A DNA stretch of 64,000 nt. Source: Hemileia vastatrix (taxonomy: Eukaryota; Basidiomycota; Pucciniomycetes; Pucciniales; Zaghouaniaceae). The notes under the pieces are model-generated. The model ran no database searches. It saw nothing but the letters and a program-made list of their open reading frames with translations, and was not told the origin of the DNA. Positions within the stretch are counted from its first letter, which is position 1, and every line of letters begins with the position of its first letter. Shown piece by piece: positions 1-64,000 of the stretch. The stretch covers positions 12,763,501-12,827,500 of the forward strand of contig JASXTE010000004.1 of assembly GCA_030280995.1 (NCBI GenBank), read 5' to 3'. Both the position numbers and the translations under genes were made by a program.

Positions 1-258
1 ACCATGAATCCCTGGTGTCCACCCCTTGTTTCCCAGACCCACTACACCAATATCACCAGCCATTACAGCTCTATGAGGGCACTCATCTCCTAATGGTGTC
101 TACTTCAAGAAGCTCCACAGGCCTAGTAACCAAAGCACCTTCCCATCCACAAAGAAGAACCATTTCACATGCTAAAATCCTAGAAAAAAACTGGATAATC
201 CACCAAAATATAGAAATTATCCAAAAACAGAATATATGGTTGTTATTATTTAAAAAAG
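1..258 (+). repeat. Diverged copy of the dispersed 'arm' repeat
   Basis: This stretch is recognisably similar, with many differences, to about 62165-62420. Both contain a block reading roughly CATTACAGC/AATTACAGC, then TGAGGGC and CATCTCC/CACCTCC, followed by a TCTACTTCAAG / TCCACTTCAAG block. The related sequence is part of the 1-kb inverted arms at 49470 and 62000. The copy is cut at the window start and ended at 258 by a MITE. The element class is unknown. Short open frames are present but differ between copies, so I do not call a gene. Confidence 0.55.
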
Positions 259-508
259 CACTATGCAATATAGGGGGTGGACTTGCTAGCATGTCCTCAA
301 CCTGAACTCAGATGGAACTCAGACTGAACTCATACTGAAACCATACTGAACTCTACTTGAAAACCCACCTAAAACTGTTCTGCTGAGTGGTGTCCATCCC
401 TGATTGTATGGTTCCTTTATTAATAGCTCAATGTGTGTTCAATCTGTGGTGATTTTGGGTCCAAGGTTGTGGACTTGCTAGCAAGTCAACCCCCCATATT
501 GTGTGGTG
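259..508 (+). mobile_element. CACTA-type MITE, family M1
   Basis: A 250-bp non-coding element with long imperfect terminal inverted repeats: the left end starts CACTATGCAATATAGGGGG and the right end reads, in reverse complement, CACCACACAATATGGGGGG. Both ends continue into the palindrome GGACTTGCTAGCAAGTCC. It matches the copy at 58598-58858 almost throughout, with one fewer 11-bp AGATGGAACTC repeat. Differences include CG in the other copy against TG or CA here. The flanks (AAG/AAT) do not give a clean 3-bp duplication, whereas the other copy has ATA/ATA. Confidence 0.85.
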
Positions 509-539
509 AATCCTGATACCTGTCTTCATAGAAGACAGT

Positions 540-815
540 AAGCAGTCTCACACACACATTTTATGGTAAGAATAATTATAAATCTTGACATTTGGCCCAG
601 ATTTTAGTCATAATAATGTTGAGTAATCATGATTAGAATGATTATAAATCCAGAGCTTTGGCCCTTAGGTTTGTCTTAACTGTGTTGAATATGCATGATT
701 GGTATGATTAAACATCTGGGCCAAAGGTCAGGATTTTTGATGTAACAGTGTAGAATATGCATTATTGAAATGATTATACATCCAGACCTTGGTCTCAGAT
801 GTGAGTAATTTTAGC
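540..815 (+). repeat. Tandem repeat, about 83-bp period, three copies
   Basis: Three imperfect tandem units each contain an ATGATTATAAATC-like block, a TTTGGCCC-like block and a GTTGAATATGCATGATT-like block. No coding signal is visible. It lies directly 3' of the Helitron helicase remnant (which runs leftwards), so it may be part of that element's 3' region. Confidence 0.6.
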
Positions 816-864
816 CTTGGATGGTATCAAGGCTAAATGTCAATATAAGTGTATTATTTTTGTT

Positions 865-1640
865 AATCTCCCTCCCTTTCACAATAAAAATGAAATACAA
901 TTATTCAGGACTTCTTTGTATACAAAATTTAATGCCCTTCATTTAGCTTTCAAAGGTAATAGTACATGGACATTTCCACTTTACTTTGCCCTTGAAAGTG
1001 CTACATATAACTGACGATGTGGGAAAATTGGTGATTCCAGATTTAGACCTAAAATCTCAAAAGATTGACCTTTGGCTTTTTTTGATTTTCATGCCATAAG
1101 ATAATCTAATAGGTAGCTGAAAACTACGCAGTGTGAAAGGAAGACTGGAATTGGGTGAAATCTCCAATGTGATCCTTGGGATAAACACCTGATTTCTTTC
1201 ATATGGTCCAGAGAGTATACATGCTTCTATCACATTTCTTTGAATCTGTGTAAACACCAGCTTGGTGCCATTGCAAAAAACTGAAGCTGTTCAAGATGAT
1301 GAGGTAACATGATTGGGCAACCCTTCTTTAGTGACAAAGATTGTAGTGAAAAACCTGATGGATTGATGGTGTTTAAGTAATCAATTGGAAATAGTTTGTT
1401 TGGTGATCCATCATAAGCTATGACTTTATAAGCACTATGAAAAGTTGAGATTCTTTATGGTAGAGTCTTCAGAACCAATTTTTTTAACTTTGTCTATATC
1501 CACATTTTTTGCGGCTAGTATGGCCCTACTTTTTAAGTATCTGAGCAAGGAGACTTCATCACAGTGGTCCAAAGAATTAACTCTAGGGTATACCACAGTG
1601 ACTAATTCTTTTAACCCATAAGGCTCACTGGAAACAGAGT
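865..1640 (-). pseudogene. Helitron Pif1-like helicase, C-terminal remnant
   Basis: Read on the minus strand with frame changes, this encodes the C-terminal half of the Pif1-type helicase of Helitron rolling-circle transposons. Landmarks in order: a stretch with VYPRVNSLDHCDEVSLLRYL then SRAILAAKN (about 1620-1480), FCNGTKLVFTQ (about 1290-1250), VFIPRITLEISPNSSLPF (about 1185-1130), a degraded motif VI region (SYGMKIKKSQ), and HRQLYVALSRAK (about 1015-975) followed by NFVYKEVL. The family order and spacing match Helitron helicases, but several frameshifts and stops make it non-functional. The Rep/endonuclease part and the N-terminal helicase motifs are absent from the window. I could not place the Helitron termini. 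Confidence 0.85.
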
Positions 1641-1984
1641 GTTTAGAAGGAATCTACAACAAATCTAGATTTGGTGCTCTTCCTTCCCCAATTTGAAGGA
1701 TCCACTCAGAAAAACAGGCAGAATCATGTACTTTCTCATTATTTATTACTGTCTGACAAAGCCTAATTTTGATATATCAATATATATTATAGTTTATATA
1801 TATTATATATACTATTTCTGCTTCAAATTATTTCAGCTTCACCTTTGGCCAGGATGTATGTCATAATAGTTGTGAAATTAGAATATGGGATTTAGTGTCA
1901 AATCAAAATTACTTGTGGTTTTAAGCAGCTTATTAATTATAGATGTATATGTTATATCAGACATGGAGTTAAATTTTTAAATAC
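1641..1984. other. AT-rich stretch without recognised feature
   Basis: Contains a TATATA-rich patch near 1775-1815. The first bases may be further decayed Helitron sequence, but I cannot support coding potential. Confidence 0.4.
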
Positions 1985-2490
1985 TTATTGATAATGATAT
2001 ATGATGATGATGAAGATGATGTAAATGTGATGATATATATACTGATTCCACATTGAATCTATTTTACATAATTGAATAAAAATATGTAGTGTAGATAAAC
2101 ATTTATTTTTAGAGGTAAAAAATTAAAATTTGATGATAATGTTATTAGTAGCCTTTTATTTATTGATATATATGATGATGATGATGGGATTTTTTTAATT
2201 TATTGATATGATGATGGTAATTTTTTAATTTATTGATATGATGATGGTAATTTTTTAAATTATTGATATTATGATGATGGTAATGTTTTAAATAATTTCT
2301 ATGATGATGATGATAATGGTAAAGTTTTAATTTATTCATTATTGATTTGATATGACGATGATGATGGTATTGTTTTTATTTATTGATTGATATGATGATG
2401 ATGGTAATGTTTTAAATTATTTTTATGATGATGATGATAGTAAAGATTTTATTTATTTATTATTGATATTTATATATGGTGGTGATGATG
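1985..2490 (+). repeat. GAT-rich minisatellite
   Basis: Repeated blocks of GATGATGATG followed by GTAATGTTTTAA/TTTATTTATTGATAT recur every 40-60 bp. This is a compound repeat of a GAT trinucleotide core inside a longer degenerate unit. No gene. Confidence 0.8.
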
Positions 2491-3200
2491 GTAATTTGAG
2501 AGAGATAAAAAAATTAAAATGAAAAAGCGAAAGAGAAAAAAAACTTTATCAAGGGCAGTTGATGTTGAGGGTGTAAAACAAGTTGAGAAAATGAAAGAAA
2601 GATATAAAAATCAAAGAAGAACAGAAAAAAGAGAAGAAAAAAAATTAAAAAAAAGCTTGGAAAGTGTTTGGGTGGGCACTGATGAGTCTGAAACTGGGTG
2701 GGCTCTGCATTTTTGGTCTTAATTGGGAGGAAAAAAAAGAATTAGAGCAAAAAGAAAGAAAACAGAAAAAGAAACCCACTTTCTAAGGGCTGTTGGAGGA
2801 TTCAGGTACTGATTAGTCTGGTGTGGAAGAAAAAAAAGAGCAAATAAAAAAGCAAGGAGAAAGCATAAGCAGTAAAATATGAGTAAGGGAGAAAGGAGAA
2901 GTATTACTTACTGAGAGGTGTCAGAGGATTGAGGATGGGAGTGAAAAAGTCAATTTGTGAGGGGGTTGGTGTGGGTAATTGAGGGGAGCGTGTGGGTGTC
3001 TGTGAGAGAAAATGGTGTGGTTGGTGAGTGCGGGCAGGTGCAAGATAGATTAGAGTAGAAAAGAAAAAAAAAGAAAAAAAGAAAAAAAATGACAACTTAC
3101 CAGGGTGGACTGAGGAAAAGGGTGCGGGTATGTGTGATGTAGAGGGGTGGAACTGGAGTTGGTGTGAGGGAGGAGGGGGGGAAGTTAGGCTAGCAGCAAA
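2491..3200 (+). other. Purine-rich spacer, no supported gene
   Basis: Strongly A/G-biased on the plus strand (runs of GAAAAAGAAAG and GTGTGGGTG). Short open frames here are Lys/Glu-rich or, on the other strand, Phe/Ser-rich, and look compositional. Bases 3200-3560 hold nothing recognised. Confidence 0.5.
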
Positions 3201-3849
3201 ATATGCTAATTTTTAGGAAGTTAGGGCACTATTTCTTTTATATATATAGATAAAAATTTGGAAAAGAAAGAAAAGAACCTAAAAATAATATCTAAAAAAC
3301 AGGAGATCAGCTGTAGAAATAAAAACACTAATTAAAAAAATTTTCCAACTGAAACTCCTATTTAAAAATACCCAACATGACCTTTAAACCCATTAAGAAA
3401 CTAGAAAAGGATGTGAAATGTGGGGTAACTGAATGCAGAGTCTTGGAAGGCACTTTCACAGGTAAATCCTTGACTAATTTATTGAATTTAGGAAATTTTA
3501 GGAGTGATTGTGAACAGTGGCCATTGATCTTGAGTTAATGCAACTATTAGTGCATATAATAGGGGGTTTCAGTTCTGGAAAATCTGCACTTAAATTTGAC
3601 CAAATCCGCACTTATCTAAGTGCGGATTTATGAAACACACTAGCCCCAACACTGGTGGATTTCAAAAATGAAATAAGTCACTTATTTCACTCAAATCTGC
3701 ACTTTCTCAACAAAAAGTGCTGGTCTCACCATTCCACACATCTCACTGATTTTTCAGCATCATCTCATTCATATGAAGCACTCTGAAGCATAACACTTCA
3801 TATCTCTTAACATTGTGCATCATCTTCATTTTTCTACCATATAAGAGTC

Positions 3850-4975
3850 ATGCCTTCCTCACTCTCAAATTGTGATAAGCTACATCAAGCAATGACTTTC
3901 ATAGCTCTTGATCTGCTCTTGGACTTTGATTGAAAAACTGATTCTGGCTGTGAAGAAGATTTTCTTTTTTCATCGAAAATGACCACAAAACATTACCTTC
4001 TTCCTAGAAAGCTTCAAGTACACTATCCAAATACTTCTAAACCTATCCATACCTAGTTTTAGACAGCTTTTCAGGACTTCTCAGGAATGTCTCCTTAAAT
4101 TGCTTCATCTTATTGAGGATCACCTTGTGTTTCACAATAATTCTCAAAAGCCACAACATGATCCATCAATTCAATTGGCCATCACACTATTTCATTTGGG
4201 TTCCAATGGTAATGGAGCTGCCTTAAAACATCTGGAAAATGTATTTGATTTAGGATATGGTTCTGTTAACACTTACAAAAAACTTTGCATCACTGCTATA
4301 AACTTGTTGGAATCTAAACTTCTCTCCTGGCCAAAAAAGAAGAGCAACTTGAGTCATCTCAGGTTATGCAAACAGAGGGCTTCCCAGGATGTATTGGTTT
4401 TGTTTATGGTACTACAAATCCTTTGAGTCAGAAACCTGCTCATGGTGGAAAAAATTACTCTGACCATAAAAAGAGTTAGCTTTTTTTTTAATTCTTTACA
4501 TTCTTTTTCATACTAACAAAAGCAACTATATCTACTCTATAGATATTCAATTTCTTTTCAGCTTATTTGTGATGTCAACAAAAAATTTATATCTTTCTTT
4601 GCTGGCTATCTTGGATCATGTCATGACTCCTACATCTTTCAAAGAATGCAAATCTCAAAAGAGCCTGAATTTTTTTTGATGAAGATCAGTGTCTTCTGGC
4701 TGATACAGCTAATGTGAATGGAAAACATGTACTTCCTGTATTTCATGGAGCAGCTTCAGAAGAAAGTCAAAATGCAAAGCTCACCAATCATTTGGAAAAG
4801 TCAACAGTCTGTATTGAAAATTCTATTGGAATCTTGATAGGTCCTTTTTCCAGTTTAAGGGACTTAAGAAGTCCTCTTAGAAATAGTTCAAAAATGAAGG
4901 CTGTCATCAACTGTATTGTGTGTTGCACCATACTTCATAACCTACTCGCTGACCTGAAGATCAATGGTTAGAGTT
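3850..4975 (+). pseudogene. Harbinger-type DDE transposase pseudogene (H1)
   Basis: Encodes, over several frames, a DDE_Tnp_4-type nuclease that would cut and join transposon ends. It starts near 3850 (MPSSLSN), with an acidic N-terminal segment. The first catalytic block reads FPGCIGFVYGTT near 4381, the second FAGYLGSCHDSYIF near 4600, and the C-terminal block CIENSIGIL followed by SSLRDLRSPLRN near 4815-4880, ending CTILHNLLAD. An intron of about 90 nt (roughly 4469-4560, ending TTTTCAG) fits between the first two blocks. The second Asp and the Glu are present. The first Asp is replaced by Tyr (codon TAT), exactly as in H3. In-frame stops and frameshifts show it is dead. Family assignment is firm; exact exon ends are approximate. 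Confidence 0.85.
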
Positions 4976-5228
4976 GTATGAAGATGAAGAAGTTGAAACA
5001 CCTCCAACTATATCAAACACTACAAATCCTCAAACCACTAGCATAAGGGTAAAAACTCTTCCAATCATACTAGCACATTGGGAGTATTAGCTATGATTTA
5101 TTCTTAAAATTTTTTCTTCTCTTTAGGCATTGTAATCACATTATAATTTCTAAAAATCATTTACTAAATATACTTTCCTAATGATTTACATGCTTTTTGG
5201 TAATAATAATACACTTGTTCCATGTTTT

Positions 5229-6330
5229 TATTATTATCATCTAAAATTTATGAAAGAAAGTTATCACGCAAAAATTCCAACTTTTCTTTTTCTTTCATAA
5301 AAATATAGTCCAAAATATCTATATTTGGAATTAACATTTTTAAAGTTTTAACAGAATTGGATAATTTTTTACTTATCTGGATTGATGACCTAAGCATTGA
5401 AAAATTTCCAAACTCTTTGACAGGTGTTGTTTGATGGTATAGCATATTAGCTGGCCATATAACAACCCATATTTCATCACACTTTCAAACTCAACCATGT
5501 ATTTCAATTCAGGAAATACAAAATGACCTCCATTTTTTCTTAGCCTATTGCTGTCCCATGAGCATTCAGAAAAGATTCCATCTAAAGTTATTGAAAGCCA
5601 GACACCTAAAATAAGTTCACTGTTGTCCAAATCCTTATGGGGAGAATTCAAAAACCCAGCTGAAGTCCATGTTAGATTTCCCCCAAAAGCCTTCACCGCA
5701 TCATAACAAGGAAGGTCTATTTCAGCTCCAAGCTTCAAAGATTCCTCATAGTTCTTCTTTTCTAATAGTTTAAATAAATAAGAATAAAATTAAAATATAA
5801 AACCAAGTGCCTCCCTCACTTCCCCATCATCTATTTTCAAATTTTGGTAGAGACCTGAAGCATGATTCAGCTTTTTGAATTTGGAAATTTAAAATTTTCA
5901 ACTTAATTATATCAAATACATTTTGACTCCCTAACCGTTCTCCAGAAGCAAAAATATTCCCCTCTCCCCCTGCTTCCAGATGAGCACCATTGGTCTTTAT
6001 CAAGTGTCTTAATAATCTCATGTACCTGCAGCATTTCTTAGCATCCTCCAGTTTACCAAGTTCAGCCAATTCCTTTAGTTCAAATGAATTCACTATAAAA
6101 AGAATAATATTTTTATTTTTAGGTTGAATAACTGAAGACCTTTCTGAGACATTTGAAATTTGGTAGGTGCCTTTGTTGTGTGATCCAGGACATGATGAGG
6201 GTATCAGCTCATTTGTTTCAAATCCTTCCAGAAGTGGATACTCTTTATACCAAACCTTTTCAAATTCAGAACCAACATCATCCTTCCAACTTTCACCAGC
6301 CATTTGCATTTGAGAAGCTTTTTTTGTTCA
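5229..6330 (-). pseudogene. TET/JBP-like 2OG-Fe(II) oxygenase pseudogene (H1 cargo)
   Basis: The 3' part resembles the TET/JBP-like dioxygenase domain expanded in rust fungi. On the minus strand I see GGNLTWTSAGFLNSPHKDLD, with the metal-binding H-x-D as HKD (codons 5639-5631), then GGHFVFPELKYMVEF. After a frameshift near 5440 comes HQTTPVKEF with the likely distal His, and SSIQISKKLSNSVK near the C-terminus. An intron of about 60 nt lies near 5740-5800 (ends TATTAG). Upstream exons (about 5827-6309) encode a segment I do not recognise, with FELKELAELGKLEDAKKC and HLEAGGEGNIF. Such enzymes use 2-oxoglutarate and Fe(II), and TET relatives oxidise 5-methylcytosine; the substrate here is unknown. 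It sits between transposase and ORF2 in H1. The fold call is by motif memory only. Confidence 0.62.
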
Positions 6331-6454
6331 ACCATTGTGCCTTTGTCCACCCATTTAGATAATCTAGTTCTGAAATTAAAAAAAAATTCAATTATATAGA
6401 AAAGAAAAGAAAAAACCAAAAAAAAAATCAGCAAATTTTTATGATGGAATAAGG

Positions 6455-6735
6455 TGTACAACTAGTTAAACCAACATTCTCAGTATCTCAACAAAAATTT
6501 GTATTTAAAATCAATACAAATTTTTCCCGGTTGGGTTTAAATAATTCTGAAATAAATAAAAAAATTAAATAAAAGAAAATTAAAAATGAAATTAAAGAAA
6601 AGAAAAAAACAAAAAATATTTTCAGCAACTTTTTATGATAGAATAAGGTCTACAACTAATTAAAACAACATGCAGAGTATCTTAAGAGAATTTTGAAAAG
6701 CAATTCAAAACAATTTGGTCCTAGTTGGGTTTTAG
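6455..6735 (+). repeat. Duplicated ~190-bp spacer unit in H1
   Basis: Two imperfect copies begin ACAACTAGTTAAA / ACAACTAATTAAA (about 6459 and 6651) and end in GGTTGGGTTTAA / AGTTGGGTTTTA. Non-coding. The following 6750-6943 and 7746-7880 are T-tract-rich with repeated CCCCAGAAG / CTTCTGGGG blocks able to pair with each other. Confidence 0.5.
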
Positions 6736-6943
6736 GAAAGATTCTTCAGAGTGCCTGGAAAAGGCCCACCTTTTATGCCTTCAGATTTTGTTAAAGGCCC
6801 ATTTTTAAAATTTTTTGTTGCCCCAGCAGTTTTTTTTAAGTCAATTTTTTTTTTGCTTTTTTTTGTTCCAGAAGACTTGCTTCTGCTGGGGCTTCATTTT
6901 TTTTTAGAATTTTTTTTTATTTTTTTTTGCCCCAGAAGAATTG

Positions 6944-7740
6944 TGTCAAGGGGTCTTTTGGTCTAGAAGATTTATTTGAAGGTTCTTCGAGGATTCTAAG
7001 TGGTTTAATGGACTCTCAAAAGCAAGGTACATATTTCTTAATCTATTTGATTGTTTTTACTCAAATTATAAGAGGTAATTTTAAGTATTATTATAATTTA
7101 TATCTTTAGAATTACAGTAATGTAACTACTAATGTTTATAAATAATAGTAATAGATGTTTTATAAAAATTTGTAAGTAAGTAAAGGAATGAATCAAAAAG
7201 TACAAAAAGGAAGGGCCTTTTATAGGCAAAATGTGAGAAAATAAAAAGACGGAATTAACACCACCTAGTACAAGGGTGGAGGAAAAGAAACTAATTAAAG
7301 AGTGTATATGAAATAATAAGAGTAATACTAAATAGTGCGTAAATAACAAGTATTTATTTTATTTGAAATAAAACTCTGAATCCCTTGGTCCGTCACATTT
7401 AGTGCAAGAACATTTGATTTAAAATATTGAATCAATAAAATCTAAATAAAGGAATTTGAAAAAGTTTTCTTCTGTTTATAATTTTATATTTTTTAATACT
7501 AATTTTATTCCCATCTCATCTGTATTATTGAGAGCGGTGTTTGGGAGTAAAAATATATGTGACAGTTACTTATTTTTTATTAATTATCTATATTACTTAG
7601 TGTACTTAGCTAGTTAGTTGTAAGTAATACATAAGTAGTTAAATAAATAATTAATTATTAATAAGGATTTAAAAGGTGTGGCTTCACCTCAGTAAGATAA
7701 TCAATTATTTTACTGGGTAAGTCTAGTAGCCTGGCTGACA
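6944..7740 (-). mobile_element. Solo LTR A (gypsy-type), minus orientation
   Basis: A 797-bp LTR with ends TGTCAGCCAGG (at 7740, minus strand) and TTGACA (at 6944), flanked by a perfect 5-bp duplication AATTG (6939-6943 and 7741-7745). A TATA-like GCCTATAAAAGG lies mid-element on the minus strand. The copy at 47914-48729 shares both ends, the TATA block and a CTTCTAGACCAAAAG block near the 3' end. Inserted into H1, so younger than H1. No internal region is present, indicating LTR-LTR recombination. Confidence 0.9.
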
Positions 7741-8199
7741 AATTGTTTCTTCTGGGTCAACTTTTTATTTTTTTAAAAAAAATTTTTTTTAGCCCCATTT
7801 AAGCTTTCCCCAGAAGAGACAAGTCTTCTGGGGCAAAGAAATTACATGGCTGCCGCAGCAGACTTCCTTCAGCTGGGGCAACTACTTGGCACAAGTTGCT
7901 TGCGTTTTCAAGAAACTTGCCAAAAAAATTCTTGCTTGAAAACTTTATGTCTCAAAGAAGAAAATGATGCTGTGTGCTCTCTCTTGACATGACTTTTTAT
8001 TTATTCATTAGATTTTATCTAGGCCTGGTAGTGGTATGGCTCTAGTAGAGGGAAAAAAGTTGCTAGTTATGGGCCAGGTACCACCCTCAAGATTCTTCAA
8101 GAGCCACAGTGGTCAATAATGTAGTTTTTTTGGTATTATTTTTAACTTACAATTTATTTCTTTTTACTGCTTTTTTTTAATTATTTTTATACTTGAAAT

Positions 8200-8620
8200 T
8201 TGATTGAATTCAGGTGCTGAAAAGACACAGCATCTTTTCTTTTGCATGACTTTATTTCCATTTCTCTGGTGCAAGTTAGCATCTTGTATGGTCATTCAAA
8301 AATAAGAAAAAATAAATGTAGTGTTAAGAAACAACAGGTCACGTGCTGAAAAGACGCAGAATCTTTTATGCTCACTTGAAAATTTTGCATTTCACCAGTT
8401 AATTTGAAAAAAATCAATGAGGTAGAATAGACAGATGAACCTTGAGCTAGCATCTTGCATGGTCAATCAAAAAGAAGAAAAAAAGAATGTAGTGTTAAAT
8501 AACAACAGGTAACATGCTGAAATGACACAGTTTCATTTCTTCTCACTTGAAAGTTTTGCATTGAACCAGTAAATTGAAAGAAATTAATGAGGTCTAGCTG
8601 ACAACTTGAACTACAGAAAT
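8200..8620 (+). repeat. Tandem repeat in H1, three imperfect copies
   Basis: Copies marked by GTGCTGAAAAGAC / GTGCTGAAAAGACGC / ATGCTGAAATGACAC at about 8214, 8343 and 8513 are followed by a TCACTTGAAA-TTTTGCATT block and an ATCTTGxATGGTCA block. No coding potential. Confidence 0.6.
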
Positions 8621-8779
8621 TGAAATAAAGTCACATGATTGAAAATATGCTGGATCTTTTCAGCATGTGACTCAATCAAAATTCAGTCATAAAAATAATC
8701 AGAAAATCTACAAAAAGAATTTGTAAAAGACTATAAATGTGAAAAAATGTCACATTACCTGAAATAACAATTAATTAAT

Positions 8780-9391
8780 TAAAAAAGTCAAGCAATTTTT
8801 TAATTTCCTCATAAGTTTAGCCATTTTTTATACATTCTTTGATAAATTCTTTTTTTTTAAATTTTCTTGCTTTTCCAATTCATGATTTGCCATTTCTCTT
8901 TGAAATTCACAGCCTTACTTTCTCTGAGGAAAGATGAACTCTTTCCATCTCCTCTGCCACCAATCTGGCCTTTTCAAAATTAGATTGAAGCCAAAAATTT
9001 TTTACCTCCAAATATAAGGCCCTTTGATCTTTCACTAGCATATGATCAAACTTCATCTTCTCAAAGTCAAGGGCATTTTTTGCAATACAGGATTTTGCTA
9101 CGAAAAGATAAATGAAAAAATAAGTTATTGAATAATATATATAGTGACTTATTCTTATATCTTTTTTCTCCAAATAATCATCAATGGATGCCAAAGAGCT
9201 GGATGAAGTATTACCACATTTTAAAAGATGGTTCGAATTCATTGATGTTGAGGCCCAATGCTTTAGTTTAGAATTTGAGCTAGAGGGTTCAGGAAGTTCA
9301 TCTAAAGAAGCTTCCAAAGTGTGACTCTCATTTGTGAGATTGACAATTTTTTTTGAATTTGAGTTTGATTAGGAGTAGGAGGAGACTAGAA

Positions 9392-9431
<40 letters not shown>

Positions 9432-10157
9432 GAAATTGAGAGAAGAATTTAAGAAAAAAGTAAAAGTAAAAATACATCAAATGATTGTGGCTCTGAGGAC
9501 TCAGATCTGCTCCAAACTAATTGTTCTGCTTGATAGTCAGGATCATCTTTGGCTGAACTATGGTGAGAGGCTTCAGGGGATTGATCTCCTTCAAGTAAAG
9601 GTGTGTCAGGAGGATTATAGGAAGGTTTGGATCCAGAGGGTATATCCTTAGTAGTATTGTGTAGAAAAAAAGGGTTGACATCAACTTGGGAACTAAAAAG
9701 AATATCCATTTCTTCATAGTAAGGACAAATGACATTGAGCTTTTCTGAAACAGAAGTAATTCCAATCTCAAAATCCTCATCACTGACACCAAAGCCAGTG
9801 GAAGTGGAAGCAAAAAGAGCCTTTTTATATTTTAATTGATAACTTTTGAACCTCTCCTTCATTTACTTAGGAGCGATGTTGATTCTCCCCTTTTTTTTTC
9901 TTTACTTCATTTTACATCAACAAGAAGCCATATACCTTTGATGAAGGTGGATGTCCAATGCAGGTGGACTTCTCACATCCAAAACACGCATCATAATTTA
10001 ATTTTATTTTGAGGAAGTTCATGATGACAAGATAATCTTCCTTTTTTAGCTGTCCAGACTTTGGTTTCTCAGGTGATGGGCTAGCATTATGAGGAGACTT
10101 TTGTGATAAATAATTTTTTTGAGATTCCTTTTGAGTGTTGTATTTTTGGGGAGGCAT
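8780..10157 (-). pseudogene. Myb/SANT-like ORF2 pseudogene (H1)
   Basis: This is the Harbinger partner protein, a Myb/SANT-like (trihelix/NAM-associated) DNA-binding protein thought to help the transposase bind element ends. It starts at 10157 (MPPQKYN), with QLKKEDYLVIMNFLKIKLNY as the Myb-like helix region, then KMRERF-type and STGFGVSDED blocks, the SEKLNVICPYYEEMDILF block near 9750-9690, and a charged C-terminal coil (NFEKARLVAEEMERVHLSSE). Breaks: TAA at about 9912-9914, a frame change at a poly-A tract, a further stop near 9862, and a splice donor changed to ATAAGT where H3 has GTAAGT. Compare the intact homologue at 24979-26316. Confidence 0.85.
9388..9432 (+). repeat. (AAAG)n microsatellite in ORF2
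   Basis: About eleven AAAG units lie within the decayed ORF2 region of H1, in or near an intron position. Confidence 0.9.
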
Positions 10158-10505
10158 TATGAAACTGGCATGTTACAAGAAATGAAATTAAGAAAGAGGT
10201 TAAAAAAACCAGGGAAAAAACAAGACTAGTTAAAATGTTGCAATAAAATGTTTCAAATCTCAGTGAGGATGGAGGAGGGGATGGAGATCAGTGTGTCACA
10301 TGTGACAGGGATGGTATGGGCAAGGAAGGGATGATGTGGCCAACATGTGGTTGTAAAAAAAAATCACAAAAAAAGTGCTGATTTGAGGTCAGAACTGACA
10401 CCCATTTGTGAAATAAGTGACTTATTTGCAAAATTTAAGTGCTGATTTGGGTTGAAATCCACACTTAATTCAAGGGCGGATTTGCCAGAACTGACACCCC
10501 CTAAT

Positions 10506-11785
10506 GAGGTCAGTGCATGTTTAATGCAATTAGGAGACTAAATAAGTGCCTTTCACCTATTTTAGAGTAATAATACATATGGTGCATGTACTTAAGTGAG
10601 TAATAAGTGTGAAATTACTAACTTTTTAATTAATGAAGATATGCACATGGGATTAATGCAGGCAGCATAAGGCAAATACGTATAATCCAATTCTAGCATA
10701 AAAAACCATCAATTTTTAGAAGTCATATTTTAAGAAATTTTTAAGTAGAAAAATCAATTTCACTGAATTAGGCAAATTGAACTGTCAAAGTAAAATTTTA
10801 GTATAATAAAATTTATAGCACATATATCCAGCATTTTAGTGCTTTAAAAAGCATTTAGCAACTATTTAAACATAATAATGTAAAAAAAACAACTTTAAGA
10901 CCACTTAAAAATTATTTAACATTATTTTTTAGGTACTTTAGATTATCTTAACTTATTTCCACTTAATATAAATAACATAAGACCTATAAAAGATGGGTAT
11001 ATGCATGTATCTAAGGTATTCTAATGGCATATACTGTAGTATTTAACTAATTTTACTCAAGTATACATATTGTATACAATTAATTAATGTCCACATGCCT
11101 AATGAATGTGTCTAGAATAGTTTATATGCTTATTTTACACAAACCTGCAAATATCCAGGCTAAAAACCATAGTGGAAAAGATAAAAAAACTATGAAAGAA
11201 GTTTGATGGATAGGTTAGCACATGTCTTGCCACAATAAAAAGTGTTTTTTAGCCATGTAATCACATTTTTAATGTTGTTTTTAGACAAATTTTAGCTACA
11301 ATGTATCAGAAATTAATACATGTCATGCAGAAATAATACCCCCTTTTTGTTTCTCAATCTTTTTGATTCTGGTTTTATTAACTTTTGAATTTTGAATTTA
11401 GAATTTTGGCCTTTGAATTATTCTGAGATTATTTGGAAACAATTTAAAAGGCATTCTCCTATTGCTTCTTAGAATGCTTTTGGACTATTTCAAGATTTTT
11501 TTATTGCTAAAATGATTATAAAATGTTTTTGGAGAGTTTTGCAGTGATTTATATTAATATTATTATTCATTTTTTAGTGTATTTTTGGGCTATATTTGAC
11601 CTATTTTTTTTTCTTTTTTCAAAAAGAAAACTCAGAACCATTCAGAAATGATTTCAAAATGTTTTCTCAAAAATTATTGAGGTGATTATTAGGGAGTTTT
11701 TGGGAATTTTATTTAATTGTATTTATTTATCTCTTCTCTTCTTTATCTTTATCTTTTCCTTTTTCTTGTCCTTTTTTTTTTGCTT
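10506..11785. other. AT-rich intergenic stretch, no feature supported
   Basis: No long frame, no inverted repeat partner and no recognised protein similarity. An isolated ATACCCCCT at about 11338-11346 resembles a Harbinger right end, but no left end pairs with it. Confidence 0.5.
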
Positions 11786-12209
11786 TTGCTTTTTCTTTTT
11801 CTTTTTCTTTTTCTTTTTCTTTTTCTTTTTCTTTTTCTTTTTCTTTTTCTTTTTCTTTTTCTTTTTCTTTTTCTTTTTCTTTTTCTTTTTCTTTTTCTTT
11901 TTCTTTTTCTTTTTCTTTTTCTTTTTCTTTTTCTTTTTCTTTTTCTTTTTCTTTTTCTTTTTCTTTTTCTTTTTCTTTTTCTTTTTCTTTTTCTTTTTCT
12001 TTTTCTTTTTCTTTTTCTTTTTCTTTTTCTTTTTCTTTTTCTTTTTCTTTTTCTTTTTCTTTTTCTTTTTCTTTTTCTTTTTCTTTTTCTTTTTCTTTTT
12101 CTTTTTCTTTTTCTTTTTCTTTTTCTTTTTCTTTTTCTTTTTCTTTTTCTTTTTCTTTTTCTTTTTTCTTTTCTTTTTCTTTTTCTTTTTTCTTTTCTTT
12201 TTCTTTTTC
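11786..12209 (+). repeat. (CTTTTT)n hexanucleotide satellite
   Basis: About 70 nearly perfect copies of a TTTTTC hexamer, with a few seven-base slips near 12160-12200. Because 6 is a multiple of 3 all frames stay open, so the long Phe-, Leu/Phe- or Lys-only frames are artefacts. Confidence 0.98.
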
Positions 12210-12835
12210 ACTTTCATTTTCATTTTCATTTTCATTTTCATTTTCATTTTCATTTTCATTTTCATTTTCATTTTCATTTTCATTTTCATTTTCATTTTCA
12301 TTTTCATTTTCATTTTCATTTTCATTTTCATTTTCATTTTCATTTTCATTTTCATTTTCATTTTCATTTTCATTTTCATTTTCATTTTCATTTTCATTTT
12401 CATTTTCATTTTCATTTTCATTTTCATTTTCATTTTCATTTTCATTTTCATTTTCATTTTCATTTTCATTTTCATTTTCATTTTCATTTTCATTTTCATT
12501 TTCATTTTCATTTTCATTTTCATTTTCATTTTCATTTTCATTTTCATTTTCATTTTCATTTTCATTTTCATTTTCATTTTCATTTTCATTTTCATTTTCA
12601 TTTTCATTTTCATTTTCATTTTCATTTTCATTTTCATTTTCATTTTCATTTTCATTTTCATTTTCATTTTCATTTTCATTTTCATTTTCATTTTCATTTT
12701 CATTTTCATTTTCATTTTCATTTTCATTTTCATTTTCATTTTCATTTTCATTTTCATTTTCATTTTCATTTTCATTTTCATTTTCATTTTCATTTTAATT
12801 TTCATTTTCATTTTCATTTTCATTTTCACTTTCTT
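12210..12835 (+). repeat. (ATTTTC)n hexanucleotide satellite
   Basis: About 100 copies of TTTTCA follow directly on the TTTTTC tract. A single variant unit (TTTTAA for TTTTCA) is seen near 12795. Confidence 0.98.
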
Positions 12836-12889
12836 TTTTTCATTTATTTTGTCACTTTTTATTTCTTTTTTCATTTTTCTATTTTCATT

Positions 12890-13500
12890 TTAATTTTTAA
12901 TTTTTAGTTTTTAAATTTTTCATTTTTCATTTTCAATTTTTAATTTTTAAATTTTAAATTTAAATTTTAAATTTTAAATTTTAAATTTTTAATTTTTAAT
13001 TTTTAATTTTTAATTTTTAATTTTTAATTTTTAATTTTTAATTTTTAATTTTTAATTTTTAATTTTTAATTTTTAATTCTTAATTTTTAATTTTTAATTT
13101 TTAATTTTTAATTTTTAATTTTTAATTTTTAATTTTTAATTTTTAATTTTTAAATTTTAAATTTTAAATTTTAAATTTAAATTTTTAATTTTTAATTTTT
13201 AATTTTTAATTTTTAATTTTTAATTTTTAAATTTTAAATTTTAAATTTTAATTTTTAATTTTTAATTTTTAATTTTTAATTTTTAATTTTTAATTTTTAA
13301 TTTTTAATTTTTAATTTTTAATTTTTAATTTTTAATTTTTAATTTTTAATTTTTAATTTTTAATTTTTAATTTTTAATTTTTAATTTTTAATTTTTAATT
13401 TTTAATTTTTAATTTTTAATTTTTAATTTTTAATTTTTAATTTTTAATTTTTAATTTTTAATTTTTAACTTTTAACTTTTAACTTTTAATTTTTAATTTT
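12890..13500 (+). repeat. (AATTTTT)n heptanucleotide satellite
   Basis: Mostly seven-base AATTTTT units with two islands of AAATTTT (about 12945-12985 and 13150-13250) and a short AACTTTT island near 13465-13490. Confidence 0.97.
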
Positions 13501-14294
13501 TCATGTTGCTTTTTGCTCTTTTTATTTTTCATTTTTTCATTTTTTGGAAATTTTGGCAACCTTTTTAAAAAAATTTACCAACTTTTGGACTATTTCTTCC
13601 CAGTAGTTTGAGGAAAGCTTTTGAGGTATTTTTTCCAATTTTCATTGTTTTCTTATTTTAGATTGATTTTATTTGTATTTTTAGATAAAAATGACTTTAA
13701 ATCTAGAGTTGGTCAACACAATCCATATGGTAAGAAAAGAAGGTGATGTAAATTATTAAACATTGGGTAGGCCACAAGAATATGGGGTTTAAAATAGGTT
13801 GTCAAGTTTTATTTTTATTTTCATCAATTATAACTTAAAAATTCATATATGATACTGTATGTACTTAAATCAATGAGCCATCAGGCTATATACCATATAA
13901 TGATTGTAATGGTTACATTTATTTTCCTCATGAGGTTCATATAAACACTTGTGTTTCATTTCATTGACTTTTGTCTCAGATGATTTCCATTCACATTTTT
14001 ACTACAATTTTCATTATTATAAATTTGTTAATTATCTTATATGACTTGTTTACATTTTAATTTATGAAACAAATTTTCAACTTTTTGAAATCTAAGCACT
14101 TGCTTCAATAAATTTCATGGGAGAGTATTGAATTTTTTAATTTTTAATTTTATTTTTTCAAAATTTTTTTTTGACTAAGGCATTTTTTTTGATCCCCAAC
14201 CCCTGCTATGGTAAATAAAGGAGGGGGGTATTGCCAAAAAAAAGTTGAATTAAAATCTTGTTGACTTTAAATTTTTTTTGGTGATCTGTACCAT

Positions 14295-14610
14295 CTAAGG
14301 ATGAGGATAGTATTTGTGAGCAAGTAAAAAGAAGTGATGAATCAGATAAAAAAAGAAAAATTTATAAATGTATTTGAGAGAAAGGTTGAAAGGATTTTTG
14401 AGGAAGTAAAACCAAGATTATTAAATATCAGTAGTTTAGTTAGAAAAAAATAAATTTCAACAGAAAAGTTTAAATGTCTAAGTAAGGAGATACAAGAATT
14501 TTTGGAAGAATTTCATTTTGATATTAAAGAAGAAATCTTAGAAAGAAATTTATTAATAGTTATTGAAATTCAACCCAGTAAAGCAAGCAACTCTTAAATA
14601 TCAGCATTGA
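14295..14610 (+). other. Charged open stretch, unrecognised
   Basis: The plus strand can be read, across one stop, as a helical Lys/Glu-rich segment with FERKVERIFEEVKPRLL and EIQEFLEEFHFDIKEEILER, ending before a GTAAGT at about 14630. It looks more protein-like than its surroundings, but I do not recognise a family and it may be part of the remnant transposon's cargo. Confidence 0.25.
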
Positions 14611-14659
14611 ACTTATTTGAATTAACACAGGTAAGTGAACAAGCTTGGTTTCTTTATAT

Positions 14660-15215
14660 TTAAGAATCAAGTTGCTTCATTTTTAATTCATTGACTTGTA
14701 ACTGAATTTTAGCATTCTCCAATTGAAATTCATTATTTTTAAGTTTTTTTTCATTCTCCCTTTGATACATAACCTTGAATCATGTAGATTTAATAGGCAA
14801 TAAAAAAATTTCAAGCTTACTACTATGAGCAGATTGAGCTCAGCAGTTTTTTCTTTAAATTCAGGAGAGTCAAGTTAAGTAACTAAAGGAAATTCTTGAT
14901 TATTTATATGACACTCAAAAATTTTTGGACCTTGATATATGTGCAAGGGGTCTACATTGGGCCTTTGTCCAAAGAGTTCATTCATTTGATCACAGAGAGG
15001 ACACATAGAGTTGAGTTTTTCAGAAAAAGATGAGATTTAATCTTTCTCATCATCTTTGGTAACTCCAAACCCAGTTGAAGAAGAAGCCATTCTATTTTCT
15101 AGTATTTTGCTTCATAGTTTTTAAACCTTTCCCTCATTTTCTTTATTTTCAAATCCATCTTAGCTCTAGTTTTTGATTTCAACCCCATTTCCTTTTAATT
15201 AAAGTAACTTAATTT
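14660..15215 (-). pseudogene. Myb/SANT-like ORF2 remnant
   Basis: On the minus strand, broken by stops and frame changes, I read MRERFKNYEAKY, ASSSTGFGVTKDDE, FSEKLNSMCPLCDQMNELFG and a C-terminal coil (NEFQLENAKIQLQVNELKMK). The order and motifs match ORF2 of E2 and H1. It is clearly non-functional. Confidence 0.75.
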
Positions 15216-16194
15216 TAAGATGGTTGAACAACCAACTTGAGTGGACTTTGCAAAATGTTAAAAGGATAGAAATTTGAGCAGAAAAAATCAATAAAGAAAG
15301 GAATCAAAAGATAATAGACTTACTTTGGTGTGAAAGAGAATGATCTGATTCAGAAAATACTGGAGAAGAGATGCTACATATAGTATAAAGGCTAGTAGTG
15401 AAGTAAGGTGATGTGCAGTTGATTGGGAAGATTTGGGTATTGGTGGGATGAATTATAACTTAGAAAGCTGTACAAAAGTAGAATATATTTGGAACCATTT
15501 TTGTGACCCCAAGTACCAAATAATCTAATTTTAATGGAATTTTTATATGAAATTTTTTAAATGTAACCAGATAGGCATATTTGGTAAGTTTTGAGACCCC
15601 CTAATATTTTTTCCCAAATTTTTAAGTATTTTCTTATATTTAACACAATTAAAATTTGATTATTATAATGGTAGAATGTTTTTTGTCATGACTCAAATTT
15701 TCTATTGTATATTTCTCATACAAAATGTTATATAGAAGTTTTTTTATGAATAAAATGATAAAATTCTAAATAAATGAATTTTAACAATTTAATAGAGTCC
15801 TTGAATATTAAAAAATCCTAAAATTTTATGTTGAAAACTTCTTTTCACATGGTGAAACTACATACAATTTCTGATTTCAATGTCCAGGAAACTATTGGCT
15901 GATTTTTCTATAAGATAATGAAGAAGAGGAGGAAGAAGAATAAGAAGAAAGGGAAGAACAAAGAGAGGGAATGAGATGATAACAAACAAAAGAGAAATAA
16001 CAACAGTATGTGGAAAGGGATTCTCAAGGGTGAAACTAGAAAGTAATATTTAATTTTCTCTACTTGATTTTTATTTTTCAAATTATTATATTCTGAGCTC
16101 TTATAACAAACTTATTATTTATATTTAGTAACTACTTGATAATTCATGGTTCAAGAAAGCCCCACGTAATTAAATAAAATAATAAATAGAAATA

Positions 16195-16440
16195 TAAAAA
16201 ATAATAATTTTTTTTTAAATGAATGGTAGTATATAAGTGATGAGGCCACAGGGGGATAAGCAAGGTTCTTTTATAGGCAAAGGGGCTCTCTGAAGTGCCA
16301 CAATAAGACAAAAAATAAAATTTACCTACAATTGATAATCTCTAAGGGGTGAATATCACATATTTCACTAAAACACATACATAAGAGCCCATATTTCAAC
16401 ATAATATTTCCCCCCTGTATATTAAAAATTAATAAGTGTG
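16195..16440 (-). repeat. Possible LTR remnant
   Basis: The minus strand contains a TATA-like GCCTATAAAAGAACC resembling the promoter region of LTR A, with little else alignable by eye. Tentative. Confidence 0.25.
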
Positions 16441-16485
16441 AGATATGTAAAATGTAACTAATTTTAATCAAAATATATGTACTAT

Positions 16486-16530
16486 CACCACACAATATGG
16501 GGGGGCAGACTTGCTAGCAAGTCAACAACC
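16486..16530 (+). repeat. Orphan end of MITE family M1
   Basis: CACCACACAATATGGGGG followed by GACTTGCTAGCAAGTC is the M1 terminus, but no partner end is found downstream. It is a truncated copy or a member of a longer related element. Confidence 0.65.
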
Positions 16531-18228
16531 TTGAAACTAAATTCATATCTAATTTTGCACACATTGAGGTAGTTATGAAACAATAAGGAATAAAGTGTGA
16601 AAATACATTGAAACTCTGATGAAGCTAGCTTGATTATTTATTGAAGTACATGGAACATTTTTTGAAAAAATGTTGAAGCATTAATAACACAATTTTGAAA
16701 TGGTATGTTGGAATCAGCCCTCCCTACAGCTAAGCCAGTCTGGAAAGCTACAAAATGTTTGCAATAATCTTATACTTTGTTGCATGTAAAGCTAGACACA
16801 TCCCAGTTTAAATTGAAGAAAAGTGATCTTAAATGTTCAAATAATTTTACTATATTTTTAATGTATGGTGAAAATTATAAGGCACTATAGTAAATCATTC
16901 AAGAAAAATATTTTAGGAATTAATATCTTCCATTAAATTTCCCCAGTAATAATTTGAAACAAAAATTTAATTCTACTTATTCAAAAAGATTTTATTAACC
17001 ATTATTATTATTTAAAATATCTGAAAAATGTAAAACAACTATAAAATTGAAGGGATTAATACTTTGGTGATAAAACTAAGCTCTAATATAAATATCTATT
17101 CTGTTTTCTATTCAATAAATTAAAAAGATATGCACGTAATAGTATTTTTTTCCAATATATTAACCCTTTATCTTCAAAATATGATAAAAGAAAGACATAA
17201 AATGAAATTTTATTAGAATGAATAGTATAAATTGGCTTGTTAGATTTCAATTTTTTTATGTTTATTCCATTCTTATATCTGTGCTATATAACATATTTCT
17301 CATGTTCTATTATTAATTTATTTTATAGAACACTATTACTTACCTCTCCATTCCTACCTTCTGTCTTACATAAATATTTATCTTCAATATTATTCCCCTG
17401 TAAAAAATTCTTTTTCTTTTCTCTCAACAAAATTATTTCCATAACTTTAAAACCTTCCATCTGCTATCAAACACTCTCTGACCCTTCAAAAGCATCCCTA
17501 CCCCTTTCCAATTCTTCTTATCCCTATTTATCACTTCACCAGACCTTTATTCCTGCTATAGCTCATAGAAACCAAGAGGAATTTTTTGAGAAGGAAATGA
17601 AATAGGATTGATAAGAAGGTAAGTGTAGAAAAAGGCAAATAGTGATGATAAAAATTGAAGATATGGGTTGAAAAAAAAAGTAGAGAGGGAAGTAAAATGG
17701 GTTTAAAGAGGCCATAAATATAATTGAGGATAAAAAAAGGGATCAAAATTTATTTGATTGTTGATTGAAGGGTATCGGAAGGAGTAGGGAGAAATTTTTT
17801 GGGACAAGAACCAGCTTAAGATTTGTGGGATAGGGAGTGAAAGAAAAAGGAGGAGAGAAAAGCAAAAGGTGAAAGGAAGGTAGAAAAATATTTGTTGAGA
17901 AAATATGATCAAATATAAAGGTGCTAGTAAGAGTGAGAAAGTTAGAAAAATTTGTTGGAAAAAATTGAAATAAGATTTTTTTAAAAATAAGAGGGTGGAT
18001 GCTATTGTATAAACAAACATCAAAATTCACATTCATCTTATATTTCTAACTACAGAAGCAGCTTTATTTCAATCATATCAATACTGAGTTATGGCCTTAA
18101 ATTCTTCACCCTGTTATACTAAAGTAAAGACCTCCATTTTAAATTTAACTGAAATTATATTCTAGTTTAAGGCTTTGTATAGATCTTCATTAATTCAAGA
18201 TACATAATTTTTTACTACTTACATCAAT
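16531..18228. other. AT-rich stretch without supported gene
   Basis: Open frames at 17237-17605 (plus) and 17703-18036 (minus) are rich in Phe, Leu and Ser because of pyrimidine-rich strand bias. I see no family signature. Confidence 0.45.
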
Positions 18229-19465
18229 AATAGGGGGTATCAAAGCTGACTAATCCGCAATTAGGGATCAGAAATTTTTTTTCTCCAAATCCGACATTAT
18301 TGATTGTAAAAGATTCTTATCCACTAGCCCTGGGGCTAGTGGATAAGGAATCCACAATAATGCATTATCCTGCCTCTTATACCCCAATTCCTATTCCTAA
18401 TTCCTAATCCCAAACTCATCACATCCATGATGGATTTTTAAGAAATTCACATAACTTATAATTGCTGATGCCATCCTTAAGTCTTTCCTCACTCTATGCT
18501 GCTTAATTTTGGTGGTCAACACTTAAAGTTTTTTTCTATCTACACACCCCAACTGCACATTTGGCAGTGAATTCCCACCTCCCTCATCACTTAAGCCTTC
18601 CACTAACAACTATGAAACACCTCTCTACTAGGCAGCTACTTCACTCAACTATGAATGCTATCCCCCCTCTCTCAGAACTCTTTTCTAATCCCTTGGTCTC
18701 AATCTTCTCATCTTAACTCTCCTTAGCTGTCAACATCTTATTCCTCATCTCCCCCTCCTATATATCCTTCCACTGTAAGTTGAGTTTCCTTGATCTTTCC
18801 CTCTGGGTGCTAAGACTTGCTCTTCCCCTTCCCCTTCCACTTCTACCTCCCCTCCACTCCCCTCCCTTCTCCTTTCTACCCTCTTTCTTCCTTCCCTTCC
18901 CTTCCCATCCCTCCCTTCCCCACTTCACTGTTTTTCCAAGCCATTAATAAAATACATAAATAAATAAATAACCCACCCATAAATTAAATTGTGAAAATAA
19001 AATGTCACAACTCAACATAAAATCTTGTCACCTTCATTCATCTTTGTCTTGTGGGAGGCTGTTGTGGAAGCAATGGATGCTCTTGCTTCTGTTCTTCTCT
19101 TGATGATCTTCCCTCTTGTAACTAAGCTAAAATACTACTGCTACCCTCTTGTGTTTTTTTATCTGGCAATTGGGGTGTGAATCTTACATGTTTTTCCTCC
19201 TCAGTATTGCTTGTAATTGACTTGTTAACCCCCCATCCCTTTTCACTCTTCACCTTTCTTATTTTGTTTTTTGCTTCTTGTATCTCCTCCAAACCTCCCT
19301 TTTAATTTTTTCTCTCTTATATCCTCTCTCCCCACCCTCCTCCTCTCTCTCTCTCACACACACTCAAATTATGACCTACAAATCATGACACTTATACTGA
19401 CTCTCATTTTTTTTAAATCTCCATTTTAGCTGTCATCTTGTTATCCATCCTCTCCAAGGTGTTCT

Positions 19466-21523
19466 TTGTTGATAGAGTCTCTACTTCCACTTGTTACACC
19501 TCCTAGGGGTCACTCTGCTCTTTGTCAGTTTGTGTTGGAGCCATTCTCTCAGCTCAGCCCTTCTCCATCTTGCTCCTGTCACTCATCTCCTCTTTCACAA
19601 TCAAAATGGCTCAATGCCCCACACCCTCATTTATCCCTATCTTTACCTCTTTCAAAAAAGTGCTCCAATCCTTCCTGTGTGGTCATCTCACCACAGAGTG
19701 AATCTCTTATCTCTGAAACTTTGGATATCATACCATCTCCTGCGGCTGATTTCTTGTCTGCATTCAGCAATCCTCTCAGGACTCCATATAGCACATCTTC
19801 TTGTCTCCAATCTCATCCTATCTTACAACCACAATTGCCCTATGACAAGGCTTATGTTGATGGTCTCAAAATTGATAGATATATATTGGGTGCAGTCATT
19901 AGCAGCAGCAGATTTTTGATCGTTCTCCAAGATTCCAAAATCAATACCAGTGCACAACTTGCTGTTAAAATCATAAATCATCCTTCTTCTCAACTTTCAG
20001 TCCCCTCCCCACTTCTACAACTTGATTCTTCTCCCATGCCAGTTTATTGTGAAGATTCTCCCCCTCTGTTGGGTGGGTTTTGTGACAGGTCTTGTTCCAC
20101 CCCTGCTCCATTTTCTTCTCATCTGGTCTGTTCGGTTCATTTGCCCATGCCAGTAGCCACTTCCAAAGTGATGGCCTCTTCCCTCCTAAATAATGAAATT
20201 GAGCTTTGGTCATCTATTTCTCCTCATGCTCACATTGTCCCTCTGACCAGTTTTGTTATTTGTCTGGAATCAACCTTTTTATTCATTTCCCTTTGTCCCA
20301 GAGGTAATCTACTCAAAATCATCAATCATTATTGTAACCACTCTCATTGTGGAGAAGGAGTTTTTTGGTCTGGTTTGAATATTGATTTGGTTAAAAAAAT
20401 ATTCAAGAAAATTGTTAAAGGCTTTCATTATCTTCACTCTGAAGCTTGGATTTTCCATAAAGATATTGAGCTTGAAAATATTTTGATTGATCAAGCCAGT
20501 AATTTTGGCATATTTGATTTTGGTCTTGCTTCTCCTATTCCTCTGATTGTATCTTCAAAATCAAAAACACCTACTGGTGGTGGTGGCAACAAGTCTTTAT
20601 TAAGTCTTTACCATACTTTACCTAGAATTGGTGAAAACAGTACCCCCCCTGCACTCCCTCATTCAGTTGCATCCTCCAATAGACCTTTTGATCAGCTGGA
20701 TGCATCATGGAATGGTGGAGCCAATTGACACTCCTCTGCCTCCCACCATCATCATCATCATCTTCCATATTCCAATTACTTTGCTAAATTTCCTCCAACA
20801 GCTTCTGGTTCTTTAGCTTACAATTCCCCAGAAGAAATGCAAAGTCCCAATCCTATACTGGATCCCTCAGTTGACATTTGGGCCTTGGGTTGTGTTTTGT
20901 ACCCTTTAATTGATGGTCACTTGCCTTTTCATTATGACTTTGAACCTAGACTGTACTTAAAAATCATGCTTGGTAAATGGAAACAAGAAACTGATCTTGA
21001 TGAAGAGATTCAAAAAGTCTTTGAAGGTTTTTTGGAAAAAGAAGTTTCTAATAGATGGTCAATAAATTCATTACTTGAATCTACCTGTATTTTTGGTTCT
21101 AATGAAGAAGAATCTTCCTGTGATTTATCTTCACCTAAATATCAATCTGGTTGTTTGAATGATAATTGTGAGAATATTTGGAGTATTATTTTGACTCAAG
21201 GTTTTGCTTGTTCAGATGAGATGGGGATTGAAATGAGGGATGGAGGCAGATCTGGAGAAGGAGGTGAAGGAGACATGAAAGATGATAAATCTTTGAGTAG
21301 AAGGAGAAAGAGCAGGAGGAGGAATAATAGTCATATGAATAGTATTTGTAATAGTTTTAGTAGTAGTTCTAGTAGTAGAAACAGTAGTAGTGACAGTAGT
21401 AGTGAAGGTAGAAGTAGCAACAGTAGTAGTAACTCTCAAGAACCTCACCAAATTTCATTGGATAAAATGATTGGTAGGATGGCTATTTGTAATTCAGTTT
21501 ATATTTCATCAAAAAATAAATAG
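19466..21523 (+). pseudogene. Ser/Thr protein kinase gene captured in E2, one stop
   Basis: One reading frame encodes a eukaryotic protein kinase domain. The ATP-binding part has KIDRYILGAVIS (about 19873) and AVKII with the Lys (about 19950). Then come NEIELW (helix C), YLHSEAWIFHKDIELENILI (about 20432-20491) with catalytic HKD, FDFGLA (about 20512), SPEE (about 20830) and DIWALGCVLYPLIDGHLPF (about 20874). The tail is Ser-rich, encoded by AGT repeats (about 21350-21440). A single in-frame TGA at 20726-20728 falls between DFG and SPEE. The usual Lys after HRD is Glu, and the Gly-rich loop is weak. No ATG precedes the domain in this frame, so a 5' exon is probably missing from my reading. 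It is a decayed gene or a pseudokinase; the kinase family is clear, the subfamily is not. Confidence 0.8.
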
Positions 21524-21539
21524 ATAAATAAAGCAACAG

Positions 21540-22030
21540 GCGAATAAATTGAAACTCTCTCAGTTCACCATGGACCACACCCAAACTATTGGATTCAAGA
21601 GTATCAGAATCAGTAGTAGGAGGAGGTGCAGGAGAAGGTTCACACTTATTCTCATGTGTTGTTCTTACAGTATTCATTGAAAAATTACAAAGTGAGCAAG
21701 ATTTTGAGTGATATAAATGACAAGCAAACCAATGGTTGATTTTGCCATACGGGTTTTGGTACAGGTTAGATTTTTCCAATCAAGTGGATGATTTGATACA
21801 AAAAATTAAGGAAAAAAGTCTGTCTGTCACTCTTTTTAACCTCACAAAAGCTCTTAGCATTACAGCTTTTTTTTTACCAAATTACTTCCTTCTTTTCCCT
21901 TGCTGATAGATTTGCAGTGGTCCAGCTCAAAAAGTTGACATCTAAGCATGTTTTTCCTGGCTTCACTGACAGCTCAGTCAAAGAATGTCAAATCAAACAA
22001 TTAACTCAAGAGATCACTCTGGTGAGCTTA
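21540..22030. other. Possible further captured coding fragments in E2
   Basis: The minus strand 21483-21779 has a Cys/His-bearing frame (HWFACHLYHSKSCSLCNF). The plus strand about 21900-22022 has an open stretch with DRFAVVQLKKLTSKHVFPGF that ends before a GTGAGC donor-like site. I recognise neither. Their composition resembles the adjacent kinase region more than the AT-rich spacers. Confidence 0.25.
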
Positions 22031-22079
22031 TTTATGTTTCATATCTTTGAAAAAAGATGATAATAATGTGACACAAGTC

Positions 22080-22330
22080 AGTCCTTAATATTGACTCAAA
22101 CTTTTTTTGTAATGTTGGGGGTAAAGGGGGGGCTTGAGGGGGTAAAGAGGGGGGTTTGAGGCAGCCAAGGAGGGGGTAAAACGTGGTTTTATAGGCATCC
22201 AAGAAGGGTTTATAGGGGGGAATTTGAGATTTTGGGGGGTTTTGAAGCAGTTTGGGGGGCATTTTGAAGCAAGAAAAAAAATACTAATCTCTGGTTTTTA
22301 ACTGTTTTTTACAAAAACCCCCCTGTTTCC
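22080..22330 (+). repeat. G-run-rich spacer
   Basis: Many runs of four to seven G (GGGGGTAAAGG, AGGGGGGTTTGAG) lie on the plus strand, resembling the spacer of H3 at 40620-41000. Potential G-quadruplex DNA; non-coding. Confidence 0.6.
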
Positions 22331-22339
22331 AAAATGAAT

Positions 22340-22895
22340 CAGGTAATTTAATTTTTTTGTTTGTCTTTGTTTTTGCAAATAATTATTCTGAAATTTACTG
22401 AATTCTTTTTTATTTTTATTTTTTATTTTTATAAATTGGATTGAAGGACATCAAGTGGTATTTCTGATAGCAGGTGAGTAATTTATTTTTTTTATTTTTT
22501 ATTTTTTTTGCAATTAAATTTACTGAATTTATTTTTATTTTATTTTTTTGGTGATTTTTTTTTCAAAAACTTTAGCTGGTATTTCCAAAACCATTCAGGA
22601 TTTTATTTTGATTTTTATGTTTTTGCTAATTATTTAACAATTATTTGTTTTTTTTGTTTCTTTTTAGAAATTTTTTTCAAGGATATTACTTGGTATTTCA
22701 AACATAATTCAGGTTTTTTATTTTGAAATTTTATTTTTTCAAAACTTTTTACTAATTTTTTTGCAATTTTTTTTTGTTTTTTTAACCAAAAAAAAGGTTT
22801 TCTTTTCAATTATTTTACTTATAATTTTTTATTTTTGGTTTTATATATATATATATTTTAATTTTAATTTTTTTGTTTTATTATTTTTTTTCCAG
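22340..22895 (+). repeat. Imperfect tandem repeat, T-rich
   Basis: Units of roughly 100-150 bp contain CAAGGATATTACTTGGTATTTC-like blocks (variants at about 22445, 22570, 22680 and 22895) and long T tracts. The last unit is interrupted by the solo LTR at 22905. Confidence 0.5.
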
Positions 22896-22904
22896 GATGT
22901 TGCT

Positions 22905-23712
22905 TGTCATGCGCCATGTGACACTCGAGGCAAAAGTAGCTCATTAAATCAATAAAATAGAAGTCTAAATACATACTCAAAGTGCAGAAAGCAATTCTAC
23001 ATAGCAACTGTGACTTTCCTTTGTGTACTCGCTATTTAACCGCGCTAGTATAAACTCTAAATCTAAATTAGTCAATCTCTCAATAGTGTGTCTCAGTCTT
23101 TTCCTCAATAAGCGACGCACAGCGCAATAGTCAATGTAATGGTGCACTAAAAGGTTTATTAAATGTCTGTGAGTTAGTAAAAGGGGTAGTGAGCATGGAC
23201 GGAATGGATAGTGGAGGATTAAAGGGTTAACAGATGTTAGTGAGGAGGGTCCAGGTGTAATGGATGTATTTTTTAATGGTCTGTGGTGTGCGGAATAGTG
23301 GATGGGTATGAGGTCAATGCGAGGAGGAGTAAAGGATATAAAAGGGGTTGGGATTTGGTTCAACATTATTTAGAATTAAATTATAAAACATATATATAGT
23401 TAATAGTGGTAAAGCTTTAGGTTAAATCATTATTATTGTATCTTTCCTTATTTTCTCAGTAATCACTTCTAAATCCCAAATCTTTGATTATTGAGTTTCC
23501 AACCCTTTGTGAGATTTCAAGAATTTAATATTACCTTTAAATTATATTAGAATTTTCCTCAAACATATCTCAAAGCAGTAGTTCATCCTTCGAATCATCT
23601 TCGAATCACTTCCTCAAAAATTTCCTCTATGTCTTGCCAAAGTTTCTAAACTCCTTTCTCCATCTCACTTCCAGGAACACCCTCAACCTTGTGCATAGGT
23701 CGTCCAGTGACA
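22905..23712 (+). mobile_element. Solo gypsy LTR C
   Basis: An 808-bp LTR starts TGTCATGCGCCATGTGACAC, ends GTCCAGTGACA, and has a perfect 5-bp duplication TTGCT (22900-22904 and 23713-23717). It shares long blocks with the gypsy 5' LTR split by H3 (37840-45328), including AGTTTCCAACCCTTTGTGAG and the AGGAACACCCTCAACCTTGTG block. It carries noticeably more CpG than that copy. A long minus-strand frame inside (22977-23366) is LTR sequence, not a gene. Confidence 0.9.
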
Positions 23713-23999
23713 TTGCTATGTAAAATTTAACTCACTCATCTTCATTATCATCAATTTCTTATGTCATTGTTTCAGTTTTCAATAATGTATACAAACCTCA
23801 ATTCATCTTAGAAGATCATTCATTTAATGGGAAAAAGGATGAAGTTTTTTTCTAACTTTCCGATTCTTTCTTCTTTTTTTTCTCATTTATTAATTTTTTT
23901 TTGTTTTAATTTTTATCTTTTTTAATTTTTTTTAATTTTCTATTTATTTTCCTTTTTTTCAATTTTATTTTTCCTTTTAAATTTTTTTTGCATTTGAAT

Positions 24000-24545
24000 T
24001 TGGATTTTTCTCTTGAAATTATTTTTTAAAGTTACATCAAAATAGTTCTCTGGTTTTATATGATGGTGCATCTGGCCTTAGGTCATTTTACTGGCTATTA
24101 TATAAAATATGAAAACTTGATTTGGACTGATGAAAATAATTGGTTGAAGATATTTTCATTTTTAATTTTTTTAATTTGATTTTGGATTTGTCTCTTCCAA
24201 TTATTTTTTAAAGTTACTTCAAGATAGATTACTGGTTTTATATAATGGTGCATCTGACCTTAGGTCATTCCACTGGCTATTATATAAAATAGGAAAATTT
24301 GATTGGAACTGGTGAAAATAATTGGTTGAAGAAATTTTCATTTTTAATTTTTTTTCATTTAATTTTGGATTTTTCTCTTCCAATTATTTTTTAAAGTTAC
24401 CTCAAGATTGATTACTGGTTTTATATAATGGCGCATCTGGCCTTAGGCTGTTCTACTGGCTATTATATAAAATAGGAAAACTTGATTGGGACTGGTGAAA
24501 ATAATTGGTTGATAAAATTTTCATTTTTAAATTTTTTTCCATTTA
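24000..24545 (+). repeat. Tandem repeat, about 183-bp period, three copies
   Basis: Three copies are marked by AAAGTTACxTCAA near 24029, 24210 and 24395. Each has a GGTTTTATATxATGG block, a GGCCTTAGG block and a GGCTATTATATAAAATA block. They lie within E2, between the solo LTR and ORF2. Confidence 0.85.
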
Positions 24546-24554
24546 ATTTCTTTG

Positions 24555-24800
24555 ATTTAATAAATTGCAGGGGGGGGGTATTGCCAAATTTTCATATGAG
24601 ACTTGCAAAAATAAATTGACTTGCAATTTTGGTGATACCCATCCCTTACTTCAATAAAATGCAGAGGGGAGTATTTCCAAAATTTCATATAAGACTTACA
24701 AAATTCTTTACTTGAAAGAATTTTGGTGATACCCGCCCCTTAGTTCAATCAAATGCAGGGGTGGGATTGGGAAATTTTCAAATGTGACTTAAAAATTTTA
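24555..24800 (+). repeat. Internal GGGTATTGCCAAA inverted motif, E2 copy
   Basis: Two to three copies of a motif CTTCAATAAAATGCAGGGG then GGGTATTGCCAAA, alternating with TTTGGTGATACCCACCCCTT, which is its near reverse complement. The same motif lies in H2 (32695-32850), H3 (42860-43010) and the remnant near 14200, always between the cargo region and ORF2. Confidence 0.75.
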
Positions 24801-24978
24801 ACTAAAAAAGAGTTTTTAACATTAAAAGTTCTTGATGTTTTGATTTAAAAAAGAATTTATAACATAAAAATATGAAAATTCAACTAATGATGGATAGAGT
24901 AAAGAAATACAGAAATTAAGATATAATTTTATGTACAATTAATTATTAACAGTTGAAGTGTGAGAGAACTAAAACAAT

Positions 24979-26316
24979 CTATTCATCAAAAAATTTCTTT
25001 AAACATTCAATTTCCTCAACAGATTTTTTAGCTTTAACACATTCTATCAAGGAATCTTTCTTTTTGTAATTTTTTTCATGATCAAGGTTATATTTCATCT
25101 GTTCCATGAGGTTTTGATGCTCAATTGTTTTCTCTTCTTTCTTTGATTTTTCAATACTTAAATATAACTCAAATTTCTTCTCCTCCAAGACTTGTGACCT
25201 ATCATCCTTCCATAAAGTGAGTTTGAACTTCTTCTCTTCCAAATTATGTACCCTCTCTTCCCTCCTTAAAGAGAGCTCATATTTTTGATTTTTACAATTT
25301 AGAGTCTCTTTAGAAACTTCCACTTGTTCTAGAGTGATAATAAATATTAACAAAAAGTAGAAGAAAAGCAGAGTAAAGTATTAAGAGGTTTGGTATTACT
25401 TACCAGCATCACATATCTCCAAAAATTCTTTTATAGAAGAAAAAGGGGTTTGAGATGAAGTATCACTTTTTTTTCCTCTTTGAGAGTTGAAATTTAGACT
25501 ACTTGAAGCCCTTTGATTTTTGTTCAAGGTCACATTTTCCTCCTCATCATTCTCGCTGGCTACTGACTCAGTTGATTGTGGCTCCTGCATTTGTTCTTCA
25601 GACTTTTTAGAAATAAGAAAATGTAAATAAAAAAAGGATTGGTAATATAAAAGAAAAAAACATACTTGAGTTAGATCAGGTTGTTTCATATTGCCATAAG
25701 GATCTATTAAAAATATATCTTGATTTTTGGAAGTTAATTGAGGGGAGGCTTGAGTAGAAGAAGAAGGAAAAAGATTTATTTTAACATCATGTTTGGAGAT
25801 AGAATCTTCACCATCCAACATGTTTTCAGGATTAACATCAGCTTGCTCTCGAAAAATAGCATCCATCTCTTTAAAGTAAGGACATTCAGAATCAAGTTTA
25901 TTGTCTATGGATTTGATGCCATTACTGATATCGAGTTCAGTAATACCAAAACCAGTGGAAGATGAAAGAGTCTTTGCCCTCTTGTATTTGGCTTGATAAT
26001 GCTTGAAGCATTCAGACATCTTTTTAGGTAAAAGATCTATTTTTCCCTTGGTCTTATTCCGTAATTCATTGGCCATTAGAAGATAACCATTAACTTTTGA
26101 TGCTGGGGGCAATCCTACTTTAGTTAAATTTTCAGTACCAAACCAAGAATCATAGTTAGATTTAGTTTTCAGCCAGTTGATAAGAATTAGATTAAAATCT
26201 TTTTTTAATTGAACGGTATTTGGTTTCTCAGCTGAGCAGGGGAAAGAGGGAGTAGTGCCATTTGAAGAACAACTGGGGGAAGGCTGACTTTGAGAAGATC
26301 TATGATGACAGGGCAT
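24979..26316 (-). CDS. Myb/SANT-like ORF2 of E2, intact, three exons
   Basis: Predicted 399-residue DNA-binding partner of a Harbinger transposase. Exons 26316-25666, 25602-25404 and 25328-24979 join in frame (651+199+350 nt). Introns are 63 nt (GTATGT..AAAAAG) and 74 nt (GTAAGT..CTCTAG). Residues about 35-115 form the Myb/SANT-like region (QLKKDFNLILINWLKTKSNY and KKMSECFKHYQAKYKRAK). Then follow STGFGITELD, SECPYFKEMDAIF (about 143-155), a polar linker and a charged coiled-coil tail (EEKKFKLTLWKDDR, EKSKKEEK). The start at 26316 is chosen because H1 and E3 homologues start at the same place (MPP / MPF); an upstream in-frame ATG exists at 26424. It is the only ORF2 copy here without a break. 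Function in binding TIRs is inferred from the family. Confidence 0.85.
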
Positions 26317-26685
26317 GTTAAGATAATTGAAGATGAAAAGGAGCAAAAACAAGTAGATTAGATAGTGAGGTGTTCTGAATGGAGAGAATAGACAGGATGA
26401 GATGAGAATGGGGGTGCGCAGCACAGTAGAATGTATATCCAGAGAGTAGTCAAAGATGTGTTTATGAAAGAAAGTAGGCCAAGATGTGGTTATGACAGAA
26501 AGTTGTCCAATATGTGGTTATGCAAAACTGAGTTGAAAATTTTTGGATAAGAGGTTAAACTTTACACATAAAATGTCTAATAACCCAATTATTAGCAAAA
26601 ATAATTGTGGAAGATAATTGGGGTATAAGTATTTTTATCTGAAATTAACTTAATTGCGGATCAGTCAACTTTGATTCCCCCTTAT

Positions 26686-27983
26686 AAAATTGAAATATTG
26701 AAATTAATCAATACATAGTAATGCATTCCTTCTTTCCAATAATATCATTTTATGAGGATAATAGCTCTACATATCTTTGAAAAATAAGTCAAATTTTATT
26801 ATCTATAAAATATTTTGATAAACAAAAAACCTACAATAAAACTCAAAACTCTCAAAGATATTAGATAACAATTAGAAGAAGGCATTTACATTAAATAAAA
26901 TCTATATTTAAATATTATTCCACATATTTAAACATGAGATTTTTGGATGATGTTATTGAATTTTATTCTCCTAAAGTGTGCTGATTGTCAGTTACAGATG
27001 TTGTTTCTAATCTCCATACAATTCCACGTGAAATTTCATACAAGACCTTTTTACATGTTTTTAATTTGAGATTTAACTTTTAATTTCTATATAACCATCT
27101 GAAAAAATTAATTCAATTTAATTTCAATGAATTGAAATACATTTTTTAAATATATTGTTTTAATGTTCATCCTTCTATTACTTAAATAATTATTTTAAAA
27201 AAACATTTAGTTAATATAATCACATCTTTACAAATTTTTTAATATCTAATCTTAAGGTTAATCTCAGTCTTGATGGATCTCTGATTGAGCTCCCAATACA
27301 GATCTCATCCTGAGAATTTTTCAAATTAAATTAAACATTTAACATATTTAATGTCTTTGAGTTTTCTTTAAAAGTTTTAAAAATTTATAGACTGGTATAT
27401 GGTGTAAATTCTTAGCTTTAAATTTAATTACATGGGTGTCTGGGAATAAATAGACCTATTAAACTCATTTGTATTCAGTTTTTTTTAAATGAGAGCTATA
27501 AGAGCCCTATTCATGAAGAAGTATTTTCTTTACCCCTATATATATTGTTAAAAAGCTTATCATGCTTCAAGGTCTGCCCATATTTTATATTCTAATACAT
27601 TGGTTTATCTATAATCTTTCAACTACATTGAAAAAAACTAGCTCATGAAAAAAGTTAAAATTTTTTGATAATGTTTCTTAATGAGTTTTAAATTTTCTTT
27701 AAATTTTATGATGCTTTTTAAAAAAATATTTACTTTACATCATTTTATTTTATTTTGCTTTATTTTATTCTATCATACTATATAATACTGTATTATATTA
27801 TATTATATTCATTTCATTTCACTTACTATTGTTCTAATTAATTTAATTTAATTTAATTTTTTTTGTCTTATTTTAGTATACTTTATTCCATTACATTTTA
27901 ATTTAATTTTTATTATCTAATTTTATTTCAAAAGGTGACATTGCATGTGCAAATAAAAGTCTTTGAATTCTCAAAATGAGCCA
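26686..27983. other. AT-rich intergenic stretch, nothing supported
   Basis: No long frames or inverted repeats. 27740-27920 is simple TTTTA/TATAT-type low-complexity sequence. Confidence 0.5.
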
Positions 27984-28412
27984 GTGAACTCTGATGTAAA
28001 CCCATAAATCAGAGTTCACAACACAATTTCATGCATGTGGTACTCTGATATATGGCCATAGCTAAGAGTACCACATTCAATTTTGAGCATGTGACCTCTG
28101 ATCTACAGCTTTACATCAGAGTTCACCAACCATTTTTATGAATGTGTACTCTGATCTAGGGCTGTACATCAGAGTACCATATGCATTTTTATGCATTTTA
28201 ACTCTGATCTACAGCTGTACATCAAAGTAACACATCCAATTCAATGCATGTGAACTCTGATCTAAGGCTGTACATCACAATTCACCACCCATTTTTATGC
28301 ATGTGGACTCTGATCTACAGCTGTACATCAGATTACCGCATCTACTTTTTTGCCTGTGAACTCTGATCTACAGCCGTACATCAGAGTTCACCAGCCAATT
28401 TTAATCAACTTA
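27984..28412 (+). repeat. Eight-unit 53-bp array of near-perfect hairpins
   Basis: Units start at about 27984, 28037, 28091, 28144, 28197, 28250, 28303 and 28356, at a 53-54 bp period. Each holds an arm like GAACTCTGAT, a centre like CTACAGCTGTAC (itself palindromic) and an arm like ATCAGAGTTC, then a spacer ending ATGCATGTG. Units 1 and 8 pair GAACT with AGTTC, while unit 4 pairs GTACT with AGTAC, so a base change in one arm is matched in the other. No protein or known family recognised. Confidence 0.9.
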
Positions 28413-28682
28413 ATGCTTCTACATGGCTATACAACAGTATCCACCAAATCTAACAAAATGAATTAAATGAAATTTATACTTATTATAATGTAATTGAGTA
28501 TAAATGAGACAGATAAATGAGTATAATAGCTAGATATAAAAAGATAAATACAAATGGTATAAAATGAGATAAAAGAAAATAAATCATTATTATATATTTT
28601 GAAAAGGAATGTAATAAAGTGCAATAAAATGAAATAAAATTCTAATAAAATAAAATTATATAATACATAACCAAATGCAACC

Positions 28683-28787
28683 CAATATAATACAATACAA
28701 TACAATACAATACAATACAATACAATACAATACAATACAATACAATACAATACAATACAATACAATACAATACAATACAATACAATT
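28683..28787 (+). repeat. (ATACA)n microsatellite
   Basis: About 20 copies of the pentamer ATACA. The minus-strand frame of repeating Tyr-Cys-Ile-Val-Leu is a by-product. Confidence 0.97.
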
Positions 28788-28789
28788 TA

Positions 28790-29645
28790 ATTTAATTTGA
28801 GGTAATGGCTTAAATAAAATGAATGTATTAAAATAAAATATAATAAAATCAATTTAAAAAATTACATAATATAACATAAAATCAATTTATACTAATTTTT
28901 TTTAAATATTTTATTCAATATAAATTTTAATATTTATACACAATTTAATTTTTTGTATGCAAATTCATTATTTCATTGCATATAAATATTTAATATGAAT
29001 TTGGAATATGCATATTCAATATAAATTTTCATATGCATATTCAATATAAATTTTTATGCATATTTTTTTTGGATGAATATTCAAAATTATTTTTATTATA
29101 TATATGAATTATCTTTTTACATTTATATACTGAATACCACTCACCAAGTGAATATTCAATTTAACTTTTCCTGACTCAAAATAATGTTACATGACTGAAA
29201 AATATCAAAAAGTGAATAAAAAAAATTCAATTTATAATGGTTCTCAGAAATGCATAGTTTTGAAAATTCTGGTAGTTTTTTTCAAACAATATTAAATATT
29301 TATATATGATTTTTAGTATGTTTCAATCCATTTTAAATAAGTAATAAACTATAGTAGAAATATCAGTTGAGAAATTGAAAGTTTTAAATGAGTTTTCAGT
29401 TCCATCTTGAACTATAATTTAAAATACTGAGTCAAAATTATGTGCTTAAGGTGTACTGTGTTTGGAATGATTACTAAAACTTTTTTCATTCAAAATTTAA
29501 GATGAGTTCATTTCACTTTCATAATGATACCACAAAAGATTCAGATAGGTTTGTGCAGTAGTCCAAGTTGGTTTTCAAGCACATTTCAGTAAGAGTTCCA
29601 TCAAATTTCAGTTTTAGTTCCATCTGAGTTCCATCTGACTACAAG
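28790..29645. other. AT-rich stretch, nothing supported
   Basis: Short ATATTCAATATAAATTT repeats occur near 28995-29050. No gene. The last 100 bp (AGTTCCATCTGAGTTCCATC) resemble the subterminal region of MITE family M1. Confidence 0.45.
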
Positions 29646-29693
29646 TTGAGGACTTCCTAGCAAGTCCCCCCCCAAATATTGTGTGGTGTATAT
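29640..29693 (+). repeat. Orphan right end of MITE family M1
   Basis: GAGGACTTCCTAGCAAGTCC, then a C run and AAATATTGTGTGGTG, match the M1 right terminus. The left end was not found. Confidence 0.6.
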
Positions 29694-30182
29694 TTTTTAA
29701 TTGATAACTAGTTTAAAGTGGAATGTAACAATATACTATTTAAAATTAAAATATTTAATTTAGATTAAAATATGGAATGTAATTATATTAAATCATTGAA
29801 TAATTTCTATGACACAATTTTGAATCAAAAAATCACAAAAAAATTTATGTATCATAAGATATAAAAGGTATTAAATATTAGGGGGTTTCAGTTCTGGAAA
29901 ATCCTCACTTACAAATACACATTTAAATTTGACTAAATCTGCACTTATTTAAGTGCAGATTTCCAGAACACACTAGCTCCAACACTGGCGGATTTGAAAA
30001 TAAAATAAGCCACTTATTTCACTCAAATCTACACTTTCTCTACCAAAAGCGCTTATTTCACCATAATGTTCCATTTTACTGATTTGTCAGCATCATCCCA
30101 TTCATACACAGCACTTTGAAGCATAACGCTTCATAACTCAAAACATTGTACATCATTTACATTATTATACTGTATATGAGTC

Positions 30183-30420
30183 ATGCCTTCCTCACTCTCA
30201 AATTTTGATCAGCTGCATCAAGCAATGACTTTCATAGCTCTTGATCTCCTCTTGGACTTTAATTGCAATTCTGATTCTGATCTTGAAGAAGATTTTCTTT
30301 TTTTATCAAAAATGACCAAGAAACATTACCTTCTTCCAAGAAAGCCTATACCTCAAGTACACCATCAAAACAATTCTTAACCTATCTGTACCCAGGTTTA
30401 GACATTTTTTCAGGACTTCT
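30183..30420 (+). pseudogene. Transposase N-terminal fragment (H2)
   Basis: MPSSLSNFDQLHQAMTFIAL, an acidic stretch and KMTKKHYLLPRK match the start of the H1 and H3 transposases. It ends at a stop near 30380, and the similarity stops near 30420, where the downstream H3-like spacer begins. The whole catalytic region is gone. Confidence 0.8.
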
Positions 30421-31129
30421 CAGTAATTTTTCTTTAGAATGGTCATTCTTATTTTCATATTGACTTTGATTTTGAATTTTCTGTTATAGTCACTTTTTTC
30501 AAGTTTCTTTGTTTTCCTTCATCATATCAACATGAAATTGCATACTCTCTGCAATTGCATAATTTTTCAGTCGTTCCTTTTTTTCTTTCATCACTTAAAT
30601 CCATTTTCCCCTCTCCTCTTTCATCCCTCAAATAATTTGAAATAAATTGTTTTCTCAACTCACCTCTCCAGGTGAGTCATTTTTTATTTTTACTTATATA
30701 TTTGCTAATAAATTTATTATTTGTTTTTTTTTATTTTTTGTATCTAAATTTTTTTAGTAAGTGTTTATTTTTTGATTTCAAAGTAAAATTAACCTTTTTC
30801 CTTCTCTCCCTATTTTCTTTCTTTCTTTTGCTCCATCATCCTACTCTTCATCCCTCCTTGGCTTGGTAATTATTTTCCCTTTATCCTATTTCAATTTTTT
30901 TTTGGTTCCATTTCATTGAAACACATACATTGTACATTCTTGAAGCATTTAACTTGCTCCATATTCAATTTCCCCCAAATTCCAACTTCACTCTTTCTCA
31001 CTCTATTTTCCTAACTTTCAATCAAGGTATGTTTCATCTCCTTTTTTCATGTATATATAATATCTCATTCTTTCTATAAAGATTTCATACTTAAATATAT
31101 TTAGGACTAAATTATGGATAACAGTGGAC

Positions 31130-32120
31130 TTATTCAACTCCTCGTGTTGTTATTTTTATTATCACTTTTCAAGTTTTTGTAAACTTTTGAAAATCAGACT
31201 CAGAATTAGGGTTAGATTTATTCAACTCTAATCCCATTTTAACTGAAGATTCTTCTGAAGGCTATCTTTTATTTCTCACAAACAGATTTGAATTTGGTTA
31301 AGTGGTTACTGAGATATTGTCCTTTAAATTTGAGTCTTTTTTCCCAATTTGATTTTTTTTCTTTCATTTTTATATTAAAAATTAGGGTTAGGTTTAATTA
31401 AATCACATGTCCTTCAACTGTAGATTTTACTGAAGCATAGCTCTCATAACCCACAAACAGGTTGAATTAGGTTCAATGGTTGCTGAGATTTTGACCATTG
31501 AAGTTTAGCCTATTTTTAAAATTTTCACTTATCTTATTTCACATTTTTAAATTGCATAGTTTGAGAATAAGGATTCTGAAACTCTTATCTGATTATTATC
31601 TAATCTTTTATCTCCCTTTTTTTGGACTTATAATTATCACTTTTCAAGTTTTTGTACAAATTTGAAAAGTAGATTCAGAGTTAGAATTAGGTTTATTTGA
31701 ATCAACTGTGCTTTAAGCTGAAGATACTTCTGAAGCCTATCTTTCATGTCCAATAAACCAATTTGAATTTTGGTTCAGTGGTTGCTGAGATATTGAATTT
31801 TAAAGGTGTGCCTTTTTATAAAATTTAACTTATATTTATTTCATAATGCATATCACAATGTTTACATCATGCATTTATCCTTCCAGATTCCTTTGATTAT
31901 CTAGGCTTTTATCACCCTCTTGTTGGAATTTTCATTATCAGTTTATAAGTTTCTGTGAAATTTTGAAAAGCAGAGTCAGAATTAGGGATAGGTTTATTTG
32001 AATCTACTCTCCTATTAGCTGAAGATACTTCTGAAGCATATCTTTCATTTCAAGAAAACTGACTAGAATTTGGTTCAGTGACTTCTGAGATATTGAATTT
32101 AAAGTTGAGCCTTTTTTTCC
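31130..32120 (+). repeat. Diverged tandem repeat, 240-300 bp units
   Basis: About four copies, centred near 31160, 31390 (partial), 31650 and 31950, share TTTTCAAGTTTTTGTA, CAGAxTTAGGxTTAGGTTTATT, GAAGATACTTCTGAAG and GGTTCAGTGGTTGCTGAGAT blocks. GTATGT or GTGTGT donor-like sites after TCAATCAAG (31024) and TCATCAAG (32236) suggest a former intron-bearing gene, but I cannot name it. Confidence 0.6.
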
Positions 32121-32694
32121 CATTTTCACGTTCATTTATTTCATAAAGCATAAAATAATGTTTACATCATGCATATATCCTTCCAAATTCCTCAAACTAC
32201 CTTCCTCTTTACTTATTATTCTGCCCTTTCATCAAGGTGTGTTTTTTCTTTTTGTTACCATTTTCATATGTTTATCCTTAACACATTTTTGCTTCTCTTA
32301 TCAAATAAGTCAAAATTTAGTCCAATAAATCAGCAAGGTAGAAAAAGATGGTAAAATTGATAAATTTACAAACCTTTAGGCAGATAAAATTTTTTTAGGT
32401 ATTTGTAAAGTCATCAAATATTTTTTATTATTTCTTAAATTTTTAATAAATAAGTCTGATATTTTAATCTACTAAACTAAAGTAATGAGCCAGAAACCTT
32501 GTGTTGTATAAAAGGTAATCATGATAACAATAAATTTTTTCATGGGGCTCATCTTGCCTATACCTGTAGAAAGTGACAAACTTAGTTTCTAGAAATGGTC
32601 CACATTTTGGCTTGAGGAATTGTCATTACTTTAAAACTAGTGAATTTGACTTATCTTATTTATTTATTTACTAATTTATGGAATAATTCTAAAT

Positions 32695-32850
32695 TTTGGT
32701 GATTTTCACACCTTGCTTCAATAAAATTCAGGGGAGGGTATTGCCAAATTTTTAAATCTGACATGGAAAATCAATGAATTGGAGAAAATTTGTGATACCC
32801 ACCTCTTGCTTCAATAAAATGCAGGGGAAGGTATTTCCAAATTTTTAAAA
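32695..32850 (+). repeat. Internal GGGTATTGCCAAA inverted motif, H2 copy
   Basis: Same paired motif as in E2 and H3: CTTCAATAAAATTCAGGGG with GGGTATTGCCAAA, and GTGATACCCACCTCTTGCTT. Confidence 0.7.
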
Positions 32851-33079
32851 CAGATATATAATTTTGTTTACTTAGCTTTATTTAGAAATGCAAAATTTGT
32901 GGTGAGGTGATAAAATTATGTTGGTGATGAGGTTTTTTGCACAGGTGTCAGTATTATTTTACCATCTGAGATTCCAAAAGTGTTATATTTTAGAGTCCAG
33001 TAAGGAAAAATGGTGTTATCAGAATCTCATGATATAACTATATTTAATAAGTTTAAAAGTAACTATTAAATAAGGAAAC

Positions 33080-33310
33080 AAAAATAATATCCATTTCTTC
33101 ATAGAGAAGATACATGACATTGAGATTTTTGGAAACAGTAGTAATTCCATTCTCCAGATCATAATCATCAATACCAAAGCCAGTGGAAGTGGAAGAAAAA
33201 TGAGCCTTTTTGTATTTTTATTGATAGCTTTTAAACCTCTCCTTCATTTACTTAGAATTGATGTTGGTTCTCCCTTTTGTTTTCTTTTTTACTTCGTTTT
33301 CCATCAAAAA
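33080..33310 (-). pseudogene. ORF2 fragment (H2)
   Basis: The minus strand retains the block equivalent to STGFGIDDYD and the EEMD region, with KERFKSYQ-like sequence upstream. It is broken by stops and missing both ends. It corresponds to the middle of ORF2 in H1 and H3. Confidence 0.7.
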
Positions 33311-33681
33311 AAAGCAATTGACCTCTGATTAAGGTGGACATCTGATTTGGGGAGGTTGAAAACATAAAGAAAGAAGGAAAAAAACTTGCCTGGTTAAAAT
33401 TTCACAATAAAATGTTTCAAATCTCAGTGTGGGGTGTGTGCTAAGGATTGATGAGAGAATTGAGGTCTGAGTGTCACATGTGACAGGGTTTGGGTTGGTA
33501 AGGAAGCAATGATGTGGCCAACATGTGGTTGTGAAAAAATTGGGAAAAAAGTGCTGATTTGAGGTCATAACTGACACCCATTTTTAAAATAAGTGACTTT
33601 TTTGCAAAATTTAAGTGCTGATTTGGTTTGAAATCCCTACTTAAGTTAAGCGTGGATTCTCCAGAACTGACACCCCCTATT

Positions 33682-34733
33682 ATGTATTACTAAATAATTA
33701 ATTAATTTCATAATAAGTCATTATTTTGCCTTATAAGTATAATATGATATAATAATTAATTAAGTATTGTATTATAGCTATTAAATACATAAAAAAATTT
33801 CATAGTTTATGGAATATAATTTATTTTATGTTTATTTAAATATATATATATATATTATAATAATAAAATCATTAAAATACTTATTTTAGTAAAATATTTA
33901 TATGTAATTTTATTATGAAATAAAATATTAATTTATATAAATTAAATACATAAGTTTAGTCTCTCTTTCAGCTCCAATAAGCTTGCATAAAATTTAATGT
34001 GCTTCTGGTACAGTCTGGCTCACTTAAACAGTCACTAAGAAAAATCAGGAGGGGGAAGCATGCATGTCTGGAGTGAAAAAAGTACTCATAGAAAATATTC
34101 CCAGAGTTTTTTATGCATTTAACTAATTTTGACCAGAAGCTTACCATGAATATTCAATAACTTTTCTTTAACTCCCAGTACCATTTCATACACTTTGACA
34201 TATAAACTTCAACTCCCCACATCAAAAAATTTCTTGTCATAAAATTTCTTTTTTGGAAACACATCATTCTTTTTACACATCACATATATTATTTTCATTA
34301 ATTTTCATTTTTGTAACACATAATCCACTCCCTATATCATAAAATAGTTTCTCAGGATATATTTTTTGGAAACTCCACACATCACAAAATCTTTACTCAA
34401 AATATTTTTTTTGGAAATACATCATCCACTCCCCAAATCAAATTTGAGATAACACTAGCTCTATTTCAAATATCAGCATTAAAGAACACCATAATTTATA
34501 GCTTTCAGGTTTAAGAAATATTCATTTATTTATGTATTTTTGACTTAATTTTGAAAGTGGAGGAAAATTTTAAATATAAAATCTTTATATATAAATTTAC
34601 TGTGTGGTGATTATTTTTATTCTAAATTTTATTATATAACTTTAGAAACAAGAAATATGCCAAAAAAATATTGATGGAACCAATAAGAAAGAAATTTCAA
34701 ATTTTACCCAGATAGTTTATTTACTTATGATAT
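33682..34733. other. AT-rich spacer, nothing supported
   Basis: A TATATATA tract lies near 33840. 34190-34440 has a CACATCATxCACTCCxxAxATCA-type loose repeat. No gene seen. Confidence 0.45.
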
Positions 34734-35062
34734 ATTAGAGGGTATCAATTTTAAGGGATCCACAATTAGGGATCAGGAATTTATTTTTCCCAGATCTGAA
34801 ATTACTAATTTTGTAAAATTCTTATTCATTAGCCCTTGAGCTAGTGGATAAGGAGTGCACAATAATACATTATCCCACTTCTTATACCCCAATTTCTATT
34901 CCTAACTCCTGATCCCAAACTCCTCACATCCATGATGGATTTTTTACCAAGTAAGATGGTTTCAAATCACGGATCACAACATTAGGTCTTTCTGGAGAAT
35001 ATAAAACTTATATTTCTGTTCTTAAGCCCTAAAATATAAATTTTATCTGAACACCTCACTCA

Positions 35063-35290
35063 AAGATTGGTTGGAATCACTTGTACCACTCATAGATTTT
35101 CCTAAGTCAATTGCAAAAACTCAGACATTTGTCTGAGTAACTCTCACCACTTGGAGATTTTTCTAAGTCAATTGCAACACTAAAAAATTGTTCTTACTCA
35201 CTCTCATTACTTGGATATTTTTCTAAGTCAATTAAAACACTAAAAAATTTGTCTGGGTCACTTGCACCACTCTTAAATTAACTGTAGAGC
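35063..35290 (+). repeat. 67-bp tandem repeat in E3
   Basis: About three and a half units each hold CTAAGTCAATTGCAA, a TTTGTCTGAGTAACT-like block and CACTTGGAGATTTTT. Confidence 0.7.
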
Positions 35291-35677
35291 AAGGGAAACC
35301 ACTAATAATTCTGCCTCAAAATTGGAGTGGTCTTCTGAAACTTCAAGTTACCACTGGGTTATTGAATTAGTAAGGGGACTATAATTGGCTTCAGCATCTC
35401 AGAAGTTAGGTAAAAGAGATCCATATGAATAGTAGATTGTATCAAATGGAGAGAAAGAAAGAATGAGATTACAAATTAGGGAAGTTTGGGCTGTATTGGG
35501 TGGCAGGGATGTTGTTGTGGAAAGGAGAGATTGGAGAAAGGGTTAGTCCCAGGGTGAAAAAGAAAAGGGATCAATTATTAAGAATTATTTTTGTTGGTTG
35601 AGGGGCTACAAACTAATAACCCCAACTTAAAACCCCATACAAACCTGAAGGAAGCACATTTGATTTGTGAATTTTTT

Positions 35678-35787
35678 AGCTGAATGGTTTTTGATTTCCT
35701 AGCTGAGAAGAGAAAAGAGAGAGTAGTTTTATTTGAAGAACAAGTGGGAGAAGGCTGAATATGAGAATATATGGGATAAAAAGGCAT
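35678..35787 (-). pseudogene. ORF2 N-terminal fragment (E3)
   Basis: It starts at 35787 with MPFYPIYSHIQPSPTCSSNK and continues to a KTIQLKN block aligned with the E2 ORF2 N-terminus (SQPSPSCSSN..NTVQLKK). Similarity ends at about 35678. Confidence 0.7.
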
Positions 35788-36107
35788 GTTAGGATATTCA
35801 ATGAAGTAGAGGAGCAGAAATGAGCAGATCTGATAGGGAGGGATATGAATGGATAGAAGGAATAGACAGGATGGGATGAGGGTGGGAGTTCACAGAAAGG
35901 CAGGAAGCCTGGGATATCCAGAAAGGTTTCCAAGATGTGATTATGAGAAATTGAGGATAAAAATGTCAGATAGAGGTTAAATTTGACACATAAAATGTCT
36001 AATAACCCAATTATTAGCAAAAATAATTGTGGAAAATAATTGGGGTATAAGGATTTTTATCCACAATTAATTTAATTGTGGATCAGTCAACATTGATACC
36101 CCCTATT

Positions 36108-37075
36108 ATATATTTTATTAGTATCTGAGAAATCAGTATAGTTCTAAAAATACAGAAAATATTTTTTAATTACAAGCATACATGATCTGTTCTTTGCATG
36201 GGATTAAATGTGGAATTAGAATATGTAACCAGTTCTCTTGGTGAAATTAAGAGTGAAATGAAAGTTGCTGGTGGGGGACTCTGCATACAGATGGGATCTC
36301 CCCAGCTGACATGCAGCCCTGTGTATTCAAATCTGAGTGGGCTGGGGTCAGTTAGGGCCCCAGAAAAAATTCCAGAAATTAGGATTTAGGTTGAAAACAA
36401 TAAAATATTATTATATAGAATTTTTATCCTTGTATTGAGTTTAATGTTCCCAAAAAATCATTGAAGTCTAAAACCTAAAGAATTTTGATAATTTAAATAT
36501 ATAGAATGAAATACTTTTAAATACCAGTCATTAGTATAAAAAAGTTTTGAAAATGCTTCATTTAGGCTAGAGTCATAAAATAAGAATTACTATGATTTAA
36601 ATTTTGGTGTTCCATGTTTTCCACTGTATTCTATAATAAATAATTTTAGAGGTATTTTGATTCAATATTTTTATGAATAGTCCAGGTAACTGTAACATAT
36701 ATTTGAATAATCTATAAATTTTTATCATAAATCAATAAAAATTTTAATTTATATTGTATTAATTAATCAATTACAGTTTTATAAAAAAGAAAAATTCACA
36801 GATTAATTTTTACATGTTATCTGAAAGTTTTAGTAAAATTATTAAATTAATTAAGGGTGATAATATTGAAGAAAAAAATATGATTTATTATCTTTTAATT
36901 GATCAAAATAAATTAATAGAATATTATTCACATAAGTTTCATCAAAAAATAATGTGTATTTAGTAGGTTCCTGAAAAAAAAAATTATAATTTTTATTTAT
37001 TTATTATTATAGTTTCACTGTGTTTTCAGTAAAAGTTAATTCATATTTCTGTAAGGTGTCACTCTTACTTCAGGT
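36108..37075. other. AT-rich spacer, nothing supported
   Basis: The open frame at 36198-36389 is isolated, slightly G+C-richer and unrecognised. I do not call it a gene. Confidence 0.4.
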
Positions 37076-37079
37076 CAGA

Positions 37080-37175
37080 ATTCAGCATCAATTCAGTCTA
37101 ATTTCAATCTGAGTTACATCTGGATTCAATTTAAGGTTTTTCTAGCAAGTCCTCTCCTAATATAAATATTGTGGT
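37080..37175 (+). repeat. Degraded right end of MITE family M1
   Basis: A CAGTCTAATTTCAATCTGAG-like subterminal region, then TTTTTCTAGCAAGTCCTC and AATATTGTGGTG, resemble the M1 right terminus with several changes. Confidence 0.5.
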
Positions 37176-37839
37176 GAAAATAGCATGCAAAAAATAATGC
37201 TCCATTAAATCATTACATATAACCACTCATTTGCCCTTCCACCTATCAATTGGCTTAATTTTTTGAGAAACCAAGTAGTAGAACAATAATTAAAAAAGTT
37301 ATATCAATTTTTTGACTTGAATACTTTTGAGGATAAATATCTTAACTTTACTCACAAGAAAAATACATCATGAGAAAACAGGAGAGAATTATTGAAACCT
37401 GTCTGACTATTTAGGAACTTACCCAAAATATCTTGATTCAGTTTTCAAGCACCATTTCTAAATGTCAAAAAAAAATTTTTTTAAAGGTATCTGATGATTT
37501 TTGGTCCTAAAAAACTTCTTGGGTGAAAAGAACAGATATTTGTGCATAATGAGGACTATCAACTATCCAAAGGTTAATTGCTGAAATTTTCCAGATGGAA
37601 TATAGAAATTCAGCTCATTTTTCTGATGAATACATTAAAATGGGTTCTAGCACTTCCATCAAATTCTTGAAGACCTTTCAAAAAGATATAAAAAAATGTA
37701 GAGCACTGAATAATTAAGACTACCAAACTCTCAAGAGCTGAGTGAAATACCAAAAGAGAATTAAGATCATTGTCTCCTTTGTTGTAAAGGATTTTTTGAT
37801 AGAAAATTCTGGACATTTAAAACTATCATTCTTCAAGAG

Positions 37840-38291
37840 TTTCATGCAACATGTGACACTGGAAGTAAAAGCAGCTATCTAGGTCCATAATCAAGGGCAC
37901 AATTGTCTCAACTGAATTAATATGTGAATAGCAGAAAATAATTTTCTTAGCAACTGCATTTCTTTTGTGCTCTAAATTCAGAATCACTTATTTGACTGCA
38001 CTTTGTCTAAATTCTAAATCTAAATTAGTAGATTAATTTCAATTAAGTGCTTATGTTTTCAATTTAAGAGAATCAATGAAATATTAGTGCTATGGTCAAT
38101 GTGATATTCTCAATGTGGGTTATTGTGTGTCTGAGGGTTGTTAAAAGATCTGTGAGTAGGAACAGGGTAAAGTATTAAGGGGACTATGATATGGTAATGA
38201 CACTTATTTAAAAGGCCAATGTGAGATGGAGTTGTATATATAAATGGTGTTGGTTTTGATTCAGAATTCCTTAGAATTTAATTATAATATT
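37840..38291 (+). repeat. Gypsy 5' LTR, first part (interrupted by H3)
   Basis: It aligns with solo LTR C from its TGTCATG start (here TTTCATGCAACATGTGACAC) through the AAATCTAAATTAGT block. It stops at the ATT target duplicated by H3. The second part is 44984-45328, so the rejoined LTR is about 795 bp. Confidence 0.85.
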
Positions 38292-38549
38292 AGAAGGTGT
38301 CTGTTCTGGAATATCTTCACATATTTAAGTGCAGATTTATGAAATACACTAGCCCCAACACTGGTAGATTTCAAAATGAGATAAGCCACTTATTTCACTC
38401 AAATCCACACTTTCTCAACCAAAAGTTCTAACTTCACCATAACATCCCATTTCAATTATTTGTCAGCATCATCCCATTCATACTCACAGCTCTGAAGCAT
38501 AAAACTTTAAAACTCAAAACATTGTACATCATTTAAATTTTTATACCAT

Positions 38550-39690
38550 ATAATAATAATGACTTCCTCACTCTCAAATCATGATAAGCTGAATCAAGCA
38601 ATGAATTTGATAGCTCTTGATCTCCTCTTGGACTCTGACTGAAATTCTGATTCTGATATTGAAGAAGAACTTCTTTTTTTTCAAAAATTTCCAGGAAACA
38701 TTACCTTCTTCCTAGAAAGCCTCAAGTACTTCATACCCCTAAGTACACCATCCAAAAACTTCTTAACCTACCTGTACCCAGTTTTTGACAGTTTTTCAGG
38801 ACCTCTCTGGAATTTATTCTTGAATTTCTTGAGCTTATTTAGGACCACCCTGTCTTTCACATTAATTCTCAAAAACCACAAAGTGATCCTTCAATTCAAT
38901 TGTCCATCAAACTATGTTGATTGGGCTTCAATTGTAACAGAGCTACCTTAAAAAATTTGAAAAATGTCTTTGATTTAGGGTATGACTCTGTTAACGCTTA
39001 TACAAAATGATACATCACTACTATCAACTCCTTGTAATATGAAATTCTCATCTTGCCAACTAAAGAAGAGTGACTTACATTATCTCAGGCTTTGCAAGCA
39101 GAGTGCTTCCCAGGATGTATTGGGTTTGTTTATGGTACTACTATTCCTTTGAGTCATAAACCTGCTCAAGGTAAAAAAAATTACTTTGAAAAAAAAGAGG
39201 TAGCTTATTTTTAATTCCATTATTTCTTTTTCATTCATACTAACACAAGCAACTATATCTTCTTTATAGATATTAAATTTCCATTCAGCTTATATGTGAA
39301 ATAAAAAAATTTATATCTTTCTTTGCTGGCTATCTTGGGTCATGTCATGATTCCTACATCTTTCAAAGAATGCAATTTTCAAAAGAACCTCAAATATTAG
39401 TCAACAAATATCAGTATCTTCTGGTGTATTCTGCTTATGTGAATGGAAGGTATGTGATTCCTGCTTTTTTGGGAGCAGCATCTGAAGATATTCTAGATGC
39501 CAATTCAACAATCATTTGGCAAAGTCAAAAGTCTGTATTAAACATTATATTGGAATCTTGAAAGGCGTTTTTTCTAGTTTAAGGAATTAAAAAGTCCTCT
39601 TAGAGATAAATCTAAAATGGAGGCAGTGAAGAGCTGGATTATTTGTTGCACTTTACTTCATAACCTACTTGCTGACCTCAAAGATTAATG
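38550..39690 (+). pseudogene. Harbinger-type DDE transposase pseudogene (H3)
   Basis: Homologous to the H1 transposase along its length. Landmarks: FPGCIGFVYGTTIPLSHKPA near 39107 (first Asp replaced by Tyr as in H1), an intron with donor GTAGCT and acceptor TTCCATTCAG (about 39191-39288), FAGYLGSCHDSYIFQRMQ near 39325, YVNGRYVIPAFLGAASED near 39435, and a degraded C-terminal block near 39540-39680. Stops and frameshifts throughout. The shared Tyr suggests that the family multiplied after the change or that this position is misread by me. Confidence 0.83.
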
Positions 39691-39779
39691 GTTAGAGTTG
39701 TATGAAGATGAGAAAATTGAAACACCTCCCACTATATCCAACACTTCTATTTTTCAAAACACCAGCAAAAAGGCAAATA

Positions 39780-40270
39780 TTCTTCTAATTGCACTAGCAC
39801 ATTGGGAGATTTAGTTATTTGTTCTTAAATTATTACAAAATTTATTTCATTTTTATCTACTATTAATCTTACTTCCCACTTGGATTTTCTCCATCATTAT
39901 GCCAATAATACTCCAACTTTTCTTTTCTCAACAAAACCCTTTTAATTTTATTTTTCATACTCTTCAAATGATCAAGTTACATGCATTATTCTCTTGCTTT
40001 TGGAATTTTATTTTTGAATATTTAATATTATTTTGAATTTCCATTGAAAGTCTCTTTTTCCCTGTCTCATTTGTTTTTTTTCACCACCTCAACATGAAAT
40101 CACATATTTTCAGCTATCACATAATTTTTCAGTCATTCTTGTTTTCTTTCATCCCTTAGATTGTTTTTCTCTTCTCCTCAAAAATCCCTCAAAGAATTTG
40201 AAGTCTATTATTTTCTCAGCTCATCTCTCAGGGTAAGTCATTTTATTCCTTTTTATTTTTATATTTTCTA
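39780..40270 (+). other. Non-coding spacer shared by H3 and H2
   Basis: 40020-40240 aligns with H2 30460-30670 (CAACATGAAAT, CATAATTTTTCAGTC and CTTTCATC blocks), ending in GGTAAGTCATTTT / GGTGAGTCATTTT. This could be a leader and splice donor of the cargo gene. No protein recognised. Confidence 0.5.
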
Positions 40271-40439
40271 ATTGTTATTTTTCTTTTCTTTTCTTTTTTA
40301 TCTCATTTTTCTGGTAAGTGGTTTTGTTTTTTATTTTCAAGGTAAAATTAACTTTTTTTCCTCTCCCTCTTTCCTCTCTTTTTTTTCTCACCATCCTACT
40401 CTTTATCCTCCTTGGACTAGTCATTTTCCCCAAATTCAT

Positions 40440-41000
40440 CCCTCCTTAGCATGGACATATCCCCCTTTCCCTTCTCTTTGGATGCCTCTAACCCCCCTTT
40501 CCCCCTCCTTGGATACCTCTAACCCCCCTTATCCCCCCTATAACCCCCTCAAACCTCCATTTATACTGCTCCAAAACCCTCCTACCCCCCTTCTATTTGT
40601 TCAGTAACAAACAATCATTAATGAATGAGGAGATGGGGGGTCTGGTGAGGTTAGAGGGGGGATTAGAGGGGGTTTAGGTGGGTTCAAGGGGGGAGGGGGT
40701 TTGAAGTGCTTTTAGGGGGAGTTTGGGGGGATTTGAGGGGTATAGGAGGGGTTTCAGTGAGTGTTTTAAGGTGTTTTGATGCAGTTTGGAGGAGTATTTT
40801 GAGGGGTTTTGGTGAGGGTTTAGGTGGGTTCGAGGGGGGAGGGGGTTTGAAGTGCTTTTAGGGGGAGTTTGGGGGGATCTGAGGGGTATAGGAGGGGTTT
40901 TGGTGAGTGTTTGAAGGTGTTTGGAGGCATTTTGGAGGGGTATTTTGAGGGTTTTTGGTGAGGGTTTAGGGGGTTTGGAGGCAGTTTGAAGGGGGCTATG
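40440..41000 (+). repeat. C-run to G-run strand-switch spacer with direct repeats
   Basis: 40450-40600 is C-rich (CTAACCCCCCTT repeats), while 40625-41000 is G-rich (GAGGGGTATAGGAGGGG). The G-rich part contains a tandem duplication of about 160 bp (copies near 40670 and 40815). The two halves can partly pair. Non-coding; the long proline-rich frames on either strand follow from composition. Confidence 0.7.
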
Positions 41001-41189
41001 GAGAAGCTTTACAAGGGGAGAAATTGGACCAATAAGGCAGCCATTGAAAATTTGAAAGAAAAGTTTAACAACTTCTTTTAACATTTATCTTTTTTTTTTG
41101 TGCAGAATTAACCAAAAAAATTCCTCAAATTCAATTAAAGTAATAATTATTCTTAATAATTATTTGCAGAAAAATTTTAAGGTCTTTTA

Positions 41190-42514
41190 TTTTAAAATAT
41201 GTGAGGTTTTATTTATTTGAAAAAAAATTTTCTGATGTTTTTTTGACCAGTAAAAACTTTTTCAGAAAAAAAAGTTCTGTTTCTTCTGATTCAAGCCTTA
41301 CACCTCTATCTTCATCTTTATCTTCTTTATCATCTTCTTCAAAATCTATTTTGTTTCAATTTTCAAAAAAAATTCAGAAAAAAAATATCTTTTTCTTCTG
41401 ATTCAAGACTTATACATCTAACTTCATCTTTATAATCTTCTTCAATTTCTATTTCATATCAATCTTCTTCAAAACCTTCAAAAATAGAAAAATGATTATC
41501 AATATTATCAAAATAAAAGAATTAAAAAAAATACACTTGGATATTTTATTTGGCCACATATCAAACACCAAGTATTATAAAACTAAAGTTGATAAAAAAA
41601 ATACATATACCAAGAATTCACCTAAAGATATTGAATATCTAACCAAATTAGGAGGCAATGACAATAAGGCTGTAATCAGTAAAACCTTTAAACCTCAATT
41701 TATTTACAAAAATCATTCATTCAACAGAGTAAAAGATGAATCCTTTATTTGAATATCTGATCTCATATCTACACTATATCAAGTAGGTTTTGCTTTCTTA
41801 TCAATAAGGAATAAGAATTTGTTTGGTGTTATCATGATAGGTTTTGGATGGAGACCAGGATTTTTTAAAAGTTATTCACTTGGTAATTCTAATAATTTAT
41901 ATTGTTTCATTCTTAATATAGCTCACTCATTTTAGCTCTATATGAATCTATTCTTTGCTCAAAAATTAATCTAAAGTGGAAATAGATAATGATTTTAGTA
42001 AATGGGACTCTTTAACTTTCTTTAATTCTTTTCTTGCTCTTTTCCTTTAAAAACTCTGTAATAAAGCCTTTCAAAAAATCAAAATATCACAACTAAAGTA
42101 GGAATACCAAATTTGTTTCACTCTGAATGGGAAGAAATTAGCAATGAATATCTATTGTTTTTGAATGTTATAATCACTCATTCAGGATTTCATAACAATA
42201 TTCATACCAATTTGAATTATTCCAATTAATTTACTTTGGGGATCTTCTCTTATATCAATCCTATGACTGTACAACCTATTCCTTCACCTGCTAAAATCAA
42301 AGGACATGGTTTATATTTCTCAGATCATAGGTGTATAATTTATTTTGGATTAGGAAATGGATTAATTGTGTCTGTTTGGAACTCTTCTCACAATAATCAC
42401 CAGACAACAAAAGCTACTCCAGGTTTGGAATCTTGTCACACCTTTACTAATTTTGGCTTCTCCTTCCAAATAAGTCAAAAGCTAATCCATAGGATAAATA
42501 AGGTAAAAAAATAA
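41190..42514 (+). pseudogene. TET/JBP-like 2OG-Fe(II) oxygenase pseudogene (H3 cargo)
   Basis: The reading, with several stops, starts with a Ser-rich low-complexity segment (about 41280-41350; a duplicated block follows at 41393). Then DLISTLYQVGFAFLSIRN and VIMIGFGWRPGFFKSYSLGN (about 41820-41890) appear. The core has FHNNIHTNLN (about 42187), where the metal-binding H-x-D has become H-x-N. GIFSYINPMTVQPIPSPAK and GHGLYFSDHRCIIYFG follow, then IVSVWNSSHNNHQTT with the likely distal His (about 42400). The end is FGFSFQISQKL. The order and the FGxSxQIS ending match the TET/JBP-like oxygenase family abundant in rust fungi. The H1 cargo is a diverged relative on the opposite strand. Substrate unknown; clearly inactive. 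Confidence 0.72.
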
Positions 42515-42859
42515 GGTAAAACCAATAAAATTAGTAAAACTTTAGGTAGATCAAAAAGGTATGGGGACTTTCAAAGTCATAAAATATTTATAATTCTTTC
42601 ATAAATTTTTAATAAATAAATCTGATATTTTAATTTACTAAACTAAAGTAATGGGCCAAAAATCTTGTGCTGCATAAATAGTAATAACGACAACATTAAT
42701 TTTTTATAGGGTTCCTCTAGCCTATCCCTGTAGAAATTCCCAAACTTAGTTTCTAGACTTGATCTGAATTTTGGCTTGAAGAATTTTCATTACTTTAAAA
42801 CAAGTAAATTTTATTTATCTTATTTATTTATTTATTAATTTATGTAATTATATTAAATT

Positions 42860-43010
42860 TTGGTGATTTTCACCCTTTGATTCAATAAAATGCAGGGGAT
42901 GGTATTGCCAAAATTTCAAATCTGTCATGGAAAATTGATGACTTTAAAAAATTTGGTGAAGCCCACCCCTTGCTTCAATAAAATGCAAGGCAGGTTACTG
43001 TCAAATATTC
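42860..43010 (+). repeat. Internal GGGTATTGCCAAA inverted motif, H3 copy
   Basis: CTTCAATAAAATGCAGGGG and GGTATTGCCAAAAT next to GTGAAGCCCACCCCTTGCTT; same arrangement as in H2 and E2. The upstream 42540-42850 aligns with H2 32340-32690. Confidence 0.7.
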
Positions 43011-43259
43011 TAAACAGATATAGAATTTTGTTTAATTAGCTTTATTTAGAAATTAAAATTGGTGGTGAGGTGATAAAAGTATGTTGATGAGGACTTTTGC
43101 ACAGGTTTCATTATTATTTTCCATCTTAAATTCCAAAAGTGAAATATTTTAGAGTTGAGCAAGGACAAAATTTGTTATCAGAATCTCATGGTATAACTAT
43201 TTTTGATAATGTTAAAATTAAATATTAAAGTTATTCCCCAACCATTAAACAACAAAACA

Positions 43260-44640
43260 ATTAATCAATTAAAAAAGTCAAGTAATTTTTTGTTGTCCTC
43301 ATAAGATTGGAAATTTTTTAAACATTCCATAATAAATTCTATTTTTTTAAATTTTCTTCATTCTACAAATCACAACTTTCCATTTTTCTTTGAAAATCAC
43401 AGTTATTTGTTTTCTCTGAGAAAAGATGAACTCTTTCTATCTCCTCTGCATCAAATCTGGCTTTTTCAAAATTTGGTTGAAGCAAAAAAAAAATTTCCAC
43501 CAAATCTAAGGCATGTTCATCTTTCATTAGCAAATGATGAAATTTCATCTTCTCAAATCCAAGGGCATTTTGGGCAATAGAGGATTTCATTGAAAAAAAT
43601 GAATAGAAAAAATAAATAAATATTTTATTCAAGAAGATATACAGTGAAAAAACTTACTCATATCTTTTTTCTTAAAATAATTTTCAAGGAAGGACAAAGA
43701 GCTAGTTGAAGTATTACAATGTTTTAAGATATGGTTTAAGTTCATTGAAGTTGAGATATTACACTTTAGTTTGGAGTTTGAGCTAGAGGGTTCAGGAAGT
43801 TCATTTAAAGCAGCTTTCAAAGCAGGATTCTTGCTTCCAGAATCTTTAATATTTTTAGAAATTTGGGTTTGAGCAGCAGGAGAATAGAAAAGCATAAATG
43901 AAAAATTTAGAGAATAATTTATAAAAAAATGAAAAGTAAACACACATCAAAAGATTGGGGCTCTGAGGACTCAAATATGCACCCAAAATGATTGTTCTTC
44001 TTGATAGTCAGGATCATCTTCAGCTGAAGTATGGTTAGAAGCTGGAGGAGAGTGATGTTTTTAAAGAATAGGTGTTTTGGGAGAATTATTGGATGGTCTA
44101 GAACTAGAGGTTATATCCTTAGTAGTATTGTTTTAACCAAGGGTTGAAATCAACTTGTGAACCAAAAATATTATCCATTTCTTCACAGAAAGGACACATG
44201 AAATTGAGCTTTTCCAAAACAATTGTAATTCCACTCTCCAAATCATCATCATCAATACAAAAGCCAGTGGAAGTAAGATGAGCCTTTTTATATTTTGATT
44301 GATAAATTTTGAACCTCCCCCTCATTTGCTTAGGATTGATGTCAATTCTCCCTTTTTTTTTCTTCTTTACTTCATTTGAAATCAACACAAAGCCATTGAC
44401 TTTTTATGAAGGTGGACATCCAATTTGCATGGACTTCTCACATCCAAAAAATGCAATCATAATTTGATTTTATTTGAGGAAGTTAATGATGACGAGATAA
44501 TTTTACTTTTTTAGCTTTCCAGACTTTGATCACTCAGGCAATGGGCTTGCATTACAGGAAAACAATTGTGGTGATGCATTTTTTTAGTTGCCTTTTGAGT
44601 GTTTCATTTTATTGGAGGCATTATGAAACTGGTATTTTAC
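43260..44640 (-). pseudogene. Myb/SANT-like ORF2 pseudogene (H3)
   Basis: The minus strand contains, from 44388 down, ANEVKKK-like sequence, INPKQMRGRFKIYQSKYKKA, TSTGFCIDDDDLESGI, LEKLNFMCPFCEEMDNIFGS, LPEPSSSNSKLK (about 43790) and a coiled C-terminus (FEKARFDAEEIERVHLFSEK, about 43450). The donor GTAAGT near 43660 is kept, unlike in H1. Several frameshifts and stops; the start codon region (about 44620) is degraded. Confidence 0.82.
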
Positions 44641-44983
44641 AAGTAAAGAGATTAAGAGGTGGAAAACATAAAAAAACAAGGAAAAAAACATGCCTGGTTA
44701 AAATGTCACAATAAAATGTTTCAAATCTCAGTGAGGGGTGTGTGCCAAGGATTGATGAGAGGATGGTGGTCTGGATGTCAAATATGAGAAGGAAAGGGTG
44801 GGAAAGGAAGGGATGATGTGGCCAACATGTGGTTGTGAAAAAAAATTGAGAGAAAGTACTGATTTGAGGTCATAACTGACAGCCATTTTTGAAATAAGTG
44901 ACTTTTTTGCAAAATTTAAGTGCTGATTTGGTTTGAGGTCCACACTTAAGTTAAGTGCCAATTTTCTGGAACTGTAACCCCCT

Positions 44984-45328
44984 ATTGTTGTGATAGTAGT
45001 TGAATTTATAGTAATATATATTGTGCTATTATTCTTTTCTTCTTTTTCATAATAATCATTTTTAAATCAATCCTAAATCTTTCAATCATTTCCCTTGATT
45101 ATTAAGTCTCCAACCCTTTGTGAGATTTATTAAAATATTACTATCACATTTAAATTAATATTAATATTCTCCTTGAAAATATCTTGAAGCAGGATAAGTT
45201 TCTTTAAAATATCTTCAAAACTCTTCTTTAAGATATTCCTCTTTACCTTGAAGAATTTTCAAATCTAAATCCCCAATCTCACTTACTCAGGAGCACCCTT
45301 GACCTTGTGTGTAAGTTTTCTGGTGACA
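44984..45328 (+). repeat. Gypsy 5' LTR, second part
   Basis: It continues the LTR after H3: the AGTCTCCAACCCTTTGTGAG block, CTCAGGAGCACCCTTGACCT and the terminal GTGACA match solo LTR C. Internal retrotransposon sequence follows at once. Confidence 0.85.
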
Positions 45329-45395
45329 GTATTATTTAATTCTTGGTAGTTTCCATTCTTTGTACTACTACATATTTTTCAGGTGATAAATCTAA

Positions 45396-46270
45396 ATGGC
45401 ACCCTTTCAATTTACTCCTCATACAAGGGCTAATACTAGAGCTTGTGCTAGAGGCAGGCCATCAATATGACCTGTTTCCTGCACTCACTCCCTTGATCAT
45501 CTCAATATAAGGGAAAGGTAACAATCATTCTAATCTGTGGAGGATATTCCTCAGGATTTTGAAGATTCTAGTGAAGGAGAAGAAGGCAAGGACACTATGC
45601 ACAAGACACCATTTCCCCCAGCTACCAACCCTTTGGTCCAAACTTCAGATCCTGGCCCACCTGCTTCATTGGATGATTTCATGAAATGCTTTGTAAAAAC
45701 AATTAAAAATACTACCCCTTCTGAGGGATCTAAATTCAAAACTCCTTTGATAAAATCACCTCATAATGATGATGGAGAACATTCAGACAGATTGAAGTCT
45801 TTCTTGAGAACTTGAAAGTTACTATTCCATAATGACCCTCCAACCTTTAACACTGACTGCTCCAAGGTTATTTATGCTTCCTCATTTTTAGCTGGAAATG
45901 CATCAAGATGGTTTGAAAATTATATTCTCATGTTTTTTTCAACAGAAACCCATTCAATTATTAATAATTAGGAAATTTTGAGGACCAGCTCTTTATTTTA
46001 TTTGGCTACCCAAACAAAACCAATAACATGGAAGTCAAACTTTACTTCCATTTCATAAATGATAATGGTAAGGCTTCTAAATGCATCTCAAATGTCAGGG
46101 CCTTAAAAACCCAATTAGTTTGGAATAATTCAGCTGTAACGTATAATTTCAAAAAGGGACTTCCCTTGAGTATTCTGGATCAATTGAAACTTCATGTTCA
46201 AAAAATGACCACTTTAGCAGATTTGATGGATAGCACTGTTGAACTAGATGGTGCTTATCAAGGATGACTC
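45396..46270 (+). pseudogene. Gypsy gag pseudogene
   Basis: The ATG at 45396 (MAPFQFTPHTRANTR) fits the position after a 5' LTR and leader. A stop follows near 45468. Then a frame with PPASLDDFMKCFVKTIKN (about 45655) leads, across breaks, to SFLAGNASRWFENYI (about 45890) and VTYNFKKGLPLSILDQL (about 46140) with LADLMDSTVELDGAY, the usual fungal gypsy Gag order. The zinc knuckle region downstream is not readable. Non-functional. Confidence 0.8.
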
Positions 46271-46605
46271 CAAAATTGATGCCACACCCATAATTCCATT
46301 CACAGTTCTAATTTTAAATCATGACCTTCTTTGGATCACTCTTGTCCAAATTAATCTATATTGAATTAATCCAAATCCATTCTAAAGGGTAAGGATAAAA
46401 CTCAATCCAAAAGCTCAACCCCCCACCCAAGATATCAGTAAGGTATAGGACAAAAAAGGGGAATTAAAAGAAGCTTAAAAGATGAGAAGAGCATATAATG
46501 GCTTGCGTATGTATTGTGGTGGTAAGAACAATTAGAAGATTGTGCTAATCTGAAGTATAGAGAAGTTACTAGTTCGAAGTAAAGAAACTAGCAAATAGTT
46601 TACTT

Positions 46606-46851
46606 GTGTGCAAAGAGAAATATTTTAACTCCCCTAGTGCACAGAACCTCCATCTCTTAAGGACTGGAGTTACCACAAACTGCTTGAGATTGATTCTTTT
46701 TAAGGATTACATTCCCTTCAGTTTTCTTATTGACTCTGAAGCTTCAATTTTATTTATCAGTTTATCTTTTTCCAAGAAACTTAGGCTGAAATTTGTAGAT
46801 ATTGACCAAATTCCAGTTTATCTGGTCAAATCAGAGGAGCCTAAGTATTAG
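46606..46851 (+). pseudogene. Gypsy aspartic protease remnant
   Basis: The frame contains FSFLIDSEASILFISLSF, where the catalytic D-S/T-G has become DSE, in the position expected between gag and RT. This is the retropepsin-like protease of Ty3/gypsy elements, inactive here. Confidence 0.65.
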
Positions 46852-47379
46852 ATTAGTAAGAAAGTTTTATGGGTTTTCAAATTTCCCAATTTTCCTTCCT
46901 TCAAGTGAGAATTAGAAACTTGGATTCCACAAGGATGGAAAGTACCATTCATAACCATGACTATGTAAAGCATTTGATTCCAGTGATTTATTGGTTACAG
47001 GAATAAATCTCCCCTTGCTAAAAGTATACTTCTCATTCAAAAATTCAGCTCAATAGGGAGTTAAAAAACCTACCTGACCAAGTCCAGTTAGAGGACCCTT
47101 CTCTGCTATATTTATTTCAAGAATATGATTCTTCTTTAAATGAGCACTTGGCTAACTAATCTAGCTTGCTTACTTTACTCAAAGTAACTGAATTTTTCTC
47201 ACTAAATTCAGGTCTACCCTTGGAAGATTTATTTGAAGATGAAGAGGAGAACCAAACAAATATTGAAGCAACTATATTGACTCTAAATGAAATCTACCAT
47301 GATTTCCTCTATGTTTTCTCAATCTGTAAGGCCAACAAGCTACCACCTCATTGACCCTACAATCATTGGATAGAGTTAA

Positions 47380-47913
47380 TAGGTCCAGAACCCATGGCAG
47401 GTCCTGTCTATTCTTTGTTGAAGAACAAATATCAAGTTATTCAAGAATAAATTTCAGAGAATTCAGCAAAAGGTTTCATTTGAGCCAGTAAATACCTAAC
47501 CAGCTCTCCAGCTCTTTTTGTTAAGAAAAAATAGGGAAGTCTTAGGTTGTGTGTTGAGTATAGAATAATCAAAACAGTGACTAATAAGAACACTTATCCA
47601 GTTCCTCCTAAGTCATTACTTCTTACTTTATTCAATGGTGCTAATTTATTTTCTAAAAATGATATCAGAGGCACTTTTAACCTTATACTTATTGCAGAAG
47701 GCCATGAACAGTTAACTGAAATGTGCACCAGATTTGATAGTTTTTAAAATTTATTTATGCCCTTTAGATTGTGTAATGCACCATCAAATCTTCAAACTTT
47801 CATCAATGACATCTTTAATGATGTTTTTGAACAGTCTTTTGTTGTCTACTTAGATTACATCATAATTTTATTGAAGACTCTCAACAAACATATTTAAAAT
47901 GTCTGAATATCTC
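47380..47913 (+). pseudogene. Gypsy reverse transcriptase, N-terminal half
   Basis: With frame changes the sequence reads VCVEYRIIKTVTNKNTYPVP and LFSKNDIRGTFNLILIAEGH (about 47550-47705). Then LCNAPSNLQTFINDIFNDVF (about 47770) and VVYLDYIIILLK, where the YxDD box has become YLDYI, so the second catalytic Asp is lost. The sequence is cut at 47913 by solo LTR B. Confidence 0.85.
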
Positions 47914-48729
47914 TGTCAGCCAGGCTACTAGACTTACCCAGTGAAATAATTATTTATTTACTGGATGAAGCCGCACCTTATCATTTTAATTATTATTTAA
48001 TTATAATTTAGTTACATTAAAATTAGTTATAATAAATTAACTAATTACAGAATGTTAAAATTAAAAAAATTAAATAAATAGTTAAAATTAAAAATATAAT
48101 TTTGTCCCTTATATTTTTCTCTAACACCGTGCTCATTTGACAGGTTGGAAAAAAATAAAATTTTATATTAAAAAAAATAGATATTAAGATAAAATAAGAT
48201 TTAAATATTCAAATAATATTAAATATATACAAAAAATTCAAACTTCTTATTTAGAATTGACTTCTATAGTAAATATTAAATATATTGATGTATTTCTGAC
48301 ATACTCTGTAAATACATCTTTTTGACGCCTTCTTTTTAGAATAACTTTATTATTTGAAATACTCCTTCTGGAATGTTCTTTTCTCTCTCTCATACTACTG
48401 TTTTTAGAATTTGATTGCCATGCTTTGTCTCTCCTTTGCCTATAAAAGGCCTCTCTTTTTTTTGTCTTTTGGAATCATCCTTTTACCAACTTACTTATTA
48501 CAACAACTACAACATACTATTTATTTCTTATATCTTATATCTTTAGTATTTACAAGGATGTAATTCTAATCTATAATTTATATAAATACTTTTAATCTAC
48601 CTCTTATCATTGAGTAAAAAGTCATCTTTGATTTAAAAATACGTACTAAATTATTTAGAGTCCAAGTAATCCTTAACACCTTCATATAACACCGTACCAA
48701 AGCTTCTAGACCAAAAGTGAATCTTGACA
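47914..48729 (+). mobile_element. Solo LTR B (same family as LTR A)
   Basis: An 816-bp LTR starts TGTCAGCCAGGCTACTAGAC and ends CTTGACA, with flanks ATCTC and AGCTC (four of five bases identical). It has the same TATA block (GCCTATAAAAGGCC, about 48440) as LTR A but in plus orientation. It lies inside the gypsy RT, so it is younger than that element. Confidence 0.87.
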
Positions 48730-49475
48730 AGCTCTAAATCACCTTTGAGAACATGGCCTCTACGCACAACACACTAAATGTGAATTCCAACTTAAATCAG
48801 TTGACTTCTTAGGCTTTACATTTTCCACTGATGGACTAGTTATGTTTAAAAAACCACAAAAAACAGCCAGAACATGCTAGCAGGTGCCAACCCCTCAATC
48901 CATTTGTGATTCATGCATAAATCAGATTTGATACTGCCCAAGCTGTCATTCTCAGTGTTCAGAGCACAGTCTTCTCAGAAGAATTACTTCTGAGCTAAAA
49001 CTGTATCAAATCAAAGATATGGATTGGCACCTCCTATCAGGTGCCCACATTTTTTTCTGGTGAAAAAGTTCCAAAAGGTATTGGAATGGCTAGAGCCAAA
49101 AACTCTAAAAACCTTATAAGGGTTTCAAGGTTTTTCAAATACCTATAGAAGATTTATTAAATATCACTCTAAAACTATTACAAATATTACTTCTCTTCTT
49201 AGAAAAGATGCTCCTTTTTTTATAAATACAGCACAAAAGGAATTCAAAGCATTGAAAACTGAATTCATTATAGCTGCAATTCTTTGAAATTTTGATCCTA
49301 CTTCTTCAACAGTAGTCAAGACTTATTCTAGCAGTTATTTTATAGTAGGTCTCATATCCCAACTCAATCCTGAAATAAATTTACTTTACCATGTTTCATT
49401 TGTATCATGCAAACTCATTGCAGCAGAATTAAACCACAAAACTCATGATAAGGATCTATTTATCAGCCTAGGTAT
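48730..49475 (+). pseudogene. Gypsy RT thumb and RNase H remnant
   Basis: Continues after LTR B. Readable pieces are a primer-grip-side segment near 48790-48840, FCNFYRRFIKYYS-type sequence (about 49125-49165), TNITSLLRKDAPFF (about 49185), QKEFKALKTEF (about 49235) and an RNase H-like stretch ending LIAAELNHKTHDKDLFI (about 49410-49465). It stops at the repeat arm. Confidence 0.78.
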
Positions 49476-50483
49476 CTCCAAGAATAAGTAATTCTTATGT
49501 TTAAAATAAGATAACCTTAATTACATTAAGCTTATTACTTAAAAATAAGGTTAAAATACTTATATATAGGGCTATAATACATATATATATAATTATTTCA
49601 CTATTATATGACTTATAGTAGTTTAAATAGCTTATCCATAGCATTATAATACTTATTAAGGTGTTAATGGAGTCATAATATACTTATCTTAAGTGATATT
49701 AAGTATTTATAGACATACATAAGCTTATATGTATACATAAACCTCATATTCAGTGAAATATGTAGTTATATTATGTATATTTAGGTCTATAAGTGAGTTT
49801 TAACCTCTTAATAGCCTATAACCTTTATTTTTCTGCTTATTTTAGGTCATATGGACATATTCAGTGGAGTCACAACGCCTACACATGCATATACACCTAT
49901 TTCAGGTGCATATATCCAGTTTAGACAACTTAATCTGCTTCCTTGGATGGATTTTCACAGATTTATGGGTTGGGATATGATTACTGGGTTAATATGGATG
50001 CTTGGGGATGTTATTGGGAGCTTGGACAGTTAATTTGGTTCCTTTATATGCTTTGGGTTTCATTTTATCCTCTTTGGATGAGTTATTTTACCTGTTTCTT
50101 TATGGTATCCACTTTGATCTGTTTATTCTATTTATGGTATGGGTCTGTGGTATCATTAATTGTGATGGAGGGTCCTTACTGGAGGTCTGGGTGTTGAAAC
50201 TGCTTGAAGTGGACGCCATGGGGAGGTGATGGGCCCTCACAGTGCTGTAATTGCCAGGGATAGCAGTGACATCATCTGGATTGAAAGTCTGTGCACTCCA
50301 GTGGATTTTGGTATAAGTAAGGGAGGATTTTGACAGTTTATAGACATCACTTACTTACTAAACATTAAACAAACACTAAAATACAATTATTATCATATAT
50401 AAATATATTATAAAGCATTTATAAATTGATATTATCTTAATATAACCTATAACTATATTTTATTGATCTATTTTGCACCACTA
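49470..50483 (+). repeat. Left 1-kb inverted repeat arm
   Basis: Near-identical in reverse complement to about 62005-63022: the outer end CAGCCTAGGTATCT, and the inner end CTATTTTGCACCACTAGC. A shared short frame (59-60 residues) is present in both copies, but no family is recognised and I treat it as repeat sequence. No target duplication seen. The arm continues after the TA-flanked insert, at 51321-51375. Confidence 0.85.
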
Positions 50484-51320
50484 GCATGCATAAAAATCCA
50501 AGTATTGTGAGTTTAATTGAGAATAACTATTTTATTAGTCTTCCCCTGAGGTTTAATCACTAAATCATTTATAAATAAGTAGTTGGACCATTAATATTTA
50601 CTATTAAATCATACTTATATACTAGCATAAACTGACACTATTAGCTATTGTTCATTGTCTAAAAAAGTGGTGTTCTTTACTTATCAGTCTTAGTAGTTCT
50701 TTCCAAATCCTAACTGGTCACAATGATTTGAAATACTTCATGTATTCTAAATTACTAACTAGACGCCAGGCTAGGTGGGCTGAATTCTTAAACTCTTCTT
50801 CAAGGAATTCCTCTGTGCCTTGAGGCAGCTTCAACTTTAAATCCACAATTTCACTTACTCAGGAACACCCTCAATCTTGTTCACAGCTTTTTATTTTGAT
50901 AATGAGATTACCAGTATTGGGTAAAAGAAGGGGAAACATCAATTGATATAGAAGTATTTGCATTAAACAAATTTTGTATTTTGATATTATTTTTTTGGAA
51001 CACCTGGTTCAAAAAATGATATCAATTTTTTGAATAAAATAAATGTATTTTCAGACTTTATATCTGGTTTGTATCCTAATGTATAACCTATTGCCAAAGA
51101 ATCTTTCCTCATCACTTTCTGTAGGCACTTAAAATAAAGTTCATTTCAAAATTAATGAACACATCTTGTCAGTTTATGCTAGTATATAAGTATGATTTAA
51201 TAGTAAATATCAATGGTCCAACTACTTATTAATAAATGATTTAGTGATTAAACCTCAGGGGAAGACTAATAAAATAGTTATTCTCAATTTTAACTCACAA
51301 TACTTGGATTTTATGCATGC
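50484..51320 (+). mobile_element. TA-flanked foldback element with gypsy cargo
   Basis: An 837-bp element with terminal inverted repeats of about 160 bp (outer GCATGCATAAAAATCCAAGT; inner AGCATAAACTGACA / TGTCAGTTTATGCT). It is flanked by TA on both sides. The opposite arm near 61990-62010 reads CACCACTAGCACAGG in its own reverse complement, acting as an empty site. A TA duplication suggests the Tc1/mariner superfamily. The middle carries a gypsy RNase H fragment joined to LTR sequence. Confidence 0.82.
50717..50900 (+). pseudogene. Gypsy RNase H fragment fused to LTR piece
   Basis: It reads TGHNDLKYFMYSKLLTRRQA then RWAEFL, a very recognisable gypsy RNase H segment. It passes directly into LTR-like sequence (CACTTACTCAGGAACACCC, as in LTR C and the 5' LTR). 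The integrase that should lie between is absent, so an internal deletion occurred before or during capture. Confidence 0.75.
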
Positions 51321-51375
51321 TACACAGCAGGAAAAACAAGTAAACTAGAAGTCTAGTTGTTTTTTTTTTGACCCT

Positions 51376-51834
51376 GTTCAAGCCCTGGTTGTGATTCTTG
51401 ATACCTTTGAATGACCTTGCTTTATCCCTTCCGCCCTTTCACTGTCTATAAAAAGTCACTTTTGGACTAACCCACTTGCTCCCTTCTTCCCATTATCCCA
51501 TTATTCCTTACCTGATCATTGTTTTCTTTTCCCTCCCTCACTTCTATTCCCCCTTTTTTAAATTTTCTTTTCTCTTTTTCTTGCTCTATTCTCACTTCTT
51601 ACCATTTTCCTTTCTTTGCTTCTTATGTGGCACATGAAAACATGTTAACTACATATCTACTTACCTCTTTACAGTATACAACTTCATGCGATTCAAAGGT
51701 GCTTAAAGCACTTAATAAGAAAAATAAATTTTTCTCTTAATTCTTTAATTTAGGACTACTAGTTTGATGTACATATGTGGTGAGAAATAATAAAAACATA
51801 AAAATGAATGACTAAAAATTTAAACGATTAAAAA
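51376..51834 (+). other. Spacer with possible LTR-like segment
   Basis: CTATAAAAAGTCAC near 51449 followed by C/T-rich sequence (CTCCCTTCTTCCC) looks like an LTR promoter and R region, but no ends are defined. Its partner on the right side (61530-61960) is only loosely similar. Confidence 0.3.
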
Positions 51835-52529
51835 AAAAGGAAGGCAGATTACACCACAGGTATTTTTGATGTGTACTAGGGGAAAAATTATGTCATGTTT
51901 GCATCACACATTACAATGTCCAACAAAAAAATGTAAAATAGTTTAGTATCCTCTGAAACGTTTGATTATTAAATATAAATGCTTAAAACAAAATGTAACA
52001 ATTTACAGGACACCATGTCATGTTTTGTTTTTTTTTGGCAGTAAATCCCTACTCAATGCACAAACGTGCAAATCCAACACCCCCTCCGCCATGTATGGAA
52101 GAATAGGACAAAATTACTAGATCAAAGTGGCCCAGTAATCAGTGCAGTGACAGTCGCTTACCATTATGATGATGTAAGACAACTAAAGTTGAAGCTGGTG
52201 TAAAGGAGCATACGGCTCGAACAATCTCAGCTTCACTTGAGACTCTACTGTGTCAGCTAAGTGGTAGAAGCTATACACAGTATTTTTCTCACTACTTGTC
52301 CAAATTTTTTCTCCCCCAATACTATACTCAAAAGTGAAAATTTGTGAAGGAAAATGAACGATTTTGCTTGCCAGTCTTAATTACGCAATATGAATATCAA
52401 TATTGAATATCCTCTTTTTTTGATCCTGTCGATATAATATTTTCAACAACAAATTAAGAATTAAGTAAGCACAATTTTGTCATTGCAAAAGAAAGATAAG
52501 TCAATATGATTGTTGCAAATTCAATGAGC

Positions 52530-52795
52530 TATTCAGATTTAGAATCTAAGTAAATTTGGCCACGTTATAGCCATTTCAACCTAACATGTGATTTTCACTA
52601 AGAAGTGCTATATCTCACTCAAATTTTTAGCTACAATAATAATTTCAAGATATAGAAAGGTTAAAATAATGATTCGGAATCTAATTAGCTACACAGATTT
52701 AGAATCTAAGTAAAATTGGGCAAGCTATATCCATTTCAACCTAAAATATGATTTTTACTAAGTGCCACATCTCATTTATTGCTATGACTTAGCCA
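52530..52795 (-). repeat. Two satellite units in inverted orientation
   Basis: These are reverse complements of the 160-bp unit: TCTAAGTAAAxTTGG, CCATTTCAACCTAAxATxTGA and GATATAGCACTTCTTAGTxAAAATC in antisense. Orientation flips near 52795. Confidence 0.8.
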
Positions 52796-52799
52796 ACTA

Positions 52800-53358
52800 G
52801 ACTTATATTCTAAATCTGTGTAGCTCATTGGTTAACAAACACTATATTAATATTTATATAACTTGAAATTATTATTGTAGCTAAAAATTTGAGTGAGATA
52901 TAGCACTTCTTAGTAAAAATCACATGTTAGGTTGAAATGGCTATAACTTGGCCAATTTTACTTAGATTCTAAATCTAAATAGCTCATTGCATTCGGAAGC
53001 ATTATATTAACTTTCAATACCTTGAAATTATTGTTGTAGGCAAAAATTTGAGTGAGATAAAGCACTTCTTAGTGAAAATCACATGCTAGGTTGAAATGGC
53101 TATAACTTGGCCAATTTTACTTAGATTCTAAATCTAAATAGCTCATTGCATTCGGAAGCATTATATTAACCTTTCTTTATCTTGAAATTATTGCTGTAGC
53201 TAAAAATTTGAGTGAGATATAGCACTTCTTACTGAAAATCACATGTTAGGTTGAAATGGCTATAACTTGCCCAATTTTACTTAGATTCCAAATTTGAATA
53301 GCTCATTAGATTCGGAATCATTATTTTAACTTTTCTATATCTTGAAATTATTATTGTA
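52800..53358 (+). repeat. 160-bp satellite units, direct
   Basis: Units marked by CTTGAAATTATT start at about 52862, 53021, 53181 and 53341, a constant 159-160 bp spacing. The series resumes at 59559 after the copia element and continues with a unit at 59706. Confidence 0.92.
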
Positions 53359-54465
53359 TAAAAGCCTTTTAAATATAATAATGCGACTAATCAGTAAAAT
53401 GTCGCTCGTGCCTTAAGCAAGAAAATGGTCTCTGCCGCTAATACCTTTTAAATATAATAATGCGACTAATCAGTAAAATGTCGCTCGTGCCTTAAGCAAG
53501 AAAATGGTCTCTTCCGCTAATACCTATAAAGGTAGAATAAAATAATATTGAGCGAGAATGAAAAGACCTAAAGTAATTACAACAACTATCCAACCTTTTA
53601 AATATAATAATGCGACTAATCAGTAAAATGTCGCTTGTGCCTTAAGCAAGAAAATGGTCTCTGCCGCTAATACCCTAATCAATGAGATGATAATAAGACT
53701 ATCAATATATGAAATATTAAGAGATAAGAAAAATGATCAGACCTATAAAGGTAGAATAAAATAATATTGAGCGAGAATGAAAAGACAAAGAAATCTACTC
53801 AGATAGGGATACTATTAAATACCTGACATTACGCACCAAGTAAGATATCCCTGATGGGGATATCCAGCGCGAGATGGGGATATTGTAGGGAGGGACATAA
53901 GAATAGAAAAATATGTGCGAGAAAAATATGTGAGCAAAATAAGTGTAATAAAAATATCTGCAACAATGGGAAATTTAGTTTTTTAATTTTTTTTTTCAAA
54001 AGAAATGATTTTTATTTCTCAAAAAAAATGATTTTTATTTATTTTTTTATTTTTTTCTGTTTTTTACAATTTTTTTTTGAAAAAAAAAATTCTCATGGTC
54101 GCAAATGATTTTTCTTACACTTAGTTTTCTCGCACTTATTTTTCTCGCACATACTTTTCTTATATTTATTTTTCTGACCTTATGTCCCTCCCTAAAATAT
54201 CCCTAACTCGCGCTGGATATCCCCATCAGGGATATCTTACTTGATGCGTAGTGTGAGTGTTCTCGCTCAATACATAAGTAGAATATGATTGAGAAGAACA
54301 CAAACAGAGACATATCACATCATAATAGATTATGTATTAACTAACCATGTGTATGACAGTTCAGAATTGAGGCAGTATGACATGTCGCTATTAAAATAAA
54401 GTTGGATTAAAAGAACATAACGAAATAAATGAATAAAATATCACAAATAATTATATATTTTCACA
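53359..54465 (-). repeat. Copia 3' LTR with MITE and extra 79-bp unit
   Basis: It matches the 5' LTR but holds a 427-bp MITE (53827-54253) and three instead of two copies of a CCTTTTAAATATAATAATGC-starting unit (53365, 53444, 53594). The first two are exactly 79 bp apart. Removing both changes accounts for the length difference with the 598-bp 5' LTR. Confidence 0.93.
53827..54253 (+). mobile_element. CACTA-type foldback MITE, family M2
   Basis: A 427-bp non-coding element with TIRs CATTACGCACCAAGTAAG (left) and CACTACGCATCAAGTAAG (right, reverse complement) extending over 100 bp. It is flanked by a perfect 3-bp duplication TGA (53824-53826 and 54254-54256). The 5' LTR at about 59347 shows the empty site ACCTGAGTGTTC. 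CACTA ends with 3-bp duplications fit the CACTA/EnSpm superfamily. Confidence 0.92.
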
Positions 54466-57400
54466 CTCCTCCTTGCCGCCAATCATATTCTCCTTCAAAC
54501 CAATTTTACCTGAAAATTTGGAGAATGTCTCCTTATTAAGTGATTTTGTAAATATGTCGGCTATCATATCTGCGGTTGGAGTGTAGCGTAAATCAATTTT
54601 GCCAGAGATTACTTGCTCTCGGATCCAGTGAAATTGAATCTCGATGTGCTTTGTCCTAGCATAAAAAACAGGGTTTTTACACAATGCAATACTACCTTGA
54701 TTATCTGAGTATAAAGTTGACGAAGTTTTATGGTCATAACCAAGATCTACCAAAAGTGTTTGTAACCAAATGGCCTCTTGTGCAGCGTCAACAGTTGCTT
54801 TACTCTCGGCTTCTGATGTACTCAGAGCTACAGTCGGCTGCTTCTTACATCTCCAACTGACGGCTGTACCATTGACAGTAAAAACATACCCAGTTGTTGA
54901 TCAACAAGTATTTTTGCAGCCAGCCCAATCTGCATCTGCGTAACCATTTGGCAAAGAGTGACTGATATTACCATCATTGCGAAAAACATTGAATGGATTA
55001 AAATTTAAAGAAAGATCAATAGTTCCTTTAAGAAAACGCAGAACTCTTTTGAATGCAATCCAATGCTTGATCCCAGGAGCATTGAGATGTTGAGCCAATT
55101 GACTGTTGGCAAAAGAGATATCGGGACGAGTTGCTTGCGCAATGTAGTTAAGCCTGCCAATGGCCCGTCTGTAATTGATGTTTAAGTTATTAAATAGTTC
55201 AATCTCTTCATCTGTTGCCTTTTCTAATTGGCTATTAGGTATCATAGGAGTACTGATTGGTTTGCAATCTTGCATGTCATAAGAACTGAGTAAATCTCTT
55301 ATTTCTTGATCTTGACAAAGTGACAAAGTTTTGTTTGTCCTATTGCGACAAACTCTCATCCCAAGGATAAACTTGGCATCCCCTAAATCCTCCATATCAA
55401 AATGTGATTTTATAGCATCTCTAAACCATGAGACATCTTTACCAAAAATTGATAAATCGTCAACATGCACATGCACATAACAGGGATTGCTATCACTTTC
55501 ATGAATAAAGAGACATGGATCGGCCGATGAAGGATAAAAGTTGATAGAGAAGAAGAAGTTCAGAAGTTCATTATACCAACAACGAGAAGCTTGTTTCAAT
55601 CCATATAATGAACGTTTAAGTAATAAAACTGGATCTTTGAATTTTGAAGTTTTTCTCATTCCCAAAGGAAAATTCATGTATACGTCTTCATCTGGTTTTC
55701 CGTATAGAAAAGCTCCCTTTACGTCCATTTGTATGAAGTCCCAATCCTCACTGTTTGCCAAACTGATAAGAATGCGAAGTGTTGTCAACCTTCCAGTTGG
55801 CGCAAAAGTTTCAAAATAGTTTATTCCAGCTTTCTGTGAACAACCTCTAGCACATAAATGGGCTTTATATTTACTAATGTTTCCATTAGCATCTCGTTTT
55901 ATTTTGAATACCCAGATTGAACCTATTATTGGCACATCAGTTGGTTGCTCAACAACTTCCCAAACCTTTTGATCTTCAATCATTTTTAATTCCTTATCAA
56001 TAGAAACAATCCATTCATCTCCATCAGCATGGTTTATTGCTTCATAGTATGTAAGAGGGTCAGAAAATACTGAGTTTGTTGTAAAATTGTGAATAGAATG
56101 AGCTGTAAAAGCAGCAGTTGAACAAACATATTCATTAATTAAAGAGGCTGAATTTAATATTCTTTTAGTACGTGTCCTTCTTCCTTCTATTATGTTATTT
56201 GAATCAATTGATGAATTGATATCTTTTGGTGCGCAATCGGAGGTTAATTTATATTCCCAATGTTTGTTTGAAACTTCGGGCAACTCTTCATATGTGTTCA
56301 TGGGTGTATCATTGATGATATCAATAACTTCTGAGTTGGTATCATTAACTTCCTCGTGAGATGACACTATTGGAAAAGGTATTAAATCAGTGTCCGAGAA
56401 ATTTTCAATCAAACTTGAACTGATATTAGTTGGATTTGACAAAGGAAAATTTGTTTCATCAAATATCACACTATGAGAATAGAAAATCCTTCTATTGTCC
56501 AGTCTAATCAAACGATATGAAGTCATGTGCTCAGAATACCCAAGGAAACAACACTTTATAGAATTTGGAGAAAATTTTCCTTGTCTTAAACTTTTGTCAA
56601 TTAGTGCATATGCTGCACAACCAAAGATTCGCAAGTGTTCAATTTTTGGAAACTTGTTGTACCTCATTTGGTAAGGTGTTTTAAAGTCAATTGACGAAGA
56701 GGGTACACGGTTTTCTAAATAGACAGCAGTGTTAACTGCCTCTCCCCAGAAAGATAAGGGCATTTTGGCATGAAATAGAAGAGCTTTTGCCATTTCAGTG
56801 GTGGTTTGATTACCGCGCTCGGCTATTGGATTTTGTTGAGGGGTATAAGGTGATGAGGTGATGAATTTAATACCATTCTCAATTGCAAAATCTTTAAAGT
56901 CTTTATTCAAAAATTCAGTCCCATTGTCGCAAACAATATTTGCAATTTTATTTGTGGAAGAATTTTCAATTTCATATTTAAACTTGACAAATGTATGAAA
57001 AGTATCAGATTTATTTGCGATTGTAAATACAAATCTAAAAGATGTAAAGGAGTCAGTGATTTTAAAATAATAAAGTGCTCCTCCTTCTGATGGTGGATCA
57101 ATTTTCCCACTTAAATCTAAATGTAGATATTCTAGAAATCTGCTCCCTCGTGTTATAGTTCCCGAGAATGGCAATTGATGATGTTTAGCGTCTATACAAG
57201 GTTCACAAATGGTGAGATCATTTGTAAATTTAAAATCAAGATTTGATTGCAGTTTATTTAAATAATCTTCATTTAAGTGGCCTAATCTGTAATGCCAAAG
57301 CGATTTGGATCTGTTAGAAATAAAACAATTAATAGAGGAAATGAAAGACTCACCGATTTTGGCATCTAGTACAACTAGTCCCTCATCGGGGTCCCATTTT

Positions 57401-58572
57401 CCATCTAAAATTGTTTCCGCATTTTTTGAAATGGTCACTTTTCCATCAGGATAGGTGGTCTGAGTGCATCCAAGTCTAATGAAAGGACCAACACCGATTA
57501 AATTTTGATTAATGCGGGGAACATGAAGACAATTTGAAAGCGTGATGGCTTCTCTGGGAGTGACTAAATTAATTGATCCTATGCCTTGACTATAGATATA
57601 AGAGCCGTCTCCCAGTTTAATTGGCTTTTGATCTCTTCGGTAATTTTTGAAAGCGCTCTGATCCTTGAACATATGAACGGTGGCTCCACTGTCAAAAATA
57701 ATAAGATTATGATTTGCCTTTCCAGAATTATTGCAAGCCTTAAAGATTTTAGTAGGCCCACAACTAATACTAGCATGAATCTCGGAGTCAGTTGAGGTTG
57801 AATTCTGATTGACACTTCAACTTTTCTTCTTCTCAGGATGAAGCTCAAAACAATTCTCTTCGCTATGCTTTGTTTTTGGATTATGCTTGCCGTTTCGACA
57901 AACAGGCTATTTTGGCTTATCAGATTGTTTGCTTGAAATAAGAGCAGAATTCTCAGCAACATCTGGTTCAACTTCAATTGCCAGTCTCGCAAGTCGGGAT
58001 AATAAGTTGTGTACTGAGAGTGTTTGATGTGAAACCTCTGACAAATCTAAAATTAGTTCCTTATGAGTTTGATAGGAATCAGGCAGAAGTCGTAATATTC
58101 GGTGAGCTTCAACTTCACTTTCCACAGATACTCCAACCAAACCAAGTTCGTTGATTCTTGTCCTTAAGTCGTTAACAAAAGTTTTAAGTCCTTTATCATG
58201 ACATTTCACATCATGATAGCGAGTAAAGATTGATGCTCGATTGGAAGCGTCATCAGCGGCATATTGATTCGTTAATTTGGACCAAATTAACCAAGGGCTC
58301 TCCATATCATCTTCAGTGACAAAAGCAGAAAGATTCCTGGCATCAATCTTGGAGATGATGATATCAGTGGCTTTATCAACTTTGGACTGAAAAACGTCTT
58401 TGATATTTTGTGCAGCATCATTAGGAGGTCATGTTTCTTTACCAAGTACAAGAGCTTTGAGCTTGTGGCGAGTTAAAAGAGCTAGAATTCGCATTTTCCA
58501 CTCATGAAAATTGTCAGAAGATAAGATAGGTATATTGCGGGAGGAATCTGTGTTGGAGTCTTGGTTTTCCAT
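54451..58572 (-). pseudogene. Copia Gag-Pol polyprotein, four in-frame stops
   Basis: A single frame of 1,373 codons plus stop from the ATG at 58572 to a stop inside the 3' LTR. Domains in order: Gag (58572-57910); a Cys/His knuckle region (CRNGKHNP..HSEENCFELHP); protease with DSGATVHMF (about 57690); pre-integrase H-H-C-C (WHYRLGHL..CEPC); integrase Asp, Asp, Glu (HLDLSG, VCDNGTEF, NPIAERGN); RT with VYMNFPLGM, SLYGLKQASRCW and HVDDLSIFG; and RNase H (ADWAGCKNT, YSDNQGSIAL, ADIFTKSL). Stops: TGA 58431-58429, TAG 57909-57907, TGA 57819-57817, TGA 54903-54901. Each is one C-to-T change from Arg CGA or Gln CAG. Otherwise the frame is intact. Confidence 0.95.
54466..54480 (-). promoter_or_regulatory. 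Copia polypurine tract
   Basis: The minus strand reads GGCGGCAAGGAGGAG immediately before the 3' LTR TGTGAAAA. This is the expected primer for plus-strand DNA synthesis. It overlaps the end of the pol frame. Confidence 0.8.
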
Positions 58573-58597
58573 ATTGAAAACTTGATTAGGATGTATA

Positions 58598-58858
58598 CAC
58601 TACGCAATATAGGGGGTGAACTTGCTAGCAAGTCCTCAACCTGAACTCAGATGGAACTCAGATGGAACTCAGACTGAACTCATACTGAACCCATACTGAA
58701 CTCTACTTGAACACCCACCTAAAACTGTTCTGCTGAGTGGTGTTCATCCCTGATTGTATGGTTCCTTTATCAATAGCTCAATGTGTGTTCAATCTATGGT
58801 GAGTTTGGGTCCAAGGTTGCGGACTTGCTAGCAAGTCCGCCCCCCATATTGTGTGGTG
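58598..58858 (+). mobile_element. CACTA-type MITE, family M1, in copia leader
   Basis: A 261-bp element with TIRs CACTACGCAATATAGGGGG and, reverse complement, CACCACACAATATGGGGGG. Both run into a GGACTTGCTAGCAAGTCC-like palindrome. A perfect 3-bp duplication ATA flanks it (58595-58597 and 58859-58861). It lies between the primer site and the gag ATG of copia, hence younger than copia. It is the least CpG-decayed M1 copy in the window. Confidence 0.93.
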
Positions 58859-58945
58859 ATAGTTTCAGCAAAATCAGAGGATGTCTCGTAGGATGGAGCT
58901 GGTGATGGTATATCGAAGTTATCAGTGGTTGACATTCAATTTTGG

Positions 58946-58960
58946 CCAGGGCCCATAACC
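58946..58960 (-). promoter_or_regulatory. Copia primer-binding site, half initiator-tRNA type
   Basis: Directly after the 5' LTR the minus strand reads GGTTATGGGCCCTGG. This is the complement of an initiator-Met tRNA anticodon stem-loop (GGGCCCATAACC, anticodon CAT). Priming by an internal tRNA fragment ending near the anticodon stem is known for Drosophila copia. The usual complement of a tRNA 3' end (ending TGG) is absent here. Confidence 0.75.
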
Positions 58961-59558
58961 TAAAAGCCTTTTAAATATAATAATGCGACTAATCAGTAAA
59001 ATGTCGCTCGTGCCTTAAGCAAGAAAATGGTCTCTGCCGCTAATACCTATAAAGGTAGAATAAAATAATATTGAGCGAGAATGAAAAGACCTAAAATAAT
59101 TACAACAACTATCCAACCTTTTAAATATAATAATGCGACTAATCAGTAAAATGTCGCTCGTGCCTTAAGCAAGAAAATGGTCTCTGCCGCTAATACCTAA
59201 ATCAATGTGATGATAATAAGACTATCAATATATGAAATAGTAAGAGATAAGAAAAATGATCAGACCTATAAAGGTAGAATAAAATAATATTGAGCAAGAA
59301 TGAAAAGACAAAGAAATCTACTCAGATAGGGATACTATTAAATACCTGAGTGTTCTCGCTCAATACATAAGTAGAATATGAATAAGCAGCACGCAAACAG
59401 AGACATATCACATCATAATAGATTATGTATTAACTAACCATGTGTATGACAGTTCAGAATTGAGGCAGTATGACATGTCGCTATTAAAATAAAGTTGGAT
59501 TAAAAGAACATAATGAAATAAATGAATAAAATATCACAAATAATTATATATTTTCACA
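58961..59558 (-). repeat. Copia 5' LTR
   Basis: A 598-bp LTR with two copies of the CCTTTTAAAT-starting unit (58967 and 59117). It is uninterrupted and therefore serves as the empty-site reference for the MITE and the 79-bp duplication in the 3' LTR. Confidence 0.94.
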
Positions 59559-59824
59559 TTGTAGCTAAAAATTTGAGTGAGATATAGCACTTCTTATTGA
59601 AAATCACATGTTAGGTAGAAATAGCTATAAGCTGGCCAGTTTTACTTATATTCCAAATCTTAATAGCTCATTGGATTCCGAATCATTATTTTAACCTTTC
59701 TATATCTTGAAATTATTATTGTAGCTAAAAATTTGAGTGAGATATAGCACTTCTTAGTGAAAATCACATGTTAGGTTGAAATGGCTATAACGTGGCCAAA
59801 TTTACTTAGATTCTAAATCTGAAT
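59559..59824 (+). repeat. 160-bp satellite units, right side of copia
   Basis: Continuation of the unit cut by copia (from TTGTAGCTAAAAATTTGAG), then one further unit starting CTTGAAATTATT at 59706, merging into the right arm. Confidence 0.9.
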
Positions 59825-60668
59825 AGCTCATTGGATTTGCAACAATCATATTGACTTATCTCTCTTTCGCAATGACAAAATTGTGCTTACTTAATTCTTA
59901 ATTTGTTGTTGAAAATATTATATCGACAGGATCAAAAAAAGAGGATATTCAATATTGATATTCATATTGCGTAATTAAGACTGGCAAACAAAATCGTTCA
60001 TTTTCCTTCACAAATTTTCACTTTTGAGTATAGTAATGGGGGAGAAAAAATTTGGACAAGTAGTGAGAAAAATACTGTGTATAGCTTCTACCACTTAGCT
60101 GACACAGTAGAGTCTCAAGTGAAGCTGAGATTGTTCGAGCCGTATGCTCCTTTACACCAGCTTCAACTTTAGTTGTCTTACATAATCATAATGGTAAGCG
60201 ACTGTCACTGCACTGATTACTGGGCCACTTTGATCTAGTAATTTTGTCCTATTCTTCCATACATGGCGGAGGGGGTGTTGGATTTGCACGTTTGTGCATT
60301 GAGTAGGGATTTACTGTCAAAAAAAAACATGACATGGTGTCCTGTATATTGTTACATTTTGTTTTAAGCATTTATATTTAATAATCAAACGTTTCAGAGG
60401 ATACTAAACTATTTTACATTTTTTTGTTGGACATTGTAATGTGTGATGCAAACATGACATAATTTTTCCCCTAGTACACATCAAAAATACCTGTGGGGTA
60501 TTCTGCCTTCCTTTCTTTTTTTGATTGTATTACTTTTTAATTTCTTATTTTTTCCCATTGTTCCTTACACTTTATTTACATATATTCCAATGCAAATCAA
60601 GTTCCAAACGAGCATCAAATTAGTATCCAGTAAACAACAATATTCTTGGTGAATTTCAATTTTTTCTA

Positions 60669-61516
60669 GGGACGATATTAGGACACAGGCAACACTCAAC
60701 CAAAAGTGTTAGGTGCACGCCGGTGATGCTATTTTTGTCTGTTTTCAATTCAAATTTTTCGATGTCTCATACTATGTAACAACATCCCTTAGATATATAC
60801 ATAATTCTTACGCTTGGTGTGCAAGTGTGATATTATTACCAAATAGGGAAAAAAACACCCACTACTACAAATACATACGGTGTGCAAGTTAGATACTACT
60901 GCATTATGAGGCAACAAAAATATGTTTCCGGGCACTGTACAATCCTTTGTTAAATATGCAAGTATTACTTCAGTACAGGCTCAGTTTGTGAACACTGAAC
61001 TATTATATACATATTTAATTTTAGTTTTTATCACCAGTAACTTATAAGTGTGGTAATGGCAATCAATATGAGTCAAATGATGATAACAAGCAAATAATTT
61101 TGTGACTCTAAACCTTGCGCAATCACTGAAATCTTAAATTAATGTGCACTTTACAATCATTCCCTTAAATATGTATATAATAATTCAGTGTCCACAAACT
61201 GAGCCTATACTGAAGTAATACTTGCATATTTAACAAAGAGTTGTACAGTGCCCAGCAACATATTTTTGTTGCCCCATAATGCAGTAGTATCTAACTTGCA
61301 CACCATATGTATTTGTAGTAGTGGGTGTTTTTTTCCCTATTCGATAATAATATCACACTTGCACACCAAGCGTAAGAATTATGTATATATCTAAGGGATG
61401 TTGTTACATAGTATGAGACATCGAAAAAATTAGAATTGAAAACAGACAAAAATAGCATCACCGGCGTGCACCTAACACTTTTGGTTGAGTGTGCCGGTGT
61501 GTCCTAATATCGTCCC
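60669..61516 (+). mobile_element. Foldback element with 8-bp target duplication
   Basis: An 848-bp element starts GGGACGATATTAGG and ends CCTAATATCGTCCC, with inverted arms of about 345 bp (60669-61017 and 61166-61516) around a 150-bp centre. A perfect 8-bp duplication TTTTTCTA flanks it (60661-60668 and 61517-61524). Arms are over 90% alike by eye and CpG-containing. The 8-bp duplication suits hAT and a few other superfamilies; the GGGACG ends do not settle which. No ORF. Confidence 0.92.
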
Positions 61517-61524
61517 TTTTTCTA

Positions 61525-61964
61525 TTGATATCTTGGATGCTACAATATAATTCAAAAAGGCATGTATATTATAAAAAATCATGAAGCCTATAGAAAGTTA
61601 AACAATTGTAACGATAGAAAAATGAATAGATATAATTCTATTTTCATATCTTGTATCAATTAACAGGGGATGGTAGGGAAGCTAAGAGGAGGTAACATGA
61701 TGGATACATCAGGGAGTGGAAAGAAGTAGGTAGAAAAATACACATAGAAGAAAAAGAATGTTAACAATTAAAATTTCTGGAAGGATTGGTGAGCATGTAG
61801 AACATGAAAGAAGCTTAACAAAGGGAGCAAGCAAGTTAATGGAGTGGAAAAAAAAGTTAAGTATGAAGGGGGGTTAACTAAAAAAGGTTAAGAAATTTCT
61901 AGAAAAGTATTTGTACAGGGTCATTACCAGAATCATGCACAGGGTCACAAACAGAAACCAAAAA
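61525..61964. other. AT/purine-rich spacer, nothing certain
   Basis: In reverse complement it is C/T-rich and may be the diverged counterpart of 51376-51720 (possible LTR-like). No ends or frames support a call. Confidence 0.3.
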
Positions 61965-63022
61965 AACAACTAGACATCTAGTTGATGCTTTTTTCCTCCT
62001 GTGCTAGTGGTGCAAAATAGATCAATAAAATATAGTTATAGGTTATATTAAGATAATATCAATTTATAAATGCTTTATAATATATTTATATATGATAATA
62101 GTTGTATTTTAGTGTTTGTTTAATGTTTAGTAAGTAAGTGATGTCTATAACCTGTCAAAATCCTCCCTTACTTATACCAAAAATCCACTGGAGTGCACAG
62201 ACTTTCAATCCAGATGATGTCACTGCTATTCCTGGCAATTACAGCACTGTGAGGGCCCATCACCTCCCCATGGCATCCACTTCAAGCAGTTTCAACACCC
62301 AGACCTCCAGTAAGGACCCTCCATCACAATTAATGATACCACAGACCCATACCATAAATAGAATAAACAGATCAAAGTGGATACCATAAAGAAACAGGTA
62401 AAATAACTCATCCAAAGAGAATAAAATGAAACCCAAAGCATATAAAGGAGCCAAATTAACTGTCCAAGCTACCAATAACATCCCCAAGCATCCATATTAA
62501 CCCAGTAATCATATCCCAACCCATAAATCTGTGAAAATCCATCCAAGGAAGCAGATTAAGTTGTCCAAACTGGATATATGCACCTGAAATAGGTGTATAT
62601 GCTTGTGTAGGCATTGCGAGTCCACTGAATACCTCCATATGACCTAAAATAAGCAGAAAAATAAAGGTTATAGGCTATTAAGAGGTTAAACCCCACTTAT
62701 AGACCTAAATATACATAATATAACTACATATATCACTGAATATGAGGTTTATGTATACATATAAGCTTATGTAAGTCTATAATTACTTAATATCACTAAA
62801 GATAAGTATATTTTGACTCCATTAACACCTTAATAAGTATTATAATGCTATGGATAAGATATTTAAACTACTATAAGTCATATAATAGTGAAATAATTAT
62901 ATATATATGTATTAAAGCCCTATATATAAGTATTTTAACCTTATTTTTAAGTAATAAACTTAATTTAATTAAGGTTATCTTATTTTAAACATAAAAATTA
63001 CTCAGTCCTGAAGATACCTAGG
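61965..63022 (-). repeat. Right 1-kb inverted repeat arm
   Basis: Reverse complement of 49470-50483 plus 51321-51375. It keeps the uninterrupted sequence at the point where the left arm has the TA-flanked element. The outer end AGATACCTAGGCTG mirrors the left CAGCCTAGGTATCT. The sequence beyond it is not gypsy, so the two arms may be separate insertions in opposite orientation. Confidence 0.85.
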
Positions 63023-63509
63023 CTGACACATCTACACTCATGATTACTATGTTTTCAATGGATTCTATTGAAATTTTAATGCATTTTTTAGACCACTGGA
63101 CCATCCTCAAAATGATGCAAGCCCAAAAATTTAAACTCTTTAAACAGCTTGAATAAAATATACTGAACATGTCTTTGGTATCTACAGGATACAGTTAAGT
63201 ATCAATGCACAACCTTTCCACATATGACTTGTAGAAAATATTCATGTTATGATTACCTGACTGATAATTCTTTAAAACATGATTATAGAAAGAAAAATCA
63301 ATGATGATCAGTATCTTGATGAAAATGAAGATAATTCTGACCTACTGACTCATGTTGTTCAAGGAGATTGTGAACCAGAATTTTTTCACACAAGTCAAAT
63401 ATGAATCAATGAAACATAATTTCAGTGATGCCAAATTTCATTTAAAAATCCTTTGTGATTTGAACATTCATAATTAGTTAAAAAATGCATTAAAGTCATG
63501 AAAATATTT
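63023..63509. other. AT-rich stretch, nothing supported
   Basis: No frame longer than about 50 codons with protein-like composition, and no repeat partner seen in the window. Confidence 0.5.
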
Positions 63510-64000
63510 TATTTTATTATTATTTTTATTTTTATTTTTATTTTTATTTTTATTTTTATTTTTATTTTTATTTTTATTTTTATTTTTATTTTTATTTTTA
63601 TTTTTATTTTTATTTTTATTTTTATTTTTATTTTTATTTTTATTTTTATTTTTATTTTTATTTTTATTTTTATTTTTATTTTTATTTTTATTTTTATTTT
63701 TATTTTTATTTTTATTTTTATTTTTATTTTTATTTTTATTTTTATTTTTATTTTTATTTTTATTTTTATTTTTATTTTTATTTTTATTTTTATTTTTATT
63801 TTTATTTTTATTTTTATTTTTATTTTTATTTTTATTTTTATTTTTATTTTTATTTTTATTTTTATTTTTATTTTTATTTTTATTTTTATTTTTATTTTTA
63901 TTTTTATTTTTATTTTTATTTTTATTTTTATTTTTATTTTTATTTTTATTTTTATTTTTATTTTTATTTTTATTTTTATTTTTATTTTTATTTTTATTTT
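63510..64000 (+). repeat. (TTTTTA)n hexanucleotide satellite, runs off window
   Basis: About 80 nearly perfect TTTTTA units extend to the window end, so the true length is unknown. Confidence 0.98.

What the first reader, a model, noticed from the sequence alone, without database searches (positions are those of the whole stretch)
3561..44983. Harbinger-like transposons carrying TET/JBP-like oxygenase genes
Two copies of the same PIF/Harbinger-like family (H1 and H3; same TIRs, transposase and ORF2) each carry a different TET/JBP-like 2-oxoglutarate/Fe oxygenase remnant between transposase and ORF2. One is on the minus strand (5229-6330, with H-x-D as HKD), the other on the plus strand (41190-42514, H-x-D changed to H-x-N). 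The genes are diverged and oppositely oriented, which suggests independent capture or a long-lasting association. Fungal TET/JBP genes have been linked to KDZ-type transposons; an association with PIF/Harbinger would be a different partnership. A transposon with its own putative modified-cytosine oxidase could counter host methylation silencing. The function is inference.
Basis: partly seen in the sequence, partly recalled or inferred. Interest (0 to 1): 0.88.

Follow-up and report, generated by a model that had tools for sequence, protein, structure and literature searches.

The report
Rust transposons that swap TET-like genes
Two decayed jumping genes in a rust fungus each carry a gene resembling enzymes that remove DNA methylation marks; that pairing is already known, but here the same transposon family carries either of two very different versions of the gene, pointing in opposite directions.

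Summary
H1 (3562-10501) and H3 (38293-44982) are copies of one Harbinger-like family. Each carries a different PF20515 (Tet-like oxygenase) remnant between transposase and ORF2, antisense in H1 and sense in H3. An empty site shows that H3 inserted as one unit. The claimed novelty does not hold: TET-carrying Harbinger elements of rusts were published as PHISTA (Kojima 2025, PMC12730594).

New here, from the window's own genome: two backbone families (A, B) each occur with either TET type, and each type keeps its strand and place. Transposase and ORF2 trees group by backbone, the TET tree by TET type, and congruence is rejected. So the TET slot has been switched within a transposon lineage. Between-lineage dN/dS values for TET are 0.09-0.27, against 0.47-0.81 among recent copies. 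Copies decay mainly at CpG, including the CpG at H3's catalytic Asp codon. Countering methylation silencing is the likeliest function, but it is inferred; activity is untested. Contexts are chosen best hits, not a random sample.

The parts
3562..10501 (+). H1: PHISTA-like element of backbone A with antisense TET (type A-), TA on both sides
   Evidence: TIR matches 3562-3578 and 10485-10501 without mismatch; TA outside both ends
3983..4971 (+). H1 transposase remnant (DDE_Tnp_4)
   Evidence: 126 + 189 query residues aligned to L050 transposase ORFs
5167..6354 (-). H1 TET-like oxygenase remnant, pieces in different frames (6354-5830, 5870-5484, 5484-5167; intron or frame change between the first two not determined); HKD codons at 5631-5639 (read by eye)
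   Evidence: PF20515 E 1e-11 for 5373-5789; 83-88% identity to open relatives L023 and L024
8907..10181 (-). H1 ORF2 (third protein) remnant
   Evidence: 65-69% to L050 ORF2
38293..44982 (+). H3: PHISTA-like element of backbone A with sense TET (type A+)
   Evidence: TIRs with 3 mismatches each; empty site 23311-23578
38643..39690 (+). H3 transposase remnant
41534..42514 (+). H3 TET-like oxygenase remnant (a start near 41280 is by eye only); H-T-N codons at 42203-42211
   Evidence: PF20515 for 42065-42229 and 42230-42514; alignment to L049 41534-42511; codons
43363..44664 (-). H3 ORF2 remnant
29881..33677 (+). H2: third family-A copy, internally deleted; keeps the 3' end of a sense TET (32269-32358) and an ORF2 piece
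18233..26681 (+). H4: backbone-B element with sense-TET scrap (23761-23865), an inserted repeat in the TET region (about 22904-23761), ORF2 (24979-26517 -), and a protein kinase where the transposase would be
   Evidence: TIRs, BLAST to L045-L048 and L070-L072, PF00069
34738..36103 (+). H6: short derivative with backbone-B ends and an ORF2 start remnant (35674-35889 -)
   Evidence: TIR matches 34736-34747 and 36081-36103; 54% to H4 ORF2, E 6e-12
14827..15248 (-). H5: ORF2 scrap of a more distant relative whose right end is near 15601
   Evidence: 30-44% identity to the other ORF2; end motif 15583-15603, no left end found

Best explanation
H1 and H3 are old, broken copies of PHISTA-type Harbinger DNA transposons of a rust fungus. 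A fuller element carries three genes: a DDE transposase, a TET-like Fe(II)/2-oxoglutarate oxygenase, and ORF2, which may be a diverged Myb/SANT-like DNA-binding partner of the transposase (weak hit only). The slot between transposase and ORF2 can hold either of two anciently diverged TET genes: one antisense next to the transposase, the other sense and farther from it. The slot has been refilled more than once while the flanking genes stayed, so A-, A+, B- and B+ elements exist. Shown: the anatomy, the four combinations, the incongruent trees, past purifying selection on TET, and CpG-biased decay of copies. Inferred: the TET oxidises 5-methylcytosine on element copies, so that they stay expressed and mutate less at CpG; when that protection fails, copies decay at CpG, in H3 at the CpG that holds the catalytic Asp codon.
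For: Unit mobility: empty site of H3. Of the 29 best other relatives of the H1 TET, 26 have a transposase piece antisense beside it (exceptions L015, L021, L037). In 8-kb contexts, antisense-TET loci have an antisense transposase in 9 of 10 and ORF2 in 10 of 10; sense-TET loci have a sense transposase in 8 of 8 and ORF2 in 7 of 8. In three capped hit lists of 150, 11 of 11 transposase/sense-TET pairs are sense at 1.9-2.6 kb; of 14 transposase/antisense-TET pairs within 6 kb, 12 (H1 among them) are antisense at 0.7-0.83 kb (the lists partly overlap the loci above). An A- and an A+ copy share 30 end bases exactly (L041, L052). Mean identity: transposase A-/A+ 77%, B+/B- 67%, A/B 45-56%; ORF2 A-/A+ 64%, A/B 47-49%; TET A+/B+ 57%, A-/B- 58%, A-/A+ 26-29%. 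Transposase and ORF2 reject grouping A- with B- (AU p 4e-96, 3e-50); TET rejects grouping A+ with A- (p 4e-87). TET dN/dS between lineages 0.09 and 0.10 (others 0.13-0.27) against 0.47 and 0.81 among recent copies. C-to-T at 52 of 358 CpG sites against 28 of 2789 other C in 13 A+ TET copies.
Against: No enzyme activity, expression or methylation data were available. No solved TET structure was found by sequence, and no TET homologue in the protein collection. dN/dS used open frames only, which favours low values, and dS between lineages is near or past saturation (1.35 and 2.5). CpG depletion of the whole window (o/e 0.18) and of three A- copies (0.07-0.11) shows that TET carriage does not protect old copies. 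In the A- region the CpG excess is smaller and rests on few columns (16 of 58 against 1145 of 16218). Some copies have lost iron-binding residues (L012, L013, L035, L043, L054).
Confidence: 0.72

Rival explanations
1. Ancestral two-TET element with differential loss: the ancestor carried both genes (transposase> <TET-, TET+> <ORF2), and each lineage lost one or the other, without any exchange.
For: Both TET types occur in both backbones with about the same A/B divergence as the transposase (TET 57-58%, transposase 45-56%). Fixed, different places of the two genes fit one ancestral order.
Against: No locus with both genes was seen: none among the 18 eight-kb contexts and no pair within 6 kb in two capped lists of 150. 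The A- and A+ modules compared (L041, L050) share no DNA at E 1e-5 although their flanks are 77-83% identical. L051 has a B transposase (82-83% to B+) but a TET 76-77% identical to A+ and 58-60% to B+, which loss alone does not give.
Confidence: 0.2
2. The TET genes do something other than help the transposon against 5mC silencing: another DNA or RNA substrate, a host role, or passive cargo.
For: Kojima notes that another activity of PU-type proteins cannot be excluded; CcTET also acts on 6mA. H1, H2 and H3 are more CpG-poor than the window as a whole (0.12, 0.09, 0.03 against 0.18).
Against: dN/dS of 0.09-0.27 between lineages and one TET kept in each of the 18 elements read (chosen by their TET) argue against passive cargo; H, D and H invariant in ten chosen open copies.
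Confidence: 0.25
3. Chance: oxygenase genes belong to separate elements that happened to insert into H1 and H3.
For: Nested insertions do occur (H4; end-like motifs between TET and transposase in L030).
Against: Same order and strand in 26 of 29 other loci and in the pairs; one-piece insertion of H3.
Confidence: 0.02

Closest known systems
PHISTA (TET+ Harbinger of Pucciniales), Kojima 2025, PMC12730594
   Same: Rust host, DDE transposase of Harbinger type, TA duplications, TET/JBP-like gene, a third protein
   Different: The text read there does not discuss PHISTA TETs on opposite strands within one family nor a two-by-two exchange of TET types; it says that no third protein has a Myb/SANT domain, while here 3 of 9 ORF2 sequences hit PF13837 weakly. 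Figures, tables and supplements were not seen.
KDZ (Kyakuja/Dileera/Zisupton) transposons with TET/JBP genes (Iyer et al. 2014, known here only through Kojima's text)
   Same: DNA transposons of basidiomycetes with their own TET/JBP gene
   Different: Other transposase superfamily; the Dileera Zisupton-1_PGr makes 8-bp duplications
Canonical PIF/Harbinger and Nuwa (transposase plus Myb/SANT protein)
   Same: Backbone of transposase plus a second protein
   Different: 3-bp duplications; absence of a TET in canonical elements is recalled, not looked up
CcTET of Coprinopsis cinerea
   Same: Fungal transposon-related TET with HxD and a distal His
   Different: AG type with measured 5mC and 6mA activity; not compared by sequence here, and the proteins here are unmeasured

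Membership tests
PHISTA | TA target-site duplication | tested here: met
   TA at all six ends of H1-H3; whether TA is duplicated or part of the end rests on one empty site, 69% identical, for H3
PHISTA | DDE transposase of Harbinger type | tested here: met
   PF13359 E 4.5e-26 (L050) and 3.3e-23 (L014); window pieces weak
PHISTA | Transposase falls in the PHISTA clade of the Repbase tree | not testable with these tools
   Repbase and Kojima's data files are not held
PHISTA | TET/JBP-like gene inside the element | tested here: met
   PF20515 111.5, 110.2 and 76.8 bits in open copies; empty site
PHISTA | Third protein present, without Myb/SANT domain | tested here: inconclusive
   Present; 3 of 9 members hit Myb_DNA-bind_4 at E 0.0014-0.018, all under the cut-off; no PDB match; AF2 model of no use (pLDDT 46.9)
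PHISTA | Host in Pucciniales | tested here: met
TET/JBP oxygenases | HxD...H iron-binding residues | tested here: met
   Invariant H204, D206, H269 in 10 chosen open copies; H3 has HTN, and L012, L013, L035, L043, L054 have also lost one (L012 and L043 are the same element)
TET/JBP oxygenases | Fold and 5mC oxidation | not tested
   No structure job on TET; no sequence match in PDB

The most novel reading that the evidence does not exclude
The slot between transposase and ORF2 is an exchangeable anti-silencing cassette: PHISTA lineages repeatedly swap one TET for a distantly related one on the other strand, as an arms race with host methylation, much as phages swap anti-defence genes.
Probability: 0.35. 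Interest if true: 0.75.

Novelty: new variant of a known kind. Interest (0 to 1): 0.52.

Why it matters
Whether transposon-borne TETs really protect their carriers is open. A genome with four natural combinations of two backbones and two TET types makes it testable: spread, age, methylation and CpG decay can be compared between elements that differ mainly in the TET they carry.

Tried and rejected
Protein-collection searches with the H1 TET found nothing, and PDB searches found no TET. The AF2 model of the ORF2 domain (3 window rows) had pLDDT 46.9 and was not used for a fold search; no TET fold was run. A TET-like tblastn hit at 1181-1303 looks by eye like Helitron helicase and was dropped. 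TCG as the special mutation context: TCG 34 of 205, GCG 9 of 51, ACG 4 of 50, CCG 5 of 52, so CpG in general. In one search the printed label 'ORF2 antisense' for L048 means nothing, because L048 has no ORF2 hit. In one search one A- transposase frame (L024) is partly another frame, so transposase ratios there (A+ against A- 0.29) are not relied on; the A-against-B transposase ratio was not given, and pairs with unusable dS were dropped (one of 66 in A+, one of 7 for A- against L071). The codon pattern missed L058. The host methyltransferase search (PF00145) and the genome search with the H3 TET never ran. Papers: Kojima 2025 in named sections; PMC12210899 and PMC13297926 only as passages; others only as listings.
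Full report
WHAT IS THERE. The window (64 kb, GC 30%, CpG observed/expected 0.18) lies in a 748-Mb genome of 791 contigs. Two of the eight ORF2 homologues found are named and come from Phakopsora pachyrhizi and Puccinia sorghi, so the host is most likely a rust fungus; its species was not identified. Three family-A copies lie in the window: H1 3562-10501, H2 29881-33677 and H3 38293-44982. They share ends TA|GGGGGT(T/G)TCAGTTCTGG (7 matches, 0.07 expected, H3 with 3 mismatches per end). H1 and H3 are alike at both sides (80% and 78%) but not in the 3.4-3.7 kb between transposase and ORF2. That central part holds the oxygenase: antisense in H1 (PF20515 E 1e-11), sense in H3 (E 3e-5 and 0.0014 for two pieces, each under the cut-off). 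H2 is an internally deleted relative of H3 that keeps the last codons of a sense TET and the following 0.8 kb.

ONE INSERTION, NOT NESTED CHANCE. The joined flanks of H3 align across the junction to 23311-23578, an empty copy of the repeat that H3 interrupts (68.8% over 295 columns, E 7e-22). Transposase, TET and ORF2 of H3 therefore arrived together. In the genome, 26 of the 29 best other relatives of the H1 TET have a transposase piece on the opposite strand beside it (none found in L015 and L021, same strand in L037).

FOUR COMBINATIONS. Eighteen contexts of about 8 kb were read (6, 4, 4, 4), all chosen from best hits. Family A has ends like GGGGGTGTCAGTTCTGGCAAATCCGCAC (seen, with variation, in L039, L041-L044, L050, L052; not found in L049, which is placed by its transposase). 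Family B has ends beginning GGGGG.ATCAATGTT, with variation (seen in L046, L047, L051, L069-L072; L045 and L048 are placed by their transposase). Both backbones occur with an antisense H1-type TET (A-: L039-L044; B-: L069-L072) and with a sense H3-type TET (A+: L049, L050, L052; B+: L045-L048, L051). Antisense TETs had a transposase in 9 of 10 (not L040) and ORF2 in 10 of 10; sense TETs had a transposase in 8 of 8 and ORF2 in 7 of 8 (not L048). From three capped hit lists of 150 each, which partly overlap these loci, the 11 transposase/sense-TET pairs within 6 kb were all sense at 1.9-2.6 kb. Of 14 transposase/antisense-TET pairs, 12 (one is H1) were antisense at 0.7-0.83 kb; the other two were 3.4 kb (sense, a neighbouring element) and 5.8 kb apart. 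No sense and antisense TET lay within 6 kb of each other in those lists.

THE TET SLOT SWITCHES. Mean identities: transposase A-/A+ 77%, B+/B- 67%, A/B 45-56%; ORF2 A-/A+ 64%, A/B 47-49%; TET A+/B+ 57%, A-/B- 58%, A-/A+ 26-29%. The transposase tree of 19 rows splits A from B at 100/100, puts H3 beside A- (89/87, not a firm branch), and needs at least 3 changes of TET strand (one depends on the long-branched L072). ORF2 (18 rows), on the other side of the slot, also splits A from B at 100/100. The TET tree splits by TET type at 100/100. AU tests reject A- with B- on the transposase (4e-96) and on ORF2 (3e-50), and A+ with A- on TET (4e-87). A second mismatch is L051: transposase 82-83% to B+, TET 76-77% to the young A+ copies but 58-60% to B+; at DNA level L051 and L050 are 79% identical over 1.6 kb of the TET region against 70% in the transposase. 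In the tree of sense TETs alone, unrooted, B+ is not excluded as one side of a branch (82/86); with antisense TETs as outgroup L051 joins A+ at 100/100. An ancestor with both TETs and later losses remains possible, but does not explain L051, and no such element was seen.

SELECTION AND DECAY. Between lineages dN/dS is 0.09 (sense TET, A+ against L051/L062, 24 pairs, dS 1.35), 0.27 (A+ against L063-L066, 48 pairs, dS 1.31), 0.13 (L063/L064 against L065/L066, 3 pairs) and 0.10 (antisense TET, A- against L071, 6 pairs, dS 2.5, saturated); L051 against L062, close to each other, is 0.25 (dS 0.09). Among copies within A+ and A- it is 0.47 (65 pairs) and 0.81 (21 pairs). Only open frames were used, which favours low values. 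Both TET types look kept by selection while elements were active; single copies then decay. Among 13 A+ TET copies, C-to-T (or G-to-A) is found at 52 of 358 CpG sites against 28 of 2789 other C sites; in 30 A- loci the contrast is 16 of 58 (few columns) against 1145 of 16218. The catalytic Asp codon of A+ copies lies in ACCGAC, a CpG. Of 12 A+ copies that the pattern found, 8 keep it, 3 have the silent ACTGAC, and one (L054) has ACCAAC, giving HTN; H3 has ACCAAT, also HTN. Stretches with A+ copies are less CpG-poor (0.24-0.36; L049, L050, L052) than three A- copies (0.07-0.11) and H3 (0.03).

HOW IT PROBABLY WORKS. Transposase and ORF2 move the element (ORF2 may be a far relative of the Myb/SANT partner of Harbinger: 3 of 9 members hit PF13837 at E 0.0014-0.018, all under the cut-off; AF2 gave no usable model). 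The TET would oxidise 5-methylcytosine on the copies and so keep them expressed. This step is inference from family membership, selection and CpG decay. PMC12210899 (passages) reports DNMT1 and DNMT5 in all 12 genomes it studied; I could not search this genome for them.

AGAINST WHAT IS KNOWN. Kojima 2025 (PMC12730594, sections read) describes TET-carrying Harbinger of rusts, lineage PHISTA, with 15 families in six species, TA duplications and a third protein, and proposes escape from methylation. Kojima reports transfer of TET genes between superfamilies and finds PHISTA TETs in more than one TET cluster (P2, P6). The passages found discuss gene orientation for IS3EU and hAT7, not for PHISTA; figures, tables and supplements were not seen. 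New against that text are the two TET types on opposite strands in one family with the same ends, the four combinations, the selection estimate and the CpG at the catalytic codon. Among the listings shown by three searches (20 of 202, 12 of 19, 8 of 205 papers) no other title or abstract start names the pairing; a 2026 review cites Kojima and says these enzymes are yet to be functionally characterised (PMC13297926, passages). Verdict: a known kind of element, with a new variant of how its TET gene is held and exchanged.

Noticed in passing
window 18233-26681, kinase ORFs 19430-20728 and 20729-21523 (+): H4 has backbone-B ends and ORF2, but a Ser/Thr protein kinase (PF00069, E 2.4e-16 and 2.5e-11) lies where the transposase would be. 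The genome holds one 82%-identical copy with an 844-aa open frame, two broken copies (73-74%) and a few far kinase matches: perhaps a host gene captured by the transposon.
   Followed up: partly
window about 22904-23761 and around H3 (38213-38292, 44985-45192): Copies of one repeat, LTR-like by eye: one interrupts the TET region of H4, another is interrupted by H3. Gag- and protease-like ORFs follow at 45534-46851, by eye only.
   Followed up: partly
window 850-1745 (-): Looks by eye like a broken Helitron/PIF1 helicase.
   Followed up: no
window 11700-12900: More than 1 kb of T-rich simple repeat reading as long open frames in several frames.
   Followed up: no
window 24000-24530 and 31100-32200; L045-L048: Tandem repeats sit beside or in place of the TET in several elements (H2, H4); seen by eye and in overlapping BLAST hits.
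   Followed up: no
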